Shown here: piece after piece, positions 1 to 64,000 of the stretch | Layout: every line of letters begins with the position of its first letter | How positions within the stretch are numbered: position 1 is the first letter of the stretch | Origin: Neglectibacter sp. X58 | GTDB taxonomy: Bacteria > Bacillota > Clostridia > Oscillospirales > Acutalibacteraceae | DNA length: 64,000 nt | Assembly (NCBI RefSeq): GCF_009936035.1 | Contig: NZ_QWEO01000003.1 | Coordinates: 1 to 64,000 of the forward strand | Direction of reading: 5' to 3' | Position numbers and translations under genes: made by a program | The notes under the pieces: generated by a model | Database searches by the model: none | What the model was told of the DNA's origin: nothing | What the model saw: only the letters and a program-made list of their open reading frames with translations

Positions 1-184
1 ACGTGGTTATAGGAAATTTCCGATAACGTAGGCAAGCAATGAGCCGGAATATCCTTTTGGGATATTCCGGCTCGCTTAAAGGGATTTCTACCACCTTTTC
101 CCGCCCTGCATCGGCGCGGCTTTCCTCGGTGGAAAACAGATCATCGACCGATGCCAGCTCTACTTTTTTCGCGCTGCTTTTCAA
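1..184 (-). pseudogene. ParB-like N-terminal fragment, interrupted by a palindrome
   Basis: It begins at a TTG (184) a few bases after an AAGGAGGTG box inside the 3' end of the upstream ParA gene. About 37 codons match the start of ParB-like partition proteins: KVELASVDDLFSTEE followed by KVVEIPLSE. The match is shared with the second ParB copy near 8.7 kb (LDDLFSTQE and RDIPIELID). Similarity stops exactly where the palindrome at 41-73 begins. The frame stays open to the window edge but no longer reads like ParB. It is probably a broken partition gene, or a ParB N-terminus fused to unrelated sequence. The part left of the window is unknown. Confidence 0.6.
41..73. repeat. Palindromic element, copy 1 (GGAATATCC-TTTTG-GGATATTCC)
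   Basis: It has perfect 14-base arms, 41-54 and 60-73, around the loop TTTTG. The inner nine bases GGAATATCC/GGATATTCC and the T-rich loop recur at 21318-21349. The outer arm bases differ but still pair (GAGCC/GGCTC here, TTTTA/TAAAA there). Both copies are preceded by AGCAAT and followed by GCT. Here the element interrupts ParB. Confidence 0.75.
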
Positions 185-962
185 GTTTCAACACCTCCTT
201 AGTCAGATTTGCGTAACCCTCCGCTACTTTGCCGCCTGGGTCATGGGAGAAAATGCTCTTGCCCTCTGCGCTGATTTCCTTTGCCCGGACAGAATGGGGA
301 ATCTCGGTTCCGAACACCTTGATTTTACTGCCGTAGGTTTCCCGCAGCAGGGCGGCAATCTCTTTGGCGAAGTTAGTGCGGTTGTCCACCATTGTCAGCA
401 GAATACCGTCTATTTGCAGTTTCGGGTTGATCTGCCGCTTGACCTTGTTCACCGTAGAGAGCAGCTGTTCCAGCCCTTTGGCGGGCAGGTACTCCGCCTG
501 GACGGGAATTATAATCCTGTTGGCAGCGGCCAGGGCGTTGACGGTGAGCATACCCAGGGAGGGCTGGCAGTCTATGAGGATATGGGAATACTGCCCCTTT
601 ACACTGTCCAGGTACTGCCGCAGAATCGTTTCCCGGCTCATAGCGTTTACCAGCGATACCTCCATGCCAGACAGCTGAATATCCGCTGGCATCAGATCCA
701 CGCCCTCCGGGTGGCGAAGAATCCCCTCGCCGGGGCGAACCGGCTGATCGGTCAGGATGCGGCCCATTGCGTCAGAGAGGGTAAAGGGCAGCTTATCCGG
801 CTGGGAATTGCCCAGGCTGATGGTCAGGCTCCCTTGCGGGTCCCCGTCAATGAGCAGCACTTTCTTTCCCGCCTGTGCCAGCCCAATCCCTAAGTTGGCA
901 CAGGTTGTGGTCTTGCCCACACCGCCTTTCTGGTTTGCGATGGCGATGATTTGCGTGTTCAA
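141..962 (-). CDS. parA: ParA-family partition ATPase
   Basis: A 273-residue Walker-type ATPase of the ParA/Soj/MinD superfamily, which segregates plasmids and integrative elements by ATP-dependent binding to DNA. The deviant Walker A motif KGGVGKTTT lies about 15 residues in, followed by LLIDGDPQGS and ILIDCQPSLG (Walker B region). The start is taken as the TTG at 962 because GAGGTGATTATC precedes it; a longer reading from 1049 would have to cross a terminator-like hairpin. The downstream partner is a ParB fragment whose start overlaps the 3' end. A 5'-truncated relative lies at 8708-9385. It is probably from a conjugative element that entered before B-D. Confidence 0.88.
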   Translation of the reverse strand: MNTQIIAIANQKGGVGKTTTCANLGIGLAQAGKKVLLIDGDPQGSLTISLGNSQPDKLPFTLSDAMGRILTDQPVRPGEGILRHPEGVDLMPADIQLSGMEVSLVNAMSRETILRQYLDSVKGQYSHILIDCQPSLGMLTVNALAAANRIIIPVQAEYLPAKGLEQLLSTVNKVKRQINPKLQIDGILLTMVDNRTNFAKEIAALLRETYGSKIKVFGTEIPHSVRAKEISAEGKSIFSHDPGGKVAEGYANLTKEVLKLEKQREKSRAGIGR

Positions 963-991
963 GATAATCACCTCATTTCTTGGTATGAAAA

Positions 992-1026
992 AAGGGAGAA
1001 TGTGACCGGAATCAACATTCTCCCTT
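992..1026 (-). terminator. Terminator-like hairpin just upstream of ParA
   Basis: The 12-base arms AAGGGAGAATGT and ACATTCTCCCTT are perfect. On the minus strand the hairpin is followed by a run of T and then by the ParA ribosome binding site. It could end a gene upstream or act as an attenuator before parA. Confidence 0.6.
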
Positions 1027-1092
1027 AGAAACGATATGTGATTGTGCAATGATCTGTCTTTTGTGAGGTTAGCTTTTGAGAGCCATCTCGCC

Positions 1093-1121
1093 GCAAACCC
1101 GCATGAATACTGGGTTTTTGC
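1093..1121. repeat. Element-end hairpin, copy 1
   Basis: GCAAACCC and GGGTTTTTGC pair around GCATGAATACT. Near-identical hairpins lie at 9705-9736 and 24806-24838, where each sits 15-25 bases before an attachment core. Here no core follows: within about 30 bases the sequence enters the middle of a serine recombinase gene, so an element end appears to have been cut off. Confidence 0.65.
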
Positions 1122-1150
1122 CTGTTTGCTTTCCCTTTCCCCAATAACCT

Positions 1151-2380
1151 GTGTTCAACGAGGCTTACTGCCGGGATACATCTATCAAAATTCGGAGCCA
1201 GCTTGAAATCAAACGCCAGCGCGGGGATTTCATCGGCTCCTTTGCTGTTTTCGGCTACAAAAAGAACCCCAGCGACCACCACAAACTGGTGATTGACGAA
1301 TATGCCGCCGATGTGGTGCGGGACATTTACAACTGGAAACTGAACGGTATAAGCGCCATCGACATTGCTGCCCGGCTGACCGTCAGCGGAATCCCCACGC
1401 CCATGGATTATAAACTGTCCCAGGGTATGCGCTACACCACCGCTTTCCGTGTCAAGGAGCGTTCCGAGTGGAGCGCCGGGATGGTGCTGCGGATTCTCAA
1501 AAACCCGGTCTATACCGGCGTGTTGGAACAGGGCAGAGTAACGACCCCCAGCTACCGGGTCAAGCGCCTGGTGCATAAACCTCGCAATCAGTGGGCCGTG
1601 GTGGAGGACTGTCACACCCCTATTATTGATAAGTTCGATTTTGAAACGGCCCAGCGCGTCCTCGCCATGGACACCCGCACAGCCGAGGCAGGCCAGCCGG
1701 TGGAATTGTTCTCCGGCATGGTCTACTGCGGCGAGTGCGGCGGGCCAATGATTCGCAAAACTGTACCATCCGGCAAGAAAAAGTATGTCTACTTCGTCTG
1801 TGCCGCGCACAAGGACAGAAAGGAGTGCCACCCTCATGCTCTACGGGTGGAGGCTCTGGACGATATTGTTTTAGAGGCTTTGCAAGGGCATATCCGGGAG
1901 GTGATCGACCTCTCTGAGCTGATGGAACTGACTGATATTGCCAAGCTCCAGCAGGCAAATGTTGAGAAAATCCAGGCACGGCTTACTCAAAAGCAGGAGG
2001 AAATTGAGCGCTGCCAGAAACTTTTGCGCTCCCTCTATGAAAATTTAGCTGACGGTATCATTGACAAGAGCGAGTACCAGGAGCTGAAAAGCACCTACCA
2101 GGACCGGCGCTCCCAGGCTGAGGAGCAGGCCGAATTTCTGCGGGATGAAATGGGCCGGGAGTTGGACAACTCGGCCAACAATCATTGGATAGAACAGTTC
2201 ATCAAGCACAGAAATATCACTTCCCTCGACCGGCGAATAGTAGTCAGCCTGATAGAGCGGGTACTGATTTTCCGCGACCGGCGGGTGGAGATCGTCTACC
2301 GCTGGTACAATGAGTTTGAGTGGCAGGCAGAGTTAGTGGCACAGGCCCAAAAGCTGCTCCCTGAAAAGGAGGCGGTTTGA
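1151..2380 (+). pseudogene. Large serine recombinase, catalytic domain missing
   Basis: The reading frame starts inside the family: NEAYCRDTSIKIRSQ is the end of the resolvase-type catalytic domain. The recombinase domain follows, then a zinc ribbon (CGECGG, then CAAHKDRKEC) and the coiled-coil C-terminus. The N-terminal 130 or so residues with the nucleophilic serine are absent, and no convincing start or ribosome binding site is visible. The stop (2378-2380) directly abuts the GTG of the next recombinase, so it was the first gene of a three-gene recombinase operon. The break at about 1121-1150 coincides with the end of another element. Confidence 0.85.
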
Positions 2381-4075
2381 GTGGCGAGGACAAAGCGCAA
2401 GGTGAACCCGCTGGTTTCCGTGCCCAATGAGTTCACGATTCCGCAGAGGATTTACAAAACCGGAGCCTATATCCGGCTCTCCGTGGAGGACAGCGGCAAG
2501 CCGGGGGCAGATACCATCAAGGCCCAAAAAGAGCTGGTGTTGGACTACATTGACGCTCAAACGGATATGCAGTTTTGCGGTCTCTACTGTGACAACGGAC
2601 GGACCGGCACGAACTTCCAGCGCCCGGAGTTCGACCGGCTGATGGACGACGTGCGCGCCGGGAAAATCGACTGCATTGTGGTAAAAGACCTGTCCCGGTT
2701 TGGCCGGAACTACAAAGAAACCGGCAACTATTTAGAGCGGATTTTCCCGTATCTGGACGTGCGCTTTGTGGCGGTCAACGACAATTTTGACACCCTGACC
2801 GCCGAGCGCACCAACGACGGGTACATCGTCCCGCTAAAGAATCTCATAAACGAAATTTACAGCCGGGATATTTCCAAAAAATCAAGCTCCGCACTGGCAA
2901 TCAAGCAGCAGCGCGGGGAGTTTATCGGCTCCTGGGCTCCCTACGGCTACCAAAAAAGTGAGGCAGACCGGCATAAGCTGGAAATCAACGAAGAAACCGC
3001 GCCGGTAGTGAGAGATATTTTCGCTTGGCGGCGTTCTGGCATCAGTTTTGTACAAATCACGCGCCGCCTTAACAACATGGGAATCCCCGCACCGGCAAAA
3101 TATCACTATATGCGCGGAGAAATCAAAGCGGAACGGTTTGCCAATTCTATCTGGCACGTTCCTACTATCAAGGCTATCCTTTTCAGCCCCATGTACTTAG
3201 GCCATATGGTACAAGGGAAACGCCGCAACGATATCGCCGCAGGCAAAAAAGACTGCCGCGTTCCTCAGTCTGAGTGGGTCATTGTTCCCAATACCCATGA
3301 GGCTATTGTTGACGAGGAAACCTTTCGTATCGTCCAGGAAATGCGAGAGAATTGCCGCACAGAGTATCAGAAAAAAAGCGGTAAATATGCCAGTTTGGGC
3401 ACTACCCCGAACATTCTGAAAGGGCTCATTTTTTGCGCCGATTGCAGGAAACCGATGATCCGCTACAAAAATGTTTCTGCTAACTGCGGACACAGATACT
3501 ATGCTTATATATGCCGGAGCCACTATGAGAATCCAGAATCATGTCCCCCAAAATATCTCCTTGAGGATAAACTGTTCAAAATCCTGTGGGACTGCCTGCA
3601 GCAGCAAATCATTCTAGCAGGGGATTTGTCCAAGCAGGCAAAAAAATATGTCCGTTCCCCTGCGGTTATTGACCGAAAAAGTGAATTGGAGCGCAGTCTT
3701 TTATCTGCAAAACAGGCCCTCTCCCGCTATAAGCGGCTTCACGACAGCCTCTACCAGAACTATGTGGACGGCCTCATGGATGAGCTGGAATACGCCGAAA
3801 TGAAACGGCAGTATCAGGCCGAGGCAGAGCGGGCGCAGGCCCAGGTGGAACAGTTAGAGCGACAGATAGCCGACATATCAGCACATACTTCTTCCAATCC
3901 TTGGCTGCAAAATTTCACTCAGTTTTTCGGGGAGACTGAACTGTCGGAGGAAATGGCCCATGCGCTGATCCAGCGGATAGAGGTGGACAAAAATGAGAAT
4001 ATTACGATTCACCTGAAATACCGGGATGAGTACTCTGAACTCGCCGCTCTGCTCGATACTGAGGCCGCAGTATGA
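2381..4075 (+). CDS. Large serine recombinase (TnpX/TndX type)
   Basis: A 564-residue site-specific recombinase that cuts and rejoins element ends through a phosphoserine link. The catalytic domain spans about residues 25-170 and has Ser34 in YIRLSVED and the motif DLSRFGRNY. It is followed by a recombinase domain (YGYQKSEADRHKLEI), a zinc ribbon with four cysteines (CADCRKP, then CRSHYENPESC) and a coiled coil at about 430-520. The GTG start directly follows the stop of the preceding recombinase, and the end overlaps the next gene by ATGA, so the three are translationally coupled. Length and domains are complete, so the protein could be active. Confidence 0.9.
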   Translation: MARTKRKVNPLVSVPNEFTIPQRIYKTGAYIRLSVEDSGKPGADTIKAQKELVLDYIDAQTDMQFCGLYCDNGRTGTNFQRPEFDRLMDDVRAGKIDCIVVKDLSRFGRNYKETGNYLERIFPYLDVRFVAVNDNFDTLTAERTNDGYIVPLKNLINEIYSRDISKKSSSALAIKQQRGEFIGSWAPYGYQKSEADRHKLEINEETAPVVRDIFAWRRSGISFVQITRRLNNMGIPAPAKYHYMRGEIKAERFANSIWHVPTIKAILFSPMYLGHMVQGKRRNDIAAGKKDCRVPQSEWVIVPNTHEAIVDEETFRIVQEMRENCRTEYQKKSGKYASLGTTPNILKGLIFCADCRKPMIRYKNVSANCGHRYYAYICRSHYENPESCPPKYLLEDKLFKILWDCLQQQIILAGDLSKQAKKYVRSPAVIDRKSELERSLLSAKQALSRYKRLHDSLYQNYVDGLMDELEYAEMKRQYQAEAERAQAQVEQLERQIADISAHTSSNPWLQNFTQFFGETELSEEMAHALIQRIEVDKNENITIHLKYRDEYSELAALLDTEAAV

Positions 4076-5655
4076 CGGTGGCAAAGTACCTGCGGCTGTC
4101 ATCTGAGGACAGCGATTTGCGGCAGTCTGGCAGAGAGGAATCCAACAGCATTGTTAATCAACGGAACCTTTTGGACGCTTTTATCGACCGTACTCCCGAC
4201 CTGTCCGGCTCAAAAGTTTTAGAGTTTTGTGACGATGGATGGAGTGGAAAAAGCTTTGAGCGCCCTGCCATCAAGGAACTGCTGGAACAGACAAGGCAGG
4301 GGATGATCCACTGCATCATTGTGAAAGATATGTCCCGTTTTGGCCGGGATTATCTCACAGTCGGCAACTACATATCCAAGGTGTTCCCCTTCTTGGGAGT
4401 ACGCTTTATTGCCGTGAATGATGGCATTGACAGCATCCGGCCCAGGGACATTGACAGCCTGGATACCTCGTTCAAGGCGCTGCTTTATGACCTCTACAGC
4501 CGCGACCTCTCCCGCAAGACGCGCAGTGCCAGACGGTTCCGGGCGCAGAAAGGCGAGTACCTGGGGGCGCGTCCTCTGTACGGATATGTGAAAGACTCGG
4601 AGCGGAAGAATCACTTGATTATTGACCCGCCCGCCGCTGAAATCGTTCGACATATCTTCTCCATGGTAGGCGGCGGGATGTCCATAGCGCAAACTGCAAA
4701 GACGCTAAATCAGCAGCAAATTCCCACCCCTATGCAATACAAAATCTCCGCAGGGGCTTTCGTTAATTGGCACTGCGTTTCAAAAGAGAATTTCTGGACG
4801 GAGGCGGCGGTTCTGCGGGTTATCCGCGATGAGCAGTATACCGGTTCAACTGTGTACGGCAGGCGGTACTATGACATTATAGGCCAAAGTCACAGTGTGA
4901 AGGTCAGCAAAAAGGACTGGATTATTGTGCCGGATGTCCATGAACCTATCGTTTCCCGAGAAGAATTTGACCAGGCGCAGGCCGCTTTGAAAGAGTATAA
5001 GGAGCGGGATGTAGCAACCGGGACGAAAACAAAAATCCGGTGTGGGGTTTGCGGTCATGCCATGGAGCGGCACAACACAAAACAGCCCTACTATGACTGC
5101 CGGACCCTGCGGGTAACAGATAGGTTTCCGTGCCCACCGGAGAAAATACCGGAGCAGGAAATCCATGCGGCCTTGCTCGACAGTTTGCGCTCAATGGCGC
5201 AGATGGCGGTTGATATGGACAAGCTACTTAGAGAACAGCAGAAAGAGAAAGTGCATGACGTTGCCGCTATGCGCCGGACGCTCACAGCTTTGCAGGAGCA
5301 AGTTGCCCAGCTCAAACAACAGACGAAAAGCCAATATGAGGCGTTTGCGCTGGGAGAAATCGGCAAGGAGGCGTATTTGGCAGTTAAAGCGATGGCACGG
5401 CAGAAAGAGGAAATTTTGTCCGAGCAGATTTCAAAGCTGGAACTGTCTATGGAGCAGGCCCAGCTCACGGACAGTAATGAGGACGGGCTTGCAGGCAAAC
5501 TTCGGCCTTATCTGGATGTGGAACAGCTCACTGAGGATATTCTTGATGATCTGCTGGAGCAAGTGCTGGTGTTTTCTGGCGGTAGGATTGAAATTCAATG
5601 GAAGTTTCGAGATGAACTTGAGAAATTGCGGCAGATGGTAAATTCTGAACGATAG
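4072..5655 (+). CDS. Large serine recombinase (TnpX/TndX type)
   Basis: A 527-residue serine recombinase. Catalytic Ser10 lies in KYLRLSSED, followed by DMSRFGRDY, a recombinase domain with GYVKDSERKNHLII, a zinc ribbon (CGVCGHAMERH ending in FPC) and a coiled-coil tail. It overlaps its upstream partner by ATGA. Recombinase triplets of this kind occur at the ends of some Firmicutes conjugative elements such as Tn1806, where they are presumed to act together. This copy looks intact. After its stop comes a short spacer and then an unrelated, truncated recombinase set. Confidence 0.9.
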   Translation: MTVAKYLRLSSEDSDLRQSGREESNSIVNQRNLLDAFIDRTPDLSGSKVLEFCDDGWSGKSFERPAIKELLEQTRQGMIHCIIVKDMSRFGRDYLTVGNYISKVFPFLGVRFIAVNDGIDSIRPRDIDSLDTSFKALLYDLYSRDLSRKTRSARRFRAQKGEYLGARPLYGYVKDSERKNHLIIDPPAAEIVRHIFSMVGGGMSIAQTAKTLNQQQIPTPMQYKISAGAFVNWHCVSKENFWTEAAVLRVIRDEQYTGSTVYGRRYYDIIGQSHSVKVSKKDWIIVPDVHEPIVSREEFDQAQAALKEYKERDVATGTKTKIRCGVCGHAMERHNTKQPYYDCRTLRVTDRFPCPPEKIPEQEIHAALLDSLRSMAQMAVDMDKLLREQQKEKVHDVAAMRRTLTALQEQVAQLKQQTKSQYEAFALGEIGKEAYLAVKAMARQKEEILSEQISKLELSMEQAQLTDSNEDGLAGKLRPYLDVEQLTEDILDDLLEQVLVFSGGRIEIQWKFRDELEKLRQMVNSER

Positions 5656-5694
5656 GAAAACTTCAAAAAAGTTCAGCTTTTTGTTAGTCTGGGC

Positions 5695-6549
5695 TTGACA
5701 TTAGCAAATGAACGGTATATGGGCGATGCGCTCCTGCAAAAGAAGTTTACCACGGACACCCTGCCCTTCAAAAAGAAAAAGAATCGTGGCGAGAAACCGC
5801 AATATTATGTTGAGAATAGCAATCCGCCCATTGTCAGCAAAGAGGTGTATCAGGCGGCGCAGGAACTCCAAAAAGCCCGGAATGTTAGCCATAAGCATGA
5901 AGGTGACTACCCTTTGACAGGTGTCCTCCACTGCCCAGAATGCGGCAGGACGTTCCGCAGACTGCTCCTGAACGGCACCGCCTACTGGCTATGCAGCGGC
6001 AAGGCTGCAGGGGCTACAGATTGTCAGAGCAGACGTGTGCGAGAAAATGCCATCTTCGACACCTTCTGCTTGATGGTGGACAAGTTGGCCTCCCACCGGC
6101 AAGACCTGCTGGGCACACTCATCCACCAGCTGGAGATGATGCAGAATCATGGTAGCGAGAGCCAGGAAAAGATACGGCAGATAGATAAGCAGATAGCTGA
6201 CTTGAGCGCGCAAAATCTTGTGGTCGCCCGGCTCCACACTAACGGCGTTCTGAACGCTACCGACTTCGCCGCTCAGTCCTCGGTTATCAGCAATAAGATC
6301 AACGGATTACGACTGGATCGTAAAAAGTCGCTGGAAGAGGATGAGAACGACGAACTGATATACACGCTGAAATCGCTGGATGACACCCTGGCGGGATATG
6401 TGTTAGGGGTACCATTCAGCCAAGCATTATTCGAGGAAATCGTCCAGAGTATCACGGTCGTGGATAACTCCCGGCTGACCTTTCATCTCATTGGCGGGCT
6501 GGCCTTTACGGAGCAAATCCCCGAGAATGTGAGGTGTCGCACAGCATGA
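5695..6549 (+). pseudogene. Serine recombinase, N-terminal half missing
   Basis: It opens at ANERYMGDALLQKKF, the middle of the recombinase domain, then has a zinc ribbon (CPECGRTFRR, then CSGKAAGATDC) and a C-terminal coiled coil. The catalytic domain is absent. It belongs to a different subfamily from the three genes to its left. The stop overlaps the next gene start (ATGA), so a second recombinase operon begins here, beheaded at about 5690. Confidence 0.82.
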
Positions 6550-7466
6550 AAAAGAGAAATATCCCCTTCGGGTATCAGTATCAGAACGGCGTAATAACTA
6601 TCCATCCGCAAGAGGCGGCTGTGCTGAATCGCATTTTTAGCGAGTATCAAAAAGGTATGTCCTTGTTGGAAATCGCCAGCCGCCTGAACGATGAAAATAT
6701 CGAGTATCAGACTGGTGTTACCGGCTGGAATAAATCCCGCATTATGCGGCTGATAGAAGATGAGCGATACACCGGCAAAGGTGGCTTTCCAGTGATTAGT
6801 GATGAAAGAACGCACCAGGCCATGGTCGAGATAAAAGCCCAAAAGAACACCCAGCACGGTACCGACCGCCGCTCTGAAATTTTCAATATAGATGTGCCAG
6901 TAATCTGCCCCACTTGTGGCGGCGAAATGGTTCGACGGCATGACAGCCGATTCAAGAAGTGCCAGCAACGATGGATATGTTCCAATGCGGAGTGCCACAC
7001 GGTGATTCACAAGGCCGACAGCGACCTGCTCCACGATATAACTGTACTGCTAAACCGGGCGATTGTCAATCCTGGGTTGGTGCAAATCCCTGCCAAAGAT
7101 GAATCCGCTCCAACTGTGCGAGTCCTTAAAACTGAAAATGAGATTGCCAGGACATTGGACACCCTCGATTATGATAAAAACACCTTGAGAAAAAAGATGT
7201 TGGAGTGTGCCTCCCTTAGATATGCGGACATCGGTTCCGCTCCATATATAGCCCACAGGTTGAAAGCGACTCTCGCAGATGCGGAACCGCTTTCAACTTT
7301 TTCACTGACGCTTTTTAAGAGAGTGGTACAAGAAATCCAGCTTACTAAAGACAGCACAGTAAGTATCAATTTATTAAATGGACAGACAGTCAGGAAGGAT
7401 GATGAAAATGCAACAGACCATGGAAATGCCGAAAAAAGTGGTGCGGAAAATTCCTGCCAAGATTGA
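6546..7466 (+). CDS. Recombinase-domain protein without a catalytic domain
   Basis: A 306-residue protein that starts directly in the recombinase domain (MKKRNIPFGYQYQNG), followed by a zinc ribbon (CPTCGGEMVRRH, then CSNAEC) and a helical tail. No resolvase catalytic domain or serine motif is present. The start at 6546 is chosen for GAGGTG nine bases upstream and the ATGA overlap with the preceding gene. Such small catalytic-less members sit between two full recombinases in known three-gene cassettes, so absence of the catalytic part is probably natural here. The inferred role is accessory DNA binding or partner selection. Confidence 0.78.
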   Translation: MKKRNIPFGYQYQNGVITIHPQEAAVLNRIFSEYQKGMSLLEIASRLNDENIEYQTGVTGWNKSRIMRLIEDERYTGKGGFPVISDERTHQAMVEIKAQKNTQHGTDRRSEIFNIDVPVICPTCGGEMVRRHDSRFKKCQQRWICSNAECHTVIHKADSDLLHDITVLLNRAIVNPGLVQIPAKDESAPTVRVLKTENEIARTLDTLDYDKNTLRKKMLECASLRYADIGSAPYIAHRLKATLADAEPLSTFSLTLFKRVVQEIQLTKDSTVSINLLNGQTVRKDDENATDHGNAEKSGAENSCQD

Positions 7467-8253
7467 CATCGCTGAAGAAATCAAGCAGGCACACCGGCAG
7501 CTCCGGGTAGCCGCCTACTGCCGCGTTTCTACGGCCCAGGAGGAGCAATTAAACAGTTATGACGTGCAAGTAAGGTACTACACCGAAAAAATTAGAAGCG
7601 AGCCAAAATGGGCCTTTGTGGGCATCTTTGCGGATCGGGGACTCTCCGGCACCAGCACTAAAAAGCGCGATGAGTTTAACAAGATGATCAAGCAGTGCAG
7701 GCGCGGCAAAATCGACATGATTATTACGAAATCAATCAGCCGGTTTGCCCGGAATACGGCTGACGTGTTAAAGTATGTGCGTATGCTCAAAGATATCGGC
7801 GTGGACATTTTCTTTGAGGAACAGAACATTCACAGCACCCAGCCTGGGGCGGAGTTTTATATCACGATTTACGGCAGCATCGCTCAAAGCGAATCCGAAA
7901 ATATCAGTGCCAATGTTATCTGGGGTAAAAACCAGAGTGCCAAAGAGGGCAAAGTGCCGTTCCACTATAAAAACTTCCTCGGCTATCGGCGCGGTGAAGA
8001 TGGAAAACCTGAAATCGACCCGGAAGAAGCTGAAATCGTCAAAATGATTTATGCGCGGTTTTTGGCCGGGGACAGTATGAGGGGGATTGTAGAAATGTTG
8101 GACAATATAGGCGCTCCTACCCCCGGCGGTCAAGGAAAATGGCACCGCTCTACGGTATGCTCGATCTTGCAAAATGAACGATACAAAGGCGATGCAATTA
8201 TCAATAAAACCTACGTTGTGGATTGCTTGAGCAAGAAAGTCAAAGCAGCATGA
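7408..8253 (+). pseudogene. Serine recombinase, C-terminal half missing
   Basis: The N-terminus is intact: Ser41 in YCRVSTAQEEQ, then SISRFARNT and GSIAQSESENIS, then the first part of the recombinase domain ending ILQNERYKGDAI. Similarity stops after about 8245 and the frame closes soon afterwards; the zinc ribbon and coiled coil are gone. The next 70 bases keep a short cysteine-containing reading (KQVCPNCGVEFELDW) of unknown origin, then a reversed ParB fragment. GGAAGG precedes the chosen ATG, which lies inside the 3' end of the preceding gene. Confidence 0.82.
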
Positions 8254-8321
8254 GCAGGGACGAGGGAAACAGGTCTGCCCCAATTGCGGGGTAGAATTTG
8301 AACTGGACTGGAACTGTCTGT

Positions 8322-8751
8322 TCATAGCGTCCAGCCGCATTTTGTAGGCAAAAGCCTTTTCGCTGGGCAGGATTTGTGAACGCTGGAAGTTGCTCTCCAC
8401 CATGAGGATCGTGGCTTCATCTCTCGTAAGCTCAACGACCTCACAGCGCAGGGTATCCATACCAGCAAGCTCACACGCCCTTTTTCGCCGGTGTCCTGAG
8501 ACAAGCTCATAGCGTCCATCGTCCTTTGGTCTGACCGTAGCGGGAGTAATCACCCCTCGCTCCTTGATGCTCTCCACAAGCTGGGTCATGTCCTCATCGT
8601 CCCGCACCTTGAAGGGGTGGTCGGGGAAGCTGTCGATCAGCTCGATGGGAATGTCCCGTATTCTGGCGAGCTTCTGCTCGTCCCGCATTTCCTGCGTGGA
8701 AAACAGGTCATCGAGCGTCGGCAGAACGAAGTCGCTCTTTCTGCCTGCCAC
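8322..8751 (-). pseudogene. ParB-like protein, C-terminus missing
   Basis: The N-terminal 140 or so residues match ParB/Spo0J nuclease-fold proteins: DLFSTQEMRDEQK, FPDHPFKVRDDED, GVITPATVRP, SGHRRKRACELAG and RDEATILMVESNFQRS. After MRLDAMN the similarity is lost and the frame runs into sequence antisense to the recombinase fragment. The start overlaps the 3' end of the ParA remnant by 44 bases. This is the second ParA/ParB module in the window and the reverse of the first case: here ParB keeps more and ParA has lost its head. Confidence 0.8.
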
Positions 8752-9385
8752 TGGCTAACACCTCCCTTGTGAAGTCGGTATAAGCCTTTGACGCTGGGCT
8801 GCTGGGTTCATAGGCAAAAATGCTTTTGCCCTTAGAACTCACCTCGGCGGCTTTTACGGCGCTGGGAATGGATGCCTTATAAATCCGCATGATGCTCCCA
8901 AAGTTCGCTCTAAGGGCTTCTACGGTGCTTCTGGCGAGATTTGTTCGCCCGTCCACCAGTGTCAGCAGGATTCCGTCTATCTTCAGGCTGGGGTTGATGT
9001 GCTTCTTGACCTTTGAAACGGTCTGTAAAAGCTGGGTCATTCCCTTTGCCGGAAGATACTGTGCCTGAACAGGGATAATTACGCTGTCCGCTGCTGCAAG
9101 GGCGTTAAGCGTTATCATACCAAGCGAGGGCATACAGTCGATCAGGATATAGTCGTAATGGTCTTTTACCTGTTCGAGATATGTCCGTAGGGTGGTCTCT
9201 CTGCTCATTACCGTCACAAGGCTCATTTCCAGCGCTGACAGCTCCAGATTGGCGGGCAGGACATCGACCTTTTCTTCATGGTGCAAAATGCCGCTCATGG
9301 GGTCGCTGGGTTCCTCCCGCATTACCTCTGCCAGCTTTGTCGCCAGCGTGATGGAGAGTGCGTCCGTATCCTGCCAGCCAAGACA
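8708..9385 (-). pseudogene. ParA-family ATPase, N-terminus missing
   Basis: The recognisable sequence runs from CLGWQDTDALSITLATK (before the first ATG at 9322) through MSRETTLRTYLEQV, ILIDCMPSLGM, IIPVQAQYLPAKGM and DGILLTLVDGRTNL. The P-loop segment expected about 30 residues earlier is absent; similarity ends near 9385 in non-coding sequence. The remainder parallels the intact ParA at 141-962 residue by residue. It is not expected to bind ATP. Confidence 0.8.
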
Positions 9386-9758
9386 TTTTGGAGTGTTTTT
9401 AACCCCTTCACTTGTTCCCGCTGGGAAACGCCTTTTGGGGACTCAGATTTGAAACTTTTTCAAAAATTTTTTAAAAACGCAAAAAAGCCCCTGCTTCTCA
9501 AATGAGAAACAAGCGGCTTGACTTGCCCTATTCAAATGTAATGCAAAATAAAAATAGGATTCCAACCATAATGGCTGAAATCCTATCAGGCTTTATTCAA
9601 TTTACCTCCAAACCGGTTGCAACAACTTCATCTGTTGCAAAATGCTTTTGCTTGCAGCGTGTTGCAAAAGTGTTGCAAAATCGGTTTGGCAATTTAGGTG
9701 ATGTCCGCAGACCCGCATAAATACTGGTTTTTTCGGCACATCACAACCCGTATAATCT
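9386..9758. other. Right end of element A with GTTGCAA repeats; no gene
   Basis: No convincing coding sequence. GTTGCAA occurs at 9616, 9634, 9661 and 9672, followed by the element-end hairpin at 9705 and the attachment core at 9759. By analogy with the repeats of elements B-D these look like arm-type integrase sites of a third specificity. An AT-rich stretch with a small hairpin (about 9554-9586) lies between the ParA remnant and the repeats. Confidence 0.5.
9705..9736. repeat. Element-end hairpin, copy 2
   Basis: CCGCAGACC pairs imperfectly with GGTTTTTTCGG around CGCATAAATACT. The outer bases GTGATGT and CACATCAC extend the stem. It shares the loop CGCATRAAYACT with copies at 1093 and 24806 and lies 22 bases before the attachment core at 9759. 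Confidence 0.6.
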
Positions 9759-9768
9759 ACTCCCACTC
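9759..9768. repeat. Attachment core att1 (A/B boundary), ACTCCCACTC
   Basis: A one-base variant of the guaA 3'-end core ATTCCCACTC. Element-end sequences lie on both sides: GTTGCAA repeats and hairpin to the left, GTTATC repeats to the right. It is read as the left attachment site of element B. Confidence 0.65.
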
Positions 9769-9837
9769 GACAACTACTAATCAATTTTGTTTAGAGATTA
9801 TTATTTGTTGTGTATACAGTTCTTTCGATTATTTGAT

Positions 9838-9900
9838 GTATCCATATTATCCTGCCTATACGGGCTAATGTTATCATTTTGTTATCGGCATTGATAACAC
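9838..9900. promoter_or_regulatory. Left-end arm region of element B
   Basis: It contains TATCCATATTATCC, GCCTATACG, GTTATC at 9870 and 9881, and an inverted GATAAC at 9893. The same words in the same order and spacing recur at 32938-32998 inside the left end of element D. GTTATC pairs also lie inside the right ends of B (24771) and D (40196). These are likely arm-type integrase or excisionase binding sites. Confidence 0.65.
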
Positions 9901-9990
9901 TCGCTCTGCAACTGCGGATAATACTTTTGAAATTCTGCACATTTATTATAATCGATGAGATCTCTAATTGCAATAGTAAATCTTTATTTT

Positions 9991-10065
9991 TACGCACAAA
10001 TTCGAAAATTTGTGCGTATTTTGGCTTGTAAAAACAAAATTGATATGTTATAATAAATACGCACA
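9991..10065 (+). promoter_or_regulatory. AbiE promoter and operator
   Basis: A palindrome with 12-base arms (TACGCACAAATT and its complement, 9991-10018) stands just upstream of a promoter: TTGTAA at 10026, a 17-base spacer, TATAAT at 10049. A third TACGCACA lies at 10058. AbiEi proteins are known to repress their own operons by binding inverted repeats, so this is the expected operator. Confidence 0.7.
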
Positions 10066-10115
10066 CAGAAATGGTAATGCTGTGCTTGAATTATTTGATT
10101 AAAGCAGGTGAACGA

Positions 10116-10721
10116 ATGGACAATCAAAAACTTGCCAAAGAAGTGATTACAACAAAAGGCGGAATCGCAAAATCGGCTGATTTTGTTGCTGCCGGTATGC
10201 GGTCTGCGCATGTTGTAAATTTGTGTAATAGCGGTTTTCTTGAACGTGTACGACACGGTTATTACCGTCTTGCAGATATACAGGAAATATCAGAAGCCCG
10301 GCTCATCTCTACACTCATTCCAAAAGGAATTGTCTGTGTAGAGTCAGCTTTGTTTCACTATGGATATAGTGACTTTACCCCAAGAAAATGGTCGATAGCC
10401 GTTCCACGTTCCATGTCAAGAACGAAACTTGAAGTAGATGATCTATCGCTTCAAGCCTATTATGTGCCGCCGGAGCTTTATGAGTTGGGTAAAACAACAG
10501 ATGATTTTGACGGTGTTACTCTATCTGTTTACGACCGTGAACGCACAATTTGCGATTGCTTTAAATACCGTTCCAGACTTGATAATGAAATGTTCAGCAA
10601 GGCGCTTAATGCCTATACGAATGATACAAATAAAAATCTGCAAAATCTTTCTGCGTATGCTAAAAAACTCAGGGTTTATAAAAAAGTTACAGAACTGATG
10701 GAGGTACTGCTCAATGGCTGA
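10116..10721 (+). CDS. abiEi: AbiEi-type antitoxin/transcriptional repressor
   Basis: A 201-residue antitoxin of the type IV AbiE toxin-antitoxin and abortive phage infection system. The N-terminal winged-helix (AKEVITTKGGIAKSADF, then GFLERVRHGYYRL) is followed by the AbiEi C-terminal region (VCVESALFHYGY, RTICDCFKYRS). The start is set at 10116 because AGGTGA stands just upstream. The gene overlaps the toxin by eight bases. A palindromic operator precedes it. It is AT-rich compared with the mobile backbone to its left, consistent with imported defence cargo next to the left end of element B. Confidence 0.85.
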   Translation: MDNQKLAKEVITTKGGIAKSADFVAAGMRSAHVVNLCNSGFLERVRHGYYRLADIQEISEARLISTLIPKGIVCVESALFHYGYSDFTPRKWSIAVPRSMSRTKLEVDDLSLQAYYVPPELYELGKTTDDFDGVTLSVYDRERTICDCFKYRSRLDNEMFSKALNAYTNDTNKNLQNLSAYAKKLRVYKKVTELMEVLLNG

Positions 10722-11610
10722 TATTGCTGCATCCGTGCTCGCAAGATTGAAAAATAAAGCAAAAGAAAGCGGACGAAGCTATCAGCTTTGCCTGCAACTC
10801 TTCTGCCAAGAAGAATTCTTGCGTCGATTGGAAAAATCACAATATGCGGAAAATCTTGTACTGAAAGGCGGATTGTTCATCTATTCTATTACCGATTTTG
10901 ATAGCCGTGTGACGGTAGATGTTGACTTTCTTCTTCGGAAAGTTCCCAATACTCCTGAGCAGTTGCGGGCAGTAATAGAAACAATCATTTCCACGCCTAC
11001 AGATAACGATTTTGTATCCTTTGAAATTAAAGACATTGCTCCTATTGCCGTTGCAAAAAAGTACGCCGGCATCGGAGTTTCTCTTGTGGCTCGAATTAAA
11101 AATACAAAAACGCCGTTCAGTATTGATTTTGGCGTGGGTGATGTCATAGTACCAAAGCAGGAAAAACGAAAAATCCCCACTCAGCTTGATGATTTTACAT
11201 CACCGACAGTAAATACCTATTCTCTTGAAACGACGATAGCCGAAAAGATTGACGCTATCCTAAGTCTCATGGAATTTTCGAGCAGAATGAAAGACTATTA
11301 CGATATTTATTATCTTGCTAATAAATTTAATTTTGACGGCACAGTGCTGACCGAAGCACTGAGAAAAACATTTGAAAACCGTGGACATACCTTTACGACA
11401 GATCAGTTCGAGCAGGTTATGGCCTTTGACAGCGATGACGCCATGCAGAAGAAGTGGAAAGCATTTTGCCGAAAGATTGATACAAAGACCGATGATTACG
11501 GTACTGTATTAAAAACCATAAAGACATTTTTAACAAAGCCGTTTACATCGGCAGTAGAAGGCAAAAAATTCATTAAACAATGGTCTGCTGCCAATAGCGA
11601 GTGGATGTAA
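10714..11610 (+). CDS. abiEii: AbiEii-type nucleotidyltransferase toxin
   Basis: A 298-residue member of the AbiEii/AbiGii toxin family, nucleotidyltransferase-fold enzymes that arrest growth on phage infection (studied members act on tRNA or nucleotides). The fold motifs are visible: LVLKGG near residue 51, then VDVDFLL as the metal-binding acidic pair, then IDFGVGD, and a C-terminal ETTIAEKIDAI with MKDYYDIYYL. It overlaps its antitoxin and ends 14 bases before the restriction gene. It appears full length. Confidence 0.85.
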   Translation: MADIAASVLARLKNKAKESGRSYQLCLQLFCQEEFLRRLEKSQYAENLVLKGGLFIYSITDFDSRVTVDVDFLLRKVPNTPEQLRAVIETIISTPTDNDFVSFEIKDIAPIAVAKKYAGIGVSLVARIKNTKTPFSIDFGVGDVIVPKQEKRKIPTQLDDFTSPTVNTYSLETTIAEKIDAILSLMEFSSRMKDYYDIYYLANKFNFDGTVLTEALRKTFENRGHTFTTDQFEQVMAFDSDDAMQKKWKAFCRKIDTKTDDYGTVLKTIKTFLTKPFTSAVEGKKFIKQWSAANSEWM

Positions 11611-11624
11611 TTCAGGAGGATATT

Positions 11625-13490
11625 ATGAACAGGTTTGAAATTATAAATAGAATCGGTGACAGATACCATATCGGTAATACTGAAAGTGGCGAATTTAGTT
11701 ATGCTCAAGCTTTAAAATCTGTTGGGAAAGATATTAAGGATTATCAAAAAGGAACCTCTGGAACACAACATCAGTATCTTGATCTTCGTTTTGAAAATGA
11801 GCGTTTAGCTGTTTTAATAGAAACAAAAAACAGGTTTAGCAAATGGGATAAAGCAAAAATACAGACTCAATTACAAGATTATGTGCGCTTTGAGAAGGCA
11901 TATTCAGACAAAAAGATTGTAGCTATTCTTGCCGAAATCGATGGTGACGAAGTATGGGTTTGGTATGGCCAATCAGTTATTATTGATGATGAACACCGAA
12001 TGGAAGAAGAAACTGTACTTCGATCGTTTGAAGAATATGAGAATCTATGCTTTGGTAGAGTAAATGACAAAATTAAGGTTGTTGACTCTATCAAGACGCT
12101 TAATGAAAAACTTCATTCTGATGGTATTAACGAGAAATTACGTAGCCAATTTGTTGGCACTTGCCTTCTCGCACTAAAAAATGGACTCGTATACCAAGAT
12201 GTTAAAGAAACGCTTAATCCTAAAACTGGAAAGAAAATATCACCAGAAAAGGTTATTCTAAAAAATATCAAAGATGTCTTAGAGGGGTTGCTTACTCGTG
12301 GCGGTGACTTAAATAAGGCAGGTAAACTTGCGGTTTTAAACAATAAAGTTCTTGGGGATCAAGATGTTACAAGTCTTACTTATGCAGAACTTAAGGATAT
12401 TTTAAAATTTATTGACGATAATGTTGTGCCATATATAAATGACAAAAGTACTGCGGGACAAGATTTGCTGAACTTGTTCTTTACTACATTTAATAAATAT
12501 GTTGGAAAGTCTGATAAAAATCAAGCATTTACACCTGACCACATTTGCGATTTTATGAGCAAGGCCGTTGGCGTTAATAAGAATTCTCGTGTTTTGGATC
12601 CTTGTTGCGGAAGTGGTGCATTTCTTGTTAGGGCAATGACCGACGCTATGGATGATTGCGATACTGAGGAAGAACGTGAAGAAGTAAAGAAGAATCAAAT
12701 TTTCGGCATAGAATATGAAGAGGGTGCATATGGCCTCTCCTCTACCAATATGCTAATTCACGGAGACGGAAACTCAAATGTCGTTCAAGACTCAATGTTT
12801 AAGCGTGCGAAATGGATTGCCGATAACAACATAAACATTGTTTTGATGAATCCTCCTTATAACGCCACCAAGAAATGTTGTGATCCTGATTACACAAAGA
12901 ATTGGGATGCCAAGAAAAAGGAAGATCCCTCCAAAGGTTTGCATTTTGTAGAGTGGGTAGCTCGCCATGTTCCGTCCACCTGCCAAATGGCAGTATTACT
13001 CCCTATGCAAGCTGCTATTGGTAATAGTGGTGATGTGAAAACATTCAAAAAGAAAATGCCTGACAACTATACTCTTGATGCTGTTTTTTCGCTTCCGACA
13101 GAGATGTTTTATCCTGGTGCTGCAGCAGTTGCTTGTTGTATGATTTTTGATCTTTCTCAAAAACACGAAAAAGCAAACAAAGATACTTTTTTCGGTTATT
13201 TTAAAGATGATAAATTCATCAAGCGTAAAGGGTTAGGCCGCATTGAAAGAACAGATATAGACGGCAATAGTTTATGGGCAAAAACGAAAGAACAATGGTT
13301 GACATTATATAAAAACAAGCGGGAGGTTCCCGGTCTTTCAGTAATGCATAAAGTGACTTGGCAAGATGAATGGCTTGCGGAAGCCTATATGGAAACAGAT
13401 TACAGTACATTGTCATCAAATGATTTCCAAAAGGTTCTAAATGATTATTTATCCTATCTTGTCAAGGAGGGAGAAGTATATGAATCTTGA
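11625..13490 (+). CDS. Type IIB (BcgI-like) restriction-methylation subunit
   Basis: 621 residues. The N-terminal ~130 residues resemble the HsdR N-terminal nuclease fold, with LDLRFENERLAVLIETKNRF carrying the D..ExK pattern. Residues from about 290 on are an N6-adenine methyltransferase, with LDPCCGSGAFLVRA (AdoMet binding) and MNPPYNA (catalytic). Nuclease plus methylase in one chain, followed by a separate specificity gene and no HsdR, is the BcgI layout (A subunit about 637 residues). The start at 11625 follows AGGAGG. The specificity gene start overlaps its end by 11 bases. A type I methylase with a lost HsdR is less likely because of the fused nuclease-like domain. Confidence 0.75.
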   Translation: MNRFEIINRIGDRYHIGNTESGEFSYAQALKSVGKDIKDYQKGTSGTQHQYLDLRFENERLAVLIETKNRFSKWDKAKIQTQLQDYVRFEKAYSDKKIVAILAEIDGDEVWVWYGQSVIIDDEHRMEEETVLRSFEEYENLCFGRVNDKIKVVDSIKTLNEKLHSDGINEKLRSQFVGTCLLALKNGLVYQDVKETLNPKTGKKISPEKVILKNIKDVLEGLLTRGGDLNKAGKLAVLNNKVLGDQDVTSLTYAELKDILKFIDDNVVPYINDKSTAGQDLLNLFFTTFNKYVGKSDKNQAFTPDHICDFMSKAVGVNKNSRVLDPCCGSGAFLVRAMTDAMDDCDTEEEREEVKKNQIFGIEYEEGAYGLSSTNMLIHGDGNSNVVQDSMFKRAKWIADNNINIVLMNPPYNATKKCCDPDYTKNWDAKKKEDPSKGLHFVEWVARHVPSTCQMAVLLPMQAAIGNSGDVKTFKKKMPDNYTLDAVFSLPTEMFYPGAAAVACCMIFDLSQKHEKANKDTFFGYFKDDKFIKRKGLGRIERTDIDGNSLWAKTKEQWLTLYKNKREVPGLSVMHKVTWQDEWLAEAYMETDYSTLSSNDFQKVLNDYLSYLVKEGEVYES

Positions 13491-14637
13491 TACTGCTAAA
13501 TGGAAATTGTTTAATTTTGTAAAGATTTTTGACATAAAAAAAGGGTTCTATAATAAGAAACCCGAATCGTCCGGCGTTGGAACAATTCCTTTTTTAGGTG
13601 CAACAGATAGCAACAATGGCGTTACCGAACATTATACATACGAAGAAATAGAATCATCATCAAAAACAGGAGATGGTTCTAATGAATCAATAGAACGCAA
13701 AATATTTCCTGCCAACGCAGTATGTGTTACAAATAATGGTTCTGTTGCGTATGCATATTATCAAAATAAGCCATTTACCTGTAGTCACGATGTAAATCCT
13801 TTATATTTGTTAAACGGAGAATTTAATGAATATACAGGAATGTTTGTTGCTGCTGTTATTATGTACGATAGATATCGCTGGGGATATGGAAGGAAATGGC
13901 GTCCTGAAAGAATGATAAATTCTCAGTCGCGATTGCCGATTGTGTGTGACGAGCAGGGGCTTCCGATAATTGACGCTACATATAAATATTCAAGAGAAGG
14001 ATTTACACCCGATTGGGAGTGGATGGAAAATTATATAAAAACATTACACCACAAACCGCTAACGACACAAGTAATCACTCAATCAGATGTTAATTTGAAT
14101 ACAACTGATTGGAAAGAATTTCTATTGCATCGTATTATGAAAGCAGGTATGGGAAATGGCATAGATGCTGTTTTAACTACGAGCGATAATCCTAAATATA
14201 ACTATGTATCTCGTGACAGCAATGGTAATGGTGTTGTTGGTTTTGTTGATGAAATAGAGGGAGAAGAACCATTTCCTGCAGGGACAATGTCATTAGCATT
14301 AGGTGGCAGTTTCTTGGGTTCTTGTTTTATTTAAAAGAAACCTTTCTATACCGCACAAAATGTTGCTGTTTTACAAGAAAAAGTCCCACTATCGAACCAC
14401 ACCAAACTATTCATCGCCACTTTAATTAGAAACGAATGTAAAATAAAATACCAAGCTTTTGGGAGAGAACTTAATGCTCATTTTCGCAAGGATTTTACCA
14501 TCAAATTACCCGTTAAACACGATGCGAATGGTGTTGTATATGATGAAACACACGAGTTTTCTGATGAAGGATTCATCCCCGATTGGGAGTGGATGGATAA
14601 CTATATGAAATCCTTGCCGTATAGTGATAGAATATAA
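13480..14637 (+). pseudogene. Type IIB/HsdS-like specificity subunit with in-frame TAA
   Basis: The DNA-recognition partner of the preceding gene. Two target-recognition halves are visible, each closing with a similar sequence: GFTPDWEWMENYIKTL in the first and GFIPDWEWMDNYMKSL in the second. The frame is interrupted by TAA at 14332-14334, after SLGSCFI would continue as KKPFYTAQNVAV; the frame is kept on both sides, so one base change (CAA to TAA fits) explains it. Total length would be about 385 residues, near BcgI B. With the stop, only the first half would be made, so the system is probably inactive unless read through. Confidence 0.78.
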
Positions 14638-14650
14638 AAAGAGGTATCGT

Positions 14651-15288
14651 ATGTGGAAAAAATTCAAATGGGATATGTTTGTTACTTCTTTTATTCCCCT
14701 ATGGATATCAATCGTTATTGTTGATGTTTGGACTATTGTCTGTTTTATCTTAGAGAACTGGAATAGGAAGGGAGCGCTTTCTGACAATTTGATAAACGTA
14801 TTGTATGGTAATTGTATTCAACTCGTGAGCATTGCTGTAATATCCATTTTGGTTCTCGTCAGTATTATTGGGATAAACTCTTTCCTGACAAGAAATTGGT
14901 TAAGAATAAAAAGCATCTTCCTGAAGGCAAGATTGAAAAAGCAACGAAAGCTAACAAACTGTCCTCTGAGTTTTTACTTGCATATATTTTGCCGATGATA
15001 GCTTTTGACTTTGGCAATCCGCAAAACTTAGTATTATTTATAATCTATTTTTCGGTATTGGCTTATCTTTGTATCAGAAACAACAATATCTATACGAATA
15101 TTCTCTTGGAATTCAAAGGATATCGTATATATACCTGCGATTTGACTTGCAAAGTTTTAGATGATCACACCTACCACGACAGTATTGTCATCAGCAAAAG
15201 CGACCTAACGCAAGAAGAAGGTAACGATGTGCCTTACTGGGATTTTGAAAACTATATTTATATCACAGCAAATAGGGGTGGAAAATAA
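14651..15288 (+). pseudogene. kwaA: KwaA-like Kiwa membrane protein, frameshifted
   Basis: A membrane protein of the Kiwa anti-phage system. The first frame gives two membrane segments (FVTSFIPLWISIVIVDVW and IQLVSIAVISILVLVSIIG). The second frame, from about 14890, gives KANKLSSEFLLAYILPMIAFDFG and further segments (LVLFIIYFSVLAYLCI), then a cytosolic tail ending in YWDFENYIYI. A loss of one base near 14880-14930 separates them. No canonical slippery heptamer is seen. The start at 14651 follows AGAGG. The TAATG overlap with the next gene keeps the two-gene Kiwa arrangement. Confidence 0.7.
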
Positions 15289-16235
15289 TGAGCAAGGAAG
15301 TATTAAAAAGTATTTGCACATCAGCACAGAAAGATAGCTATAGCTGGGCTCTATATTTTTTCAAAATCGACAAAAGGGCAAAGCAACCGTTCAAGGTAAA
15401 TAAAGTTAGGTTCAAAAACGATACCTATCTTTTGCAGTATGCAAAAAATCTTTTAAGTACCACTGAAACTTTTCAGATTGACCAGATCAGCGAGGTACAG
15501 GATTATGACGGCGAAAACAGTAAAGTATCTTGTGATAAGCTGCTATTAACGAACGAGCTTATTTCGGAACAATGGGAACTATTTTCGCAAGCAGTTGCAG
15601 CATCATCTGATCAGAAAATTGACGGTAAAATAAACGGTTACATATTGTGTGGACAACCTTCGGGACACGGAGACAAAGCTGTAACTTTCGTTAAAGTAGC
15701 AAATCCGATTACAAAATTAACAAATAAAAAGTCGGTCGTTTTTTCATCGACTGCTAACGATGAATTGGATTTAATAACTGATGATGTTTGCAGACTATAT
15801 TTGACAGTTGATTTTATTGCCTACAATGATGTTATGTACATTTTTAACCATACGTTTGAGACGGTTTTTAATCTTGAAAAAACAATGGCAAAAGTTAAGC
15901 AGCATGCAATAGAAGAAATAGCTGGTACAAATGTGTTTAGCGATATTGGTATTTTCAAGTCTTTGGCCTCGAAATATAAATCATCTCGCACATTTATTAC
16001 GCTCAAACCGGAAAGAATTAACCGAGTCAAGAACAAGCGAAGCAGAAAAGCAGTTGCTGATATGCTACATTTACCTCTTGATGCCAACGGTAACTTTGCT
16101 ATTACAACGGCAGAAGAAGCGTCCATTCTGATACGCTACCTATGTTTCAAGATATTCCAAGACAACGAAACAAAAGATGTATTGGAAGCCAATACTGTGA
16201 CAAAACTTAGCATTGAGCATTCTTCTCCCCAATAA
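15288..16235 (+). CDS. kwaB: KwaB-like Kiwa effector (DUF4868)
   Basis: 315 residues matching the DUF4868/KwaB family: VDFIAYNDVMYIFNHTFETVF in the central part, and a C-terminal region with NGNFAITTAEEASILIRYLC. In Kiwa, KwaA senses phage at the membrane and KwaB binds DNA and stops late transcription or replication. It overlaps kwaA by TAATG. It is full length, but its partner is frameshifted. A strong hairpin follows. Recognition is from family pattern and gene order. Confidence 0.72.
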   Translation: MSKEVLKSICTSAQKDSYSWALYFFKIDKRAKQPFKVNKVRFKNDTYLLQYAKNLLSTTETFQIDQISEVQDYDGENSKVSCDKLLLTNELISEQWELFSQAVAASSDQKIDGKINGYILCGQPSGHGDKAVTFVKVANPITKLTNKKSVVFSSTANDELDLITDDVCRLYLTVDFIAYNDVMYIFNHTFETVFNLEKTMAKVKQHAIEEIAGTNVFSDIGIFKSLASKYKSSRTFITLKPERINRVKNKRSRKAVADMLHLPLDANGNFAITTAEEASILIRYLCFKIFQDNETKDVLEANTVTKLSIEHSSPQ

Positions 16236-16313
16236 ACTCATTAAAAATGAGCTTGACTTGAAATGTACAGTTTTTTCTGTGAACGTTATTAACGAACTTT
16301 TAGCTAATCAAAC

Positions 16314-16359
16314 CGAAAACGGCGGCAGAGAGTTTTATATCTCCCTGCCGCCGTTTTCG
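16314..16359. terminator. Bidirectional terminator after kwaB
   Basis: Perfect 15-base arms, CGAAAACGGCGGCAG and its complement, with A and T runs at the outer ends. It serves the kwaB operon from the left and the tnpV remnant from the right. Confidence 0.8.
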
Positions 16360-16360
16360 A

Positions 16361-16582
16361 TTAGTTATAAATCAAATCAGTATTTACAATCTCCATTGCC
16401 ATGCTACGGATATTATTCATTCTCTGCACCCATTCAAACTGATTATCTGCCTTTAGCTGTTCCGTCACACCCTCACGCTCTGTCATCTGCTTTACCAACC
16501 GAGAGAACATTTCCTCTGCCTGCTTGTCAATGTCAGCAAGGTAACTATTCAGCTTACCGCTTGTGAGCAGAGTTAGCTCTAC
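16361..16582 (-). pseudogene. TnpV C-terminal fragment
   Basis: The minus strand encodes about 74 residues of the TnpV transposon-encoded protein: LTSGKLNSYLADIDKQAEEM, then ADNQFEWVQRMNNIRSMAMEIV, ending LIYN before the stop at 16361-16363. The N-terminal part is cut at about 16582. TnpV travels with Tn4451-like and Tn1549-like elements, so it marks a lost element between the defence cargo and the following ICE remnants. Confidence 0.75.
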
Positions 16583-16756
16583 TAATCAATCTGCCCAGCG
16601 GCAGAAAAGAAAAAAACCGCTGCTGGGCAGGCCGATTTTCTATGCCTGTTTGCTCCATGTGGCGGTTTTAAGAGATTAAAGCCGCCGTTCTTTTTTCTCC
16701 ATAGAGAGCGACGCGGTAACGCTGACAGATACGGCGGCTGATAGGAGGCAGCCGCC

Positions 16757-16885
16757 ATGAGGCGCATACCCATTCGACAAAATCTGACGAGGCTTGACCC
16801 GTCAAAAAAAGCCCGTCCTCCGCCTGGGGACATTCTGGCTTCGAGAATGAACTATACACAGCTACAAAGTGCAATTTTGTTCTGA
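16757..16885 (+). CDS. Small leader peptide of a Tn1549/Tn916-type regulatory region
   Basis: 42 residues, MRRIPIRQNLTRLDP to TQLQSAILF, with AGGAGG seven or more bases upstream. A strong hairpin with a T run (16891-16919) follows at once. A short basic ORF followed by an attenuator ahead of a sigma-like gene is known from conjugative transposons. It may couple translation to transcription of the downstream genes. No enzyme motif is present. Confidence 0.55.
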   Translation: MRRIPIRQNLTRLDPSKKARPPPGDILASRMNYTQLQSAILF

Positions 16886-16890
16886 TTTTT

Positions 16891-16919
16891 CGCCCGGTAG
16901 GTCTGCGACCTGCCGGGCG
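16891..16919 (+). terminator. Attenuator-like terminator
   Basis: CGCCCGGTAGGT pairs with ACCTGCCGGGCG around CTGCG, followed by ATTTTTG. Its place between the small ORF and the sigma-like gene fits transcription attenuation. Confidence 0.7.
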
Positions 16920-17066
16920 ATTTTTGTCGTTTCCTACGGTCTGCGCCGATCAGGAAAAATTATTTTCGCAAAGGGGGCTTTTAGCGGGTAGCAGACGGCG
17001 TTGCCGGTGTCATGTTAGCGGAAAGGGAGAGAACCACCACCATCCCCAACGAAAGGGGGTGAGAAG

Positions 17067-17258
17067 ATGGAAGCTATCCCCCGCAGCTATGACGAGTGCC
17101 GGTTTGATGCCTTTTGCAAGTCGGTACTGCGGAACGAGGCCCATAACTATCGGCGCGGCTTAAAGCGCCAGCGTGACCGGCAGGTGTCGATCAGCGCTTT
17201 GTCGCAGGCAGATATGGACAAGCTCTCTACGGTAGATCACTACCCCAGCGAGCTATGA
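17067..17258 (+). pseudogene. Sigma-70-like regulator of a conjugative element, truncated
   Basis: 63 residues: IPRSYDECRFDAFCKSVLRNEA, then KLSTVDHYPSEL and a stop. This is the conserved N-terminus of the sigma-factor-like helix-turn-helix protein of Tn1549-type elements; the DNA-binding C-terminus is missing. Four bases after its stop the next gene starts, so a deletion removed what normally lies between. AAGGGGGTG stands upstream. Confidence 0.65.
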
Positions 17259-17261
17259 ACT

Positions 17262-17585
17262 ATGGCAGTTTTCAGAGTGGAACGGAACAAGGGCTACACC
17301 GTAATGAGCAACCACCACCTACGCAACAAGGAGCTTTCCCTAAAGGCAAAGGGGCTGTTGTCGCAAATGCTGTCACTCCCCGAAGATTGGGACTACACCT
17401 TGAAAGGCTTATCCCTTATCAACCGGGAGAAGATAGACGCTATCCGCGAAGCCATTAAGGAGCTTGAACGCGCCGGGTATATCGTCCGTTCAAGGGAACG
17501 CGACGAGAAAGGACGCTTGCGGGGCGCGGACTATGTGATATTCGAGCAGCCGCAGCCGCCGGATTTACCTACATTGGAAAATCCA
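17262..17585 (+). pseudogene. Replication initiator A, N-terminal winged-helix fragment
   Basis: Starts MAVFRVERNKGYTVMSNHHL, typical of the RepA N-domain proteins of Tn1549-type ICEs, then a winged-helix region (DWDYTLKGLSLINREKID, GYIVRSRERDEKGRLRG). Similarity stops at LPTLENPT, where the sequence becomes the complement of a serine recombinase tail. The C-terminal two thirds is absent. Confidence 0.7.
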
Positions 17586-17592
17586 ACATTCT

Positions 17593-17740
17593 CTGCCTGT
17601 TCTTCCTGTTGGTTAATTTCCTCATTCAGTTGCAACAGCTTTTCCCGCAGTTCTTCCTGCTCCTGTTCGTAATCGTCAGAGAGCATTTGAAATCTGCTGT
17701 CAGAAAGTTTACCATTTGCGTTATCTTCAGAGAGCTTTTG
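17593..17740 (-). pseudogene. Serine recombinase coiled-coil fragment
   Basis: The minus strand reads KLSEDNANGKLSDSRFQMLS then DDYEQEQEELREKLLQLNEE. This is the characteristic stretch between the zinc ribbon and the C-terminus of TnpX/TndX-type recombinases. Both ends are lost. From about 17740 to 17850 nothing recognisable is seen. Confidence 0.65.
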
Positions 17741-17855
17741 TCAAGGGTAAATTATCACAAGAAATACTTGAAAATTTTGCAAAATAAGCACGGAAAAATC
17801 CAAGTACTTTTACGCTATATTTCAAGAGGCGTACTGTCTTTTTAGGGCTGAAATT

Positions 17856-18869
17856 TTATATAGCTACTGTAATTACAATAAAAATTAGGGCAGCCATAAC
17901 AGTGTGCTGTTTCCAAGTTAGGCTCAAATACCCAATAAACTCACGAATCAAAGCGTTCAATGTGAAATACCATTTTGTCTTTGCCCCAAACCCCACACAT
18001 TTCAGTCCCTGTTGTTTTGCCAGGAGCAGCGCCCGAAACACATGATACGATGTTGTTACGACTACGACCTTGGGCCGGTCTTTTTCCATTAGCCCACTCG
18101 AAAACAGCAAATTTTCCTCGGTTGATTTTGATCTACCTTCTACGATAATCTTCTCTATACCCACTCCCTTTTCTTCTGCATACCTCGCCATAGCCTCACC
18201 CTCGGCAATGTCCTCACCCGGGCCTTGTCCGCCGGACATAATCAGTACCGCGCCAGGATTGCTGTGCAGCAATTCAATTCCTCTTTCAATCCGGGCGGCA
18301 AGCAGCGGCGTGACCCTGGTGCCGATCACTCCGGCTCCCAAGACAACAATATAGTCCGCTTCCCGACGCTTTTTCCAATGGATTAGATTTAATGCCGCGG
18401 AGAGCAAATAAATGGCCATCAGGGACAGCATATAAGCCGCGGAGAGACTGATAAACAGATAGAGATTGGTACCAGGCCGCCCCTTCTCCAGACCGCCGGC
18501 CACAGGCCAGACGGTCAGATACAGGTACAGCAAAACAGAAAACAACATGGTCAAAAAATTGGCCGGTCTTAGACCCTCATGCCGGATCACCTTGATCCCC
18601 TCAACAAAAAGTGTGACAATCAAAATGACCGGAAACATGAAAACACAGCCTGCCGTCAGTAACAGCAGGGCCACCAGAATATTCATCAGAATTTCGTGTT
18701 CCGCCAACCAATTTGCGTACTCCGACAGAAGAAAAAACATCGTAACCGCCGAACAGAGCAGCATCCCCAGCATTGAAACGCCGCTCCATAATGTCCTTGG
18801 GTCATGTATCATAATCCAGGCAAAAACGCAGATCGAAATGCTCAGCAGAAAAAATGCGATTTGCAGCAT
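17856..18869 (-). CDS. YdcF/SanA-like membrane protein (DUF218)
   Basis: 337 residues. The first 200 form about six membrane helices (for instance MLQIAFFLLSISICVFAWI and FLTMLFSVLLYLYLTVWPV). The DUF218 domain follows: DYIVVLGAGV, MSGGQGPGEDIAEGEAM, EGRSKSTEENL, VVVTTSYHVFRALLLA. DUF218 proteins are implicated in envelope maintenance; the substrate is unknown. The start at 18869 has AGGAGG upstream. It runs in the same direction as the chimeric permease gene to its right and probably shared its operon. Such genes often accompany bacitracin-type two-component/ABC modules. Confidence 0.8.
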   Translation of the reverse strand: MLQIAFFLLSISICVFAWIMIHDPRTLWSGVSMLGMLLCSAVTMFFLLSEYANWLAEHEILMNILVALLLLTAGCVFMFPVILIVTLFVEGIKVIRHEGLRPANFLTMLFSVLLYLYLTVWPVAGGLEKGRPGTNLYLFISLSAAYMLSLMAIYLLSAALNLIHWKKRREADYIVVLGAGVIGTRVTPLLAARIERGIELLHSNPGAVLIMSGGQGPGEDIAEGEAMARYAEEKGVGIEKIIVEGRSKSTEENLLFSSGLMEKDRPKVVVVTTSYHVFRALLLAKQQGLKCVGFGAKTKWYFTLNALIREFIGYLSLTWKQHTVMAALIFIVITVAI

Positions 18870-19004
18870 ATCAGCGTTCTCCCTCCTTTTGTCACATCTC
18901 TGGCTCTGTGCAGCATTTACCGCAACCCACGGGGACAGTAAAACCGTGCTGTACGGCGGCTTGGTTACACCGCCGCACAGCCGGTATTTTTTCAAAGCCG
19001 GTGG

Positions 19005-21197
19005 TCATAGCTCGTTTATGGTCTCCGTCACCGCCATATTCCGCATCCGTTTTGCTGGGGCATGAATCGCGACAATCGCGGCAACGCTGGAAAATGCAAT
19101 AATAATGGCAAGCAGCTTTATTGGCAAATTCCACAGGGTTCCAAAATACCGCGTAAGCAGCTTGATATACAGGAAACGACTGAGAGCAACTCCTATGCCT
19201 CCACCGATTACAAGACCGGAAACAGAATAAATGAAGGCTTCTGCGGCAATCATCTGTGTAAGCTGATCGCCGTCCATACCAACCGCCCGCATAGCACCAT
19301 ACTGTTTTGTCCGGGCTGTTACGCTCATGGAAATGCAGTTCACAATGTTGAACAGGGTAATCATGGCAATAATCGCCAGGAAACTATATACAATAAAAAC
19401 GGATGCCAAATAGGTTGCACGGTCTTGCCGGTTGCTTTCACGTTGATCCGTAAAAATAACATTGCTTTCAGCAAGGTCACTGATTTGCTTTACAGTATCA
19501 TCCGCAGCATCTTTGCCCAACTGCACTCCGATCATGCTGTAATTCTGTTCTCCTGTAAGCCGGGAGAGGGTTTCCTGTGAACAAATAACGCTATATTCGC
19601 TGGGATACAATCCACCAGATAAGGCACAGACAATTTCAACCTCCTGCCCCGCGATCTGAATGGTATCTCCAACCTTGAGCGGATTATCCTTATTTGAAAC
19701 CGTCATGACTTTATTGCTATCTCCGTAAATTCCTGATAAATCCCCTTGCACAAGGCTATCCTTTGCATTGTCCAACAAATAGTCACTGTATGATGTTATA
19801 TTCACATGGTCAATTCCCTGCCGTGAAGAAGAAGCAGAAACATTCCCTATATATGTGCTGCCAAAGATATGGTCTACACCAGAAACAGAGCGAACGGTAT
19901 CGCTTAAACTTTGACTTAACACAGGTTCGTTTGCATAGCCTGTCAGAGTAATATCTGGCTGCCATGACCGCAGCGACGGCATCAGCGCGTGTCCAAAATC
20001 CAGCCCTACCGTGAAGCAAAGGAACAGGATTATACTAAGAGAAAAGCTGGCTGTCATCAAAAACCAGTTTTTCTTGGATGCGATTGCGTGGTGAACCCCT
20101 AAAGCCTTTTCAACCCTGCCAAAATTCAGCCGCATCGTATGCCGTATAGAGGGTGTCGTATCTGAGCTGCCGGAAACTGCCGCCATGGGAGAAACTTTAG
20201 CCGCGCGTTTCGCCGGAGATTGCGCCGCCAGAAGGACCGTAACAATTCCAACCAATGCTCCGCTCATCAAGCCCACCGGACTCAGGGCAAGCACAGACAT
20301 TGTTTGAAATTCACCGCCGATTCCATAGCGCAGTACCGCGCAAATACTCCAACTGATTGCCGTACCTAAGAGCAATCCAACAGGCACAGCCGTTTTGCAC
20401 CAGTTTAATGCCTCCAGACGCACATAGCGGATGATCTGCCTACGGCTTGCACCAATGCAGCGCATCATACCAAAAAATTTTGTCCGTTGGGCCACATTGC
20501 TGCTCATGCTTCCGGAAATCATCAACACACCGGCCAGCAGCACCAAAACAAACAAAATTGCTGCCAGACCATAAATGTTGCTTACAGAATCATTATTGCT
20601 TTGCCCTGCCATACCCATGATTGCGGTATTTTCAGAAACGCTTCCCTCTGGCAGATCATATTGTTCTTTTATTTCCGTAATTGCTCTGGAAGCCTTTGAC
20701 GCATTTTGAAACTGAATATAACAGGTTGGGTTAAGCGAAATACCGTTTTGTTCCATGAGCGAAGCGAACGCTGTCCGCGTCATATACACAGCAACCAGAT
20801 ACGTCTGTCCCTGATAATATTCCCGGTCATCCGACCCAAAACCCGCTATGGTAAAGCCGGCAGTCCCCGCAGGGGTCTTGATTGTTACGCTGTCCCCGAT
20901 CTGCACATCCAAAGCGAGCTTTGCGTTGGAGCTAATGATGCTGGTTTCCGTATCGGAGGCGGTAAGGAAAATAATGGGGACCTGGGAGGTCTGCCGGACC
21001 TTTTTGCAGAACTCGAACCCGGAACCGTCCGGGAGGGAAACATCCAGGACCAGCAGATCATATTTTCCCTCTTGCCAGAGGGCTTCGGCCTCCCGGAGTG
21101 TGCGGGCGATGTCCAGCTCGTGGCCCGCCTTTTGAAAGGCAAAGGAAAGCCCATTGATTAGGCTCAAATCATCTTCTAACAGCAGTAGCTTGCTCAT
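19005..21197 (-). pseudogene. Response regulator fused by deletion to an FtsX-type ABC permease
   Basis: One open frame of 730 residues with two unrelated parts. Residues 1-87 are a response-regulator receiver domain (LLLLEDD, phosphoacceptor D52 in LDVSLPDGSG, IIFLTASDTETSI). From about 88 it is the middle and end of a FtsX/MacB-type permease of antimicrobial-peptide ABC transporters, with two FtsX cores (FFGMMRCIGASRRQI and QYGAMRAVGMDGDQL). The rest of the regulator, any kinase, the ATPase and the permease N-terminus are missing. The most economical reading is one in-frame deletion at about 20935. The receiver lacks its DNA-binding half and the transporter its ATPase, so function is doubtful. 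Confidence 0.8.
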
Positions 21198-21317
21198 ATG
21201 AAACCTTCTTTTTATTCAACGCTTGGTATTTCTGTCAGCCATAGTATAATTCAAGCAGCTTTATAATGCAAGTCCGGTTTAATGAAAGCTGAGGCTGCCC
21301 AGCAGTGGCCAGCAATG

Positions 21318-21349
21318 TTTTAGGAATATCCTTTTGGATATTCCTAAAA
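21318..21349. repeat. Palindromic element, copy 2
   Basis: TTTTAGGAATATCC (21318-21331) and GGATATTCCTAAAA (21336-21349) pair perfectly around TTTT. The core is identical to the palindrome at 41-73, with different but pairing outer bases; G 21317/C 21350 extends the stem, and AGC/GCT flanks it as in copy 1. The next 130 bases are GC-rich, non-coding and resemble the region around ICE transfer genes. Confidence 0.7.
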
Positions 21350-21489
21350 CGCTGGTTGGGGTTCCCCCAAGCCCCTGACTGGCCGCTCTGCGTCCAGTCG
21401 AACACGCCTGACGGCGTGGCTTTTCCGCTCCCTTCGGTCGCTCATTCCTGCACATCCGCGCAGGAAGATCGGGGCACAGTTGCGCCCCA

Positions 21490-21960
21490 TCAGGAGTGTG
21501 TCGGTTCCGGCACAGGATTACTATGGGAAATCAACCGGGTAGCGGGGTCAATCGTAATGATCTCCCGGCCCATCTTCTGCGCATAACGCATGGTCGCCGC
21601 CGTTCCGCCGCGCCGTTCTCCGTTGTAGACGGCCAGCAGAGCGGCGGCGTGATCGACAAGAAATCGGTTGCGCTCCAGCATACAATTTTTGTGGTAGGCT
21701 CTGCTGACGTAGACGATGGAATCCGCTCTGTCCAGAATAGAATAATAGAGGTTGATAATGTCATTAAACAGGTTATCCAGCATGGCCTCCGGTGTGTCAA
21801 GCTGTTCCGCTCCCGCCGCGCCGGGTTCGTCAACCACGATCCAGACGTAGCCGATTTTCTTAGAGTAAACAATGTCAAAATAGTTCTGGTCATCAATATA
21901 ATTCTCAAAGGCTTTGAGAATGGCATCCAGTTTTTTCTTCTGCTCAGTTGTGTAAATCAT
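21490..21960 (-). pseudogene. Chimera of a small ICE protein and a SLOG-family C-terminus
   Basis: 156 residues in one frame. The first 75 (EQKKKLDAILKAFENYIDDQ, DTPEAMLDNLFNDII) resemble a small uncharacterised protein found in Tn1549-type elements. The remainder (RNRFLVDHAAALLAVYNGER, GGTAATMRYAQKMGREIITI) is the C-terminus of a SLOG-family (DUF1273-like) nucleotide-fold protein, whose N-terminal glycine-rich part is missing. The two genes were probably joined by deletion. Recognition of the first half is from memory of the family and is tentative. Confidence 0.55.
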
Positions 21961-22093
21961 AATTCATCGTCCTTTCTTTTGGCCCTCCGCACAGAGCAAG
22001 TATAACGCCGAAAGTCAAATATTACAATACTGGTATTTTTATAATCTGCCCGTTTGCCCCATAATCTTATTTTGAGAGGGGGCGAGGGCGATT

Positions 22094-22372
22094 ATGTTTG
22101 CAATCCGCTTGAAAAATCTGCGTCAGTCAAGGGAGTTGAATCAAGTTCAGCTTGCGGAGAAGCTGGGGGTTAAAAAGCAGAGCATCAGTAATTGGGAAAA
22201 CGACAATATCATGCCGTCCATAGATATGCTGATAAGAATTGCGGATTTCTTCCACGTCAGCACCGACTATCTGCTGGGCCGGGAAGTGCAGGAGGCAAGC
22301 GCCCCGCAGATGTTGGATATAACCGGTCTCACTCCCCGTCAGATAGAACACATCCAATTCATTGTACCGTAA
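22094..22372 (+). pseudogene. XRE-type helix-turn-helix regulator, C-terminus lost
   Basis: 92 residues with a cI-like helix-turn-helix (RLKNLRQSRELNQVQLAEKL, then KKQSISNWENDNIMPSIDML) and a short tail reaching RQIEHIQFIV, where such proteins normally continue. The frame then meets the reversed integrase fragment and stops. GAGAGGGGGCGAGG precedes the ATG. The truncation is small and the DNA-binding domain is intact, so it may still bind DNA. Confidence 0.65.
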
Positions 22373-22880
22373 AGATACGGTCTTTCTTTTTTAAGCCATA
22401 GAGCATACCGAGATATTCCTGCATTTCCTCACAGAGAAAATGTGGCATTTTAATCGTGCGGTTGCTTTTCTTTGTTTTCGGTGTTGTAATCACATCTTCG
22501 CCGTGTAAACGCTGATAGGATTTGTTAATCGTTACTGTTTCCTTATCAAAATTAAAATCGGCGGCGGTTAAGGCTAATAATTCGCCCTCACGGATACCGC
22601 ACCAGTAGAGCATTTCAAAAGCGTAAAAGGAAACAGGTTTGTCCATCATTTCATAAGAAAATTTCTTGTATTCCTCTTTTGTCCAGAACAGCATTTCCTT
22701 GTGTTCCTCACTTCCCATATTTCCGACCTTTGCGGCGGGATTGGAGCGTAGCTCATAATAGCGCACAGCGTGATTGAATATAGCTGATAATTGATTATGC
22801 AGCGTTTTCAGATAGGTCTGTGAATACGGCTTTTTCTTTTCGTCACGGTAGGCAAGCATTTCATTCTGCCAAGTGATAAT
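22359..22880 (-). pseudogene. Tyrosine integrase, internal fragment (element B)
   Basis: The frame reads WQNEMLAYRDEKKKPYSQTY through NQLSAIFNHAVRYYELRSNP, CGIREGELLALTAADF, and TTPKTKKSNRTIKMP to DRIFTV. It contains the first catalytic arginine (GIREGELL). The N-terminal arm and core-binding start are missing, joined directly to the excisionase gene, and the C-terminus with HxLR and the tyrosine is cut at about 22366. It parallels the intact integrase of element C (31668-32741). It cannot be catalytic. Confidence 0.82.
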
Positions 22881-23068
22881 TATTTACTCTCCTTTCCTGC
22901 TCCGTAGAGCCTTTCATAAAAATACTGGCGGTTTACACGCCCTGCAATCGTAATAAATCCCTGTGCTTTCAGTTCCTCGTTCAGCTTTCTGATGAGCTTA
23001 TAGGCATAGGGCTTTGATACGCTTAGCTCCTGTGCCACATCATCGGCACGGATAAATTTGTTTTCCAT
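22880..23068 (-). CDS. Excisionase-like small HTH protein (element B)
   Basis: 62 residues, MENKFIRADDVAQELSVSKP then YAYKLIRKLNEELKAQGFIT and VNRQYFYERLYG. This is the MerR/excisionase-type winged helix found beside tyrosine integrases of small mobilisable elements. The counterpart in element C is at 30612-30818. A TTGACA/TATAAT promoter overlapped by palindromes lies upstream on the minus strand. Confidence 0.75.
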   Translation of the reverse strand: MENKFIRADDVAQELSVSKPYAYKLIRKLNEELKAQGFITIAGRVNRQYFYERLYGAGKESK

Positions 23069-23223
23069 ATCGTCAGTCCTTTCATAAAATTATTAAGTTG
23101 CCGTTTTTCCCGAATGTCATTTTTCTATGCCTGCCCCTTTCTCAGCGGCGTTGCTTTGCTCGCTCTCCAAAGGAGAGAGGTTATCGCAAAGTCATATCCC
23201 ATTCGGACGGTCATTCAGTTGTA

Positions 23224-23283
23224 AGTATTAAGCGTATTTGCTTAATACTCTTTAATTATACTAAGCATATTTGCTTTTGTCAA
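23224..23283 (-). promoter_or_regulatory. Excisionase promoter with two operators
   Basis: On the minus strand TTGACA (23278-23283) and TATAAT (23255-23260) are spaced by 17. AAGC-N6-GCTT lies between them (23263-23276), and a longer perfect palindrome AGTATTAAGC/GCTTAATACT lies just downstream (23224-23249). The shared AAGC-N6-GCTT suggests a single dimeric repressor, most likely the divergent XRE regulator. Confidence 0.7.
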
Positions 23284-23326
23284 GCGGTTTTCGAGAAAAT
23301 ATTAAACTTTTTTGTTTTATTTCCTC

Positions 23327-23447
23327 TTGACAATCCCTAAACATATATGCTATACTGGGTGCATAATGAGATTGCACCCAGTACAAGGTTCTGTCAAGCA
23401 GGAAAGGGTGGAGATTTTCACAGAAAATACTACCCGTGGCTTGACAG
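23327..23447 (+). promoter_or_regulatory. Regulator promoter and structured leader (element B)
   Basis: TTGACA (23327) and TATACT (23351) are spaced by 18 and face the XRE regulator. Just downstream lie a palindrome GGGTGCA/TGCACCC (about 23358-23380) and a long-range pair CTGTCAAGC (23391-23399) / GCTTGACAG (23439-23447). The latter encloses GGGTG and TACCC, which can add pairs. It could be a further operator or a folded leader RNA. Confidence 0.55.
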
Positions 23448-23493
23448 GTTCTTATACTGATTACACATACATAGACAAGGAGTGAAAAACACT

Positions 23494-24024
23494 ATGGCAA
23501 TCGGTGAAAGAATACATTTTTTTAGACTTCTGCGTGGAATGACGCAGAAATATCTCGGTACGGCTGTCGGCTTTCCCGAACGGAGCGCCGATGTACGATT
23601 GGCTCAATACGAAACAGGCTCACGCAAGCCGAAAGCGGACTTAACCGCCGCATTGGCGCAGGTACTTGATGTTGCGCCACAGGCTCTTGATGTTCCCGAC
23701 ATTGACAGCTATATCGGTCTTATGCACACCTTATTTACCCTTGAAGATGTTTACGGTCTGACCGTCAGTGAAGCAGACGGAGAAATCTGTCTGAAAGTCA
23801 ACAAGGACAATAGTAAGGACGCTGCCGAACTCTCAAAAATGCTTTGTGCTTGGAAAGAACAGGCGGACAAGCTATCTTCCGAGGAAATCAGCAGGGAAGA
23901 TTACAATAACTGGCGTTATCACTATCCGAAGTTCGATACCACGCAAATCTGGGCGCAAGTTCCCTCGCAGGAATTAAGCGATGCATTGGTCGAGCAATTC
24001 AAGGACAAGCTGAAAGATATGTAA
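23494..24024 (+). CDS. XRE-family regulator of element B
   Basis: 176 residues. The helix-turn-helix occupies about residues 1-60 (GERIHFFRLLRGMTQKYLGT, RLAQYETGSRKPKADLTAAL), followed by a sensor-like C-terminus of the family seen beside tyrosine integrases. LSSEEISREDYNNWRY near the end matches the remnant at 39900-40061 in element D (LEAGEITREEYDHWRY). The ATG at 23494 is preferred, with AAGGAG upstream. It is divergent from the excisionase and probably controls it, like a phage repressor. Confidence 0.8.
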   Translation: MAIGERIHFFRLLRGMTQKYLGTAVGFPERSADVRLAQYETGSRKPKADLTAALAQVLDVAPQALDVPDIDSYIGLMHTLFTLEDVYGLTVSEADGEICLKVNKDNSKDAAELSKMLCAWKEQADKLSSEEISREDYNNWRYHYPKFDTTQIWAQVPSQELSDALVEQFKDKLKDM

Positions 24025-24044
24025 AAACAGTGAGGAACAATACT

Positions 24045-24623
24045 ATGACTATTTTTAAAATATTAACTTCTATCATATTGCTTGTTTTCTATGCTTGCTA
24101 CTATGCAAAGAAAATAGAGCAAACGAAAAAAGGAATCCGTACCACACAGATCGGAAAAGGAAAGCAAGGCGTTCCTCTATATATTGAAATTACAATGGGT
24201 ATTGCAACATTCTGCGTTGTGGTTGTAGAGGTCATAAGTATTGTGTTAGACTGGTCTATTTCTCCTGTGTGGGTTAGAATTGCAGGACTAATTATCTCTG
24301 CATTTGGAGTCGCACTTTTTATAACAGCTATGCTTACAATGCGTGATAGTTGGCGTGCAGGCGTATCGAAAGATAAAACAGAGCTTGTCACATCAGGAGT
24401 ATTCAAGATAAGCCGTAACCCAGCCTTTCTTGGCTTTGATCTTATGTATTTAGGCGTTTTAATGGTATTTTTTAATTGGGTGCTTCTCATATTTTCAGCC
24501 TTTGCAGCTCTTACGCTCCATTTGCAGATTGTAAACAACGAAGAAGACGCAATGTTATTGGCGTTCGGTGATGAATATCTGAATTACAAGAAAAAGGTAA
24601 ACAGATATTTAGGAAGGAAATAA
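24045..24623 (+). CDS. Isoprenylcysteine carboxyl methyltransferase-family membrane protein
   Basis: 192 residues with four to five membrane helices and the ICMT/PEMT signature near the C-terminus: ELVTSGVFKISRNPAFLGFD and then NNEEDAMLLAFGDEYLNYKK. The family methylates lipids or prenylated/isoprenoid substrates using AdoMet; the bacterial substrate is not known. It lies 20 bases after the XRE regulator and before the shared terminator, the slot where element C has its integrase. It may be passenger cargo co-controlled by the regulator. The ATG at 24045 follows GAGGA. Confidence 0.75.
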   Translation: MTIFKILTSIILLVFYACYYAKKIEQTKKGIRTTQIGKGKQGVPLYIEITMGIATFCVVVVEVISIVLDWSISPVWVRIAGLIISAFGVALFITAMLTMRDSWRAGVSKDKTELVTSGVFKISRNPAFLGFDLMYLGVLMVFFNWVLLIFSAFAALTLHLQIVNNEEDAMLLAFGDEYLNYKKKVNRYLGRK

Positions 24624-24636
24624 ATAGGCGAACGAC

Positions 24637-24679
24637 AAAAGCCCTTAGCTATGAGTTACTACCCACAGCTAAGGGCTTT
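24637..24679 (+). terminator. Terminator at the right end of element B
   Basis: AAAGCCCTTAGCT and AGCTAAGGGCTTT pair, followed by ATAATATGGATT. The same terminator type with the same TAATATGGATT tail stands at 40069-40104 in element D. Confidence 0.8.
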
Positions 24680-24770
24680 ATAATATGGATTGTTATATCA
24701 GAAAACCATTCTCTTTCATTCTCTAACCCTAAAACCACTGAATTACAAGAATAATCGCTCTGATATAACT

Positions 24771-24790
24771 GTTATCAATTTGTTATCAAA
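24771..24790. promoter_or_regulatory. Right-end arm repeats of element B
   Basis: Two GTTATCAA repeats in 20 bases, 60 bases before the attachment core. Element D has the same pair at 40196-40215, 60 bases before its core. They match the GTTATC words of the left ends. Confidence 0.65.
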
Positions 24791-24805
24791 AGACCTCTTG
24801 AAGTA

Positions 24806-24838
24806 TCGCAAACCCGCATAAACACTGGGTTTTTGCGA
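24806..24838. repeat. Element-end hairpin, copy 3
   Basis: TCGCAAACCC pairs with GGGTTTTTGCGA around GCATAAACACT, 11 bases before the core at 24850. It shares its loop with the copies at 1093 and 9705. Confidence 0.7.
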
Positions 24839-24849
24839 CCTCTCAGTTT

Positions 24850-24859
24850 ATTCCCACTC
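24850..24859. repeat. Attachment core att2 (B/C boundary), ATTCCCACTC
   Basis: Identical to the last bases of guaA (40275-40284). It carries element B end motifs on its left and element C arm repeats on its right. The next 250 bases to the first gene of C hold only the arm repeat and no recognisable coding sequence. Confidence 0.75.
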
Positions 24860-24961
24860 AAGTCTTGGGCTTTGATTTAGGGTTATAAAATGCACTCTCG
24901 ATACGCATTTTGTCCAAATAATCCACGTATTTCGGGCTGTGCATAGGTTTCTTACGAATTT

Positions 24962-24982
24962 TGTAGCCGTTTTGTAGCCAGC
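24962..24982. promoter_or_regulatory. Left arm repeat of element C
   Basis: TGTAGCC followed two bases later by TTTGTAGCCAGC. The 21-base unit recurs with two differences at 32769-32789, inside the right end. This is a likely binding site of the element C integrase or excisionase. Confidence 0.6.
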
Positions 24983-25115
24983 TATTTTATACGTACTAAC
25001 CGTTCGCAACGACTTATTTTGAATGATTTGCAGCGGGTTTCGGTATGATTCCTGCCAATAATCACCCGGAATTGACCGCCTGATTCACCTCAAAAAACAT
25101 CTTGGAGGTATGACC

Positions 25116-25418
25116 ATGAGCAAACTTATATCCTATCAATTCAACATCGACACAGCCTGCGTAGAATTGGTTTTTGACGATAGAAGCCAGATTTCCATTG
25201 ACTTCACCGCCGTTGAAAACGAAGTTGCCGATAACCGCTTCCAGCGGTCAGAGCTGGATTATCTGATCTACAACGCCCCGCTTGCTTATGCCGATCTGAT
25301 TCTGAACAGCAAGCTGAACGTCCTGTTTGAACAAACCGACATACATGGTGTATCCCTCCTTTCTGAGAAGATAAATTCGTTTGTCAGCCCATATCGGCGG
25401 CAAGAGCCTGGTCGATGA
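25116..25418 (+). CDS. DUF6061-like small protein
   Basis: 100 residues, SKLISYQFNIDTACVELVFD then VADNRFQRSELDYLIYNAPL, a small protein family common in Clostridia mobile elements (DUF6061 by recollection); function unknown. The ATG at 25116 has GGAGG seven bases upstream. The last 30 residues depart from the family and overlap the convergent TlpA-like gene, so the 3' end may be altered. Confidence 0.6.
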   Translation: MSKLISYQFNIDTACVELVFDDRSQISIDFTAVENEVADNRFQRSELDYLIYNAPLAYADLILNSKLNVLFEQTDIHGVSLLSEKINSFVSPYRRQEPGR

Positions 25419-26340
25419 GCTTTTGCAGCGTCTCCGCCTGCTTCTTTTCCGTGATGGCGCCTACGATGGGGTCACCCACGATATTGCCGTTGCGGTCAAC
25501 CACATAGGTGGTGGGGTAGGCAAAAATGTTTGTAGTGAACTTTCCCGCCTCGCCGTCGGAAGCGAAATACACATTCTGGTAGGTCACGCCCTTCTTGGCC
25601 AGTACATCTTTTGCTTCGGAAATTGCCGCTTCATCGCCATCCAATGTGAAGGTGTTGACACCGATGAGTGCGCCGCCCTTCTTCGCAAGCTCCTTGTTCA
25701 GTGCGTCCAGCTCGGAAAGCTCGCCCACGCAGGGATTGCAGGTGGTGAACCAGAAATTCACCACGGTGACGGCGTTGGCGGAGAACAGCTCGTCGCTCTT
25801 CACCGTGTTGCCATCCAGGTCCTTGCCCTCAAAGGCGGGGAATTTCTGCATGCTGCCGTCATCAGGCGGCGTGGTCATGTCGCTGCCCGCGGGCACGCTC
25901 ATAGCGCCATCCGTAGATTGCTGTGCCGCCTCGGGGTACTTTTTCTCTATCATGGTCAGCTTGTTTTCAATCTCGCGGATCTTCTCCGCCGCCTCCTTGA
26001 GCAGCTTCAGCTCATCCTCCGTAAACTGATCTTTGGAACCTTCGATGGTGTCCAACAAGAACTCACCATAGTTTTTGCCGTCCTCCTGCATGGTCATGCC
26101 CTTGTCGGCCGCCATGAAAACCTTTTCCCAAAGCGCTGTGTCCTCCGAGAGAATGGCATTTTCCTGCGCCATCAGCTCCTTGTGCATGGCAACCGCTTCC
26201 TCGGCATTCTTCGGTTCGCTGCTCATTTCGTCCATTTTGTCTCCGCCCTTTGTGCCGCAGGCTGCCAGAGAGAGCACCATCAGTGCAGTAAGCAGCAGCG
26301 CCAGAATTCTGCCGGCAGTATTCGTCCTATTCATCTTCAT
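25384..26340 (-). CDS. TlpA/ResA-like thioredoxin-fold lipoprotein
   Basis: 318 residues. A signal peptide ends in the lipobox LSLAAC, so the protein is anchored outside the cytoplasmic membrane. A charged helical linker (residues 30-150) is followed by a thioredoxin fold with the redox motif FTTCNPCVGELS and the cis-proline region IFAYPTTYVVDRNG. Likely role: reducing or oxidising extracytoplasmic thiols. The gene lies five bases after the NapH-like protein, which could feed it electrons, and both follow a CD1871A peptide. It appears full length. Confidence 0.85.
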   Translation of the reverse strand: MKMNRTNTAGRILALLLTALMVLSLAACGTKGGDKMDEMSSEPKNAEEAVAMHKELMAQENAILSEDTALWEKVFMAADKGMTMQEDGKNYGEFLLDTIEGSKDQFTEDELKLLKEAAEKIREIENKLTMIEKKYPEAAQQSTDGAMSVPAGSDMTTPPDDGSMQKFPAFEGKDLDGNTVKSDELFSANAVTVVNFWFTTCNPCVGELSELDALNKELAKKGGALIGVNTFTLDGDEAAISEAKDVLAKKGVTYQNVYFASDGEAGKFTTNIFAYPTTYVVDRNGNIVGDPIVGAITEKKQAETLQKLIDQALAADMG

Positions 26341-26345
26341 TCGTT

Positions 26346-27281
26346 TTATTCCTCCCTGTTATTGTTGTTTGTCTGTAGCGTTTCCGCTGCTTTTGCCTTA
26401 TCTTTACCGTCTCCGAAGCCGTAGCGGAAGCACACGGCTTTCGTCGGACAGGCGCGGATGCACATTCCGCAGCGGATGCACTCGGTATGGTTGGGCGTTT
26501 TCGTCACATCCACATCCATCTTGCAGGCTCTGGCGCATTTCCCGCAGGAGACGCACTTATTCTTATCCACCTTCATCTGGAAGAGGGACACCCGGTTGAA
26601 CAGTGCGTAGAACGCGCCAAGCGGGCAGAACCACTTGCAGAACGGTCGGTAGAACAGTACGCTCAGCGCAATCACCGACAGCAGGATGCTGAATTTCCAT
26701 GTAAACAGCTTGCCCAGCGCCGCCCGGATGCCGGAATTTGCAAGGGACAGCGGGATGGCTCCCTCCAGCACGCCTTGGGGGCAGAGGTATTTGCAGAAGA
26801 ACGGGTCTCCCATGCCAACATCGTTCACAAGGAACGCCGGTAGCAGGAAAACCATCACCAGCAGGACAGCGTATTTCAGGTATGTCAGCGGCTTCAGCCT
26901 CTTTGTGGAAAGCTTCTTAGTGGGGATTTTGTGCAGCAGCTCCTGAAACCAGCCGAAGGGGCATAGAAAGCCGCAGATAAAGCGCCCCAGCAGCACGCCC
27001 AGCAGAATGAGGAAGCCTGTGATATAGTAGGAGAAGCTGAACTTGGAAGACCCCACCACCGCCTGAAACGCCCCGATGGGGCAGGCCCCGGACGCCGCCG
27101 GACAGGAGTAGCAGTTCAGCCCCGGCACGCAGACGGTCTTCCCCGTCCCCTGATACAGTCCGCCCTTGAGAAAGTTCGGCAGATGCAGGTTGGTCAGCAG
27201 CGTCGCCCCCGCCTGAATCCAGCCCCGGAAGCGGGACATGGTCTGTGAAACGCCTGAAAACTTTTTACCCAATGCCCACAC
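26346..27281 (-). CDS. NapH-like 4Fe-4S membrane protein
   Basis: 311 residues from a GTG; a TTG three codons later (27272) is an alternative, and MSRFRGW (27239) a third. Four to five membrane helices carry cysteine pairs typical of NapH/YccM (FLCPFGWFQELL, KYLCPQG, FCKWFCPLGAF). The C-terminus binds two 4Fe-4S clusters, CVSCGKCARACKMD and CIRCGMCIRACPTK. The family moves electrons from cytosolic ferredoxin or quinol across the membrane. With the adjoining thioredoxin-like lipoprotein it probably forms an electron route to surface thiols. Confidence 0.83.
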   Translation of the reverse strand: MWALGKKFSGVSQTMSRFRGWIQAGATLLTNLHLPNFLKGGLYQGTGKTVCVPGLNCYSCPAASGACPIGAFQAVVGSSKFSFSYYITGFLILLGVLLGRFICGFLCPFGWFQELLHKIPTKKLSTKRLKPLTYLKYAVLLVMVFLLPAFLVNDVGMGDPFFCKYLCPQGVLEGAIPLSLANSGIRAALGKLFTWKFSILLSVIALSVLFYRPFCKWFCPLGAFYALFNRVSLFQMKVDKNKCVSCGKCARACKMDVDVTKTPNHTECIRCGMCIRACPTKAVCFRYGFGDGKDKAKAAETLQTNNNNREE

Positions 27282-27411
27282 ACTCCAGACATAATTTGAT
27301 TGCTTTGCTCAGCACTGTCGCCGCCTCGCCCCGCCAGACACCAAAGCACAGCATGGCGGCTCCGGCCATCAGCAGCACGATCTGCGCCGCGGCCTTTTTC
27401 CCGCAGCTCAT
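27265..27411 (-). CDS. CD1871A-family CXXC peptide
   Basis: 48 residues, MSCGKKAAAQIVLLMAGAAM then VLSKAIKLCLECVGIG. One membrane helix and a terminal CLECVGIG motif identify the CD1871A family, small proteins regularly encoded with 4Fe-4S membrane proteins and TlpA-like reductases. It overlaps the NapH-like gene by 17 bases, which suggests translational coupling. Its function is unproven; the CXXC suggests a redox role. Confidence 0.75.
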   Translation of the reverse strand: MSCGKKAAAQIVLLMAGAAMLCFGVWRGEAATVLSKAIKLCLECVGIG

Positions 27412-27458
27412 TTTTCATCACCCTTTCCGATTTTCTGCCCCCATCATAGCGCGGGAGA

Positions 27459-27517
27459 GTTAAAGTCTCTGTTAAGAACGAAAACTTAACGCAAACTTTA
27501 TCTGTTTTTGCTATAAT
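27459..27517 (+). promoter_or_regulatory. Divergent control region of the redox and two-component operons
   Basis: GTTAAAG (27459), GTTAAG (27471) and an inverted CTTAAC (27485) lie 12-14 bases apart, the spacing of an OmpR-type response-regulator site. TATAAT (27512, preceded by TTGC) serves the regulator gene; its ribosome binding site AGGAGG follows. This suggests that the regulator controls both this operon and the divergent CD1871A operon. Confidence 0.6.
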
Positions 27518-27558
27518 GAAAGCAACACAAATACGAAGAAATAAAAAGGAGGGCTCTC

Positions 27559-28236
27559 ATGCACCTTTTAGTAATTGAAGATGAACGCGCCCTGTGCGAG
27601 ACCATCGTTCGCAGCCTGCGGCGGCTGGCCTACAGTGTGGACTACTGCTATGACGGCGAAAAGGCGCTGGCGTTTCTGGGCGTGGAACGATACGATCTGG
27701 TGCTTCTTGATCTGAATCTGCCGAAAAAGGACGGCATGACGGTGCTGCGCACCCTGCGGCAGACCGACCGGGAGACGCGGGTGCTGATCCTCTCCGCCCG
27801 CAGCGAAGTGGAGGACAAGGTGCAGGGGCTGGATGCCGGGGCGAACGACTATCTGGCGAAGCCCTTCCACTTGGCGGAGCTGGAGGCCCGCATCCGCAGC
27901 CTGACATTGCGGCAGTTCACCCAGCAGGATGTGCTGCTAAGCTGCGGAGGCCTGACCTTTGACACCCGCTCCCGTACCGCCACCGTCAACGGGCAGACGC
28001 TGACGCTCACCCGGAAGGAAACGGGAATCCTGGAATACCTGATGGTGCATCAAGGAAGGCCAGTAAGTCAGGAGGAGCTGATGGATCACGTTTGGGACAA
28101 TAGCGTGGACAGCTTCAGCAATTCCATTCGCGTCCACATCTCCGCCCTGCGCAAAAAGCTCCGCGCCGTGCTGGGCTATGACCCCATCCGCAACCGCATC
28201 GGCGAGGGCTATCTGATGGGAGGCGAGGAGGAATGA
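27559..28236 (+). CDS. OmpR-family response regulator
   Basis: 225 residues. Receiver domain with acidic pocket (VIEDERA), phosphoacceptor in LVLLDLNLPKKDG and ILSARSEVEDKV, then KPFHLAEL; a winged-helix DNA-binding domain follows (TLTRKETGILEYLMVHQGRP, DSFSNSIRVHISALRKKL). It overlaps the histidine kinase start by four bases (ATGA). It is divergent from the redox operon and the likely controller of it. Complete. Confidence 0.92.
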   Translation: MHLLVIEDERALCETIVRSLRRLAYSVDYCYDGEKALAFLGVERYDLVLLDLNLPKKDGMTVLRTLRQTDRETRVLILSARSEVEDKVQGLDAGANDYLAKPFHLAELEARIRSLTLRQFTQQDVLLSCGGLTFDTRSRTATVNGQTLTLTRKETGILEYLMVHQGRPVSQEELMDHVWDNSVDSFSNSIRVHISALRKKLRAVLGYDPIRNRIGEGYLMGGEEE

Positions 28237-29384
28237 AGCGGCTTTCCCTGCAGTGGCGCATCACGCTGATGTCCGTCCTGCTCATCGGCATCACCTGCGT
28301 GGCCATGAATTTGCTGCTGTGCTCCTCCGGTGTGTACTATATGGACACCATTGCGGACAGTTTACAAGGCGGCGGCACGGTGATCCTGAATGATGGCGGA
28401 GCGGCGAGCTTTGACCCGCAGCTCATAGCGCCCAACGAGGAGTTGACCATCGTCGTCGATGGGGTGCAGGGGCACTTCCGCACCACCAACTGGTACATCA
28501 CGGCGGCGGTAACGCTGCTCAGCGGCATCCTCGCCTATTTCGTCAGCGGACGCGCTCTCAAGCCCCTGCGCAGCTTTACCTCGCAGGTGGAGCAGGTGCA
28601 GCTGAACAATCTTGCCGATATGAGGATCGATGAAGATGCTATTTCGGAGTTCCGGCAGCTGAGCCGCTCGTTCAACCAGATGCTGGAGCGGCTGAACAAC
28701 GCCTTTTCCGCCCAGCGGCAGTTCACCGGCAACGCCGCCCACGAGCTGCGCACGCCACTGGCACTAATGCAGGCGCAGTTGGAGCTGTTTTCCGCGGAGC
28801 ATCCTGATGTGCGACCGGAGACGGCGGAGTTCCTCACGCTTTTGCGTGAGCAGACGGAACGGCTGATACAGATGACCAGGACACTGCTGGAGATGAGCAA
28901 TCTGCGGCAGGTGGCGCGGAACGAGCGGATCCAGCTCGCTCCCATGATCGAGGAGATCTTCACAGATCTTGCGCCGCTCTCAGATAAGCTCGGCGTCACG
29001 CTGACGGCGGAGGGCGACGGCATTATGACCGGCAGCGATGCACTAATCTACCGGCTGATCTTCAACCTGACGGAGAATGCTGTCAAGTACAACCGGCCGG
29101 GCGGCTCGGTACGGGTTTCTGTCACTCAGGAGTTGGAAAAGCTCCTGCTCCGCGTCTCCGACACTGGCTGCGGCATCCCGGAGGTGTATCAGCGCAGTAT
29201 CTTCCAGCCCTTCTTCCGGGTGGACAAGTCTCGCAGCCGGGAATACGGTGGCGCAGGACTGGGGCTCTCACTGGTATGGGAGATCGCCGACCTCCACGGC
29301 GGCTCCGTTTGGGTAGAGAAAAGTTCGGAGAAGGGCACTACCATTGTGGTGGGGTTGCCAACGCAACAATCAACGAAGCCCTAA
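28233..29384 (+). CDS. Sensor histidine kinase
   Basis: 383 residues. Two membrane helices flank a short extracytoplasmic sensor of about 60 residues (residues 30-90), then HAMP, a HisKA domain with the phosphoacceptor in GNAAHELRTPLALM, and an HATPase domain with N, G1 and G2 boxes (NLTENAVKYN, DTGCGIPE, GGAGLGLSL). It phosphorylates the preceding response regulator. The small sensor gives no clue to the signal; redox or metal stress is plausible from the cargo. Confidence 0.9.
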   Translation: MKRLSLQWRITLMSVLLIGITCVAMNLLLCSSGVYYMDTIADSLQGGGTVILNDGGAASFDPQLIAPNEELTIVVDGVQGHFRTTNWYITAAVTLLSGILAYFVSGRALKPLRSFTSQVEQVQLNNLADMRIDEDAISEFRQLSRSFNQMLERLNNAFSAQRQFTGNAAHELRTPLALMQAQLELFSAEHPDVRPETAEFLTLLREQTERLIQMTRTLLEMSNLRQVARNERIQLAPMIEEIFTDLAPLSDKLGVTLTAEGDGIMTGSDALIYRLIFNLTENAVKYNRPGGSVRVSVTQELEKLLLRVSDTGCGIPEVYQRSIFQPFFRVDKSRSREYGGAGLGLSLVWEIADLHGGSVWVEKSSEKGTTIVVGLPTQQSTKP

Positions 29385-29397
29385 AACCCTTTTGGCT

Positions 29398-29653
29398 CTT
29401 CGGTAGAATGTGTGGGTGGCAGATTTGCTGAAAATCAGCCATAGCAATGGTTTTCAGGCATTTGGAGTGGTACACAAAAAAGGGCTGAAAATAGCACCGT
29501 GTCACAAGCCAGTCAAGGCACCGGCTTTGCCTCGCCTGCGGCGGCCTTGACAGCCTTGCGCCACAGTGCTTGCAGGTAGTCAAGAGGGGCTTGCGCCCCT
29601 CTCTGGCAGATGCTGCCCATATCCGATTTTCCTACCCACACATTCTACCGAAG
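29398..29653. repeat. 256-base segment with perfect 20-base inverted ends
   Basis: CTTCGGTAGAATGTGTGGGT (29398-29417) is exactly complemented by 29634-29653. The interior holds a smaller hairpin (AGAGGGGC-TTGC-GCCCCTCT, about 29582-29603) and no gene. It sits between the kinase and the transfer genes of element C. It may be a MITE-like insertion or part of a transfer origin; target duplications are not evident. Confidence 0.65.
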
Positions 29654-29663
29654 CCTCACCCTT

Positions 29664-29939
29664 TTATTCGTTTTTCGCCGCTTCGCTTGCCGCCCTGCGG
29701 CGTTCCTCTCTGTATGGGGCGGTCAGCCGGAAAGAGAAGCGTCCCTTTTCAATCTCAAATTCCTTGCAGCCCGTGTCCGGGTCTACGTCCGTCAGCTTGC
29801 AGACGGCAGGGTGTTTGCGGCTGTATGCGGTCAGCCTGTTTTTGAGGTCGGTGTTGTGGGTGCGGATGAAGATGGTGGGGTCTTTCTCGTCAAAATAGAT
29901 TTCGGTGGTCTTTTCCTGTTTGGTAAGTCCTGTTCTCAT
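29664..29939 (-). CDS. Conserved protein of MobV mobilisable elements (copy in C)
   Basis: 91 residues, MRTGLTKQEKTTEIYFDEKD then IFIRTHNTDLKNRLTAYSRK and FSFRLTAPYREERRRAASEA. It is about half identical to the protein at 36249-36539 in element D, in both cases directly downstream of the MobV relaxase gene. Function unknown; the fixed linkage suggests a part in mobilisation or its control. An IR (GGAGCGCG/CGCGCTCC, 30035-30074) separates it from the relaxase remnant. Confidence 0.7.
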   Translation of the reverse strand: MRTGLTKQEKTTEIYFDEKDPTIFIRTHNTDLKNRLTAYSRKHPAVCKLTDVDPDTGCKEFEIEKGRFSFRLTAPYREERRRAASEAAKNE

Positions 29940-30113
29940 AGGCTTATCCTTTCTGCGGCTCTGTCACGCAATAGGGGTGTTTTTCGGGGATTTTCTTCGG
30001 CTCTTGACTTGGGAAAAATGGCAATTTTCAAACAGGAGCGCGCCGGACGATGTCTGCCCTGTCCGACGCGCTCCCATTCGATAAAATGCGTTTTTTCCGG
30101 CTCTACATAGGAA

Positions 30114-30536
30114 TCAGCGAGCTTCGTCCCTCGTGACCGCTTTTTCTCTGAGCGGATGGAAGAATCGCCACAGATTATTACGCTGAATTACATCCTCATA
30201 GCTGCGGACTTTCCCGCGCAGCTCCGTATTTTCACGCTCCAATTCTGCCGCACGGAGCTTGCTGTGGACAGACTTATAATCAGAAATTTCCTGTTTCAAA
30301 CTGTCAATCTCAGCCTTGAGCTTTGCAATCAGTTTGTTTGCCGCATCCACCGCCTTTTGCAGTTTGGATTCCTTTTTCTCTGCTGTAACATACTTCTTTG
30401 CCAGAGTGGAAAGTCGGTCAAAGTCCTCACGCTCCACGGCAACTTTGGATGAGAAGGGAATGGACGTTGCCACGATTTTTTCGATAGACCGCACATCGAC
30501 CCGCTGATTCTGGATTTTTTCAATTTTGCTCCTAAG
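30114..30536 (-). pseudogene. MobV relaxase, C-terminal coiled-coil remnant
   Basis: About 140 residues, from LRSKIEKIQNQRVDVRSIEK through KKESKLQKAVDAANKLIAKL to NNLWRFFHPLREK, the helical tail of Pre/Mob-type relaxases. The catalytic N-terminus with the HxH motif is missing. It is joined out of frame to the first 30 codons of a RepA gene. In intact element D the order is repA then mobV, so a deletion from inside repA to inside mobV explains it. Element C cannot make its own relaxase. Confidence 0.7.
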
Positions 30537-30625
30537 CGTTGCTGGTTAGTTGAATCGTGAGGCGGCTGCCCTCCATCTGCGCCAACAGATGGGATGAGGG
30601 CGGTCGTTTTCTCATTTCCCGTCAT
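30537..30625 (-). pseudogene. RepA-like ATPase, first 30 codons
   Basis: It starts at ATG 30625 after GGAGGTG, overlapping the excisionase end, and reads MTGNEKTTALIPSVGADGGQ. Element D's RepA starts with the similar TVPLPSVGADGEQPSSQ. After QQR the sequence is relaxase tail in another frame. Confidence 0.6.
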
Positions 30626-30818
30626 TTCGCTCACCTCCGGGAATCTGGAAGCCGTAGAACTTCTGCTTGAAATACTGGGCAGGGCATTTTCCGGCAACGG
30701 TCAGATAGCCTTGGGCTTTCAGCTCCCTGTTCATTTCCCGGACGATCTGATACGCCTTGCTGCGGCTGATGCCCATGATCTCCGCCACCTCTGACGCTGT
30801 GATAAACTGTGCTCTCAT
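30612..30818 (-). CDS. Excisionase-like small HTH protein (element C)
   Basis: 68 residues, FITASEVAEIMGISRSKAYQ then IVREMNRELKAQGYLTVAGK and AQYFKQKFYGF. Related to the 62-residue protein of element B (22880-23068). The start at 30818 follows AGGAGG. Such proteins steer tyrosine integrases toward excision and are often needed for transfer. It is divergent from the XRE regulator. Confidence 0.78.
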   Translation of the reverse strand: MRAQFITASEVAEIMGISRSKAYQIVREMNRELKAQGYLTVAGKCPAQYFKQKFYGFQIPGGERNDGK

Positions 30819-30916
30819 AGTACCTCCTGTTTCAAAGTATTTTTCTCGGATTACGCATCTTCCATTCATTCTCGCTCTGCCAGTTCTGTTGAAAAGCGTA
30901 TCCTAAGTGCATATTT

Positions 30917-30999
30917 ATTATACGCATACAAGGCGCATCTGTCAAGCCTTTACGAAATAAAAATATGTACTTGCAATTCGCTTTATTCTGTGGTATGAT
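30917..30999. promoter_or_regulatory. Divergent promoters of excisionase and regulator (element C)
   Basis: Minus strand: TTGACA (30940-30945), 17-base spacer, TATAAT (30917-30922). Plus strand: TTGCAA (30971), 17-base spacer, TATGAT (30994), with the regulator ATG at 31020. The layout is the same as in element B. GCGTAT and ATACGC words around the minus-strand -10 could be operator halves. Confidence 0.7.
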
Positions 31000-31019
31000 A
31001 TGGACGAGGTGAATCAGAT

Positions 31020-31625
31020 ATGGACAATTTCGATTATCCCGCCATCGGGCAGAGAATTAAGCAACTCCGAAAACGGAAGGGGCTGAACCAGACCGAGCTG
31101 GCACAAATGCTTAAAAAATCCCTCCGCACCGTACAGAAGTACGAAACCGGAGAGATTGAAGTGTCGATTGCCGTTGTCAATCAGATCGCAGACCTGCTGG
31201 ACACGACCTCAACCTATATTCTTGGGTATGAATCCAGCACGACACAGATCAGGACGCTTGCCGACGTAATGGACTTCCTCTTTAAGCTGGAAACGGTAGA
31301 GGGCATCGACTTCAAGATCAATGTGCAGAAGCCGCCCCGCAGCAAACAATGGGAGTGCTCGGTTTCCTTTGATGGAAAGAGCACGGCAGAGTTCAACGCA
31401 GATATGTGCCTGTTCCTTGAACAATGGGAGGATGAGCGCAGCGAGCTTCGCGCCCATAACTCCACGCAGGCAGCATATAAGCGCTGGAAGGAGCAGACGC
31501 TTGCATACTATGCCGCGAACGCAGTCAAATGCACAGAACCAGAAGAACTTGACCGTGACGAACTGATTGCAAGACGGACGGAGCTTTTGGAAAAGGAATA
31601 TGGTAAAAACGAGAGTAATGAGTAA
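31020..31625 (+). CDS. XRE-family regulator of element C
   Basis: 201 residues. The N-terminal helix-turn-helix (RIKQLRKRKGLNQTELAQML, RTVQKYETGEIEVSIAVVNQ) is followed by a C-terminal sensor-like region shared in outline with the element B regulator. GAGGTG precedes the ATG. It lies 42 bases upstream of the integrase and opposite the excisionase, the position of a phage-type switch repressor. Confidence 0.82.
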   Translation: MDNFDYPAIGQRIKQLRKRKGLNQTELAQMLKKSLRTVQKYETGEIEVSIAVVNQIADLLDTTSTYILGYESSTTQIRTLADVMDFLFKLETVEGIDFKINVQKPPRSKQWECSVSFDGKSTAEFNADMCLFLEQWEDERSELRAHNSTQAAYKRWKEQTLAYYAANAVKCTEPEELDRDELIARRTELLEKEYGKNESNE

Positions 31626-31667
31626 ATAACCCTATCAAAGCCTGATTCTTGAGGGAAGGAGGTAAAA

Positions 31668-32741
31668 ATGTCAGTAACAAAAGACGGCGACACCGGTCGC
31701 TGGATGTCGCAGATCCGGGTAACGGATTGGACAGGCAAGACCATCCACAAAAAGAAGCGCGGCTTCGCCACCAAAAAGGAAGCCCTTCAATGGGAACGTG
31801 ACTTCATCAGCCAATCCACAGGCAGCCTCGGTATGACCTTCGGCGACTTCATCGCTTTGTATGTCAAGGATATGGAGCACCGCCTCAAGCCCTCCACCGT
31901 TGCCAGCAAGAAATGGCTGATCGACCTGAAGGTAACGCCCTTCTTCAAGAAAATCCCGCTGAACGAGATCAAGCCCACTCATGTGCGCCAGTGGCAGAAC
32001 TCTCTGACCAGCTACCGCGATGAAAGCGGCAAGCCCTACTCCCAAACCTATCTCAAGTGCATCAACAACCAGCTCACAGCAATTTTCAACTACGCAGTCA
32101 AGTACTATGGACTGAAAGAGAATCCATGCCACAAGGCAGGGAGCATGGGTAAGAAACACGCCGATGAGATGCTGTTCTGGACAAGGCAGGAGTTTCAGAC
32201 ATTCATTGAGGTCATGAAAGACCGGCCTGCCAGCTACGCGGTATTTATGACCTTGTACTTCACCGGAATCCGTGAAGGAGAGCTATTGGCGCTTACGCCG
32301 TCGGACATCGACTTTGAAAAGAAAACCCTGACGGTAAACAAGAGCTATCAGCGTCTCGGCAGAGAGGACATCGTCACCACGCCGAAAACGCCTAAGAGCA
32401 ACCGCACCATCCCTATCCCTGATGGACTCTGCACCTGTTTACAGGAGTATATGTCCCATTGCTACGGGCTGCAAAAGGACGACCGGCTCTTTCCCTACAC
32501 CAAGAGCTTTCTGTATCACGAAATGGAGTATGGCTGCAAGGCATCGGGGGTAAAGCGCATCCGGGTGCATGACATTCGCCACAGCCACGCCAGCCTGTTG
32601 GTGGAGATGGGTTTCTCCCCGCTGCTGATCGCGGAGCGGCTCGGACACGAGAAGGTGCAGACCACGATGGACACATACAGCCACCTGTACCCCAACAAGC
32701 AGGTGGAGGTAGCCAGACAGCTTGACGGCATTATGCCGTGA
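31668..32741 (+). CDS. Tyrosine integrase of element C (complete)
   Basis: 357 residues. An AP2-like arm-binding domain (SQIRVTDWTGKTIHKKKRGF), a core-binding domain (residues 65-165, with VRQWQNSLTSYRDE), and a catalytic domain with all the expected residues: Arg in GIREGELLAL, HDIRHSHASLL, LGHEKVQTTMDTYSHLYPNK with the nucleophilic tyrosine. AGGAGG precedes the ATG. It is the only complete tyrosine integrase in the window and ends 118 bases before att3. It is likely to use the core ATTCCCACTC at guaA, possibly also serving defective neighbours. Confidence 0.92.
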   Translation: MSVTKDGDTGRWMSQIRVTDWTGKTIHKKKRGFATKKEALQWERDFISQSTGSLGMTFGDFIALYVKDMEHRLKPSTVASKKWLIDLKVTPFFKKIPLNEIKPTHVRQWQNSLTSYRDESGKPYSQTYLKCINNQLTAIFNYAVKYYGLKENPCHKAGSMGKKHADEMLFWTRQEFQTFIEVMKDRPASYAVFMTLYFTGIREGELLALTPSDIDFEKKTLTVNKSYQRLGREDIVTTPKTPKSNRTIPIPDGLCTCLQEYMSHCYGLQKDDRLFPYTKSFLYHEMEYGCKASGVKRIRVHDIRHSHASLLVEMGFSPLLIAERLGHEKVQTTMDTYSHLYPNKQVEVARQLDGIMP

Positions 32742-32768
32742 GCCTCTGGCTACAAAAAACGCCGCAAA

Positions 32769-32789
32769 TGTAGCCAATTTGTAGCCAGC
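32769..32789. promoter_or_regulatory. Right arm repeat of element C
   Basis: TGTAGCC, two bases, then TTTGTAGCCAGC: 19 of 21 bases match the left arm repeat at 24962-24982, in the same orientation. Confidence 0.6.
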
Positions 32790-32799
32790 AAAAAAGAAA

Positions 32800-32839
32800 A
32801 ATCCTGAAAAACGCTGTATTACCAACGCTTTTCAGGATT
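32800..32839 (+). terminator. Terminator after the element C integrase
   Basis: AATCCTGAAAA and TTTTCAGGATT pair, with a further CG/CG pair inside. It lies between the integrase and att3. Confidence 0.7.
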
Positions 32840-32858
32840 CAGAAAACACTAAATATTT

Positions 32859-32868
32859 ATTCCCACTC
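32859..32868. repeat. Attachment core att3 (C/D boundary), ATTCCCACTC
   Basis: Identical to the guaA 3'-end core. Element C integrase and arm repeat lie on the left, the GTTATC left-end motif of element D on the right. Confidence 0.75.
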
Positions 32869-32937
32869 GTTGCTGGGTATCCTATTCTAACGGATTTTGC
32901 TTTAGAAATATGATACCCTGTTCTTTTGAATATTTGA

Positions 32938-32998
32938 TATATCCATATTATCCAGCCTATACGATGGGCTGTTATCATTTTGTTATCAACGATGATAA
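32938..32998. promoter_or_regulatory. Left-end arm region of element D
   Basis: TATCCATATTATCC, GCCTATACG, GTTATC at 32970 and 32981, and GATAAC at 32993, aligned word by word with 9838-9900 in element B. A looser copy (CATTATCCAG, TACGGGCT) lies near 33388-33410. The sequence from 33000 to 33120 has no recognisable gene. Confidence 0.65.
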
Positions 32999-33120
32999 CA
33001 GAAGTAAAAGTCTCACTCTATCATTTTCATAGCATATACTCCGTATGATACACATGATATAAAAAGGGTGTTGGGGATATCCCAGCGCTCACTAATTATT
33101 CACTCAACTTCTTGCGCTAC

Positions 33121-33321
33121 CTAGAAGCATTCTTTTCTTCCGTTATTCTGTTCGCAATTGCTAGGACAAGTGCTTTCCGTTATATCCTCTCCACGTTCAA
33201 AAGGCATCATTTCACTCTCCTGTGTTACATGATGAGTTACAATAATTTCACCTTTTCCGCATTTGCATTTGCGCCTGCTAGTTTTATAAGAATAATCTAC
33301 AAATTTCCATCCCATACCCAT
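33121..33321 (-). CDS. Small cysteine-rich protein downstream of DUF3825
   Basis: 66 residues, MGMGWKFVDYSYKTSRRKCK then CGKGEIIVTHHV and CPSNCEQNNGRKEC. Four or five cysteines in CxC and CxxxC pairs suggest a zinc ribbon. AGAAGGA precedes the ATG. It is the last gene of the minus-strand restriction operon of element D. Family not recognised. Confidence 0.5.
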   Translation of the reverse strand: MGMGWKFVDYSYKTSRRKCKCGKGEIIVTHHVTQESEMMPFERGEDITESTCPSNCEQNNGRKECF

Positions 33322-33436
33322 ATTATAGTCCTTCTTTGATGATGCATTAGTCAGTTTTGCTTATGGAATTTAGTTCGGATTGTTTCCATTATCCAGATAG
33401 TACGGGCTATCTGATTTTCTGTTGCCAGTACTAAAA

Positions 33437-34231
33437 TTATGGATTGAGCCAATCACGGTCAGGACGAGCTAACAAGCGAGCGTTGTTCATTGCCTGATCA
33501 AGAGTTAAGCAAGTTGATGCACGATACATTGTTCCATAATCTTCCACAATTATTGCCAAGTCAGCTGTATCTTGTGCAGCTAAACATAATGGAATCAATA
33601 ATTGAATAGTTCCAGAAGTTATAAAATACTGTGGAACTGCAATTTTATAGTTACGGCGCAGCCTTTCTCTAGCAGCCTTTACACTACCATCAATAATTAA
33701 TTGCAATTGATAATCCGGCATTGTTGAAAAGGGATTTGGAAATCGTGCCTTATTATCTTGGATAATATGTTCGACATTTACAATCAACTCTTTTCTCGGA
33801 TCAAAAATAAGCTTTGTTGGGTCTTCCCAATAAAACGCCATTTCGGGTAACTTAGGGTAGCGGCGAACTTCATTATCACCTCTTCGGAAAAATTTTGAAA
33901 AGTACCAATAGCAATCTATATTTGGATTTGTATTTTCGCAAAACTGCATATATATAGGTTCATGTTGCACCTTAGAGAGTAGACCTGTATCAAAACAACA
34001 GAACCCAAAATCGCTAGAATATGCGACTTTTTTCTCGCGAGCCAATCGAATGTATGTGTTCCGAATATAATTTTCTAATATTGGAAAATCAGTCGTTGTT
34101 CCGAGTGTATTATGATAATTCCAATCTTCGTCTTCTACTAAATTTGCTAAGTCTTCAATCACGCCATAAAAATCAGCGATTTGTGCAAATTCATAAAGAG
34201 ACTCTGGGAGATCAAAAACATCACGTTTCAT
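33437..34231 (-). CDS. DUF3825-type protein linked to a restriction system
   Basis: 264 residues, DLPESLYEFAQIADFYGVIE, then ILENYIRNTYIRLAREKKVA, CCFDTGLLSKVQHEPIYMQF and PDYQLQLIIDGSVKAARERL. The pattern fits DUF3825, a family of unknown biochemical role. It starts 15 bases after the methyltransferase stop, with AAAGGAG upstream, so it is co-transcribed with the ApaLI-like pair. It might be an accessory nuclease, an inhibitor or an independent defence gene. No catalytic motif is obvious to me. Confidence 0.65.
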   Translation of the reverse strand: MKRDVFDLPESLYEFAQIADFYGVIEDLANLVEDEDWNYHNTLGTTTDFPILENYIRNTYIRLAREKKVAYSSDFGFCCFDTGLLSKVQHEPIYMQFCENTNPNIDCYWYFSKFFRRGDNEVRRYPKLPEMAFYWEDPTKLIFDPRKELIVNVEHIIQDNKARFPNPFSTMPDYQLQLIIDGSVKAARERLRRNYKIAVPQYFITSGTIQLLIPLCLAAQDTADLAIIVEDYGTMYRASTCLTLDQAMNNARLLARPDRDWLNP

Positions 34232-34246
34232 GTTCGGGCTCCTTTC

Positions 34247-35458
34247 TCACATGTGGCCTATAACTCGTTGGCTACACATCTCTACAATGTAGTCATTAAC
34301 CTTTTGCCGAAATTCCAATTCGTAGCTTTTTAGGATAATCATATTAGAAGGTACATTTTTCAACTCATTTGTACCTGTTGCTTTTTGTAAAATAAGCACC
34401 AAAAAACTACAATTTCTTTTTGCCCCTGCGTCGCTAAGTAGCCTTATTGCCTGTTCTGGTGTTTCATTTACCTTCTGTATTTTAATTGCAACTGGAGCAT
34501 CTAAATAATGCTTTTTCAAAAACGCATCTATTCCTTTGTTACGTTGAACGATATCACATTCAAACTGGCTCAGAATTGCAAGTTCAGCTGTTGTTTTTGT
34601 TTGATATGGGATTACTCCAACCTTTAACAATGTGGATTCTGTTTTGATTGGATTAGAAAGTCTCTCTTGGCACAACTTAATTGCATCTGTATTTACATCA
34701 ATTCCGATAAAATTACGCAACATCAGCTTTGCGGCAACTAAAGTAGTACCACTGCCACAAAAAGGGTCTAAAATCAAATCACCTTCATCTGTGCTTATGC
34801 GAAGGATTCTTTGGAGAAGTTCAACAGGTTTTTGGGTTGGATACCCGACACGCTCTCTCGCTTTTGGATTTAGGAAAGGAATATCCCATACATCGGACAT
34901 GGGAACCCCTCGTTTCTCCTTAGCCATAACGATATTTCCACTTTTATCTCTCTTATAACTGGCCTTGCCCACTGCATTTCGCTCTCTTTCCTGTAGTATC
35001 TGATCCAGATTCGTGGTGGGTGAATATTCTCCATAAATAACATTAAACTTAAAATTTGGAGACTTTGAATAGAAAAAAATTGTTTGATGTCCTGCTAATA
35101 GTCCCTTTTTCGAATTTGACCAGCGTTTGTATGTCCAAATGATTTCACTTCTAAAATTATCTTCTCCAAATATCTCGTCTAGTAATATCCTAATATAATG
35201 GGAAGAAGAAGTATCGCAGTGCAAAAAGATAGAACCTGTATCTTTCAAAACTCGGTGCATTTCTGAAAGTCGCTCTTTAAGAAATAATAAATAAGATTGA
35301 CGTGAATCCCAGACGTCAGAAAAACCGTAAACATTTCCATTGGAACCCCGAGACATTTGGTGTTTCTGCGTAAAGAAAGGTGGATCTAAGTAAATCATAT
35401 CCACAGTTTCTTTTGCCAAGGTTTTTATACCATTCAAACAATCATCATGGATTAGCAT
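34247..35458 (-). CDS. DNA N6-adenine or N4-cytosine methyltransferase of the ApaLI-like system
   Basis: 403 residues. Class beta order: catalytic YLDPPFFTQK near the N-terminus, and the AdoMet-binding LDPFCGSGTTLVAA at about 220, then a C-terminal extension of about 170 residues. VGYPTQKPVELLQRI is typical of the D12/N4-N6 family. The ATG at 35458 is preferred; it is eight bases after the endonuclease stop, whose end (AGGGAG) supplies the ribosome binding site. It protects host sites from the upstream endonuclease. Confidence 0.85.
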   Translation of the reverse strand: MLIHDDCLNGIKTLAKETVDMIYLDPPFFTQKHQMSRGSNGNVYGFSDVWDSRQSYLLFLKERLSEMHRVLKDTGSIFLHCDTSSSHYIRILLDEIFGEDNFRSEIIWTYKRWSNSKKGLLAGHQTIFFYSKSPNFKFNVIYGEYSPTTNLDQILQERERNAVGKASYKRDKSGNIVMAKEKRGVPMSDVWDIPFLNPKARERVGYPTQKPVELLQRILRISTDEGDLILDPFCGSGTTLVAAKLMLRNFIGIDVNTDAIKLCQERLSNPIKTESTLLKVGVIPYQTKTTAELAILSQFECDIVQRNKGIDAFLKKHYLDAPVAIKIQKVNETPEQAIRLLSDAGAKRNCSFLVLILQKATGTNELKNVPSNMIILKSYELEFRQKVNDYIVEMCSQRVIGHM

Positions 35459-35465
35459 AGTATTA

Positions 35466-36092
35466 TCATTGCTCCCTAGAAATCGCAATCTTTTCAAGGA
35501 TTTCAAGCAGGTCAATACCAGTTAGTTCATGGATATACTGCCATGCACTATCCCCATAAAAATACTTTCCACCTATCCCTTGATACAATGTTTCAAGTGT
35601 TTCTTGAATCCTTATTGCTTGAGTACGTTGTGGATAGTAAAACATTACTCTCACTGGGGTATAACCCTTTTCTCGAATAACCTTCACCCGTGTATGTTCT
35701 TTTGTTATATGATCGCCATCTGTAGTTGCATCTCTCCATTTGATTTCGTGAGCAGCATTTCCAACTAAGCAATCAATTTCAAATGTTTTGGGGCGATTTC
35801 CTAATGTATTGGGTATTTTCACTTTTGCAGAATCAGGAAACTTATGCTTGATGCAGGTAATAGCCGCTTCTTCTAAAAATGCACCAGCGTATTTATATAA
35901 AAACCGCCCCTTGTTTTGATAAAGGTCAATTAAATGCCCCTCATCATTTGTAACACCAAGTACACGATATAAAAGATAATGAGAAGTGTCGTCATCTTCC
36001 ATTTCTTTTTCCCTTATATCAACTTGCTTTTTTAGTTCTGTAGCATACTTATCTGCAAGCCTTTTAATGGCCATAAAAACATCCTGATCCAT
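35466..36092 (-). CDS. ApaLI-like type II restriction endonuclease
   Basis: 208 residues. The diagnostic stretch is KTFEIDCLVGNAAHEIKWRD followed by ATTDGDHITKEHTRVKVI, then VRVMFYYPQRTQAIRIQETL. ExD...ExK (EID, EIKW) is the PD-(D/E)XK catalytic core. This is the ApaLI family; ApaLI cuts GTGCAC, so that is the first specificity to consider, not proven here. First gene of the D cargo operon. Full length, AT-rich relative to the backbone. Confidence 0.8.
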   Translation of the reverse strand: MDQDVFMAIKRLADKYATELKKQVDIREKEMEDDDTSHYLLYRVLGVTNDEGHLIDLYQNKGRFLYKYAGAFLEEAAITCIKHKFPDSAKVKIPNTLGNRPKTFEIDCLVGNAAHEIKWRDATTDGDHITKEHTRVKVIREKGYTPVRVMFYYPQRTQAIRIQETLETLYQGIGGKYFYGDSAWQYIHELTGIDLLEILEKIAISREQ

Positions 36093-36248
36093 ACAATTCC
36101 CCTATCCTGTCTATTAATGTTTATAGTATACCATACTTTCCAGGGCATATCAAGCTACAAAAGAAATAGCGATAGAGACTATATAGAGTAACTTGTGCTA
36201 AAACTTTTATAGAGGATGGTAGCAGACCTACCATTCTCTATAAAGAAA

Positions 36249-36539
36249 TCATTTCTCCGCCTGTATTCCTCGCGCCTTCGCCCAAGCGCTGGCCTTGCTA
36301 CGCCGTTCCTCGCTGTACGGAGCAGTTAGTCGGAAACTAAGCCGTCCCTTCTCAATCTCGAACGTCAGCCCTCCCTTCCCATCATCATCGGTCTGTCTGC
36401 ACAGATCGGGGTACTGCTGGGCGTATGTTCCCAGGCGCTTCTTCAAGTCCGTGTTATGGGTCTGTACCTCAATGATGCTGCTCTGCTCATCAAAAAAGAT
36501 ACCTGTTGTCTTTTGCCGCTTTGTAAGCCCTGTTCGCAT
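36249..36539 (-). CDS. Conserved protein of MobV mobilisable elements (copy in D)
   Basis: 96 residues, MRTGLTKRQKTTGIFFDEQS then THNTDLKKRLGTYAQQYPDL and LSFRLTAPYSEERRSKASAW. Homologous to 29664-29939. AGGAGG precedes the ATG. An inverted repeat (TGATGGG...CCCATCA, about 36602-36651) lies between it and the relaxase gene. Function unknown; it always sits directly after mobV here. Confidence 0.7.
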   Translation of the reverse strand: MRTGLTKRQKTTGIFFDEQSSIIEVQTHNTDLKKRLGTYAQQYPDLCRQTDDDGKGGLTFEIEKGRLSFRLTAPYSEERRSKASAWAKARGIQAEK

Positions 36540-36682
36540 AAAACCTCCTTATTTTTGAAATATTTCCTCGCTTCTTGAGTTGAAAAAGTAATGTGATTTT
36601 TTGATGGGAAGCGTTCCAACGAAGCTGTGTTCACTTGAAACGCTCCCATCAGTTTTTTCAAAATTTCCCGGCTCTTGACTGA

Positions 36683-37897
36683 TTACCGTTCTACGGCATT
36701 TTTCCGTTGCCGCTGCACCTTGGGCGACTCCACCTGTTCTGCTTGGAGAACCTTGGAGATGAACGACATCACCCGCTCTGGTGCTTTCTTGACGGCAACG
36801 AGGAAGTCGTTTACCTGCTCTTTCAATTCCTCATACCGCCGTTTCCATATCTGAGCATCCCGTCGGGCGGATTTCAGGTCGCGCTGCAAGTCTCTAATGG
36901 TGGTATCCGCAGCTACCCCCTTTTGGGCAAGCTGTTTCAAATCCTCTGCTTCCTGCTGGGAAAACTCCACCTTGCCCATCAGCGTCCTACGGCCCATATT
37001 GTCGATCTCTGCAAAGGTTGCTGCTGTTCCTTTTTGGACTTCGATTTTCTGCTCGACTTTCTGGAGAGCCTTCTCTTTTTTCTCAACCTGACGCTTCAAA
37101 ACTGCCAATCTTTCCTGCTCACGTTCCGTCTTAAACTGCGCCACAGTCAGATGTTCCTCGGAACTGCCACGCTCACCCCGCTTCACATCGGTATAGCCAG
37201 CGGCCCGCATAGCGTTGAAAAAATCATCCTGGAGAACGCTGTATGATTTTCGTAACACCGGCTTGCCGTTCTTTTGCAGGATAGGTTTTCCTTGATCGTC
37301 CATTGCCGGGAGGGACTTCCACTTTTTACTGCTGCTCACCTGAGTGATTGTCTCCTTAACTGTGCCGACCAGAGATTTGTCTTTACACCGCTTTGACCAC
37401 AGCACCTGTTTCTCCACCACAGGGATATAAACAACATGGAGGTGGTAGTGGTATACATCCCGTTCCAGTGCCTCCGACATGGCCCGGTTGCGCTCGTCGG
37501 CGTGCATGACTGCCGATAAGATAAACTGCTCCCCGCCCACAATTTCTATTGCACTTTTGTAGGCATCGGTGTAGAATTGTCTTGCAAAATCGTAGCCACC
37601 GTGGTTATCGAAATAAGCTGAGTTCACGTCGAAAATCAATTCACCATAGAGGCAAGCGTCATCTTTCAGTCCCCTGGTGGAGATCACCTTCTCAGCCTTC
37701 ATCTGAGCAAACATTTCCGCATAGCTACCAGTTGGCCTCTTAAAATGAATGTTCAAAGCGGTTCGCTCCGGCACAATATCTGGATTGATATAGGACTCCT
37801 TTTCCCTCTCGTTGTGTCGCTGCGTATTGCTGATTTGTGTTCTTGTCAGATTTGCGTTTCTGACACTGGTACGGTCAATCCCGTCGTTTCTTGCCAT
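36683..37897 (-). CDS. mobV: MobV/Pre-type relaxase
   Basis: 404 residues. It nicks one strand at oriT and pilots DNA to the recipient, using the conjugation machinery of a helper element. Visible motifs: N-terminal RTSVRNANLTRTQISNTQRH, the central AERTALNIHFKRP, and the metal-binding motif VMHADERNRAMSEALERD then VYHYHLHVVYIPV with the HxH pair. The C-terminal half is coiled coil (KRQVEKKEKALQKVEQKIEV). An oriT-like site lies just upstream at 37950-38011. Complete, unlike the remnant in element C. Confidence 0.88.
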   Translation of the reverse strand: MARNDGIDRTSVRNANLTRTQISNTQRHNEREKESYINPDIVPERTALNIHFKRPTGSYAEMFAQMKAEKVISTRGLKDDACLYGELIFDVNSAYFDNHGGYDFARQFYTDAYKSAIEIVGGEQFILSAVMHADERNRAMSEALERDVYHYHLHVVYIPVVEKQVLWSKRCKDKSLVGTVKETITQVSSSKKWKSLPAMDDQGKPILQKNGKPVLRKSYSVLQDDFFNAMRAAGYTDVKRGERGSSEEHLTVAQFKTEREQERLAVLKRQVEKKEKALQKVEQKIEVQKGTAATFAEIDNMGRRTLMGKVEFSQQEAEDLKQLAQKGVAADTTIRDLQRDLKSARRDAQIWKRRYEELKEQVNDFLVAVKKAPERVMSFISKVLQAEQVESPKVQRQRKNAVER

Positions 37898-37949
37898 TGT
37901 ACTCCTTTCCAGAATTTGCGGATTTGGTACCCTTCGGGGGACGGGGAGG

Positions 37950-38011
37950 CACTTCTGCGGAAGTGTAATAACCCACTATGACACTTTCATCCCTGCGGGC
38001 TGCAAAGTGTC
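37950..38011 (-). other. Candidate oriT of element D
   Basis: A small hairpin CACTT-CTGCGG-AAGTG (37950-37965) is followed by TAATAACCCACTATG and a second pair GACACTTT/AAAGTGTC (37980-37987, 38004-38011). On the minus strand ATAGTGGGTTATTACACTT resembles the MobV nick region ATAGTGTGTTATACTTTA. It lies 50 bases before the relaxase start, where MobV origins normally are. Confidence 0.65.
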
Positions 38012-38121
38012 GTGGGCTCTCCGAGGGGGTATGGGGGCTTTGCCCCCGGCAACTGCGGTTGCCTCCCCCAGCAGGGCCGCCCTTTGAAAAGGGCACCCTG
38101 CACCCCGCCTAAACTTTGCCC

Positions 38122-38242
38122 GTGACGGTCGTGACGATGGTGACGATACTTTCGATACCAGCCCCACTGTCTAAACTATCGTCACAACCGTCACAATCGT
38201 CACGCCGCTCCAACGTGAGTGCCATTTTGTCGCCCACGTTGG
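38122..38242. other. Iteron array, candidate replication origin of element D
   Basis: Three head-to-tail 9-mers GTGACGNNN (38122-38148) face three inverted copies NNNCGTCAC (38177-38203) across a 28-base spacer. A further palindrome CCAACGTG/CACGTTGG lies at 38210-38242. The array stands immediately after repA and before oriT. Iterons beside a RepA-type helicase are the usual form of an oriV. Confidence 0.65.
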
Positions 38243-38266
38243 AGCCTGCAAAAACCACCGACTAAC

Positions 38267-39424
38267 TTACTGTCCTGCTTTTTCAACAAGCATCAGTTGA
38301 ATGAATCGTCCGTCATGGTTACGACTACTCTCATATTTGATGCTGTTCTCATTAAGTAGCCTTCCAGCGTTTACATTCAGCCGCATGGTAAGCTTGTTAG
38401 GCTTTATATCCACTCCCAGCGCGGTCACCAATTCAGTCGCGGTGCCGCTCCATGACTTATCTCTCACCACCAATGCTTCCACCGCTTCAAGCACCGGATC
38501 GGGCGGCTCTATCCACTGTTCCGCCTCCATCCGCTCAAGCGTCCAGGTTAGCCGCTCCCTATCCTTGGTGAGATAGAACCGTTGGTCTTGCTGATCGCGT
38601 CCCACCACATCCAGGGTAGCAGTGCCAGCCGTCCGTTTTTCCTTCTGAAGAAGAAAGGCCCCGTCCGCTGCCCCCGACAGGCCGTTGGTGCCGGAGATCA
38701 TATCAAACTTATCATCGGCCTGCTGTTTCCGGGTATGATGTACCAGCAGGAGGCAGACACCGCAATCGTCAGCGAGGCGTTTCAGCTTTCCCACTACCTC
38801 ATAGTCGTTGGCATAGCTGTACTTATCCCCGCCAGCCTCTCGGATTTTCTGAAGGGTATCAATGATAATCAGCTTGGTATCAGGGTGTTCCTGCACGAAT
38901 CGCTTTAGCTGCTCTTCAAGCCCGATGCCGACCTGCTTGGCATGAATCGCAAAGAGAAGGTCATTGGCGCCCTCCGTGCCGAACATCCGGTAAAGGCGTT
39001 CCTGCAAGCGGCGGTGATCGTCCTCCAGAGCCAGATAGAGGACAGTTCCCTTGTGAGCAGGATAGTCCCATAGAGGGAGGCCAGTGCTGACGTGGTAGGC
39101 AAGCTGAGCCATCAGGAAGGATTTGCCCACTTTGGGCGCACCTGCAAAGAGGTAGGTCCCAGGGTAGAGCAGACCGTCAATGACGGGCGATCTGCTCTGG
39201 TAGACATTCTGGTAAAGCTCATTCATGGAAACGGTAGGGAGATAGGCAGGGTCGCTCATACGCTGCATTTGCCGCAACATTTCTCGGTAATTTTTCTCAG
39301 GGGGATTGTTTTCAGCCCCTTCCTCTGGTATACTTGCGATAGGTGTTTGAGAACTGGGCTGTTCCCCGTCTGCGCCAACAGACGGAAGCGGAACAGTCCT
39401 TTTCGTCTCTTTGGAATCCATCAA
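38267..39424 (-). CDS. RepA-like hexameric helicase/AAA ATPase
   Basis: 385 residues. A RecA-fold ATPase similar to RSF1010 RepA: Walker A in FAGAPKVGKSFLMAQLAY, LYLALEDDHRRLQERL, Walker B LIIIDTLQKI, and LLLVHHTRKQ. The first 60 residues are a low-complexity linker (PLPSVGADGEQPSSQ). It probably unwinds the iteron region just downstream and lets the excised element replicate. It lies between mobC and mobV in one operon. Confidence 0.82.
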   Translation of the reverse strand: MMDSKETKRTVPLPSVGADGEQPSSQTPIASIPEEGAENNPPEKNYREMLRQMQRMSDPAYLPTVSMNELYQNVYQSRSPVIDGLLYPGTYLFAGAPKVGKSFLMAQLAYHVSTGLPLWDYPAHKGTVLYLALEDDHRRLQERLYRMFGTEGANDLLFAIHAKQVGIGLEEQLKRFVQEHPDTKLIIIDTLQKIREAGGDKYSYANDYEVVGKLKRLADDCGVCLLLVHHTRKQQADDKFDMISGTNGLSGAADGAFLLQKEKRTAGTATLDVVGRDQQDQRFYLTKDRERLTWTLERMEAEQWIEPPDPVLEAVEALVVRDKSWSGTATELVTALGVDIKPNKLTMRLNVNAGRLLNENSIKYESSRNHDGRFIQLMLVEKAGQ

Positions 39425-39428
39425 TCTA

Positions 39429-39749
39429 TCAAACCTCCTTCATGCCGTTCATGATGGCAGCGATCATCCGAATGGTGTCCAGCAGTTCGCCGTCCACGCC
39501 AGCCCCGTCCCCAATTCGCCGCAGTTCTCCCAGGACGGCGGCAAGCTGGTCACGCAGGGCCTTGTAAACCCTGGGATTGCCCTGCACCACAATGTCCTGG
39601 TTCAGTAGCCGCCGGGTGATGTACTCCTGCTTGGTTAGCCCGGACAAGCGGACGGCAATCTCAAGCTGTTCGTCCTCCTCCGGCGACACCCGGAATGCCA
39701 CGGTCTTGTTTCTCCAGCGGTTGTGATTGTCCAAATTCTTAGCCGACAT
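39429..39749 (-). CDS. mobC: MobC-like relaxosome accessory protein
   Basis: 106 residues. A ribbon-helix-helix N-terminus (KTVAFRVSPEEDEQLEIAVR, LSGLTKQEYITRRLLNQD) is followed by a helical MobC region (LRDQLAAVLGELRRIGDG). Such proteins bind oriT and help the relaxase melt the nick site. It starts within the stop of the integrase remnant and precedes repA and mobV. Confidence 0.78.
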   Translation of the reverse strand: MSAKNLDNHNRWRNKTVAFRVSPEEDEQLEIAVRLSGLTKQEYITRRLLNQDIVVQGNPRVYKALRDQLAAVLGELRRIGDGAGVDGELLDTIRMIAAIMNGMKEV

Positions 39750-39895
39750 TATGCTCCCGTCCTTTCAAAGTCCAGCTTGTCCGCCATCTCCGTCTGCTTC
39801 GACGGAAACAGGTGGGCGTAGCGGTAAGTGATTTCGATACTCTCATGGCCTACCCGGTCGGCAATCGCCACAGCGGAGAAGCCCATGCTTGAAAT
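39749..39895 (-). pseudogene. Tyrosine integrase, last 45 codons (element D)
   Basis: The reading GFSAVAIADRVGHESIEITY then RYAHLFPSKQTEMADKLDFE is the C-terminus of a tyrosine integrase including the nucleophile region (TYRYAHLFP). The rest was removed by a deletion ending near 39897, which also took the first part of the divergent XRE regulator. Element D therefore has no integrase of its own. Confidence 0.78.
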
Positions 39896-39899
39896 GTTC

Positions 39900-40061
39900 T
39901 CCAGGTGGGCCAATGAAGCCAAGAAGCTGGAAGCTGGGGAAATCACCAGGGAGGAGTACGACCATTGGCGTTACACATATCCCGCAGTTGAGGCCCAGCG
40001 CACAAGGGATGAGCTTGACGCACTCCGGGCAAAGCGCAAGGCGGCGGAGACAGAGGAATAG
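39900..40061 (+). pseudogene. XRE regulator, C-terminal fragment (element D)
   Basis: AKKLEAGEITREEYDHWRYT then EAQRTRDELDALRAKRKAAE. It matches the end of the element B regulator (LSSEEISREDYNNWRYHYPK). The helix-turn-helix is gone. The junction with the integrase tail shows that the int/regulator control region was deleted. Confidence 0.7.
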
Positions 40062-40068
40062 ACAGCAA

Positions 40069-40104
40069 AAAGCCCTTACCGACGTTGCCATCGGTAAGGG
40101 CTTT
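40069..40104 (+). terminator. Terminator at the right end of element D
   Basis: AAAGCCCTTACCGA and TCGGTAAGGGCTTT pair perfectly, followed by CTAATATGGATT, as in element B. Confidence 0.82.
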
Positions 40105-40195
40105 CTAATATGGATTTTGTCACCCACAAGCCGCAAAGGAACACTTTTCACCTGCAATCCACCGGGGATACAGAATGATACGGCCTATGGGGAGC

Positions 40196-40215
40196 GTTAT
40201 CAAATCGTTATCAAA
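40196..40215. promoter_or_regulatory. Right-end arm repeats of element D
   Basis: Two GTTATCAAA-type repeats in 20 bases, 60 bases before the attachment core, as at 24771 in element B. Confidence 0.65.
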
Positions 40216-40272
40216 AGAGGAGCGCAAAACCGTCTATTCGTTGTGCCGCAACGGGTTCAGGACTTCAAAAAC

Positions 40273-41805
40273 TCATTCCCACTCAATCGTAGCAGGCGGC
40301 TTGCTTGTCACGTCATACACCACCCGGTTGACGCCCTCTACCTCATTGATAATCCGGTTGGACACCTTTCCCAGCAGCTCATAAGGAAGGTGCGCCCAGT
40401 CGGCAGTCATGAAATCCGTGGTGGTGACAGCCCGCAGGGCCACAGTCACCCCGTAAGTACGGCCATCACCCATAACGCCTACGCTTCGGTTAGCGGTGAG
40501 CACCGCAAAATACTGGTTGATGTCCCGCTCCAAGCCGAAATTCGTCACTTCCTCCCGGAAGATGGCATCCGCGTCCTGCAAGAGCGCCACTTTTTCCTGG
40601 GTGATTTCCCCCATAATGCGCACAGCCAGCCCCGGCCCGGGGAAAGGCTGCCGCCATACCAGTGCCTCCGGGATGCCCAGCTCTATCCCCACCCGGCGCA
40701 CTTCATCCTTAAAGAGATCCCGCAGCGGCTCCACCAATCCTTCAAACTCCATGTCCTCTGGCAGGCCGCCCACATTGTGGTGGCTTTTGATAACCGCCGC
40801 TTCCCCGGTGCCGCTCTCCACCACGTCGGGGTAGATAGTGCCCTGGCAGAGGAAGTCCATTTTGCCCAGCTTCCGGGATTCTTCCTCAAACACCCGGATA
40901 AATTCCTCCCCAATAATCTTCCGCTTTTTCTCCGGATCGCTGACGCCCTGCAGCTTCTGGAGGAACCGCTCCCCGGCGTTGACGCGGATAATGTTCATGT
41001 CAAATTCCTTTTGGAAAACCTTCTCTACCAGGTCGCCCTCACCCTTGCGCAGCAGGCCATGATCCACGAAAATGCAGGTGAGGTTTTTCCCGATAGCCTT
41101 GTGTACCAGCATAGCCGCCACAGAAGAGTCCACGCCGCCGGAAAGGCCGCACAGCACCTTCTTGTCCCCAATCTGCTTTTTCAGGGCTTCCACTGTTTCT
41201 TGGGCAAAGGAGGCCATTTCCCAGTCTCCCTTGCAGCCGCAAATGGAATACAGGAAGTTTTCAAAAATTTTATTGCCAAACTGGGTGTGCTCCACCTCCG
41301 GGTGGAACTGCACCGCAAACAGCTTCTCCCCCAGGCTTTCCATGGCCGCAGCAGGACAGTGGGCACTGTGAGCCGAAGAGGCAAACCCAGCCGGAACCTC
41401 TGCGATATAGTCATTGTGGCTCATCCAGCACACGCTCTCCGGCACCCCTGCAAAGAGGGGGGATTCAGGGGCAAAGGAGGTCTGGGTTTTGCCGAACTCA
41501 TGCACCCCGCTTGCTTCCACCTTGCCGCCCAGCACCTGGGCCATCACCTGGGCACCATAGCAGATGCCCAGCACCGGCACCCCCAGTTTAAACACTTCCG
41601 GGCTGCACAGGGGCGCACCCTCAGCATACACGCTGTTGGGGCCTCCGGTAAACAGAATGCCTTTATAACCCCGCAGCTCCTCCGGGTCTGTCTTATAGGA
41701 ACGTATCTCGCAATACACCCGCAGATCCCGCACCCGCCGGGCGATAAGCTGGGCATACTGCCCGCCAAAATCCAGCACCACTACCTTCTCATGCGCCTTG
41801 CTCAT
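40273..41805 (-). CDS. guaA: GMP synthase (glutamine-hydrolysing)
   Basis: 510 residues. It converts XMP to GMP using ATP and ammonia from glutamine. N-terminal class I amidotransferase with Cys in [13 protein letters not shown] and His/Glu in [12 protein letters not shown] pyrophosphatase P-loop [13 protein letters not shown] at about 225; C-terminal dimerisation domain ending [11 protein letters not shown]. The ATG at 41805 ([16 protein letters not shown]) is chosen over longer readings because it fits the family length and has AAGGATG upstream. It is the anchor gene of the integration array. Confidence 0.96.
40275..40284. repeat. Attachment core att4 in the guaA 3' end, ATTCCCACTC
   Basis: The complement covers the first base of the stop codon and the last codons of guaA (GAG TGG GAA TGA). 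Integration here restores the end of guaA, which explains why the gene is intact. Copies at 32859 and 24850 are identical. Confidence 0.78.
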
Positions 41806-41921
41806 GCTTTTCCCATCCTTCCTTTTTGGCAGGACTCTGTCCTGCATCCTGCTTAGAGAAACTTTTTTGAGGAAAGAAACGTTGCCTTCGGCAAGTTTCC
41901 CTAAGAACCCTTCAAAAACCT

Positions 41922-42440
41922 TCACTTTTTCCTGCCCACAATCCAGACCAGAACCGCCTGCGCCGCCAGCGCCAAGGTAATCAGCCCGCCTACAGCCGAA
42001 AAATACTCTGTGCCAAACATCAGCAGCGGCAGCAGGGAAAGGGCCGCTGACCCCATGGAAAGGGCGGCAATGCTCCATCTCCCCTTGCCTTTAAACCAGT
42101 ACACGCAGGAAACCGCCAGCAATAAAACCGTTGCCCATGCCGTGATGAGCGGCCCGAAATTCGCATAGCCAATGGGGCCGGGGGCAAAGTAGGAATACGT
42201 GCTCCGTTCCATTTCCACCGCCCCATTCTGGAGGTTGCCGAACCACAGCACTACCCCGCAGGGCAGCAGTTCCAAAACCAGAGCCAGCAGGGGAAAAAGC
42301 ACCATAACGGCCCGCTTTTTCCTGTTTTTCATTTCTCTCTTCTGTCCCGCCGGCCTATTAGAGTATGCCTGCTGACCCCGCGCCATGCCCCTCATCCGGG
42401 CGGGGCTTGTGCCAACTGTGTTTTCGTATGGCTTTTTCAT
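41922..42440 (-). CDS. Small four-helix membrane protein
   Basis: 172 residues. A basic, arginine-rich N-terminus of about 45 residues is followed by four membrane helices ([72 protein letters not shown]). No family recognised. GGAAAAGG precedes the start. It sits between glmS and guaA; the 116 bases to guaA contain short hairpins. Confidence 0.6.
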
Positions 42441-42461
42441 AGCCTTTTCCTTCCCGCGCCG

Positions 42462-44291
42462 CTATTCCACCGTCACTGACTTCGCCAGATTCCGGGGCTT
42501 GTCGATATCGCAGCCCTTCATGGAAGCCACATAATAGGCGAAAAGCTGCAGGGGGATGATGGACAGGGAGGGCAGCATGAAGTCCGTAATCTTCGGGATG
42601 CAGAACTGGTAGTCCGTCTGCTGGGAAAGGCTTTCCTCCTTGTCCCTGGTGGTAATGCCCAGCACCACCGCGCCTCTGGCCTTCACCTCCCGGACATTGG
42701 ACATCATCTTGTCAAACAGCCTGCCGTAGGTGCAGATGGCAATCACCAGCGTGCCGTCCTCCAGCAGGGAAATGGGGCCGTGCTTCAGCTCTCCCCCTGT
42801 GTAGGCTTCCGAGTGGATATAGGAAATTTCCTTTAATTTCAGGGACGCTTCCAGGGAAGCGGCATAATCCACGTTGCGCCCGATAAAGTACATATCCCGG
42901 GCGTTAAAATATTTGGAGGCAAAATACTGGATGGTCTTTTTATCGGCAAGGCAGGCCGCCGCCAAGTCCGGCAGGCGCTGCAAGTCCTCCAGGTAGGCCT
43001 CCATCTCCGCTTGGGGGGTATGACCCAGTTCCTGGGCCATATACAGCACGATAAGGTAAATCACCGCAAGCTGGGTGCTGTAAGCCTTGGTGGAGGCCAC
43101 AGCGATTTCCGGCCCGGCCCAGGTGTACAGCACGTCATCTGATTCATTGGCGATGGTGCTGCCCACCACGTTCACAATGGAAAGCACCCTGGCCCCCCGC
43201 TTCTTCGCTTCCCGCAAAGCGGCAAGGGTGTCCGCCGTCTCCCCGGACTGGCTGATGATAATCACCAGCGTATTCTCGTCCAAAATGGGGTCGCGGTAGC
43301 GGAACTCAGAAGCCACATCCACCTCCATGGGCACCTTCAAAAGCTTCTCAAAGGCATACTTTGCCACCACGCCCACATGGTAGGAGGTGCCGCAGGCCAC
43401 GATAAACACCTTGTTTATCTTTTCGATCTGCCCCCTTGTCAGCCTCATGTCGTCCAGCACAATTTTCCCTTCCCGTATCCGAGGGGAGATGGTTTTGCGC
43501 AAGGCCTCTGGCTGCTCGCAGATCTCTTTCATCATAAAGTGCTCATAGCCGCCCTTTTCAGCGGCAGCCACGTCCCACTGCACCCTTTCTACAGGCTTCT
43601 CCACAAGCTCCATGTCCGAGTTGAAAAACTGCACCCCGTCCTTTTCCAGCACTGCGATTTCCCTGTCGTACAGGCGGCAGATGTCCCTGGTTTTGGACAG
43701 GATGGCGGGGATATCGGAAGCGATGAAGTTTTCCCCCTGGCCCAGGCCCACGATCAGGGGGCTGTCCTTGCGCACAGCGAACACCTTTTCCGGGCAGTCG
43801 GCGCAGATGATGCCCAGAGCATAGCTGCCCTCCACCCGGGCTGTCACCCGGCTGATAGCCTCCAGCACATCTCCCCTGTAGTAATATTCCAGAAGCTGGG
43901 CCACCACCTCTGTATCTGTGTCGGAGACAAATTCAATGCCCCGGCGCAGCAGATGGTTTTTCAGTTCCAGGTAATTTTCGATGATGCCGTTGTGCACCAC
44001 AGCGAACTTTCCCCCATCACTTACCTGGGGATGGGAATTCACATCTGAAGGGGCGCCATGGGTGGCCCACCTTGTGTGCCCAATGCCTACCACGCCGGGA
44101 AGCTTTTCCCCGCCCTGGAGTATGCCGTCCAGCACGCTGAGCCTGCCCTTGGATTTCACGACGTGAAGCCCTGTGCCGTTATACACAGCCACCCCGGCTG
44201 AGTCATACCCCCGGTATTCCAGCTTTTGCAGGCCGCTGAGCAAAAAAGGCGCCGCCTGTTCCCCTCCGATATAGCCCACTATGCCGCACAT
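42462..44291 (-). CDS. glmS: Glutamine-fructose-6-phosphate aminotransferase
   Basis: 609 residues. It makes glucosamine-6-phosphate for peptidoglycan. The mature N-terminal cysteine follows the start (MCGIVGYIGG), chosen at 44291 with GGAG ten bases upstream. Class II amidotransferase motifs: YRGYDSAGVAVY, GHTRWATHGAPSDVNSHP, HNGIIENY. Two SIS domains bind fructose-6-phosphate (SQSGETADTLAAL, GRNVDYAASLEASLKLKE), with C-terminal DKPRNLAKSVTVE. No glmS ribozyme is seen upstream, only two GC-rich hairpins. Confidence 0.96.
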   Translation of the reverse strand: MCGIVGYIGGEQAAPFLLSGLQKLEYRGYDSAGVAVYNGTGLHVVKSKGRLSVLDGILQGGEKLPGVVGIGHTRWATHGAPSDVNSHPQVSDGGKFAVVHNGIIENYLELKNHLLRRGIEFVSDTDTEVVAQLLEYYYRGDVLEAISRVTARVEGSYALGIICADCPEKVFAVRKDSPLIVGLGQGENFIASDIPAILSKTRDICRLYDREIAVLEKDGVQFFNSDMELVEKPVERVQWDVAAAEKGGYEHFMMKEICEQPEALRKTISPRIREGKIVLDDMRLTRGQIEKINKVFIVACGTSYHVGVVAKYAFEKLLKVPMEVDVASEFRYRDPILDENTLVIIISQSGETADTLAALREAKKRGARVLSIVNVVGSTIANESDDVLYTWAGPEIAVASTKAYSTQLAVIYLIVLYMAQELGHTPQAEMEAYLEDLQRLPDLAAACLADKKTIQYFASKYFNARDMYFIGRNVDYAASLEASLKLKEISYIHSEAYTGGELKHGPISLLEDGTLVIAICTYGRLFDKMMSNVREVKARGAVVLGITTRDKEESLSQQTDYQFCIPKITDFMLPSLSIIPLQLFAYYVASMKGCDIDKPRNLAKSVTVE

Positions 44292-44405
44292 ATGCATCGC
44301 TCTCCTTTCATCGCCTGAGTTGAAAGGAATGTGGGGCCTCTACGCCCCACATCCTGTTTCCGGCCCTAAGGGCCGGTACTGCTTGTTAGATTTTACCTGT
44401 CTATA

Positions 44406-45692
44406 TTACGGCTTCCGGTAAATCATGTCATCCCGGGAAGGCCCGTTTGACACCATGGTGATAGGCACCCCGATGTGCTTCTCCGCAAACTCTACATACC
44501 GCCGGGCATTCTCCGGCAGATCCTCATACTTCTTAATGCCCCCGATGTCGCAGTGCCAGCCGGGCAGCACTTCTAAGATGGGCTTGCATTTTTTAAGCTG
44601 GGCTGTAGGCGGGAAGGTGTCAATGCGCTTGCCGTCCATCTCATAGCCCACGCACACCGGGATTTCCTTCAGGTATCCCAACGCGTCCAGTACGGTAAAG
44701 GCCACGTCTGTAGCCCCCTGCACCATGCAGCCATAGCGGGCGGCCACCAGGTCAAGCCAGCCCACCTGCCGGGGCCGCCCGGTGGTGGCGCCATATTCGC
44801 CCTTATCTCCGCCATGGCGGCGCAGTTCCTCGGCTTCGTCCCCGAAAATCTCCGCCACAAATTCCCCCGCGCCCACAGCACTGGAATATGCCTTCACAAC
44901 GGTATAGATTTTCTCAATGGCATAGGGCGGGATACCGCCTGCGCCCACAGCGCCATAGCCTGCCAAAGGCGAGGAGGAGGTGGTCATGGGATAGATGCCC
45001 ATATCCGGGTCGCGCAAAGAGCCAAGCTGGCCCTCCAGAAGAATAGTCTTGCCCGCCTTCACCGCGTCATGCAGCAGGGCAGTGGTATCCACCACATAAG
45101 GCGTGAGAATTTCCTTATACTCCATGAGCTTTTCATAGATTTCGTCCCGGTTCAAAGGCTGCTGATGGTAAAGCTGGGTGTACAGCACGTTTTTCAAATC
45201 CAGCACGTGGTCAATGCGCTCATACAAAGCGTCCTTGTCATCATACAGATCGCTTATCTGGAAGCCGATTTTCGCATATTTGTCGGAATAGAAGGGCGCA
45301 ATGCCAGACTTGGTGGAACCGAACGCCTTATCCGCCAGCCTTGCCTCCTCCAGGCTGTCCAGCTCCCGGTGGTAAGGCATCAGCACCTGGCAGCGGTTGG
45401 AAATGGCGATTTTAGGCTCTGGCACGCCTCCGTCCCGGATATACTGCAGCTCGTTTACCAGATTTTCCACGCAAAGGGCCACGCCGTTGCCGATAATATT
45501 TAAAATGTTCTGCCGGAACACCCCGGAAGGAAGCTGGTGCAGGGCAAACCTGCCGTATTCGTTGATAATGGTGTGCCCAGCGTTGGATCCACCCTGGAAG
45601 CGCACCACAATGTCAGAATTTTCCGCCAGCACGTCCGTAATCTTGCCCTTGCCCTCGTCGCCCCAGCAGGCGCCCACAATTGCCTTAACCAT
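44406..45692 (-). CDS. purA: Adenylosuccinate synthetase
   Basis: 428 residues. It joins aspartate to IMP with GTP, the first step to AMP. GACWGDEGKGKITDVLA is the GTP-binding loop with the catalytic Asp; GGSNAGHTI holds the catalytic His; later GATTGRPRQVGWLDLVA. It is of usual length and starts after AAAGGAAAG. It is placed next to purB, whose enzyme takes its product, in the same direction. Confidence 0.95.
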   Translation of the reverse strand: MVKAIVGACWGDEGKGKITDVLAENSDIVVRFQGGSNAGHTIINEYGRFALHQLPSGVFRQNILNIIGNGVALCVENLVNELQYIRDGGVPEPKIAISNRCQVLMPYHRELDSLEEARLADKAFGSTKSGIAPFYSDKYAKIGFQISDLYDDKDALYERIDHVLDLKNVLYTQLYHQQPLNRDEIYEKLMEYKEILTPYVVDTTALLHDAVKAGKTILLEGQLGSLRDPDMGIYPMTTSSSPLAGYGAVGAGGIPPYAIEKIYTVVKAYSSAVGAGEFVAEIFGDEAEELRRHGGDKGEYGATTGRPRQVGWLDLVAARYGCMVQGATDVAFTVLDALGYLKEIPVCVGYEMDGKRIDTFPPTAQLKKCKPILEVLPGWHCDIGGIKKYEDLPENARRYVEFAEKHIGVPITMVSNGPSRDDMIYRKP

Positions 45693-45809
45693 AGTTGTCT
45701 CTTTCCTTTCTCCCCCGGCCCGGGAAGTCCAAGGCCAGGGGCAGGCAGGGAACTGCCCCGCCTTTTGTATTCAATATCTATGCCATGGGTTCTGCCCCCA
45801 TGCAGGCGT

Positions 45810-47243
45810 CTATACGTTGATTTCCGCCGTTTCGCCCTTTATGCCGCTGTATTTTTCCAGCACCGGGGCCACTGTCTCCTGCAGGAATTCCTCTGTCTGC
45901 CTTGGCGCCCGGCCCACATATTTTGCGGGCTGCAAAATATCCTGGAGTTCGGAAAGGGTCACGCCGAAAACAGGGTCTGCGGCAATGCGTGCCAGCAAAT
46001 CGTTTTCGCCCCCCTGTTCCTTCACCACCTTGGCCGCCTCCATAGAGTGTATCCGGATGCGCTCGTGCAGCTCCTGCCGGTTGCCGCCCCGCTTTACCGC
46101 GTCCATCATAATATTCTCCGTAGCCATAAAGGGCAGCTCCCGCAGCATGTGCTGCTCAATCACCTTGGGATACACCACCAGGCCGTCCGCCACGTTGCCA
46201 TACAGGTTCAGGATCCCGTCCACAGCCAGGAAAGCTTCGGGCACGCTGATGCGCTTGTTGGCGGAATCGTCCAAAGTGCGCTCAAACCACTGGGCCGCCA
46301 TGGTCATGGCCGGGTTCACCGCGTCGGCTATCACATACCGGGCCAGGGACGCAATGCGCTCGCTGCGCATGGGGTTGCGCTTATAGGCCATGGCGCTGGA
46401 GCCTATCTGTCCTTTTTCAAAGGGTTCCTCCACTTCCTTCAGGTGCTGCAAAAGCCGGATGTCGTTGGAGAATTTCGCCGCGCTCTGGGCAATGCCGGAG
46501 AGAACGGCGAGCATCTGGCTGTCCAGCTTTCGGGAGTAGGTCTGCCCGGAAACCGGGAAGCAGGCCTGATATCCCAGCTTCTCCGCAATTTTCCTGTCAA
46601 GCTCCTTTACCTTTTCATGATCCCCCTCAAAAAGTTCTAAAAAGCTTGCCTGGGTGCCTGTGGTGCCCTTGCTGCCCAGCAGCTTTGCCTTAGAAAGCTG
46701 ATACTCCACATCCTCCAGATCCATCAGCAGATCCTGCATCCACAAAGTGGCCCGCTTGCCCACAGTGGTGGGCTGGGCAGGCTGGAAGTGGGTGAAAGCC
46801 AAGGTGGGCAAATCTTTATATTCCGCCGCAAATTTCCCCAGCACCCGCAGCACGCCCACCAGCTTGTCCCGCACCAGCTCCAGGGCCTGCGTCATCACAA
46901 TGATGTCGGTGTTGTCTCCCACATAGCAGGAGGTTGCCCCCAGATGGATAATGCCCGCCGCTTTCGGGCACTGCTGCCCATAGGCGTACACATGGCTCAT
47001 CACGTCATGGCGCACCTCTTTTTCCCGGGCCTGTGCCACCTCGTAGTTGATGTCCTCCGCATGGCTTTTCAGCTCATCCACCTGCTCCTGGGTAACGGGC
47101 AGGCCCAGCTCCATTTCCGCCTCCGCCAGGGCAATCCACAGCCTGCGCCAGGTGCGGAATTTCATGTCTGGCGAAAACAGGTATTTCATTTCCTTCCCCG
47201 CATATCTTGCGGATAAAGGCGATTCATATACGTCCCTCGACAT
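45810..47243 (-). CDS. purB: Adenylosuccinate lyase
   Basis: 477 residues. It cleaves adenylosuccinate to AMP and SAICAR to AICAR. Fumarase/aspartase superfamily: signature GSSAMAYKRNPMRSERI, active-site region LGATSCYVGDNTDI and FTHFQPAQPTTVGKRA. Length is typical. It precedes purA by about 120 bases on the minus strand and completes the AMP branch with it. Confidence 0.95.
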   Translation of the reverse strand: MSRDVYESPLSARYAGKEMKYLFSPDMKFRTWRRLWIALAEAEMELGLPVTQEQVDELKSHAEDINYEVAQAREKEVRHDVMSHVYAYGQQCPKAAGIIHLGATSCYVGDNTDIIVMTQALELVRDKLVGVLRVLGKFAAEYKDLPTLAFTHFQPAQPTTVGKRATLWMQDLLMDLEDVEYQLSKAKLLGSKGTTGTQASFLELFEGDHEKVKELDRKIAEKLGYQACFPVSGQTYSRKLDSQMLAVLSGIAQSAAKFSNDIRLLQHLKEVEEPFEKGQIGSSAMAYKRNPMRSERIASLARYVIADAVNPAMTMAAQWFERTLDDSANKRISVPEAFLAVDGILNLYGNVADGLVVYPKVIEQHMLRELPFMATENIMMDAVKRGGNRQELHERIRIHSMEAAKVVKEQGGENDLLARIAADPVFGVTLSELQDILQPAKYVGRAPRQTEEFLQETVAPVLEKYSGIKGETAEINV

Positions 47244-47271
47244 AGCTTTTCCCCTTTATAACGCTGTTTTG

Positions 47272-47415
47272 TTATTCCTCTTTTTTCCCTTGCTGGTTAT
47301 CAATAAGCTTTTGCACCTTTTGTTTTGCTTCCTCCAAATCCTTGCAGCCGTCCAGAATCATATCTACCATCTCTAAAATGGTCTTGAATTGCTTGTCTGT
47401 CATAGCGTCCACCAT
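47272..47415 (-). CDS. Small conserved hypothetical protein upstream of purB
   Basis: 47 residues, MVDAMTDKQFKTILEMVDMI then LDGCKDLEEAKQKVQKLIDN. Predicted two-helix protein. GGAGGAAAGGA stands directly before the ATG, and the gene ends 28 bases before purB, so it is co-transcribed. Similar short MTDKQF-type peptides occur in other Clostridia; function unknown. Confidence 0.6.
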   Translation of the reverse strand: MVDAMTDKQFKTILEMVDMILDGCKDLEEAKQKVQKLIDNQQGKKEE

Positions 47416-47454
47416 TTCCTTTCCTCCATTCTAGAAATCCGGGATTCTAAGGCT

Positions 47455-47593
47455 GTGGGGCGCTGCCCCACCCCCGCAACTTTCTTAGAAAGAAAGTCGA
47501 TTAAGAACTTCACGGTAATTCCGGCGGGCGGGCCAAAGGCCCGCTGCCCGGAATTACAATGGAATTTTTGGTCAACCTTTTTTTAAAAGGTTG
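47455..47593. repeat. Cluster of intergenic palindromes before purB
   Basis: Three hairpins in a row: GTGGGG-CGCTG-CCCCAC (47455-47471); a long one opening GTAATTCCGG and closing CCGGAATTAC with GGGCC/GGCCC inside (47515-47556); and CAACCTTTT/AAAAGGTTG (47573-47593). The last may terminate purC. A similar but weaker arrangement stands downstream of guaA's start, near 41828-41910. Confidence 0.55.
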
Positions 47594-47623
47594 CAGAGGT
47601 GTGGAGACAGAGTCTCCACGGCC

Positions 47624-48331
47624 TTACAGCCCCAGGCGCTTCATCATTTCGGCGTAAGCCTCTTCCACGCCGCCCATATCCCGGCGGAACCTATCCTTGT
47701 CCAGCTTTTCGCCGGTATTCACGTCCCAGAAGCGGCAGGTATCGGGGGAAATCTCATCAGCCAGGATAATGGTGCCGTCAGAGGTTTTGCCAAACTCCAG
47801 CTTGAAGTCGATGAGATCCACATTGACAGACCGAAAGAATTCTATCATCAAATCGTTTATTTTCAGGCTCATGCTGGTAATCTGGTCGATTTCCTCCCGG
47901 GTGGCAAGGCCCATAGCCAGAATGTGGTAATCGTTTACCATGGGATCGCCCAGGTCGTCATTTTTATAGCTGAACTCCAGCACAGCGGTTTTCATCTGGG
48001 TGCCTTCGGCAAGCCCCAGGCGCTTGGAAAGGCTGCCGGCGGCCTTGTTGCGGACAATAACCTCTAAAGGCACAATATCTACCCGCTTTACCGCAGTCTC
48101 CCTTTCGTCCAGCTCTTCCACATAGTGGGTGGGAATTCCCTGCTTTTCCAGCAGACGGAACATAAAGTTGGACATCTGGTTGTTCACAACGCCCTTGCCC
48201 ACAATTGTGCCCTTTTTCAAACCGTTAAAGGCGGTGGCGTCATCCTTATAGGATACGATGTAAACCTCCGGATCCTCTGTTTTATAGACCTTTTTTGCCT
48301 TGCCTTCGTACAGCAGTTCTTTTTTCTGCAT
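47624..48331 (-). CDS. purC: SAICAR synthetase
   Basis: 235 residues. It condenses CAIR with aspartate in purine synthesis. LLYEGKAKKVYKT at the start, DDATAFNG, EVIVRNKAAGSLSKRLG (substrate binding) and LADEISPDTCRFWD (signature). The start at 48331 fits the family (MQKKELLYEG) and AAAGGGG lies upstream. It feeds purB, two genes downstream. Confidence 0.95.
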   Translation of the reverse strand: MQKKELLYEGKAKKVYKTEDPEVYIVSYKDDATAFNGLKKGTIVGKGVVNNQMSNFMFRLLEKQGIPTHYVEELDERETAVKRVDIVPLEVIVRNKAAGSLSKRLGLAEGTQMKTAVLEFSYKNDDLGDPMVNDYHILAMGLATREEIDQITSMSLKINDLMIEFFRSVNVDLIDFKLEFGKTSDGTIILADEISPDTCRFWDVNTGEKLDKDRFRRDMGGVEEAYAEMMKRLGL

Positions 48332-48439
48332 GATTCTGCCCCTTTCCTTGCGCCGCTGGTTTCCTATTTTAAAAATTCCTGGCAGGCCTCCTTCCGGCAA
48401 GCCTTACCAGCCTTATTTTATAATACCACCCGCCGCCTG

Positions 48440-48631
48440 TCAATCATTTCCCCCACTTTTCTGCTCTTTTTGTGTCCTGTACAATCCCATCTGCCTGCAA
48501 ATGGGTGTAATCGGGGCATCCTCTGAGCTGATTGCCATTTCCTCGCATCTTTTCTGTACGTCAATCAATATGCGAATCCCCTTCTCCGTCTCACGAACCA
48601 TCGTAAGATACATCTCTTTATAATCCGGCAT
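48440..48631 (-). CDS. Small conserved protein divergent from an XRE regulator
   Basis: 63 residues, MPDYKEMYLTMVRETEKGIR then ILIDVQKRCEEMAI. Mostly helical. The ATG at 48631 is preferred, six bases after GAGGTG. It shares its upstream region with the XRE regulator at 48717. Function unknown. Confidence 0.55.
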   Translation of the reverse strand: MPDYKEMYLTMVRETEKGIRILIDVQKRCEEMAISSEDAPITPICRQMGLYRTQKEQKSGGND

Positions 48632-48651
48632 TTCCATCACCTCTGTTTCAT

Positions 48652-48690
48652 TATAGGTCAAATTATCCCTAATGTAAATAGGTCAATTCG
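48652..48690. promoter_or_regulatory. Direct repeats between divergent genes
   Basis: ATAGGTCAA occurs twice, at about 48653 and 48678, 25 bases apart, between the two divergent start regions. It is a likely operator for the XRE regulator that follows. Confidence 0.5.
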
Positions 48691-48716
48691 CCATAATAAA
48701 CAAGAGGTGATACCCT

Positions 48717-48941
48717 ATGAACAGGCTTAAAGAACTCCGGCAGAAGCGGGGTTACACGCAAATCAAAATGCAGATGCTGACAGGCATCGACCAAAGCGAC
48801 TATTCCAAAATTGAAAGCGGCAAACGCTATTATACCTTCGAGCAATGCCGCCGCATTGCCTTGGCCTTAGACACCAGCATGGATTATCTTGCAGGCCTTA
48901 CCGATGAAGAGAAGCCCTATCCCCGGGACGGGCAGGGTTAA
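48717..48941 (+). CDS. XRE-family regulator
   Basis: 74 residues, a single helix-turn-helix domain (RLKELRQKRGYTQIKMQMLT, SDYSKIESGKRYYTFEQCRR) with a short acidic tail. AGAGGTG precedes the ATG. It probably regulates itself and the divergent small gene through the repeats between them. This is chromosomal context, not part of the integrated elements. Confidence 0.8.
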   Translation: MNRLKELRQKRGYTQIKMQMLTGIDQSDYSKIESGKRYYTFEQCRRIALALDTSMDYLAGLTDEEKPYPRDGQG

Positions 48942-48993
48942 GAGTATTCTCACCCATGCTCTAAAATTGGGGAAAATTGTTCTAAAGCAGCAC

Positions 48994-49034
48994 AAAGGGC
49001 CTGCCATCTGTTTTTCCCAGACGGCAGGCCCTTT
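48994..49034. terminator. Bidirectional terminator
   Basis: AAAGGGCCTGCC and GGCAGGCCCTTT with inner CTG/CAG pairs, A and T runs outside. It separates the regulator and the convergent aminotransferase. Confidence 0.85.
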
Positions 49035-49089
49035 TGCTGCTTATTCGCTTTTCATCTCATTCATCTCAAGCTTTGGACGCTTTTTCCCG

Positions 49090-50373
49090 TTACTGCCTCT
49101 CGTCCAGCAGCTTTTCTGCGGCCGCCAGTTTTACACAGATGCACAGCAGGTGCATGGCCTGGGACAGTTCCTCCTCTGGCGGGAAGGAAGGGGCAATGCG
49201 GATATTGCTGTCATTGGGATCGGCCCCGTAAGGGAAGGTGGCCCCAGCGCTGGTAAGGGCTACGCCGCCCTCCTTGCACAGCTCTACCACCCGCTTCGCG
49301 CAGCCGTTCATCACATCCAGATTCACAAAGTATCCCCCCTGGGGATTGCTCCACTTGGCTATACCCAAATCCCCCAGTTCCTTTTGCAGGGTTTCCCGCA
49401 CAATGCAAAACTTCGGGGCCAGGATGTCCCTGTGGCCTTTCATTAGGGTGTGTACCCCGTTGATGTCGTGGAGGAACAGGATGTGCCTGAGCTGGTTAAG
49501 CTTATCCGGGCCAATGGTCTGGGTGGTGATGCGCTTCTGGAACTCTGCAATATTTTTAGAGCTGCCTGCCAGGGCCGCCACTCCCGCGCCGGGGAAGGAA
49601 ATTTTGGAGGTGGAGGCAAAGAACAGAACCTGGTTTTCTGTCCCCTGTTTCACGCACTCGTCATAGAGGTTCAGAAGGGTGTCGGGAGTGTCGGTCAGGT
49701 CGTGGACACAGTAGGCATTGTCCCACATAATGCGGAAATCCTTGGCAGCAGGACGCAGGGCTGCAAAACGCCGGACAGTTTCATCAGAATAGGTAACGCC
49801 TGTGGGGTTAGAGTATTTGGGCACGCACCAGCAGCCCTTTATGCTCTCGTCATTCTTCACCAGCCGTTCAATAATATCCATGTCCGGGCCGGTTTTCAGC
49901 ATGGGGACAGGAATCATCTCAATGCCGAAATATTCCGTCACCGCGAAATGCCTGTCATATCCAGGGGAAGGGCACAAAAACTTCACCTTTCCCTGCCTGC
50001 CCCAAGGCTCATAGCCGCCGAAGCCCTTCACATACCCCTGGCACACAGCGTCGAACATCATCTGCAGGCTGGAGTTGTTGCCCAGGATAATCTGCCCGGC
50101 AGGCACCCCCAGCATTTCGCTGAAAATGGCCCGCATTTCCGGCAGGCCGTTCCACACGCCGTAGTTGCGGCAGTCGTCACCGTCAGAATTTGCAAACTCG
50201 CTTCTGGCATGGAGTGCTTCCAGCACGCCCAGGGCCAAATCAAGCTGTTTCGCGCTGGGCACCCCCCGCGCCATGTTCAGGCTCATACCCAAAGACTTGA
50301 AATCTTCATACTGCTTTGCGGCTTCCCGGCAGACACGCCGCAGCTCGCCAATTTCCATCGCTGCCAGTTTCAT
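49090..50373 (-). CDS. PLP-dependent aminotransferase (MocR-type aspartate aminotransferase family)
   Basis: 427 residues, fold type I. The PLP lysine lies in FFASTSKISFPGAGVAALAG; KYSNPTGVTYSDE and IMWDNAYCVHDL carry the Asn and Asp/Tyr contacts; ARGVPSAKQLDLAL near the N-terminus. The sequence fits the stand-alone 'aminotransferase, MocR domain' family (PF12897), some of which are aspartate aminotransferases. The start at 50373 has AGGAG eight bases upstream. Substrate not certain. Confidence 0.8.
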   Translation of the reverse strand: MKLAAMEIGELRRVCREAAKQYEDFKSLGMSLNMARGVPSAKQLDLALGVLEALHARSEFANSDGDDCRNYGVWNGLPEMRAIFSEMLGVPAGQIILGNNSSLQMMFDAVCQGYVKGFGGYEPWGRQGKVKFLCPSPGYDRHFAVTEYFGIEMIPVPMLKTGPDMDIIERLVKNDESIKGCWCVPKYSNPTGVTYSDETVRRFAALRPAAKDFRIMWDNAYCVHDLTDTPDTLLNLYDECVKQGTENQVLFFASTSKISFPGAGVAALAGSSKNIAEFQKRITTQTIGPDKLNQLRHILFLHDINGVHTLMKGHRDILAPKFCIVRETLQKELGDLGIAKWSNPQGGYFVNLDVMNGCAKRVVELCKEGGVALTSAGATFPYGADPNDSNIRIAPSFPPEEELSQAMHLLCICVKLAAAEKLLDERQ

Positions 50374-50687
50374 TCCGAACATCTCCTAATCAAAAATGAA
50401 ATTATGAATCATGTACCGCAATGCTTTTTCATTTTCACAGGTCAAACTTTAAATAGTTTAATATATCCCGGCGGAAAATGCAAGTGGATTTTGTCTTTCC
50501 TGCATTTTTTATGTTTTGCACCATTACAAGGCCCCTTTTCGGCCTTTTCTGTGCAACCTTATGAAACTCCCGCAAAATCCCTTGTTTCCCTGTATTTTTC
50601 ACCCGCAGAACATTGTAGTTTTCCCGAAGGTATGATAAACTTATAAAAGGAAAGCCCGCAGCAGGGCAAGGAACGGCTTCTGATAAA

Positions 50688-50859
50688 GGAACCACTGATT
50701 AAATCGCGCCTAGGGGCTTGGCACGCACCTCGCTAGCATATTTTCCGTCATGATGCACATCTTTCGCTTGACAAGCGCCAGCTTGCCTGCGCTCAATCTA
50801 TACACCCTGACGAAAAATCTGTCGGTACGATTTGCGCACCAGATTTAATCAGCGCTTCC
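50688..50859. mobile_element. MITE-like element
   Basis: 172 bases with imperfect terminal inverted repeats (GGAACCACTGATTAAATC and, inverted, GGAAGCGCTGATTAAATC, 16 of 18) and flanking TAAA on both sides (50684-50687, 50860-50863). No coding sequence. It lies directly upstream of the PurF-like gene, 22 bases from its start. Confidence 0.65.
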
Positions 50860-50881
50860 TAAAGAAAGGAACATATCATTT

Positions 50882-52288
50882 ATGGGTGGATTTTTTGGCG
50901 TAGCTTCTAAGGACGACTGCATGTTCGACCTGTTTTTCGGAACAGACTATCACTCCCATCTGGGCACCCGCCGGGCAGGCATGGCTGTGTACGACAGGGA
51001 AAAAGGCTTTGACCGGGCTATACACAACATCGAAAATTCCCCGTTCCGCACGAAGTTCGACAAGGACGTGTCGGAAATGCGGGGCCGCTGGGGCATTGGC
51101 TCCATCTCCGACTATGAACCGCAGCCCCTCATTGTGCGCTCCCACCATGGCACCTATGCCATTGTGACTGTGGGCAAAATCAACAACATCCAGGCCATTG
51201 TAGACAGGCTTTTCGCAAATGGCCACTCCCATTTTCTGGAGATGAGCGGCGGCGAGGTCAATGCCACAGAACTGGTGGCAGCGGTTATCAACCAGAAGGA
51301 AAACCTGATTGAGGGCGTGCGCTATGCCCAGGAAACCATTGAAGGCTCCATGACCATGCTGATTTTAACACCCCAGGGCATTGTGGCGGCCCGGGACAGG
51401 CTGGGGCGCACCCCTGTGTCCGTGGGCATAAAAGACGGGGCCTGCTGCGTCTCCTTTGAAGGCTTCGCCTATTTGAACCTGGGCTATACCCAGGAGAGGG
51501 AGTTAGGCCCCGGGGAAATCGCCATGATAACCCCTGAAGGCGCCAGAACCCTGCTGGCCCCTGGGAAGGAAATGCGCATCTGCACCTTCTTGTGGGTGTA
51601 TTACGGCTACCCCTCCTCCTCTTACGAGGGGATCAGCGTGGAGGAAATGCGCTACCGCTGCGGGGCCATGCTGGCTAAAAGGGATGATGCCAAGCCGGAC
51701 ACCGTAGCCGGCGTGCCCGATTCCGGCACCGCCCACGCCATTGGCTATGCCAATGCCTCGGGCATCCCCTTCTCCCGGCCTTTTATCAAGTATACGCCCA
51801 CCTGGCCCCGTTCTTTCATGCCCACCATACAGAGCCAGCGGAATCTTATTGCCAAGATGAAGCTGATCCCTGTCCATGACCTGATTAAAAACCGCAGCCT
51901 GCTGCTGATTGACGACTCCATTGTGCGGGGCACCCAGCTTCGGGAAACCACAGAGTTTTTATACCAGAGCGGCGCCCGGGAGGTACATGTGCGCCCGGCC
52001 TGTCCCCCGCCGCTGTATAGCTGCAAATACCTGAACTTCTCCCGCTCCACCTCCCAGGACGATTTGATAACCCGCCGAGTTATCCGGGAACTGGAGGGCA
52101 CCAGCACCCCAGATAACATCGACCTGTACGCGGATCCGGAAACCCCCCAGCATCAGGCCATGGTGGACTATATCGGCAGGAAGCTGAGCTTCACCTCCCT
52201 GCGCTATCACCGCCTGGATGATATGGTGGCTTCTGTGGGCTTAGAAAAGTGCCGCCTGTGTACCTATTGTTGGGACGGCAAGGAATAA
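50882..52288 (+). CDS. PurF-like phosphoribosyltransferase lacking the catalytic cysteine
   Basis: 468 residues with the two-domain plan of amidophosphoribosyltransferase. The Ntn amidotransferase domain is recognisable (LGTRRAGMAVY, GRWGIGS, TVGKINN), but the start reads MGGFFGVASKDD where PurF has the nucleophile in MCGVFG. No propeptide cysteine is in reach. The PRPP loop LLLIDDSIVRGTQLRE is intact, as are C-terminal cysteines (CRLCTYCWDGKE). It could use free ammonia, or be regulatory. AAAGGA precedes the ATG. Confidence 0.8.
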   Translation: MGGFFGVASKDDCMFDLFFGTDYHSHLGTRRAGMAVYDREKGFDRAIHNIENSPFRTKFDKDVSEMRGRWGIGSISDYEPQPLIVRSHHGTYAIVTVGKINNIQAIVDRLFANGHSHFLEMSGGEVNATELVAAVINQKENLIEGVRYAQETIEGSMTMLILTPQGIVAARDRLGRTPVSVGIKDGACCVSFEGFAYLNLGYTQERELGPGEIAMITPEGARTLLAPGKEMRICTFLWVYYGYPSSSYEGISVEEMRYRCGAMLAKRDDAKPDTVAGVPDSGTAHAIGYANASGIPFSRPFIKYTPTWPRSFMPTIQSQRNLIAKMKLIPVHDLIKNRSLLLIDDSIVRGTQLRETTEFLYQSGAREVHVRPACPPPLYSCKYLNFSRSTSQDDLITRRVIRELEGTSTPDNIDLYADPETPQHQAMVDYIGRKLSFTSLRYHRLDDMVASVGLEKCRLCTYCWDGKE

Positions 52289-52471
52289 GCAGCCCGCCCT
52301 AGGGCAGACACAGCTTCTAAAGTCTGGCCCTGCCGTCATATAGTCACTTGCAGGCAGTATTTTTCAGCGGCAAGCCATAGGAAATTTCGGGGATTTTTGA
52401 TAAAACCTTTCTTATTCCCGGTTTTTATAGTATAATAGGTAAAAGTATGTCTTTTTGTCCGGGAGGGAAGT

Positions 52472-54811
52472 GTGGAAACCATGGAAAAAGAGAAAAAGGA
52501 TCCCAGAGGCGACGGCGCCAGCCTGCTCTCTCAAAACGTGTATTGCGTGTGCTTCCCCCAGCGGGACAGCCTGGAGGTTTTGCAGGGGGAGCTGGCAGCG
52601 GCTCGGAAGCGCTTTTTCGCCGGCGGCCGCAGGGCTGTGAAAATGGGCCGCCACGAGGTTGTAAAGGGCTTTGACGGAGACTTGCGCGGGAAGCTTTCCC
52701 GGTGGGGCTTCTATTGGAAAAAGACCGCCTTAGGCGTTTCCGAGCAAAAGGGCGTTGCCCTGGAGGAGGCCTTTGACCAGAAAAACGGTTATGTGCTGGT
52801 AAACCGGGACTTCCGGGGGAGCATCGTCAGCCGGGTGTTTTTCAACAAGGAACATGCCTGGCAAAAATCAGAATATTATGAACCATGGGATCCGGGTACC
52901 GCCAAGGTGATGTTCAAGCCCGATCCCATGGAAAACACTGTGGAGCGCTATGATTGGGATTCCGGCAAAAAGCTGTACCGCTCCGTCATCCTGCACCCTG
53001 CGCCCTATCAGGCCGGTTCCGCGGAGCAGGCCCTCATTAACGCCCGTTTTGGAGAGCCACCGCTGATTGCGGCCCTGGAAAGTGGGCAGGTGTGCTACTG
53101 CCCCCAGAAGGAGGCGGAGGAGCGCACCCTGGCCCTGGAGGAAATCAGCAGCGGCACCATGGTGCTGATGCCTGCCTGGGAGATAAAAGAGGGTGCTTTC
53201 CCTGTGGAGGAGGGCGAGGAGGACACAGCAGTAACCTTCACCAGCCTGGAGGAATATGCCAGGATTGAAGCGCCGGAAAAACCCGTCTCTCCCCCGCCCC
53301 CTGCGCAGGCCCTGGCCCAGGATATCCCTCACGAAGAGCCGCCTGCCCCCCTGCCGGAAGAGCCTGTGCAGACAGACGAGCTTGACCTGGAATTTATCCT
53401 GGCGGACGCCCGGCAGGCAGACGCCGGGGAAGCCCCCATGCCCGCGCAGGAAGAACCCATACCGGAGGAGCCTGCCCCCCCGGTATGGGAAGAAGCTGTC
53501 CAGGCGGTTTTTGCCGAACCCCAGCCTGCGGAAGATCCCCTGCCGCCAGAGCCGGATTCTGCTATCTTACCGGTGGTGCGGGAAGCTATGGAGCAGCGGG
53601 CGGAAATTTCCAGGGCGGAAGAGCCAGCCTGTCCTGCCTTCCATGGGGAACCCCCGGCGCCTGTTGCTCAGCACCTGCCTAAGCGGGCTGCCGCAAACGG
53701 CAGTTCTTCCGGTGTGCCTGTTTCCAGCACACCTGCTTCCAGCGTCTGGCAGGAAGAACAGCCCTCCATGAGCCTGGAGGACACCTCCATTCTTTCCGCC
53801 GCCAGACAGGCAGGCGGCGGGAGTCCACCCAAACGGGCGCAGCAGCCGGAACGCTCCCAGCCTGCCATGAGCCTGGAGGACACCTCTATCCTGTCCGCCG
53901 CAAGGCAGGCAGGCGGCGGAAGCCCGCCTAAACGGGCACAGCAGCCAGCGCGTTCCCAGCCCTCCATGAGCCTGGAGGATACGGCCATCCTGTCCGCCGC
54001 CAGGCAGGCAAACAGCGGGGAGCCGCCCAGGCGCACAGCCCTAGGGGAAAGTCCCAGCTTTTCCGGCGTCCGCCAGCCCCAGAACCACGCCCACAAAAGC
54101 GGTCCTGCCATTCCCCGGCACGCCGGGCCAACTTCCCAGCCTCCTGCCCCTCCTGCAGCCCGCCAGAACGCGCCTGCCCCTGTAAGCCCTTCCGGCTCTG
54201 ATCGGATGCGGACGGGAAAGCTTACAGGCAAAGGCCGGGCCGAGCAGCCCGGCGGCCTGACCGCCTATGAAGGGGAATATAAAGACGGCAAGCGCCAGGG
54301 CTTTGGCAGTCACTATTATAAAAGCGGCGATTTAAGCTATGCGGGCTTCTGGCGGAATGACAAAAAGGATGGCCTGGGTGTTTCCTTCCGGGAAGGGGAT
54401 CATGCCCTGCACATTTCCCGCTGGATGCAGGGAAAGCCCGGACAGCAGGTGTCCCTCTTTGACCGGGAGGGCAGCCTGCGCTATGGTGGCCGCATTGTAG
54501 GCGGCAAAAAGGAAGGCGCCGGGGTGAGCATCAGCAGTGCAGACGGATCTGTGCTGGTGACAAAGTGGCGGGGCGGACAGAACACTGGCCTTGCCTCTGC
54601 CTTTGATCCGGATGGCAACCTGCTTTATTACGGCAGTTGGAAAAACGGCAAGCGCCATGGCCACGGCACGGAATTTGACAAAAACGGCGGCATCGTTTTT
54701 GACGGCGAATGGCGCGACGACCAATATTACAACGGCATCCTGTATCAGAAGCCAGCGGAGGAGTTCCAGCTTACCAGCCCGGAGTATGCGGAGCCTGACT
54801 GGGAACTATAA
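52472..54811 (+). CDS. MORN-repeat protein with proline-rich linker
   Basis: 779 residues from a GTG (GGGAGG four bases upstream; ATG at 52481 possible). The N-terminal ~270 residues form an unrecognised domain. A Pro/Glu/Ala-rich linker runs from about 270 to 590 and holds three 33-residue repeats (SMSLEDTSILSAARQAGGGS, 99 bp apart at 53768, 53867, 53966). The C-terminus has MORN-type repeats (YEGEYKDGKRQGFGSHYY, YAGFWRNDKKDGLGVS, YYGSWKNGKRHGHGTEF). No signal peptide, so cytosolic. MORN repeats often bind membranes or proteins; the role here is unknown. Confidence 0.75.
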   Translation: METMEKEKKDPRGDGASLLSQNVYCVCFPQRDSLEVLQGELAAARKRFFAGGRRAVKMGRHEVVKGFDGDLRGKLSRWGFYWKKTALGVSEQKGVALEEAFDQKNGYVLVNRDFRGSIVSRVFFNKEHAWQKSEYYEPWDPGTAKVMFKPDPMENTVERYDWDSGKKLYRSVILHPAPYQAGSAEQALINARFGEPPLIAALESGQVCYCPQKEAEERTLALEEISSGTMVLMPAWEIKEGAFPVEEGEEDTAVTFTSLEEYARIEAPEKPVSPPPPAQALAQDIPHEEPPAPLPEEPVQTDELDLEFILADARQADAGEAPMPAQEEPIPEEPAPPVWEEAVQAVFAEPQPAEDPLPPEPDSAILPVVREAMEQRAEISRAEEPACPAFHGEPPAPVAQHLPKRAAANGSSSGVPVSSTPASSVWQEEQPSMSLEDTSILSAARQAGGGSPPKRAQQPERSQPAMSLEDTSILSAARQAGGGSPPKRAQQPARSQPSMSLEDTAILSAARQANSGEPPRRTALGESPSFSGVRQPQNHAHKSGPAIPRHAGPTSQPPAPPAARQNAPAPVSPSGSDRMRTGKLTGKGRAEQPGGLTAYEGEYKDGKRQGFGSHYYKSGDLSYAGFWRNDKKDGLGVSFREGDHALHISRWMQGKPGQQVSLFDREGSLRYGGRIVGGKKEGAGVSISSADGSVLVTKWRGGQNTGLASAFDPDGNLLYYGSWKNGKRHGHGTEFDKNGGIVFDGEWRDDQYYNGILYQKPAEEFQLTSPEYAEPDWEL

Positions 54812-54813
54812 AG

Positions 54814-54840
54814 AAGCGGGGGCGCTAACGGCCCCCGCTT
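54814..54840. terminator. Bidirectional terminator
   Basis: AAGCGGGGGC and GCCCCCGCTT around GCTAACG, between the MORN gene and a convergent small gene. Confidence 0.85.
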
Positions 54841-54845
54841 CCCCT

Positions 54846-55037
54846 TTATTTCAGCATTTTCTCCACATCGCCAATCAGGTTTCCCACGGTATGGATGGCC
54901 CGCCCCGCGCTTTTCTTCATGTGTGCCGCCTTGCGGTGGTTCCCTTCCATGGCCTTTGCGCCAATAGCCGCAACCACCGTACCCGCCAACACGCCCATGC
55001 CTATGCCCTTTGCCACGTTCATGGTCTGCTTGTACAT
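54846..55037 (-). CDS. Small glycine-rich single-helix protein
   Basis: 63 residues, MYKQTMNVAKGIGMGVLAGT then VVAAIGAKAMEGNHRKAAHM. A membrane or glycine-zipper helix is followed by a basic amphipathic tail. GGAGG stands nine bases before the ATG. Similar short YtxH-like proteins occur in Clostridia. No function assigned. Confidence 0.55.
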   Translation of the reverse strand: MYKQTMNVAKGIGMGVLAGTVVAAIGAKAMEGNHRKAAHMKKSAGRAIHTVGNLIGDVEKMLK

Positions 55038-55210
55038 AGCGTCAATCCTCCATAGTATCAAATAAATTCTCAGCAGCCGCAAGGCTGTCCTACCATTCAG
55101 CATACCCGCTGCCCCTCCCTTTATGCGGGGGCAGCCGCCCCCAGATTTTGTGAATTTTTAAGAAGCCGCGCCAGTCCCATAGTACGGCTTCTGAAAGGCG
55201 GTGGCCTTTT

Positions 55211-55744
55211 ATGGCTTCCTTGAACATTGTGCTTGTAGAGCCGGAAATCCCCCAGAACACAGGGAATATCGCACGCACCTGTGCTGTCACCGGCGCTGCC
55301 CTGCACCTTATCGGCCCCATGGGCTTTACCCCGGATGACAAAAAACTGCGCCATGCAGGCCTTGACTACTGGCAATATCTGACCCTCCGCTATTACCATA
55401 GCCTGGACGATTTTTTTGCAAAAAACCAAGGGAATTTTTTCTTCTTTTCCACCAAATCCCAAAACCGCCACAGTGATATCGCCTATCCCGACGGCTGCTA
55501 CCTGTTTTTCGGCAAGGAATCTGCCGGGCTGCCGGAAAGCCTGTTGTTTGCCCATCCGGAAAGCTGCGTGCGCATCCCCATGATGGACGGCGCCCGGAGC
55601 CTGAACCTGTCTAATTCCGTAGCGGTGGGCGCTTTCGAGGTGCTGCGGCAGTGGGGGTATCCCTCCCTTGCCTGCAAAGGGGAGCTTCGGGATTTCGACT
55701 GGGCCGCCGCCAAAGCCCAGCGGCCTGATTCCGAATACTTATAA
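55211..55744 (+). CDS. trmL: tRNA (cytidine/uridine-34 2'-O)-methyltransferase
   Basis: 177 residues, SPOUT fold. It methylates the wobble base of tRNA-Leu using AdoMet. NIVLVEPEIPQNTGNIARTC at the N-terminus, then the knot residues LFFGKESAGLPESLL, RIPMMDGARSLNLSNSVAVG. Length is typical of TrmL/YibK. It stands alone between convergent and codirectional genes. Confidence 0.92.
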   Translation: MASLNIVLVEPEIPQNTGNIARTCAVTGAALHLIGPMGFTPDDKKLRHAGLDYWQYLTLRYYHSLDDFFAKNQGNFFFFSTKSQNRHSDIAYPDGCYLFFGKESAGLPESLLFAHPESCVRIPMMDGARSLNLSNSVAVGAFEVLRQWGYPSLACKGELRDFDWAAAKAQRPDSEYL

Positions 55745-55819
55745 ACATCATAAAATTTTATTTGTTTAGGAATCATAATTTGTTCATACTTTTTTGAAAC
55801 TGCCTTCACACATCCTGTT

Positions 55820-55834
55820 TATACTTCAAGTATA
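55820..55834 (+). promoter_or_regulatory. Palindrome in the ABC transporter promoter
   Basis: TATACTT-C-AAGTATA, 28 bases before the ATPase start, overlapping where a -10 would be. It is a probable operator of a repressor or MerR-type activator encoded elsewhere; AGGAGGG precedes the start. Confidence 0.45.
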
Positions 55835-55861
55835 CAAATAAGCGGTCAGGAGGGTATTCTC

Positions 55862-56566
55862 ATGTCGCATTTTATTGAGTTTGAAAACGTGTGCAAATTT
55901 TACACGATGGGCGGCAACACCATTGCCGCCGCTGACCACATCAGCTTCTTTGTGGAAAAGGGAGAGTTCTGCGTAATTGTAGGGCCTTCAGGGGCAGGCA
56001 AAACCACTGTGCTGAACATGCTGGGAGGCATGGACACCTGTGACGAGGGAACCATCACCCTGGACGGCAATGTGATAAGCGGCTACAATCCCCGGCAGCT
56101 CACAGCCTACCGCCGCCATGAAGTGGGCTTTGTGTTCCAGTTTTATAACTTGGTGCAGAATCTGACAGCTTTGGAGAATGTGGAACTGGCAAGCGAAATC
56201 TGCCGGGAGCCACTGGATGCCGCCCAAACCCTGCGAGACGTGGGCCTGGGGGACAGGCTGAAAAATTTCCCGGCCCAGCTTTCCGGAGGCGAACAGCAGC
56301 GGGTTGCCATTGCCCGGGCCTTGGCCAAAAATCCTAAGCTTCTTTTGTGCGACGAGCCCACAGGCGCTTTAGACTACAACACCGGCAAGGCAGTGCTGGG
56401 GCTTTTGCAGGACACCTGCCGCCGCACCGGGCGCACAGTGCTGATTATCACCCACAACGGGGCCTTGACAGCTATGGCAGACCGGGTTATCCGTATAAAG
56501 AGCGGCAAGGCCCTCTCCAATGAAGTGAACCCTCATCCCACTCCCGTAGAGGAAATCGAGTGGTAG
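55862..56566 (+). CDS. ABC transporter ATPase (LolD/MacB type)
   Basis: 234 residues. Walker [18 protein letters not shown]-loop [20 protein letters not shown], signature [19 protein letters not shown], Walker [14 protein letters not shown]-loop ITHN. It powers the following large permease, 28 bases downstream. Transporters of this type release lipids, peptides or lipoproteins, or transmit mechanical signals. Complete. Confidence 0.92.
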
Positions 56567-56594
56567 CAGGAACAAAAGGAGGGCGGGGAATGCT

Positions 56595-59500
56595 ATGAAA
56601 AAGACATATTGCAAGTCCATCCTGCGCACTGTGCGCAGCTCCCTCTCCCGGTTCCTGGCGATTTTCGCCATTGTGGCCCTGGGGGTAGGGTTCCTGGCTG
56701 GGCTGCTCTCCTCTCCAGGAGACATGCGGGCCTCGGCTGAGCAATATTACGACGACACAGATTTTTACGATTTGCGGGCCGTCTCCACCCTGGGGATGAC
56801 GGAGGAGGACATCCGCCTGCTGGAGGAAATGGACGGCATAGAGGGCGTAATGCCTGTTCGCGACATGGATTTTGTGGTGGAATCCCAGGAAGGGGATGCC
56901 CTCACCCTTCGGATGCACACCTTGCCGGAGGAAGGCGCGCCCAGCATCAACACGCCGGTGCTGATGTCGGGCCGCCTGCCGGAACAGGCCGGGGAATGTG
57001 CCGTTATCCTCACAAAGACCCTGATAGAAAAGCGGGACTGGATAGGAGAAACCCTTGCCCTGCAGGACGGGCAGGATCTGGAGGACACAGTGCCTGCCTT
57101 CTTCACAGTAGTGGGCACGGTGCAAAGCTCTACCTATCTCTCCATGGAGCAGGAGCACACCTCTGCCGGCAGCGGCACCATTGACATGTTCGCCCTCACT
57201 GTGCCGGAAAGCTTCCACACAGACTATTACACTGGCGCCTATCTTACCGCCGAAGGGGTTAAAAACTGGAATTCCTTTGGCGGCGCCTATGAAAAAACGG
57301 TGGACGGGCTGCAGGAACGCCTGGAAGCGCTGGGGGAAGATCGGGCCAAAGCGCGGTATGAAGAGATAAAAGGCGAGGCGGAGGCCGAACTGGCTGACGC
57401 CAAAGAGGAATATGAAAAGGGCAAGGCCGACGCAGAGCAGGGACTGGCGGAAGCTCTGGACAAGCTTACAGACGGGCAGAAGGAAATTGAGGAAAACCAG
57501 CAGAAACTGCTGGACGCGAAGCAGGAGATTGAGGACGGCAAAACCGCCCTTTCGGATAACCGGGCCGCGCTCCAGTCCCAAACCGCCTCTGCCCAGCAGC
57601 AGATAGACAGCGGCTATGCCCAGATAAACCAGTATCAGCAGCAGATAGACAGCGGGCGGCGGCAGCTAGACGCCGCCCAGAAAAAGCTGGATGAAGGCAA
57701 GGCCCAGGTGGAAGCCGCTGAAAGCCAGCTTCTAAAGGCCAAAGAGCAGCTTGACCAGCAGGAAGCAAACCTCGCTTCCCTGGAAAACAGCAAGGCCCTT
57801 TTGTGGGAAGCCGCCAAAGGCCTGGGGCTGGAGGTAAACGACACCTCTGACGCGGCAGCTTTGGCGCTCATCGCGCAGCTAAGCGCTGTTTCCCCGGAAG
57901 CGGCAGAGCAGTTTGCCCCCCTGCAAGGAAGCCTGCTGGCCCTGCAGGCCCAGGGCACCGATACCGCCGGGTCCAGGCAGGCTTTGGAAGCGGGAAAAGC
58001 GGCGTATGCGCAGAATGCCCAGCAGGTGCAGGCCAGCCGGGCAGAGGTTGACAAGGGCCAAAAGGAACTTTCTGCCCAGCGCGCGAACCTACAAACCCAG
58101 CAGGCGGCCCTTTCCGGGCAGAAAGCCCAACTGGATCAAAACGCCGCCCTGCTGCGGCAGTCAAAGCAGGAAGGGGAAAACCAGCTTGCAGAAGCGGAAG
58201 CCCAGCTTGCAGACGCCCAGGCCCAGTATGACGATGGCATACAGCAGTTGGAGGATGCCAAAAAGGAACTGGCAGAGGGCCAGAAGGAATATGACGAGGG
58301 CAAGGCTAAGGCCGACAAGGAGCTGGCAGATGCCTGGGAGCAGATACTGGACGGAGAAGCCCAGATACGGGATATTGAAGAAGGCCAGTGGTATGTATTT
58401 GACCGGATGGACAACACCAGCTACGCAAGCTACGCAGGCAACGCGGACAAAATAGCCGCCATTGCCGCTGTGTTCCCCCTGTTCTTCTTCCTGGTGGCGG
58501 CGCTGGTGGCCCTCACCACCATGACCCGCATGGTGGAAGAAGATAGGCAGCAAATCGGCACCTTGAAGGCCCTGGGGTACAGCTCCGGACAGATAGCGGC
58601 GAAATACCTGCTGTATGCCGCGGCAGCCAGCCTGGCCGGGTGCGCCATAGGCCTGGCCGTAGGCTCCTGGCTGTTCCCCTCCATTATCATCACAGCCTAC
58701 AACATTATGTATGACATCCCCTATGTGCTCACACCCTTTAACTGGCTGTATGCCGCCATCGCTTCCATTGCGGCAGTGGTGTGTACCATGGGCGCTACCC
58801 TCAACGCCTGCTGGCACGAACTTCGGGAGGTTCCCGCCCGGCTGATGCTGCCCAAAGCTCCCAAAGCGGGAAAACGCATTCTGCTGGAGTATATTACACC
58901 CCTGTGGAGCCGCCTGAAATTTACCCAGAAGGTGACCGCCCGAAACCTTATCCGCTATAAGAAGCGGTTTTTCATGACTATAACCGGCATCGCCGGCTGC
59001 ACAGCTCTGCTGCTGACAGGTTTTGGGGTGAAAGACTCTATCTCTGACATCACTGCCAAGCAGTTTACAGAGCTGAACCACTACCAGCTTACAATAGGCC
59101 TGTCAGAGGAAAGCGCTTTAGAAGGCCGTGACCTGCAGGCCATTTTAGAGGATGAAAGCCGGGTGGCAGGCTTCCTGCCCGCCATGCAGGAAGCAGGCAC
59201 GGTGGTGCCTGCTGGGGACTATCCCGCCGACAGTGTGACCATTTTCGCCCCCTCCGACGTTTCCCTGCTGCCGGAATATTACACCTTCCGCCACAGGACA
59301 GACGGCGGGGAAGTTATCTTCGACGAAAACGCGGTTATTATTACGGAAAAGCTGGCAGAGCGCCAGCGCCTGCGAATCGGGGACACAATCATCCTGCAAA
59401 ATCACAACGAGCAGGAAGCCTCCCTCACCATCACCGATATCTGCGAAAACTATGTCCATCACACTCTGTACCTCTCCCCTGCCGCCTATGAGGAGGCTTT

Positions 59501-60065
59501 CGGAGAGGCGGCAGAGATGAATTCCATTCTGTGCCGCCTGCCGGAAGGGGAATCGCCCCAGAGCGAGACAGCCTTAACCACTGCCCTGCTCCAGTGCCGG
59601 GATGTAGCCATGACCACCTTCAACACAGAGATTTCCCGCAGCTTTGACAACACCATCCAAAGCCTGAACCTGATTGTGGTGGTGCTGATTATCTCCGCCG
59701 GGGCCTTGGCCTTTGTGGTGCTGTATAATCTGACCAATATCAACATCACCGAGCGGGAAAAAGAGCTTGCCACTATCAAGGTGCTGGGCTTTTTTGACCG
59801 GGAGGTGGCGGCCTATGTATACCGGGAAACAGCCATCCTTACGGTAATCGGCTGTCTTGCAGGGCTGGGCCTGGGCGTGGCCCTGCACCAGTTTGTCATC
59901 CGCACAGCAGAAGTGGATATCGTCATGTTTGGCAGAAGCGTGTACCCTTTAAGCTACCTGTGGTCTGCCCTGCTGACCCTGCTGTTCAGCGTGTTAGTGA
60001 ACCTGGTGATGGGCAGGAAGCTGAAAAATATCAGCATGGTGGAAAGCATGAAAGCCCCGGAATAA
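56595..60065 (+). CDS. FtsX-type ABC permease with large extracytoplasmic coiled coil
   Basis: 1156 residues. An N-terminal membrane helix (FLAIFAIVALGVGFLAGLL), a MacB-like periplasmic-type domain, then a long coiled coil at about residues 255-590, rich in Ala, Gln and Lys (KEEYEKGKADAEQGLAEALD, AEAEAQLADAQAQYDDGIQQ). The first FtsX core follows (FPLFFFLVAALVALTTMTRM, IGTLKALGYSSGQI), then a second extracytoplasmic region, and the second core (LATIKVLGFFDREVAAYVYR). This duplicated, coiled-coil plan occurs in Gram-positive export or wall-signalling permeases (YknZ/YhgE-like regions). Substrate unknown. Confidence 0.85.
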   Translation: MKKTYCKSILRTVRSSLSRFLAIFAIVALGVGFLAGLLSSPGDMRASAEQYYDDTDFYDLRAVSTLGMTEEDIRLLEEMDGIEGVMPVRDMDFVVESQEGDALTLRMHTLPEEGAPSINTPVLMSGRLPEQAGECAVILTKTLIEKRDWIGETLALQDGQDLEDTVPAFFTVVGTVQSSTYLSMEQEHTSAGSGTIDMFALTVPESFHTDYYTGAYLTAEGVKNWNSFGGAYEKTVDGLQERLEALGEDRAKARYEEIKGEAEAELADAKEEYEKGKADAEQGLAEALDKLTDGQKEIEENQQKLLDAKQEIEDGKTALSDNRAALQSQTASAQQQIDSGYAQINQYQQQIDSGRRQLDAAQKKLDEGKAQVEAAESQLLKAKEQLDQQEANLASLENSKALLWEAAKGLGLEVNDTSDAAALALIAQLSAVSPEAAEQFAPLQGSLLALQAQGTDTAGSRQALEAGKAAYAQNAQQVQASRAEVDKGQKELSAQRANLQTQQAALSGQKAQLDQNAALLRQSKQEGENQLAEAEAQLADAQAQYDDGIQQLEDAKKELAEGQKEYDEGKAKADKELADAWEQILDGEAQIRDIEEGQWYVFDRMDNTSYASYAGNADKIAAIAAVFPLFFFLVAALVALTTMTRMVEEDRQQIGTLKALGYSSGQIAAKYLLYAAAASLAGCAIGLAVGSWLFPSIIITAYNIMYDIPYVLTPFNWLYAAIASIAAVVCTMGATLNACWHELREVPARLMLPKAPKAGKRILLEYITPLWSRLKFTQKVTARNLIRYKKRFFMTITGIAGCTALLLTGFGVKDSISDITAKQFTELNHYQLTIGLSEESALEGRDLQAILEDESRVAGFLPAMQEAGTVVPAGDYPADSVTIFAPSDVSLLPEYYTFRHRTDGGEVIFDENAVIITEKLAERQRLRIGDTIILQNHNEQEASLTITDICENYVHHTLYLSPAAYEEAFGEAAEMNSILCRLPEGESPQSETALTTALLQCRDVAMTTFNTEISRSFDNTIQSLNLIVVVLIISAGALAFVVLYNLTNINITEREKELATIKVLGFFDREVAAYVYRETAILTVIGCLAGLGLGVALHQFVIRTAEVDIVMFGRSVYPLSYLWSALLTLLFSVLVNLVMGRKLKNISMVESMKAPE

Positions 60066-60104
60066 TCCCTTTCCCAAGCTGAAAAGCCTGCTTTACAGCA
60101 AACA

Positions 60105-60134
60105 AAAAAGGATCCCCTCTGCGGGATCCTTTTT
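60105..60134. terminator. Bidirectional terminator
   Basis: AAAAAGGATCCC and GGGATCCTTTTT around CTCTGC, between the permease and the convergent trkA-type gene. Confidence 0.88.
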
Positions 60135-60150
60135 CTTATACAAATGTATT

Positions 60151-60813
60151 TTACTTTGTTTCTGAAAGCACTCTGCGCAGGGCTTTCTGGCTGCGCTCTT
60201 CGCTGACAGCCACCAGCTCGTCCCCAGGGTTCAGCACTGTTGCGCCGTTAGGGATAGTCAGTTCCCCCTGGCGGATGACGGAAATCACCAAAGCGCCTTT
60301 TGGCAGCTTCATATCCATCAGGCGCACCCCGGCCCAGGCTGTATCAGGACTTAACGTGATGGAGCTTATCTCCCCCTTGCCCTTGTTCAGGCTGGCAATC
60401 AGGTGCATGTGGGCCATATCCGCCTCCTGCTCAATCATCTTTGTCAGGATGTCCGTACTGCTCACAATATTGTGGATGCCCAGCGCCCGGAATGTGCTGG
60501 CGTTGCGGGGATCGTTCACCCGCACAATTACCTTTTTCGCCCCAAAATGGTTCTGGGCCAGTTGGGCACACACCAGGTTATCCTGATCCACCCCTGTCAC
60601 TGCCATCACGCAATCTGCGCCATAGGTGCCTGCCGCCTCTAATACAGGCACATGGGTGCCGTCTCCAGGGTAAATGGCAGCATCCAAAGCGTCCGCCAGT
60701 TCCCGGCAGCGTGCTCTGTCTTTCTCCACCAGCGTCACAGAATGCCTGCGCTCCAGCAGCGCCCGGGCCAGATTCCACCCAGCCTTGCCGCCGCCCACAA
60801 TTACCATCTGCAT
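60151..60813 (-). CDS. TrkA/KtrA-type NAD-binding regulator of potassium uptake (1)
   Basis: 220 residues. RCK domain: MQMVIVGGGKAGWNLARALL, acidic VEKDRARC, then DCVMAVTGVDQDNLVCAQLA; a C-terminal TrkA_C domain (RLMDMKLPKGALVISVIRQG, LNPGDELVAVSEE). It gates a Trk/Ktr channel in response to nucleotides. It begins 20 bases after a second, divergent-in-sequence TrkA protein in the same operon. The channel gene is not in the window. Confidence 0.88.
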   Translation of the reverse strand: MQMVIVGGGKAGWNLARALLERRHSVTLVEKDRARCRELADALDAAIYPGDGTHVPVLEAAGTYGADCVMAVTGVDQDNLVCAQLAQNHFGAKKVIVRVNDPRNASTFRALGIHNIVSSTDILTKMIEQEADMAHMHLIASLNKGKGEISSITLSPDTAWAGVRLMDMKLPKGALVISVIRQGELTIPNGATVLNPGDELVAVSEERSQKALRRVLSETK

Positions 60814-60833
60814 GAGGGCTTCCTCCCTTTCGC

Positions 60834-61454
60834 CTAATCAATCACCCTGCTGTACACCACCAGATCCCCGGCCTCCAGCGCCAGCGGTTCCCCCTGGAAA
60901 AGCAGGAACCGCCCGCCTTTCTTAATCAGACCAAACAGGCCCTCCTCTGGGGCAGGCTCCAGGTGCGCTGTGGTGTGGCCTGCCATTTTCCGCTCCACCA
61001 AACGGGACTGCAAGGAGATAGTTGCCTCCCCAAAGGTGACCTGCCGGGCCTGGAAAGGGCTTATCAGCGCTGCCGCCAGCTTGTCCGCCGCCATGTTGGT
61101 AGGGCAGGCCGTAAGCAGGCCGGCCTTCTGGAAAATGCTCTCCCTGTCCGGATCGGAAATCCGCGCCACAACCTTGGGCACGCCAAAAACATCCTTGGCC
61201 ATCTGCCCCACAGCAATATTCAGGTTGTCATCTGAGGTCACAGCCGCCACCGCGTCGCAGCCTTCAATGCCAGCCTGCCGCAGGGCATTCATGTCCATGG
61301 GAAAGCCCTGGGCTGTCACCCCCTGAAAACTATCGCTGAGCTGGGCCAGATTGTCCTCGCTCTCGTCCACAATGGACACGCTGTGGCCCAGTTCATCCAG
61401 CATCTGGGCAATCCGCCTGCCCAGCAGACCGCCTCCAACAATCAAAATATTCAT
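60834..61454 (-). CDS. TrkA/KtrA-type NAD-binding regulator of potassium uptake (2)
   Basis: 206 residues. MNILIVGGGLLGRRIAQMLD, VDESEDNLAQL, DAVAAVTSDDNLNIAVGQMA and a C-terminal domain (PEEGLFGLIKKGGRFLLFQG, EAGDLVVYSRV). The ATG at 61454 starts the Rossmann fold directly and lies ten bases after the lipoprotein stop. With the next gene it gives a pair of half-size RCK subunits, which might form a heteromeric ring or replace the usual duplicated TrkA. Confidence 0.86.
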   Translation of the reverse strand: MNILIVGGGLLGRRIAQMLDELGHSVSIVDESEDNLAQLSDSFQGVTAQGFPMDMNALRQAGIEGCDAVAAVTSDDNLNIAVGQMAKDVFGVPKVVARISDPDRESIFQKAGLLTACPTNMAADKLAAALISPFQARQVTFGEATISLQSRLVERKMAGHTTAHLEPAPEEGLFGLIKKGGRFLLFQGEPLALEAGDLVVYSRVID

Positions 61455-61464
61455 AGCAAAAGCT

Positions 61465-61986
61465 TTACTCCCCGTCCTCGTCATCGCCGCCGGAAGATGC
61501 CAGAGAACTGTCCTCCTCCTTGGAAGAGGCAGAGTTATCCTTATCCTCGTCCTTGCCGCTGGTTTTGCTATCCTTGCCGGCTTCTTCTTTCAGCTTGTTA
61601 TATTCGTCCAGGGTTACTTCCACCACCTCTACATATTCGGCAGAAACATAGGCCGCTTTGCCGTTATAGGAAACCTGGTACCAGCCGTCTTTTTCGTCCT
61701 CTACCAGCAATGCCAGCTTGGATCCGTTTTTAGCAAGGCCCAGTTTGTCCCCGTCAGTAGATCCCTTGGAGCGGACATTCAACCCGTCATCCGCTTTTAC
61801 CTTTACAGCCTTTGCCATCTGCTCCGGCGTGGGGGAAGGTGACACAGCAATTGGCGTAACTGTGCTGCTGCCTGTCCCGGAACTGCTGGGCAAGCTGCTG
61901 TCATTCTTCTTGTCATCCTCCCCGCAGGCGGACAGCAGCGCCGCCGTCATGCATAAACCTAAAACCAGGCACATCCATCTTTTCAT
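61465..61986 (-). CDS. SH3-domain lipoprotein
   Basis: 173 residues. Signal peptide with lipobox ALLSAC, a Ser-rich linker, a bacterial SH3 domain (VKADDGLNVRSKGSTDGDKL, WYQVSYNGKAAYVSAEYVEV), and an acidic, Ser/Lys/Asp-rich tail. Anchored outside the membrane, probably touching the cell wall. The start at 61986 follows GGGAGGAG. First gene of the trkA-trkA operon by position, though the functional link is unclear. Confidence 0.82.
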   Translation of the reverse strand: MKRWMCLVLGLCMTAALLSACGEDDKKNDSSLPSSSGTGSSTVTPIAVSPSPTPEQMAKAVKVKADDGLNVRSKGSTDGDKLGLAKNGSKLALLVEDEKDGWYQVSYNGKAAYVSAEYVEVVEVTLDEYNKLKEEAGKDSKTSGKDEDKDNSASSKEEDSSLASSGGDDEDGE

Positions 61987-62178
61987 AAAACGCACTCCTC
62001 CCTTTGCCCGCGGCCAAGCTCCTGCCCTGCCGCGTGTTGCTATGCTTATTGTACCATAATTAGAAGAAAAGTCCAATGGTTTTTTTCTTTTTTTCATAAA
62101 TCCCCATTCCTTCCCGCTAAAAAAGTTACCACCCCCATATAGGCAGGGCAGGAAAAAGCCCTTAAATTCTTTCCTGTT

Positions 62179-62285
62179 TATAGTTAACGCAGTTCAAAAG
62201 AGACAGAAACCCTCTTTTGAACCAGGTGGCTCAGCCGCTCAACTTGAAAATCGGGATGTACCGATTTTCAAGTGCGTTTACTATA
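62179..62285. repeat. Multi-armed palindromic element (four-way junction fold)
   Basis: Outer arms TATAGTTAACGC and GCGTTTACTATA (11 of 12 pairs) enclose three successive hairpins: GTTCAAAAGAG/CTCTTTTGAAC (perfect), GTGGC/GCCGC (short), and ACTTGAAAATCGG/CCGATTTTCAAGT (perfect). Almost no unpaired bases separate them. No gene is present. It could be a structured RNA or a small palindromic mobile element. Confidence 0.65.
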
Positions 62286-62346
62286 TTAGACGGCGGATGG
62301 GAAGCTTTGGCAACATGCCTTGAAAAAATTTTTCCCGGCAAAAAGC

Positions 62347-62382
62347 AGAGGGGCCTGCCCGGCGAACCAGACAAGCCCCTCT
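62347..62382 (-). terminator. Terminator of nifJ
   Basis: AGAGGGGC and GCCCCTCT pair; on the minus strand CTTTTTG follows. 38 bases after the nifJ stop. Confidence 0.8.
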
Positions 62383-62420
62383 TTCAGGAGACATATAGAT
62401 TTAAAAGGAAATTTTTCCCA

Positions 62421-64000
62421 TTATTCCGCCATCTTCTTCAGCTTCGCATACTTCTCTGCTGCATACTTCTCAGCGTTTGCGAACAGCGTCTCGGCGCGCT
62501 CCGGGAAGGAACGGGTCAGGCTGTTATAGCGCACTTCGCCCATGATAAAGTCGCGGTAGGAAGCGGAAGGCTCCTTGCTGTCGAGCTGGAAGGGGTTCTC
62601 CCCTGCGTCAGCCCGGCGGGGGTCGAAGCGGAAGTTGTGCCAGTAGCCAGCGGCCACGGCCTTCTTCTCTTCTACCATGGAAACGCCCATGCCGCCTTTG
62701 ATGCCATGGTTGATGCAGGGCGCGTAAGCCAGGATGATGGAGGGGCCATTGTAGCTCTCAGCCTCGGAGAAGGCTTTGATGCACTGGTTCATGTCGGCGC
62801 CCATGGCAACCTGGGCCACGTACACATAGCCATAGCTCATGGCGATAGCCGCCAGATCCTTCTTCTTCTGGGCCTTGCCAGTAGCGGCAAACTGGGCTAC
62901 AGAGCCGCAGGGAGTGGACTTGCTGGCCTGTCCGCCGGTGTTGGAGTACACCTCGGTGTCGAACACCAGGATGTTGATGTTCTCGCCGGAAGCCAGGGCA
63001 TGGTCAACGCCGCCGAAGCCGATATCATAGGCCCAGCCGTCGCCGCCCAGAATCCACATGGACTTCTTGGCAAGGTAATCCTTGTCCTTCAAAATCTCCA
63101 GAGCCAGGGTGCAGGCTTCGCAGTCGCAATACTTCTCGCCTGCGGCCTTGCGGGCCTGGGCATGTGCCAGGAACTCGGGAGCCTTGTCACCAAAGACTTC
63201 CTGAGCCTTGGGAGAGCTGGCAAAAGCGATGTTCTCGTCCACAGTCATCACGCCGTTCTCCAGGGCCGCGATATAAGCCTCGGCAGCGGGGCCGTTGGAC
63301 TTGCTGTCCCACATGGTGTCCATCCAGGCTTTGGCGGCTTCCTTGATTTCGGGCACGCAATATTCAATGGCGCACAGCTTCTCGGTCAGCTCCTTGAGGC
63401 GGCCGCGCACGGCGTTCTGGGCCAGGGTCATGCCCAGGCCGAACTCGGCGTTGTCCTCAAACAGGGAGTTTTCCCAAGCGGGGCCGTGGCCCTTCTTGTT
63501 GACAGTGTAGGGAGTGGCAGGTGCGGAACCGCCCCAGATGGAAGAGCAGCCGGTAGCGTTGGCGATAAACATCTTGTCGCCAAAGAGCTGTGTGGCCAGC
63601 TTCGCATAGGGAGTCTCGCCGCAGCCGCCGCAGGCGCCGGAGAACTCCAGCAGGGGCTGCTTGAACTGGCTGCCCTTGACGGAAGTCTCTTTGAACTTCT
63701 CGGAAACAGCTTCCTTAACAGGCAGGTCGATAGCATAGTTGAACACAGCCTGCTGGGGCCGCTGGGAGTCGATGGGGGCCATCTGCAGGGCCTTGGTCTT
63801 GGCGGGGCAGGTGGTCACGCAGGAGCCGCAGCCTGTGCAGTCCAAGGTGGAGATAACCATGGCAAAGTTCATGCCGGGCACGCCTGTCATGGGCTTGCTC
63901 TTAATGGCCTCAGGCGCGTTCTTCACTTCCTCATCGGTCATGGCGATGGGACGGATAACGGCATGGGGGCACACATAGGAGCACTGGTTGCACTGGATGC
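62421..64000 (-). CDS. nifJ: Pyruvate:ferredoxin oxidoreductase, C-terminal part
   Basis: The frame runs through the right edge, so only about 525 C-terminal residues are seen. PFOR oxidises pyruvate to acetyl-CoA and reduces ferredoxin. Two ferredoxin-type clusters: CNQCSYVCPHAVIRP at the edge and CTGCGSCVTTCPAK. The C-terminal TPP domain has GACGGCGETPYAKL, NATGCSSIWGGSAPATPY, WILGGDGWAYDIGFGGVDHA and DTEVYSNTGGQASKSTPCGS. It ends at 62421 before a terminator. Indicates an anaerobic fermentative metabolism. Confidence 0.95.
   Translation of the reverse strand, partial: IQCNQCSYVCPHAVIRPIAMTDEEVKNAPEAIKSKPMTGVPGMNFAMVISTLDCTGCGSCVTTCPAKTKALQMAPIDSQRPQQAVFNYAIDLPVKEAVSEKFKETSVKGSQFKQPLLEFSGACGGCGETPYAKLATQLFGDKMFIANATGCSSIWGGSAPATPYTVNKKGHGPAWENSLFEDNAEFGLGMTLAQNAVRGRLKELTEKLCAIEYCVPEIKEAAKAWMDTMWDSKSNGPAAEAYIAALENGVMTVDENIAFASSPKAQEVFGDKAPEFLAHAQARKAAGEKYCDCEACTLALEILKDKDYLAKKSMWILGGDGWAYDIGFGGVDHALASGENINILVFDTEVYSNTGGQASKSTPCGSVAQFAATGKAQKKKDLAAIAMSYGYVYVAQVAMGADMNQCIKAFSEAESYNGPSIILAYAPCINHGIKGGMGVSMVEEKKAVAAGYWHNFRFDPRRADAGENPFQLDSKEPSASYRDFIMGEVRYNSLTRSFPERAETLFANAEKYAAEKYAKLKKMAE

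What the first reader, a model, noticed from the sequence alone, without database searches (positions are those of the whole stretch)
9759..40284. Tandem array of three integrative elements at the guaA 3' end, delimited by four attachment cores
The last bases of guaA contain ATTCCCACTC. Identical copies stand at 24850 and 32859, and a one-base variant at 9759. Each is bordered by element-end signals, and the genes between them fall into three units with the same plan (cargo left, integrase/regulator switch right). This explains 30 kb as repeated insertion in one place, with the newest copies preserving guaA. The 3' end of guaA is a known target of genomic islands in other bacteria; a triple array bounded by 10-base cores and loaded with defence genes appears unusual.
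Basis: partly seen in the sequence, partly recalled or inferred. Interest (0 to 1): 0.85.

Follow-up and report, generated by a model that had tools for sequence, protein, structure and literature searches.

The report
Stacked mobile elements behind guaA
At the end of one housekeeping gene (guaA) of a gut-type bacterium, at least four mobile DNA elements have landed one behind the other, and matching repeats at the two ends of each of the three fully visible ones mark its borders; stacking of this sort is known, but the variety of end repeats, and a tendency for neighbours to carry different ones, may be new.

Summary
The 10-base core alone is weak evidence, but every core is flanked at near-fixed offsets by a pair of 7-base repeats with 11-base pitch, matching within each element: A (9759-24859) and C (32859-40284) carry GTTATC units, B (24850-32868) TGTAGCC units. 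A fourth element (Z, TGTTGCA units) ends at 9768 and runs off the contig. Relatives agree: a B-like end sits directly at guaA in G026, an A-like end in G009, a Z-like end in G088; a 91-98% identical B relative lies at guaA in Evtepia gabavorous; A and B stand in the other order in Bacterium D16-76; G007 versus G009 gives an empty-site comparison. Only B has a complete integrase, only C a complete mobilisation set. Best explanation: tandem accretion of guaA-specific integrative mobilizable elements, mostly decayed, a known kind of structure. Occupation is common in the family sample (33 of 77 guaA ends). Possibly new: many element-specific arm sequences and a deficit of same-arm neighbours (0 of 18 clear junctions, 4.5 expected, p 0.0025; 2 of 22, p 0.012, with ambiguous and targeted cases).

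The parts
9759..9768 (+). core (one-base variant ACTCCCACTC) between Z and A
24850..24859 (+). core ATTCCCACTC between A and B
32859..32868 (+). core ATTCCCACTC between B and C
40275..40284 (+). core ATTCCCACTC = last codons of guaA (minus strand GAGTGGGAAT)
9659..9680 (.). arm repeat of element Z, TGTTGCA units, 11-bp pitch
   Evidence: the same kind of arm directly at guaA in G088
9869..9886 (.). arm repeat of A, guaA-distal end, TGTTATC units
24770..24789 (.). arm repeat of A, guaA-proximal end, TGTTATC units
24959..24979 (.). arm repeat of B, guaA-distal end, TGTAGCC units
32769..32787 (.). arm repeat of B, guaA-proximal end, TGTAGCC units
32970..32988 (.). arm repeat of C, guaA-distal end, TGTTATC units
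40195..40215 (.). arm repeat of C, guaA-proximal end, CGTTATC units
9759..24859 (.). element A (15.1 kb), int-defective; cargo AbiE, type IIG-like R-M, Kiwa-like genes, FtsX permease
   Evidence: A-like proximal 1.4 kb (92.5%) at guaA in G009, distal 1.85 kb (89.4%) in L076
24850..32868 (.). element B (8.0 kb), complete integrase; redox and two-component cargo
32859..40284 (.). element C (7.4 kb), int-defective; ApaLI-type R-M and a MobV-type mobilisation set
10071..10721 (+). AbiEi-like antitoxin (A)
10714..11610 (+). AbiEii-like toxin (A)
11601..13490 (+). N6 methylase with type IIG-like matches (A)
13441..14334 (+). specificity-subunit-like protein (A)
14624..14998 (+). KwaA-like fragment (weak, 22.8 bits)
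15288..16235 (+). KwaB-like protein
22359..22859 (-). tyrosine integrase fragment of A (matches residues about 106-276 of IntB, 57% identity)
23482..24024 (+). XRE-type regulator of A
30114..30494 (-). C-terminal remnant of the relaxase of B; about 2.67 kb present in L061, L062, L063 and L090 is missing at 30542-30544
30612..30869 (-). excisionase-like protein of B (ICEBs1 Xis model, 55.5 bits, below its cut-off of 100)
31020..31625 (+). XRE-type regulator of B
31668..32741 (+). IntB: arm-binding, SAM-like and catalytic domains, complete
35466..36092 (-). ApaLI-like restriction endonuclease (C)
34247..35515 (-). DNA methylase N6/N4 (C)
33437..34231 (-). DUF3825 protein (C)
36683..37897 (-). 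MobV/Mob_Pre-type relaxase (C); Pfam above cut-off, NCBIfam MobV below its cut-off
38267..39424 (-). AAA_25 ATPase (C)
39429..39749 (-). NikA-like mobilisation protein (C)
39770..39983 (.). remnant of C's integrase C-terminus (39770-39910, minus) meeting a regulator C-terminus (39891-39983, plus)
40273..41805 (-). guaA (GMP synthase); its stop codon is completed by bases of C's end

Best explanation
The region is a tandem accretion of at least four integrative (mostly mobilizable, mostly decayed) elements whose tyrosine integrases target the last ten bases of guaA. Each integrase would bind the shared core GAGTGGGAAT through its core-binding and catalytic domains, and a pair of element-specific arm repeats (11-bp pitch, about 60-80 bp inside the guaA-proximal end and about 100 bp inside the distal end) through its N-terminal arm-binding domain. 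Integration duplicates the core and completes the guaA frame with the element's own bases, so the target stays usable and further elements can stack. B can probably still excise (complete Int, Xis-like protein) but has lost most of its relaxase. C keeps a mobilisation set but lost its integrase. A has a broken integrase and no recognised relaxase. No IntB-like integrase was found in the visible part of Z. Shown: boundaries, matched arms, A-, B- and Z-like ends alone at guaA elsewhere, the empty site in relatives, the gene lesions. Inferred: arm binding by Int, excision of B, order of insertion, mobilisation by a helper.
For: Matched 11-bp-pitch arms at the element ends. Of 77 guaA loci of genus and family (this genome included), 33 have such an arm 52-82 nt after guaA; pitches 8, 9, 10, 12, 13, 14 give 0, 0, 0, 1, 1, 1. 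In 138 sequences 16 cores have arms on both sides at pitch 11, none at 9, 10, 12 or 13. Of 12 elements with arms seen at both ends (listing, read by eye), 11 carry the same arm at both; the twelfth (G126) shares only GTACA. Of 57 loci with an IntB relative, 36 hold the GuaA C-terminus, 29 of these with arms; 9 others show a core with arms on both sides. B is 98.9-99.8% identical to L061 and L062 over 6.0 and 7.5 kb, in L063 (Evtepia gabavorous, at guaA) 91% over 2.3 kb and 98% over 4.9 kb, in L090 91-98%, while GuaA of L063 and L090 is 61% and 55% identical. A-like end at guaA in G009; A end followed by B in L076. Empty site: DNA after guaA in G007 continues after the last core of G009, 87.6% over 251 bp. 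Single-contig genomes G072 and G164 of one genus share 91% over 1412 bp beyond their elements.
Against: The outer flank of this genome's array is unknown (contig ends inside Z). No reads were available, so no circular junction was seen. The 10-mer core alone is at chance level genome-wide. In G164 no clean core stands immediately before the shared chromosome. Seven of 36 loci with IntB relative and guaA, all Lachnospiraceae, show no arm by my rule, and 6 of 57 loci show neither guaA nor a core with arms. The Z-type arm pair also occurs exactly on two other contigs of this genome (C99, C155) without a guaA-type core nearby, so such arms are not proof of a guaA element by themselves. The assembly is a 185-contig draft, so chimeric joins cannot be excluded, although boundaries of this design recur in other assemblies.
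Confidence: 0.93

Rival explanations
1. One large island (an old ICE or composite island) that entered once and was later diversified; the internal cores are chance or relics rather than boundaries of separate arrivals.
For: The 10-mer is frequent by chance; conjugative transfer of ready-made CIME-ICE tandems is reported in the review PMC5704250 (passages read), so part of the array could have arrived together.
Against: A, B and C each carry their own arm pair. B is up to 99.8% identical to elements in other hosts, while the best A and C stretches are about 92% and 86%. A and B occur in the other order in L076, and B-, A- and Z-like ends occur directly at guaA.
Confidence: 0.05
2. The arrangement is an assembly artefact: several guaA-linked islands from different cells of a mixed sample joined at the shared core.
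For: Draft of 185 contigs; a shared repeat at every junction is where assemblers can misjoin.
Against: The shared core is only 10 bp, shorter than usual assembly overlaps (recalled). Cores with arms on both sides occur in many other sequences, and the single-contig genomes G072 and G164 hold elements at the same site.
Confidence: 0.02

Closest known systems
Integrative and mobilizable elements in tandem accretion with decayed elements (CIMEs), described in streptococci (PMC5357655) and reviewed in PMC5704250 (passages of both read)
   Different: Other hosts (Oscillospiraceae and neighbours); mixed arm sequences within one array. In the streptococcal survey nine tandems were at rpsI, rpmG or rplL and the last in a secondary site inside an IME.
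Tn5801 and Tn5801-like islands at guaA (PMC4844618; passages read)
   Same: Insertion at the guaA 3' end with an 11-bp direct repeat as core.
   Different: Tn5801 is a Tn916-family-type element of 25 kb with a conjugation region; A, B and C are 7-15 kb, and no conjugation gene was named among the products that I searched.
ATE-1 of Trueperella pyogenes (table passage in PMC5704250)
   Same: MobV relaxase, tyrosine integrase, guaA 3' end.
   Different: Not compared by sequence here; Actinobacteria.
Tyrosine integrases with arm-binding domains (PMC8138268, passages read; PDB 6emy matched by sequence, recalled to be the Tn1549 integrase)
   Same: Arm-binding, core-binding and catalytic architecture.
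   Different: IntB matches that PDB chain only weakly (E 6.6e-10 over residues 63-266) and carries the Arm-DNA-bind_4 domain.

Membership tests
Integrative and mobilizable element (IME) | own integrase, complete | tested here: inconclusive
   met for B; not met for A and C
Integrative and mobilizable element (IME) | own relaxase or mobilisation genes | tested here: inconclusive
   met for C; B has only a relaxase remnant where L063 has the whole gene, 63% identical to C's; in A no stretch matched C's relaxase, AAA or NikA-like protein by tblastn at E 1e-5
Integrative and mobilizable element (IME) | flanked by att sites at a specific target | tested here: met
   cores and arms
Integrative and mobilizable element (IME) | excises and is mobilised by a helper | not testable with these tools
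   no reads, no bench work
CIME / decayed element in accretion | att sites kept, integration and transfer genes lost | tested here: inconclusive
   A: arms and cores kept, integrase broken, no mobilisation genes found; C: integrase broken but mobilisation genes kept, so C fits only in part
Tn5801/Tn916-type ICE | conjugation (T4SS) module | not tested
   no conjugation gene was named among the A, B and C products searched, but not every reading frame was searched and no search was made for conjugation models
Prophage or satellite | phage structural genes | not tested
   no structural gene recognised among the products searched in Pfam; the PHROGs library was not used; two junction patterns found nothing in viral contigs

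The most novel reading that the evidence does not exclude
The arm repeats act as an address or compatibility group. Elements sharing the guaA core but carrying different arm sequences, read by diverging arm-binding domains, can stack side by side without cross-excision, whereas same-arm neighbours are excluded or lost; the array order would then be shaped by integrase specificity, comparable to incompatibility groups of plasmids.
Probability: 0.3. Interest if true: 0.7.

Novelty: new member of a known kind. Interest (0 to 1): 0.5.

Why it matters
guaA appears as a heavily used insertion site in this bacterial family, and the arm-pair rule gives a simple way to propose element ends from sequence alone, even where integrases are gone. 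The many arm sequences beside diverging arm-binding domains are a natural data set for how integrases read their arm sites, and the deficit of like neighbours is a testable idea about how stacks are built and kept. Two of the three complete elements here carry defence genes, so such stacks may be places where defence genes collect.

Tried and rejected
Rejected: the 10-mer core as sufficient evidence. Rejected: a tRNA target (ARAGORN found none in the window). Tried without result: conserved chromosomal genes downstream of guaA across ten same-genus genomes (one search printed nothing, looser, printed shared frames that, as far as I recognised them, are element genes such as integrase, regulator and AAA), so the place of this genome's outer flank stays unknown; DNA after guaA in G025 gave only two short matches in G000. 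Tried: the other end of Z elsewhere in G000. My first pattern was mistyped by one base and found nothing; the corrected one found the window copy and two further exact copies near the starts of contigs C99 and C155, but no guaA-type core within two mismatches lies beside them, so Z's other end was not found.

Arm sequence against integrase N-terminal domain (24 non-redundant of 37 integrases): partial correlation controlling for the catalytic domain 0.54, permutation p 0.0002; but with one integrase per arm class (11) the N-terminal correlation is 0.28 (p 0.03) against 0.35 for the catalytic domain, so domain-specific co-variation is not established.

Neighbour test: arm classes were assigned by eye; pairs of units with one mismatch were counted as clear for L200, L203 and L204, and L197 and L229 were set aside as ambiguous. 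Clear junctions: 0 of 18 same, 4.5 expected, p 0.0025; with the two ambiguous ones 1 of 20, p 0.007; with two more from the targeted search 2 of 22, p 0.012; de-duplicated 0 of 16, p 0.003. A clear same-arm junction exists in L235. Two of the 32 places had no locus and were not examined there (one came in later as L234). Near-identical neighbours may be collapsed by short-read assembly, which would mimic avoidance. Junction patterns in viral contigs: none.

Integrase survey: of 21 guaA-proximal elements with at least 3 kb in view, 10 had a complete integrase within 6 kb, 3 a partial one and 8 none detected (in G164 an integrase stands at the far end instead), so integrase loss is frequent but not shown to be the rule.

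Literature: judged from titles and abstract starts, the listings show no paper on guaA stacks in Oscillospiraceae; passages of five papers were read. Absence from print is not claimed.
Full report
Check of the observation. The decamer alone is weak: with one mismatch, 8 sites against 3.66 expected in the window, and 9 exact sites in the genome against 8 for the reversed control. The element-end signals are the real evidence. Each core is flanked by direct pairs of 7-mers at exactly 11-bp pitch. There are nine such pairs in 64 kb, seven of them within 130 bp of the four cores; at pitches 8-10 and 12-20 none is near a core, and 200,000 random core placements never reached seven.

Anatomy. The arm units pair up within elements: GTTATC-type at both ends of A (9759-24859, 15.1 kb) and of C (32859-40284, 7.4 kb), TGTAGCC-type at both ends of B (24850-32868, 8.0 kb). 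Left of the 9759 core stands a fourth kind, TGTTGCA (9659-9680), so A is followed by another element, Z, whose body runs to the contig start. In guaA orientation G002 and both G008 elements show the order regulator, excisionase-like gene, integrase, NikA-like gene, AAA ATPase; L063 has an AAA gene and a relaxase beyond its integrase. B has a complete integrase with arm-binding, SAM-like and catalytic domains and an excisionase-like protein, but compared with Evtepia gabavorous (L063) it lacks about 2.67 kb holding an AAA gene (58% identical to C's) and most of a relaxase gene (63% identical to C's). C keeps NikA-like, AAA and MobV-type genes, but its integrase and regulator are reduced to C-terminal remnants that meet at about 39890-39910. 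A has an integrase fragment covering about residues 106-276. G009, whose element end is 92.5% identical over 1.4 kb, has a different deletion in the same gene, which suggests that the two lesions arose separately.

Cargo. A: AbiEi/AbiEii, a type IIG-like methylase with specificity-like protein, a weak KwaA-like fragment and a KwaB-like protein, and an FtsX-type permease. B: redoxin, NapH-like ferredoxin and a two-component system; PADLOC gave only weak domain-level matches. C: ApaLI-like endonuclease, DNA methylase and DUF3825.

Relatives. GuaA loci were taken from the genus (29 genomes searched, 22 with a guaA end in the fetched stretch) and from 60 places that I chose from the family list (127 of 150 genomes with a match), mostly high-scoring ones with DNA left beyond guaA. 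Of these 82, five with under 110 nt downstream were dropped (G011, G019, G139, G152, G176; two of them, G011 and G019, do show arms), leaving 77, this genome included. An 11-bp-pitch arm stands 52-82 nt after guaA in 33 of 77 (11 of 20 in the genus, 22 of 57 in the family); other pitches give 0 or 1 of 77. More than a dozen arm sequences occur, among them TGATAAC, TGATACT, TGATAGC, TGGCAAC, TGGCTAC, TGGCATT, CGTACTA, GGTACAC and TTGCAAC; the one in G122 may be chance. In 138 sequences (82 guaA loci and 56 of the 57 loci found with IntB; L111 dropped as the same contig as G026) 16 cores have arms on both sides at pitch 11 and none at pitches 9, 10, 12 and 13; one-sided cores number 84 at pitch 11 and 2, 0, 0, 2 at the others. 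One of the 16 (L103) looks doubtful. Of 12 elements with arms seen at both ends, 11 have the same arm (read); elements of L074 and L102, in which only one end showed an arm, are not counted.

IntB relatives. Of 57 loci, 36 hold the GuaA C-terminus, 29 of these with an arm and 7 (all Lachnospiraceae, 45-49% identical integrases) without; of the other 21, 9 show a core with arms on both sides, 6 a one-sided or doubtful core and 6 nothing. B is 98.9-99.8% identical in L061 (6.0 kb aligned) and L062 (7.5 kb), neither of which shows guaA in the stretch; in L063, directly at guaA, it is 91% over the 2.3-kb integrase end and 98% over 4.9 kb; in L090 91-98%. GuaA of L063 and L090 is only 61% and 55% identical, which points to horizontal transfer. 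In Bacterium D16-76 (L076; guaA not in the stretch) an A-like distal end (89.4% over 1850 bp, up to the core) is followed by a B-like element, the other order from here.

Empty site. G007 has no arm after guaA; its downstream DNA continues in G009 immediately after the last core (87.6% over 251 bp, starting 18-19 bases from the first core base in both). G072 and G164, two single-contig genomes of one genus, share 91% over 1412 bp beyond their elements, starting 6 nt after the distal core of G072 and 10.25 kb after the first distal core of G164, where no clean core is seen. In this genome the outer flank is off the contig, and DNA downstream of guaA in G025 gave only two short matches in it.

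Neighbours. From searches of 398 family genomes each, 24 TGATAAC ends (30 loci examined) and 21 TGGCAAC ends (24 loci) were verified; 18 have a clear next element, none of the same class, against 4.5 expected (p 0.0025); counting ambiguous and targeted cases 2 of 22 are the same and p is 0.012. Within this window A and C share an arm class but are separated by B. This is suggestive; assembly collapse of like neighbours is a possible cause.

Comparison with the literature. Passages of PMC5357655 and PMC5704250 describe IMEs at guaA and tandem accretion with decayed elements that kept att sites; PMC4844618 Tn5801-like islands at guaA with 11-bp repeats; PMC8138268 the arm-binding domain; PMC4701971 ICEs at guaA. 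The present array works like these accretions and is filed as a new member of that kind; A and C fail a defining IME feature (a complete integrase) and are better called decayed members. The range of arm sequences and the neighbour deficit were not met in the passages read.

Noticed in passing
window 1-9322: Z holds a truncated ParA and a ParB N-terminal part; beside ParB begins a run of large serine recombinase genes and pieces (1151-8253), with a second, longer ParA-type gene at 141-1049: it looks like another element inserted into parB of Z.
   Followed up: partly
window 29394-29657: A 264-bp insert in B, absent from L061, L062, L063 and L090, with 20-bp perfect terminal inverted repeats (29398-29417 / 29634-29653) and an 8-base overlap of the flanking matches in all four, which suggests a target duplication; MITE-like, single copy in this genome.
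   Followed up: partly
G000 contigs C99 (592-610) and C155 (1180-1198): Exact TTGCAACA arm pairs like Z's, behind a similar hairpin-like stretch but without a guaA-type core nearby: possibly related elements at another target.
   Followed up: partly
G008 array and guaA ends: The core has Trp and Phe versions (GAGTGGGAA, GAGTTCGAA); both occur within one array in G008, so insertions may rewrite the penultimate codon of guaA.
   Followed up: no
G009 (xis-int), G003 (int pieces about 12 kb apart), G016 (int not found near the regulator): Integrase genes at this site are broken in different ways in several relatives; in G009 the excisionase frame runs into the integrase remnant.
   Followed up: partly
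window 14624-15288: The KwaA-like reading frame next to KwaB overlaps a second frame (14812-15288) with no Pfam match; the KwaA-like gene may be broken.
   Followed up: no
window 19005-21197: A single frame joins a response-regulator receiver domain to an FtsX permease; probably a deletion product of a two-component/ABC transporter cluster.
   Followed up: no
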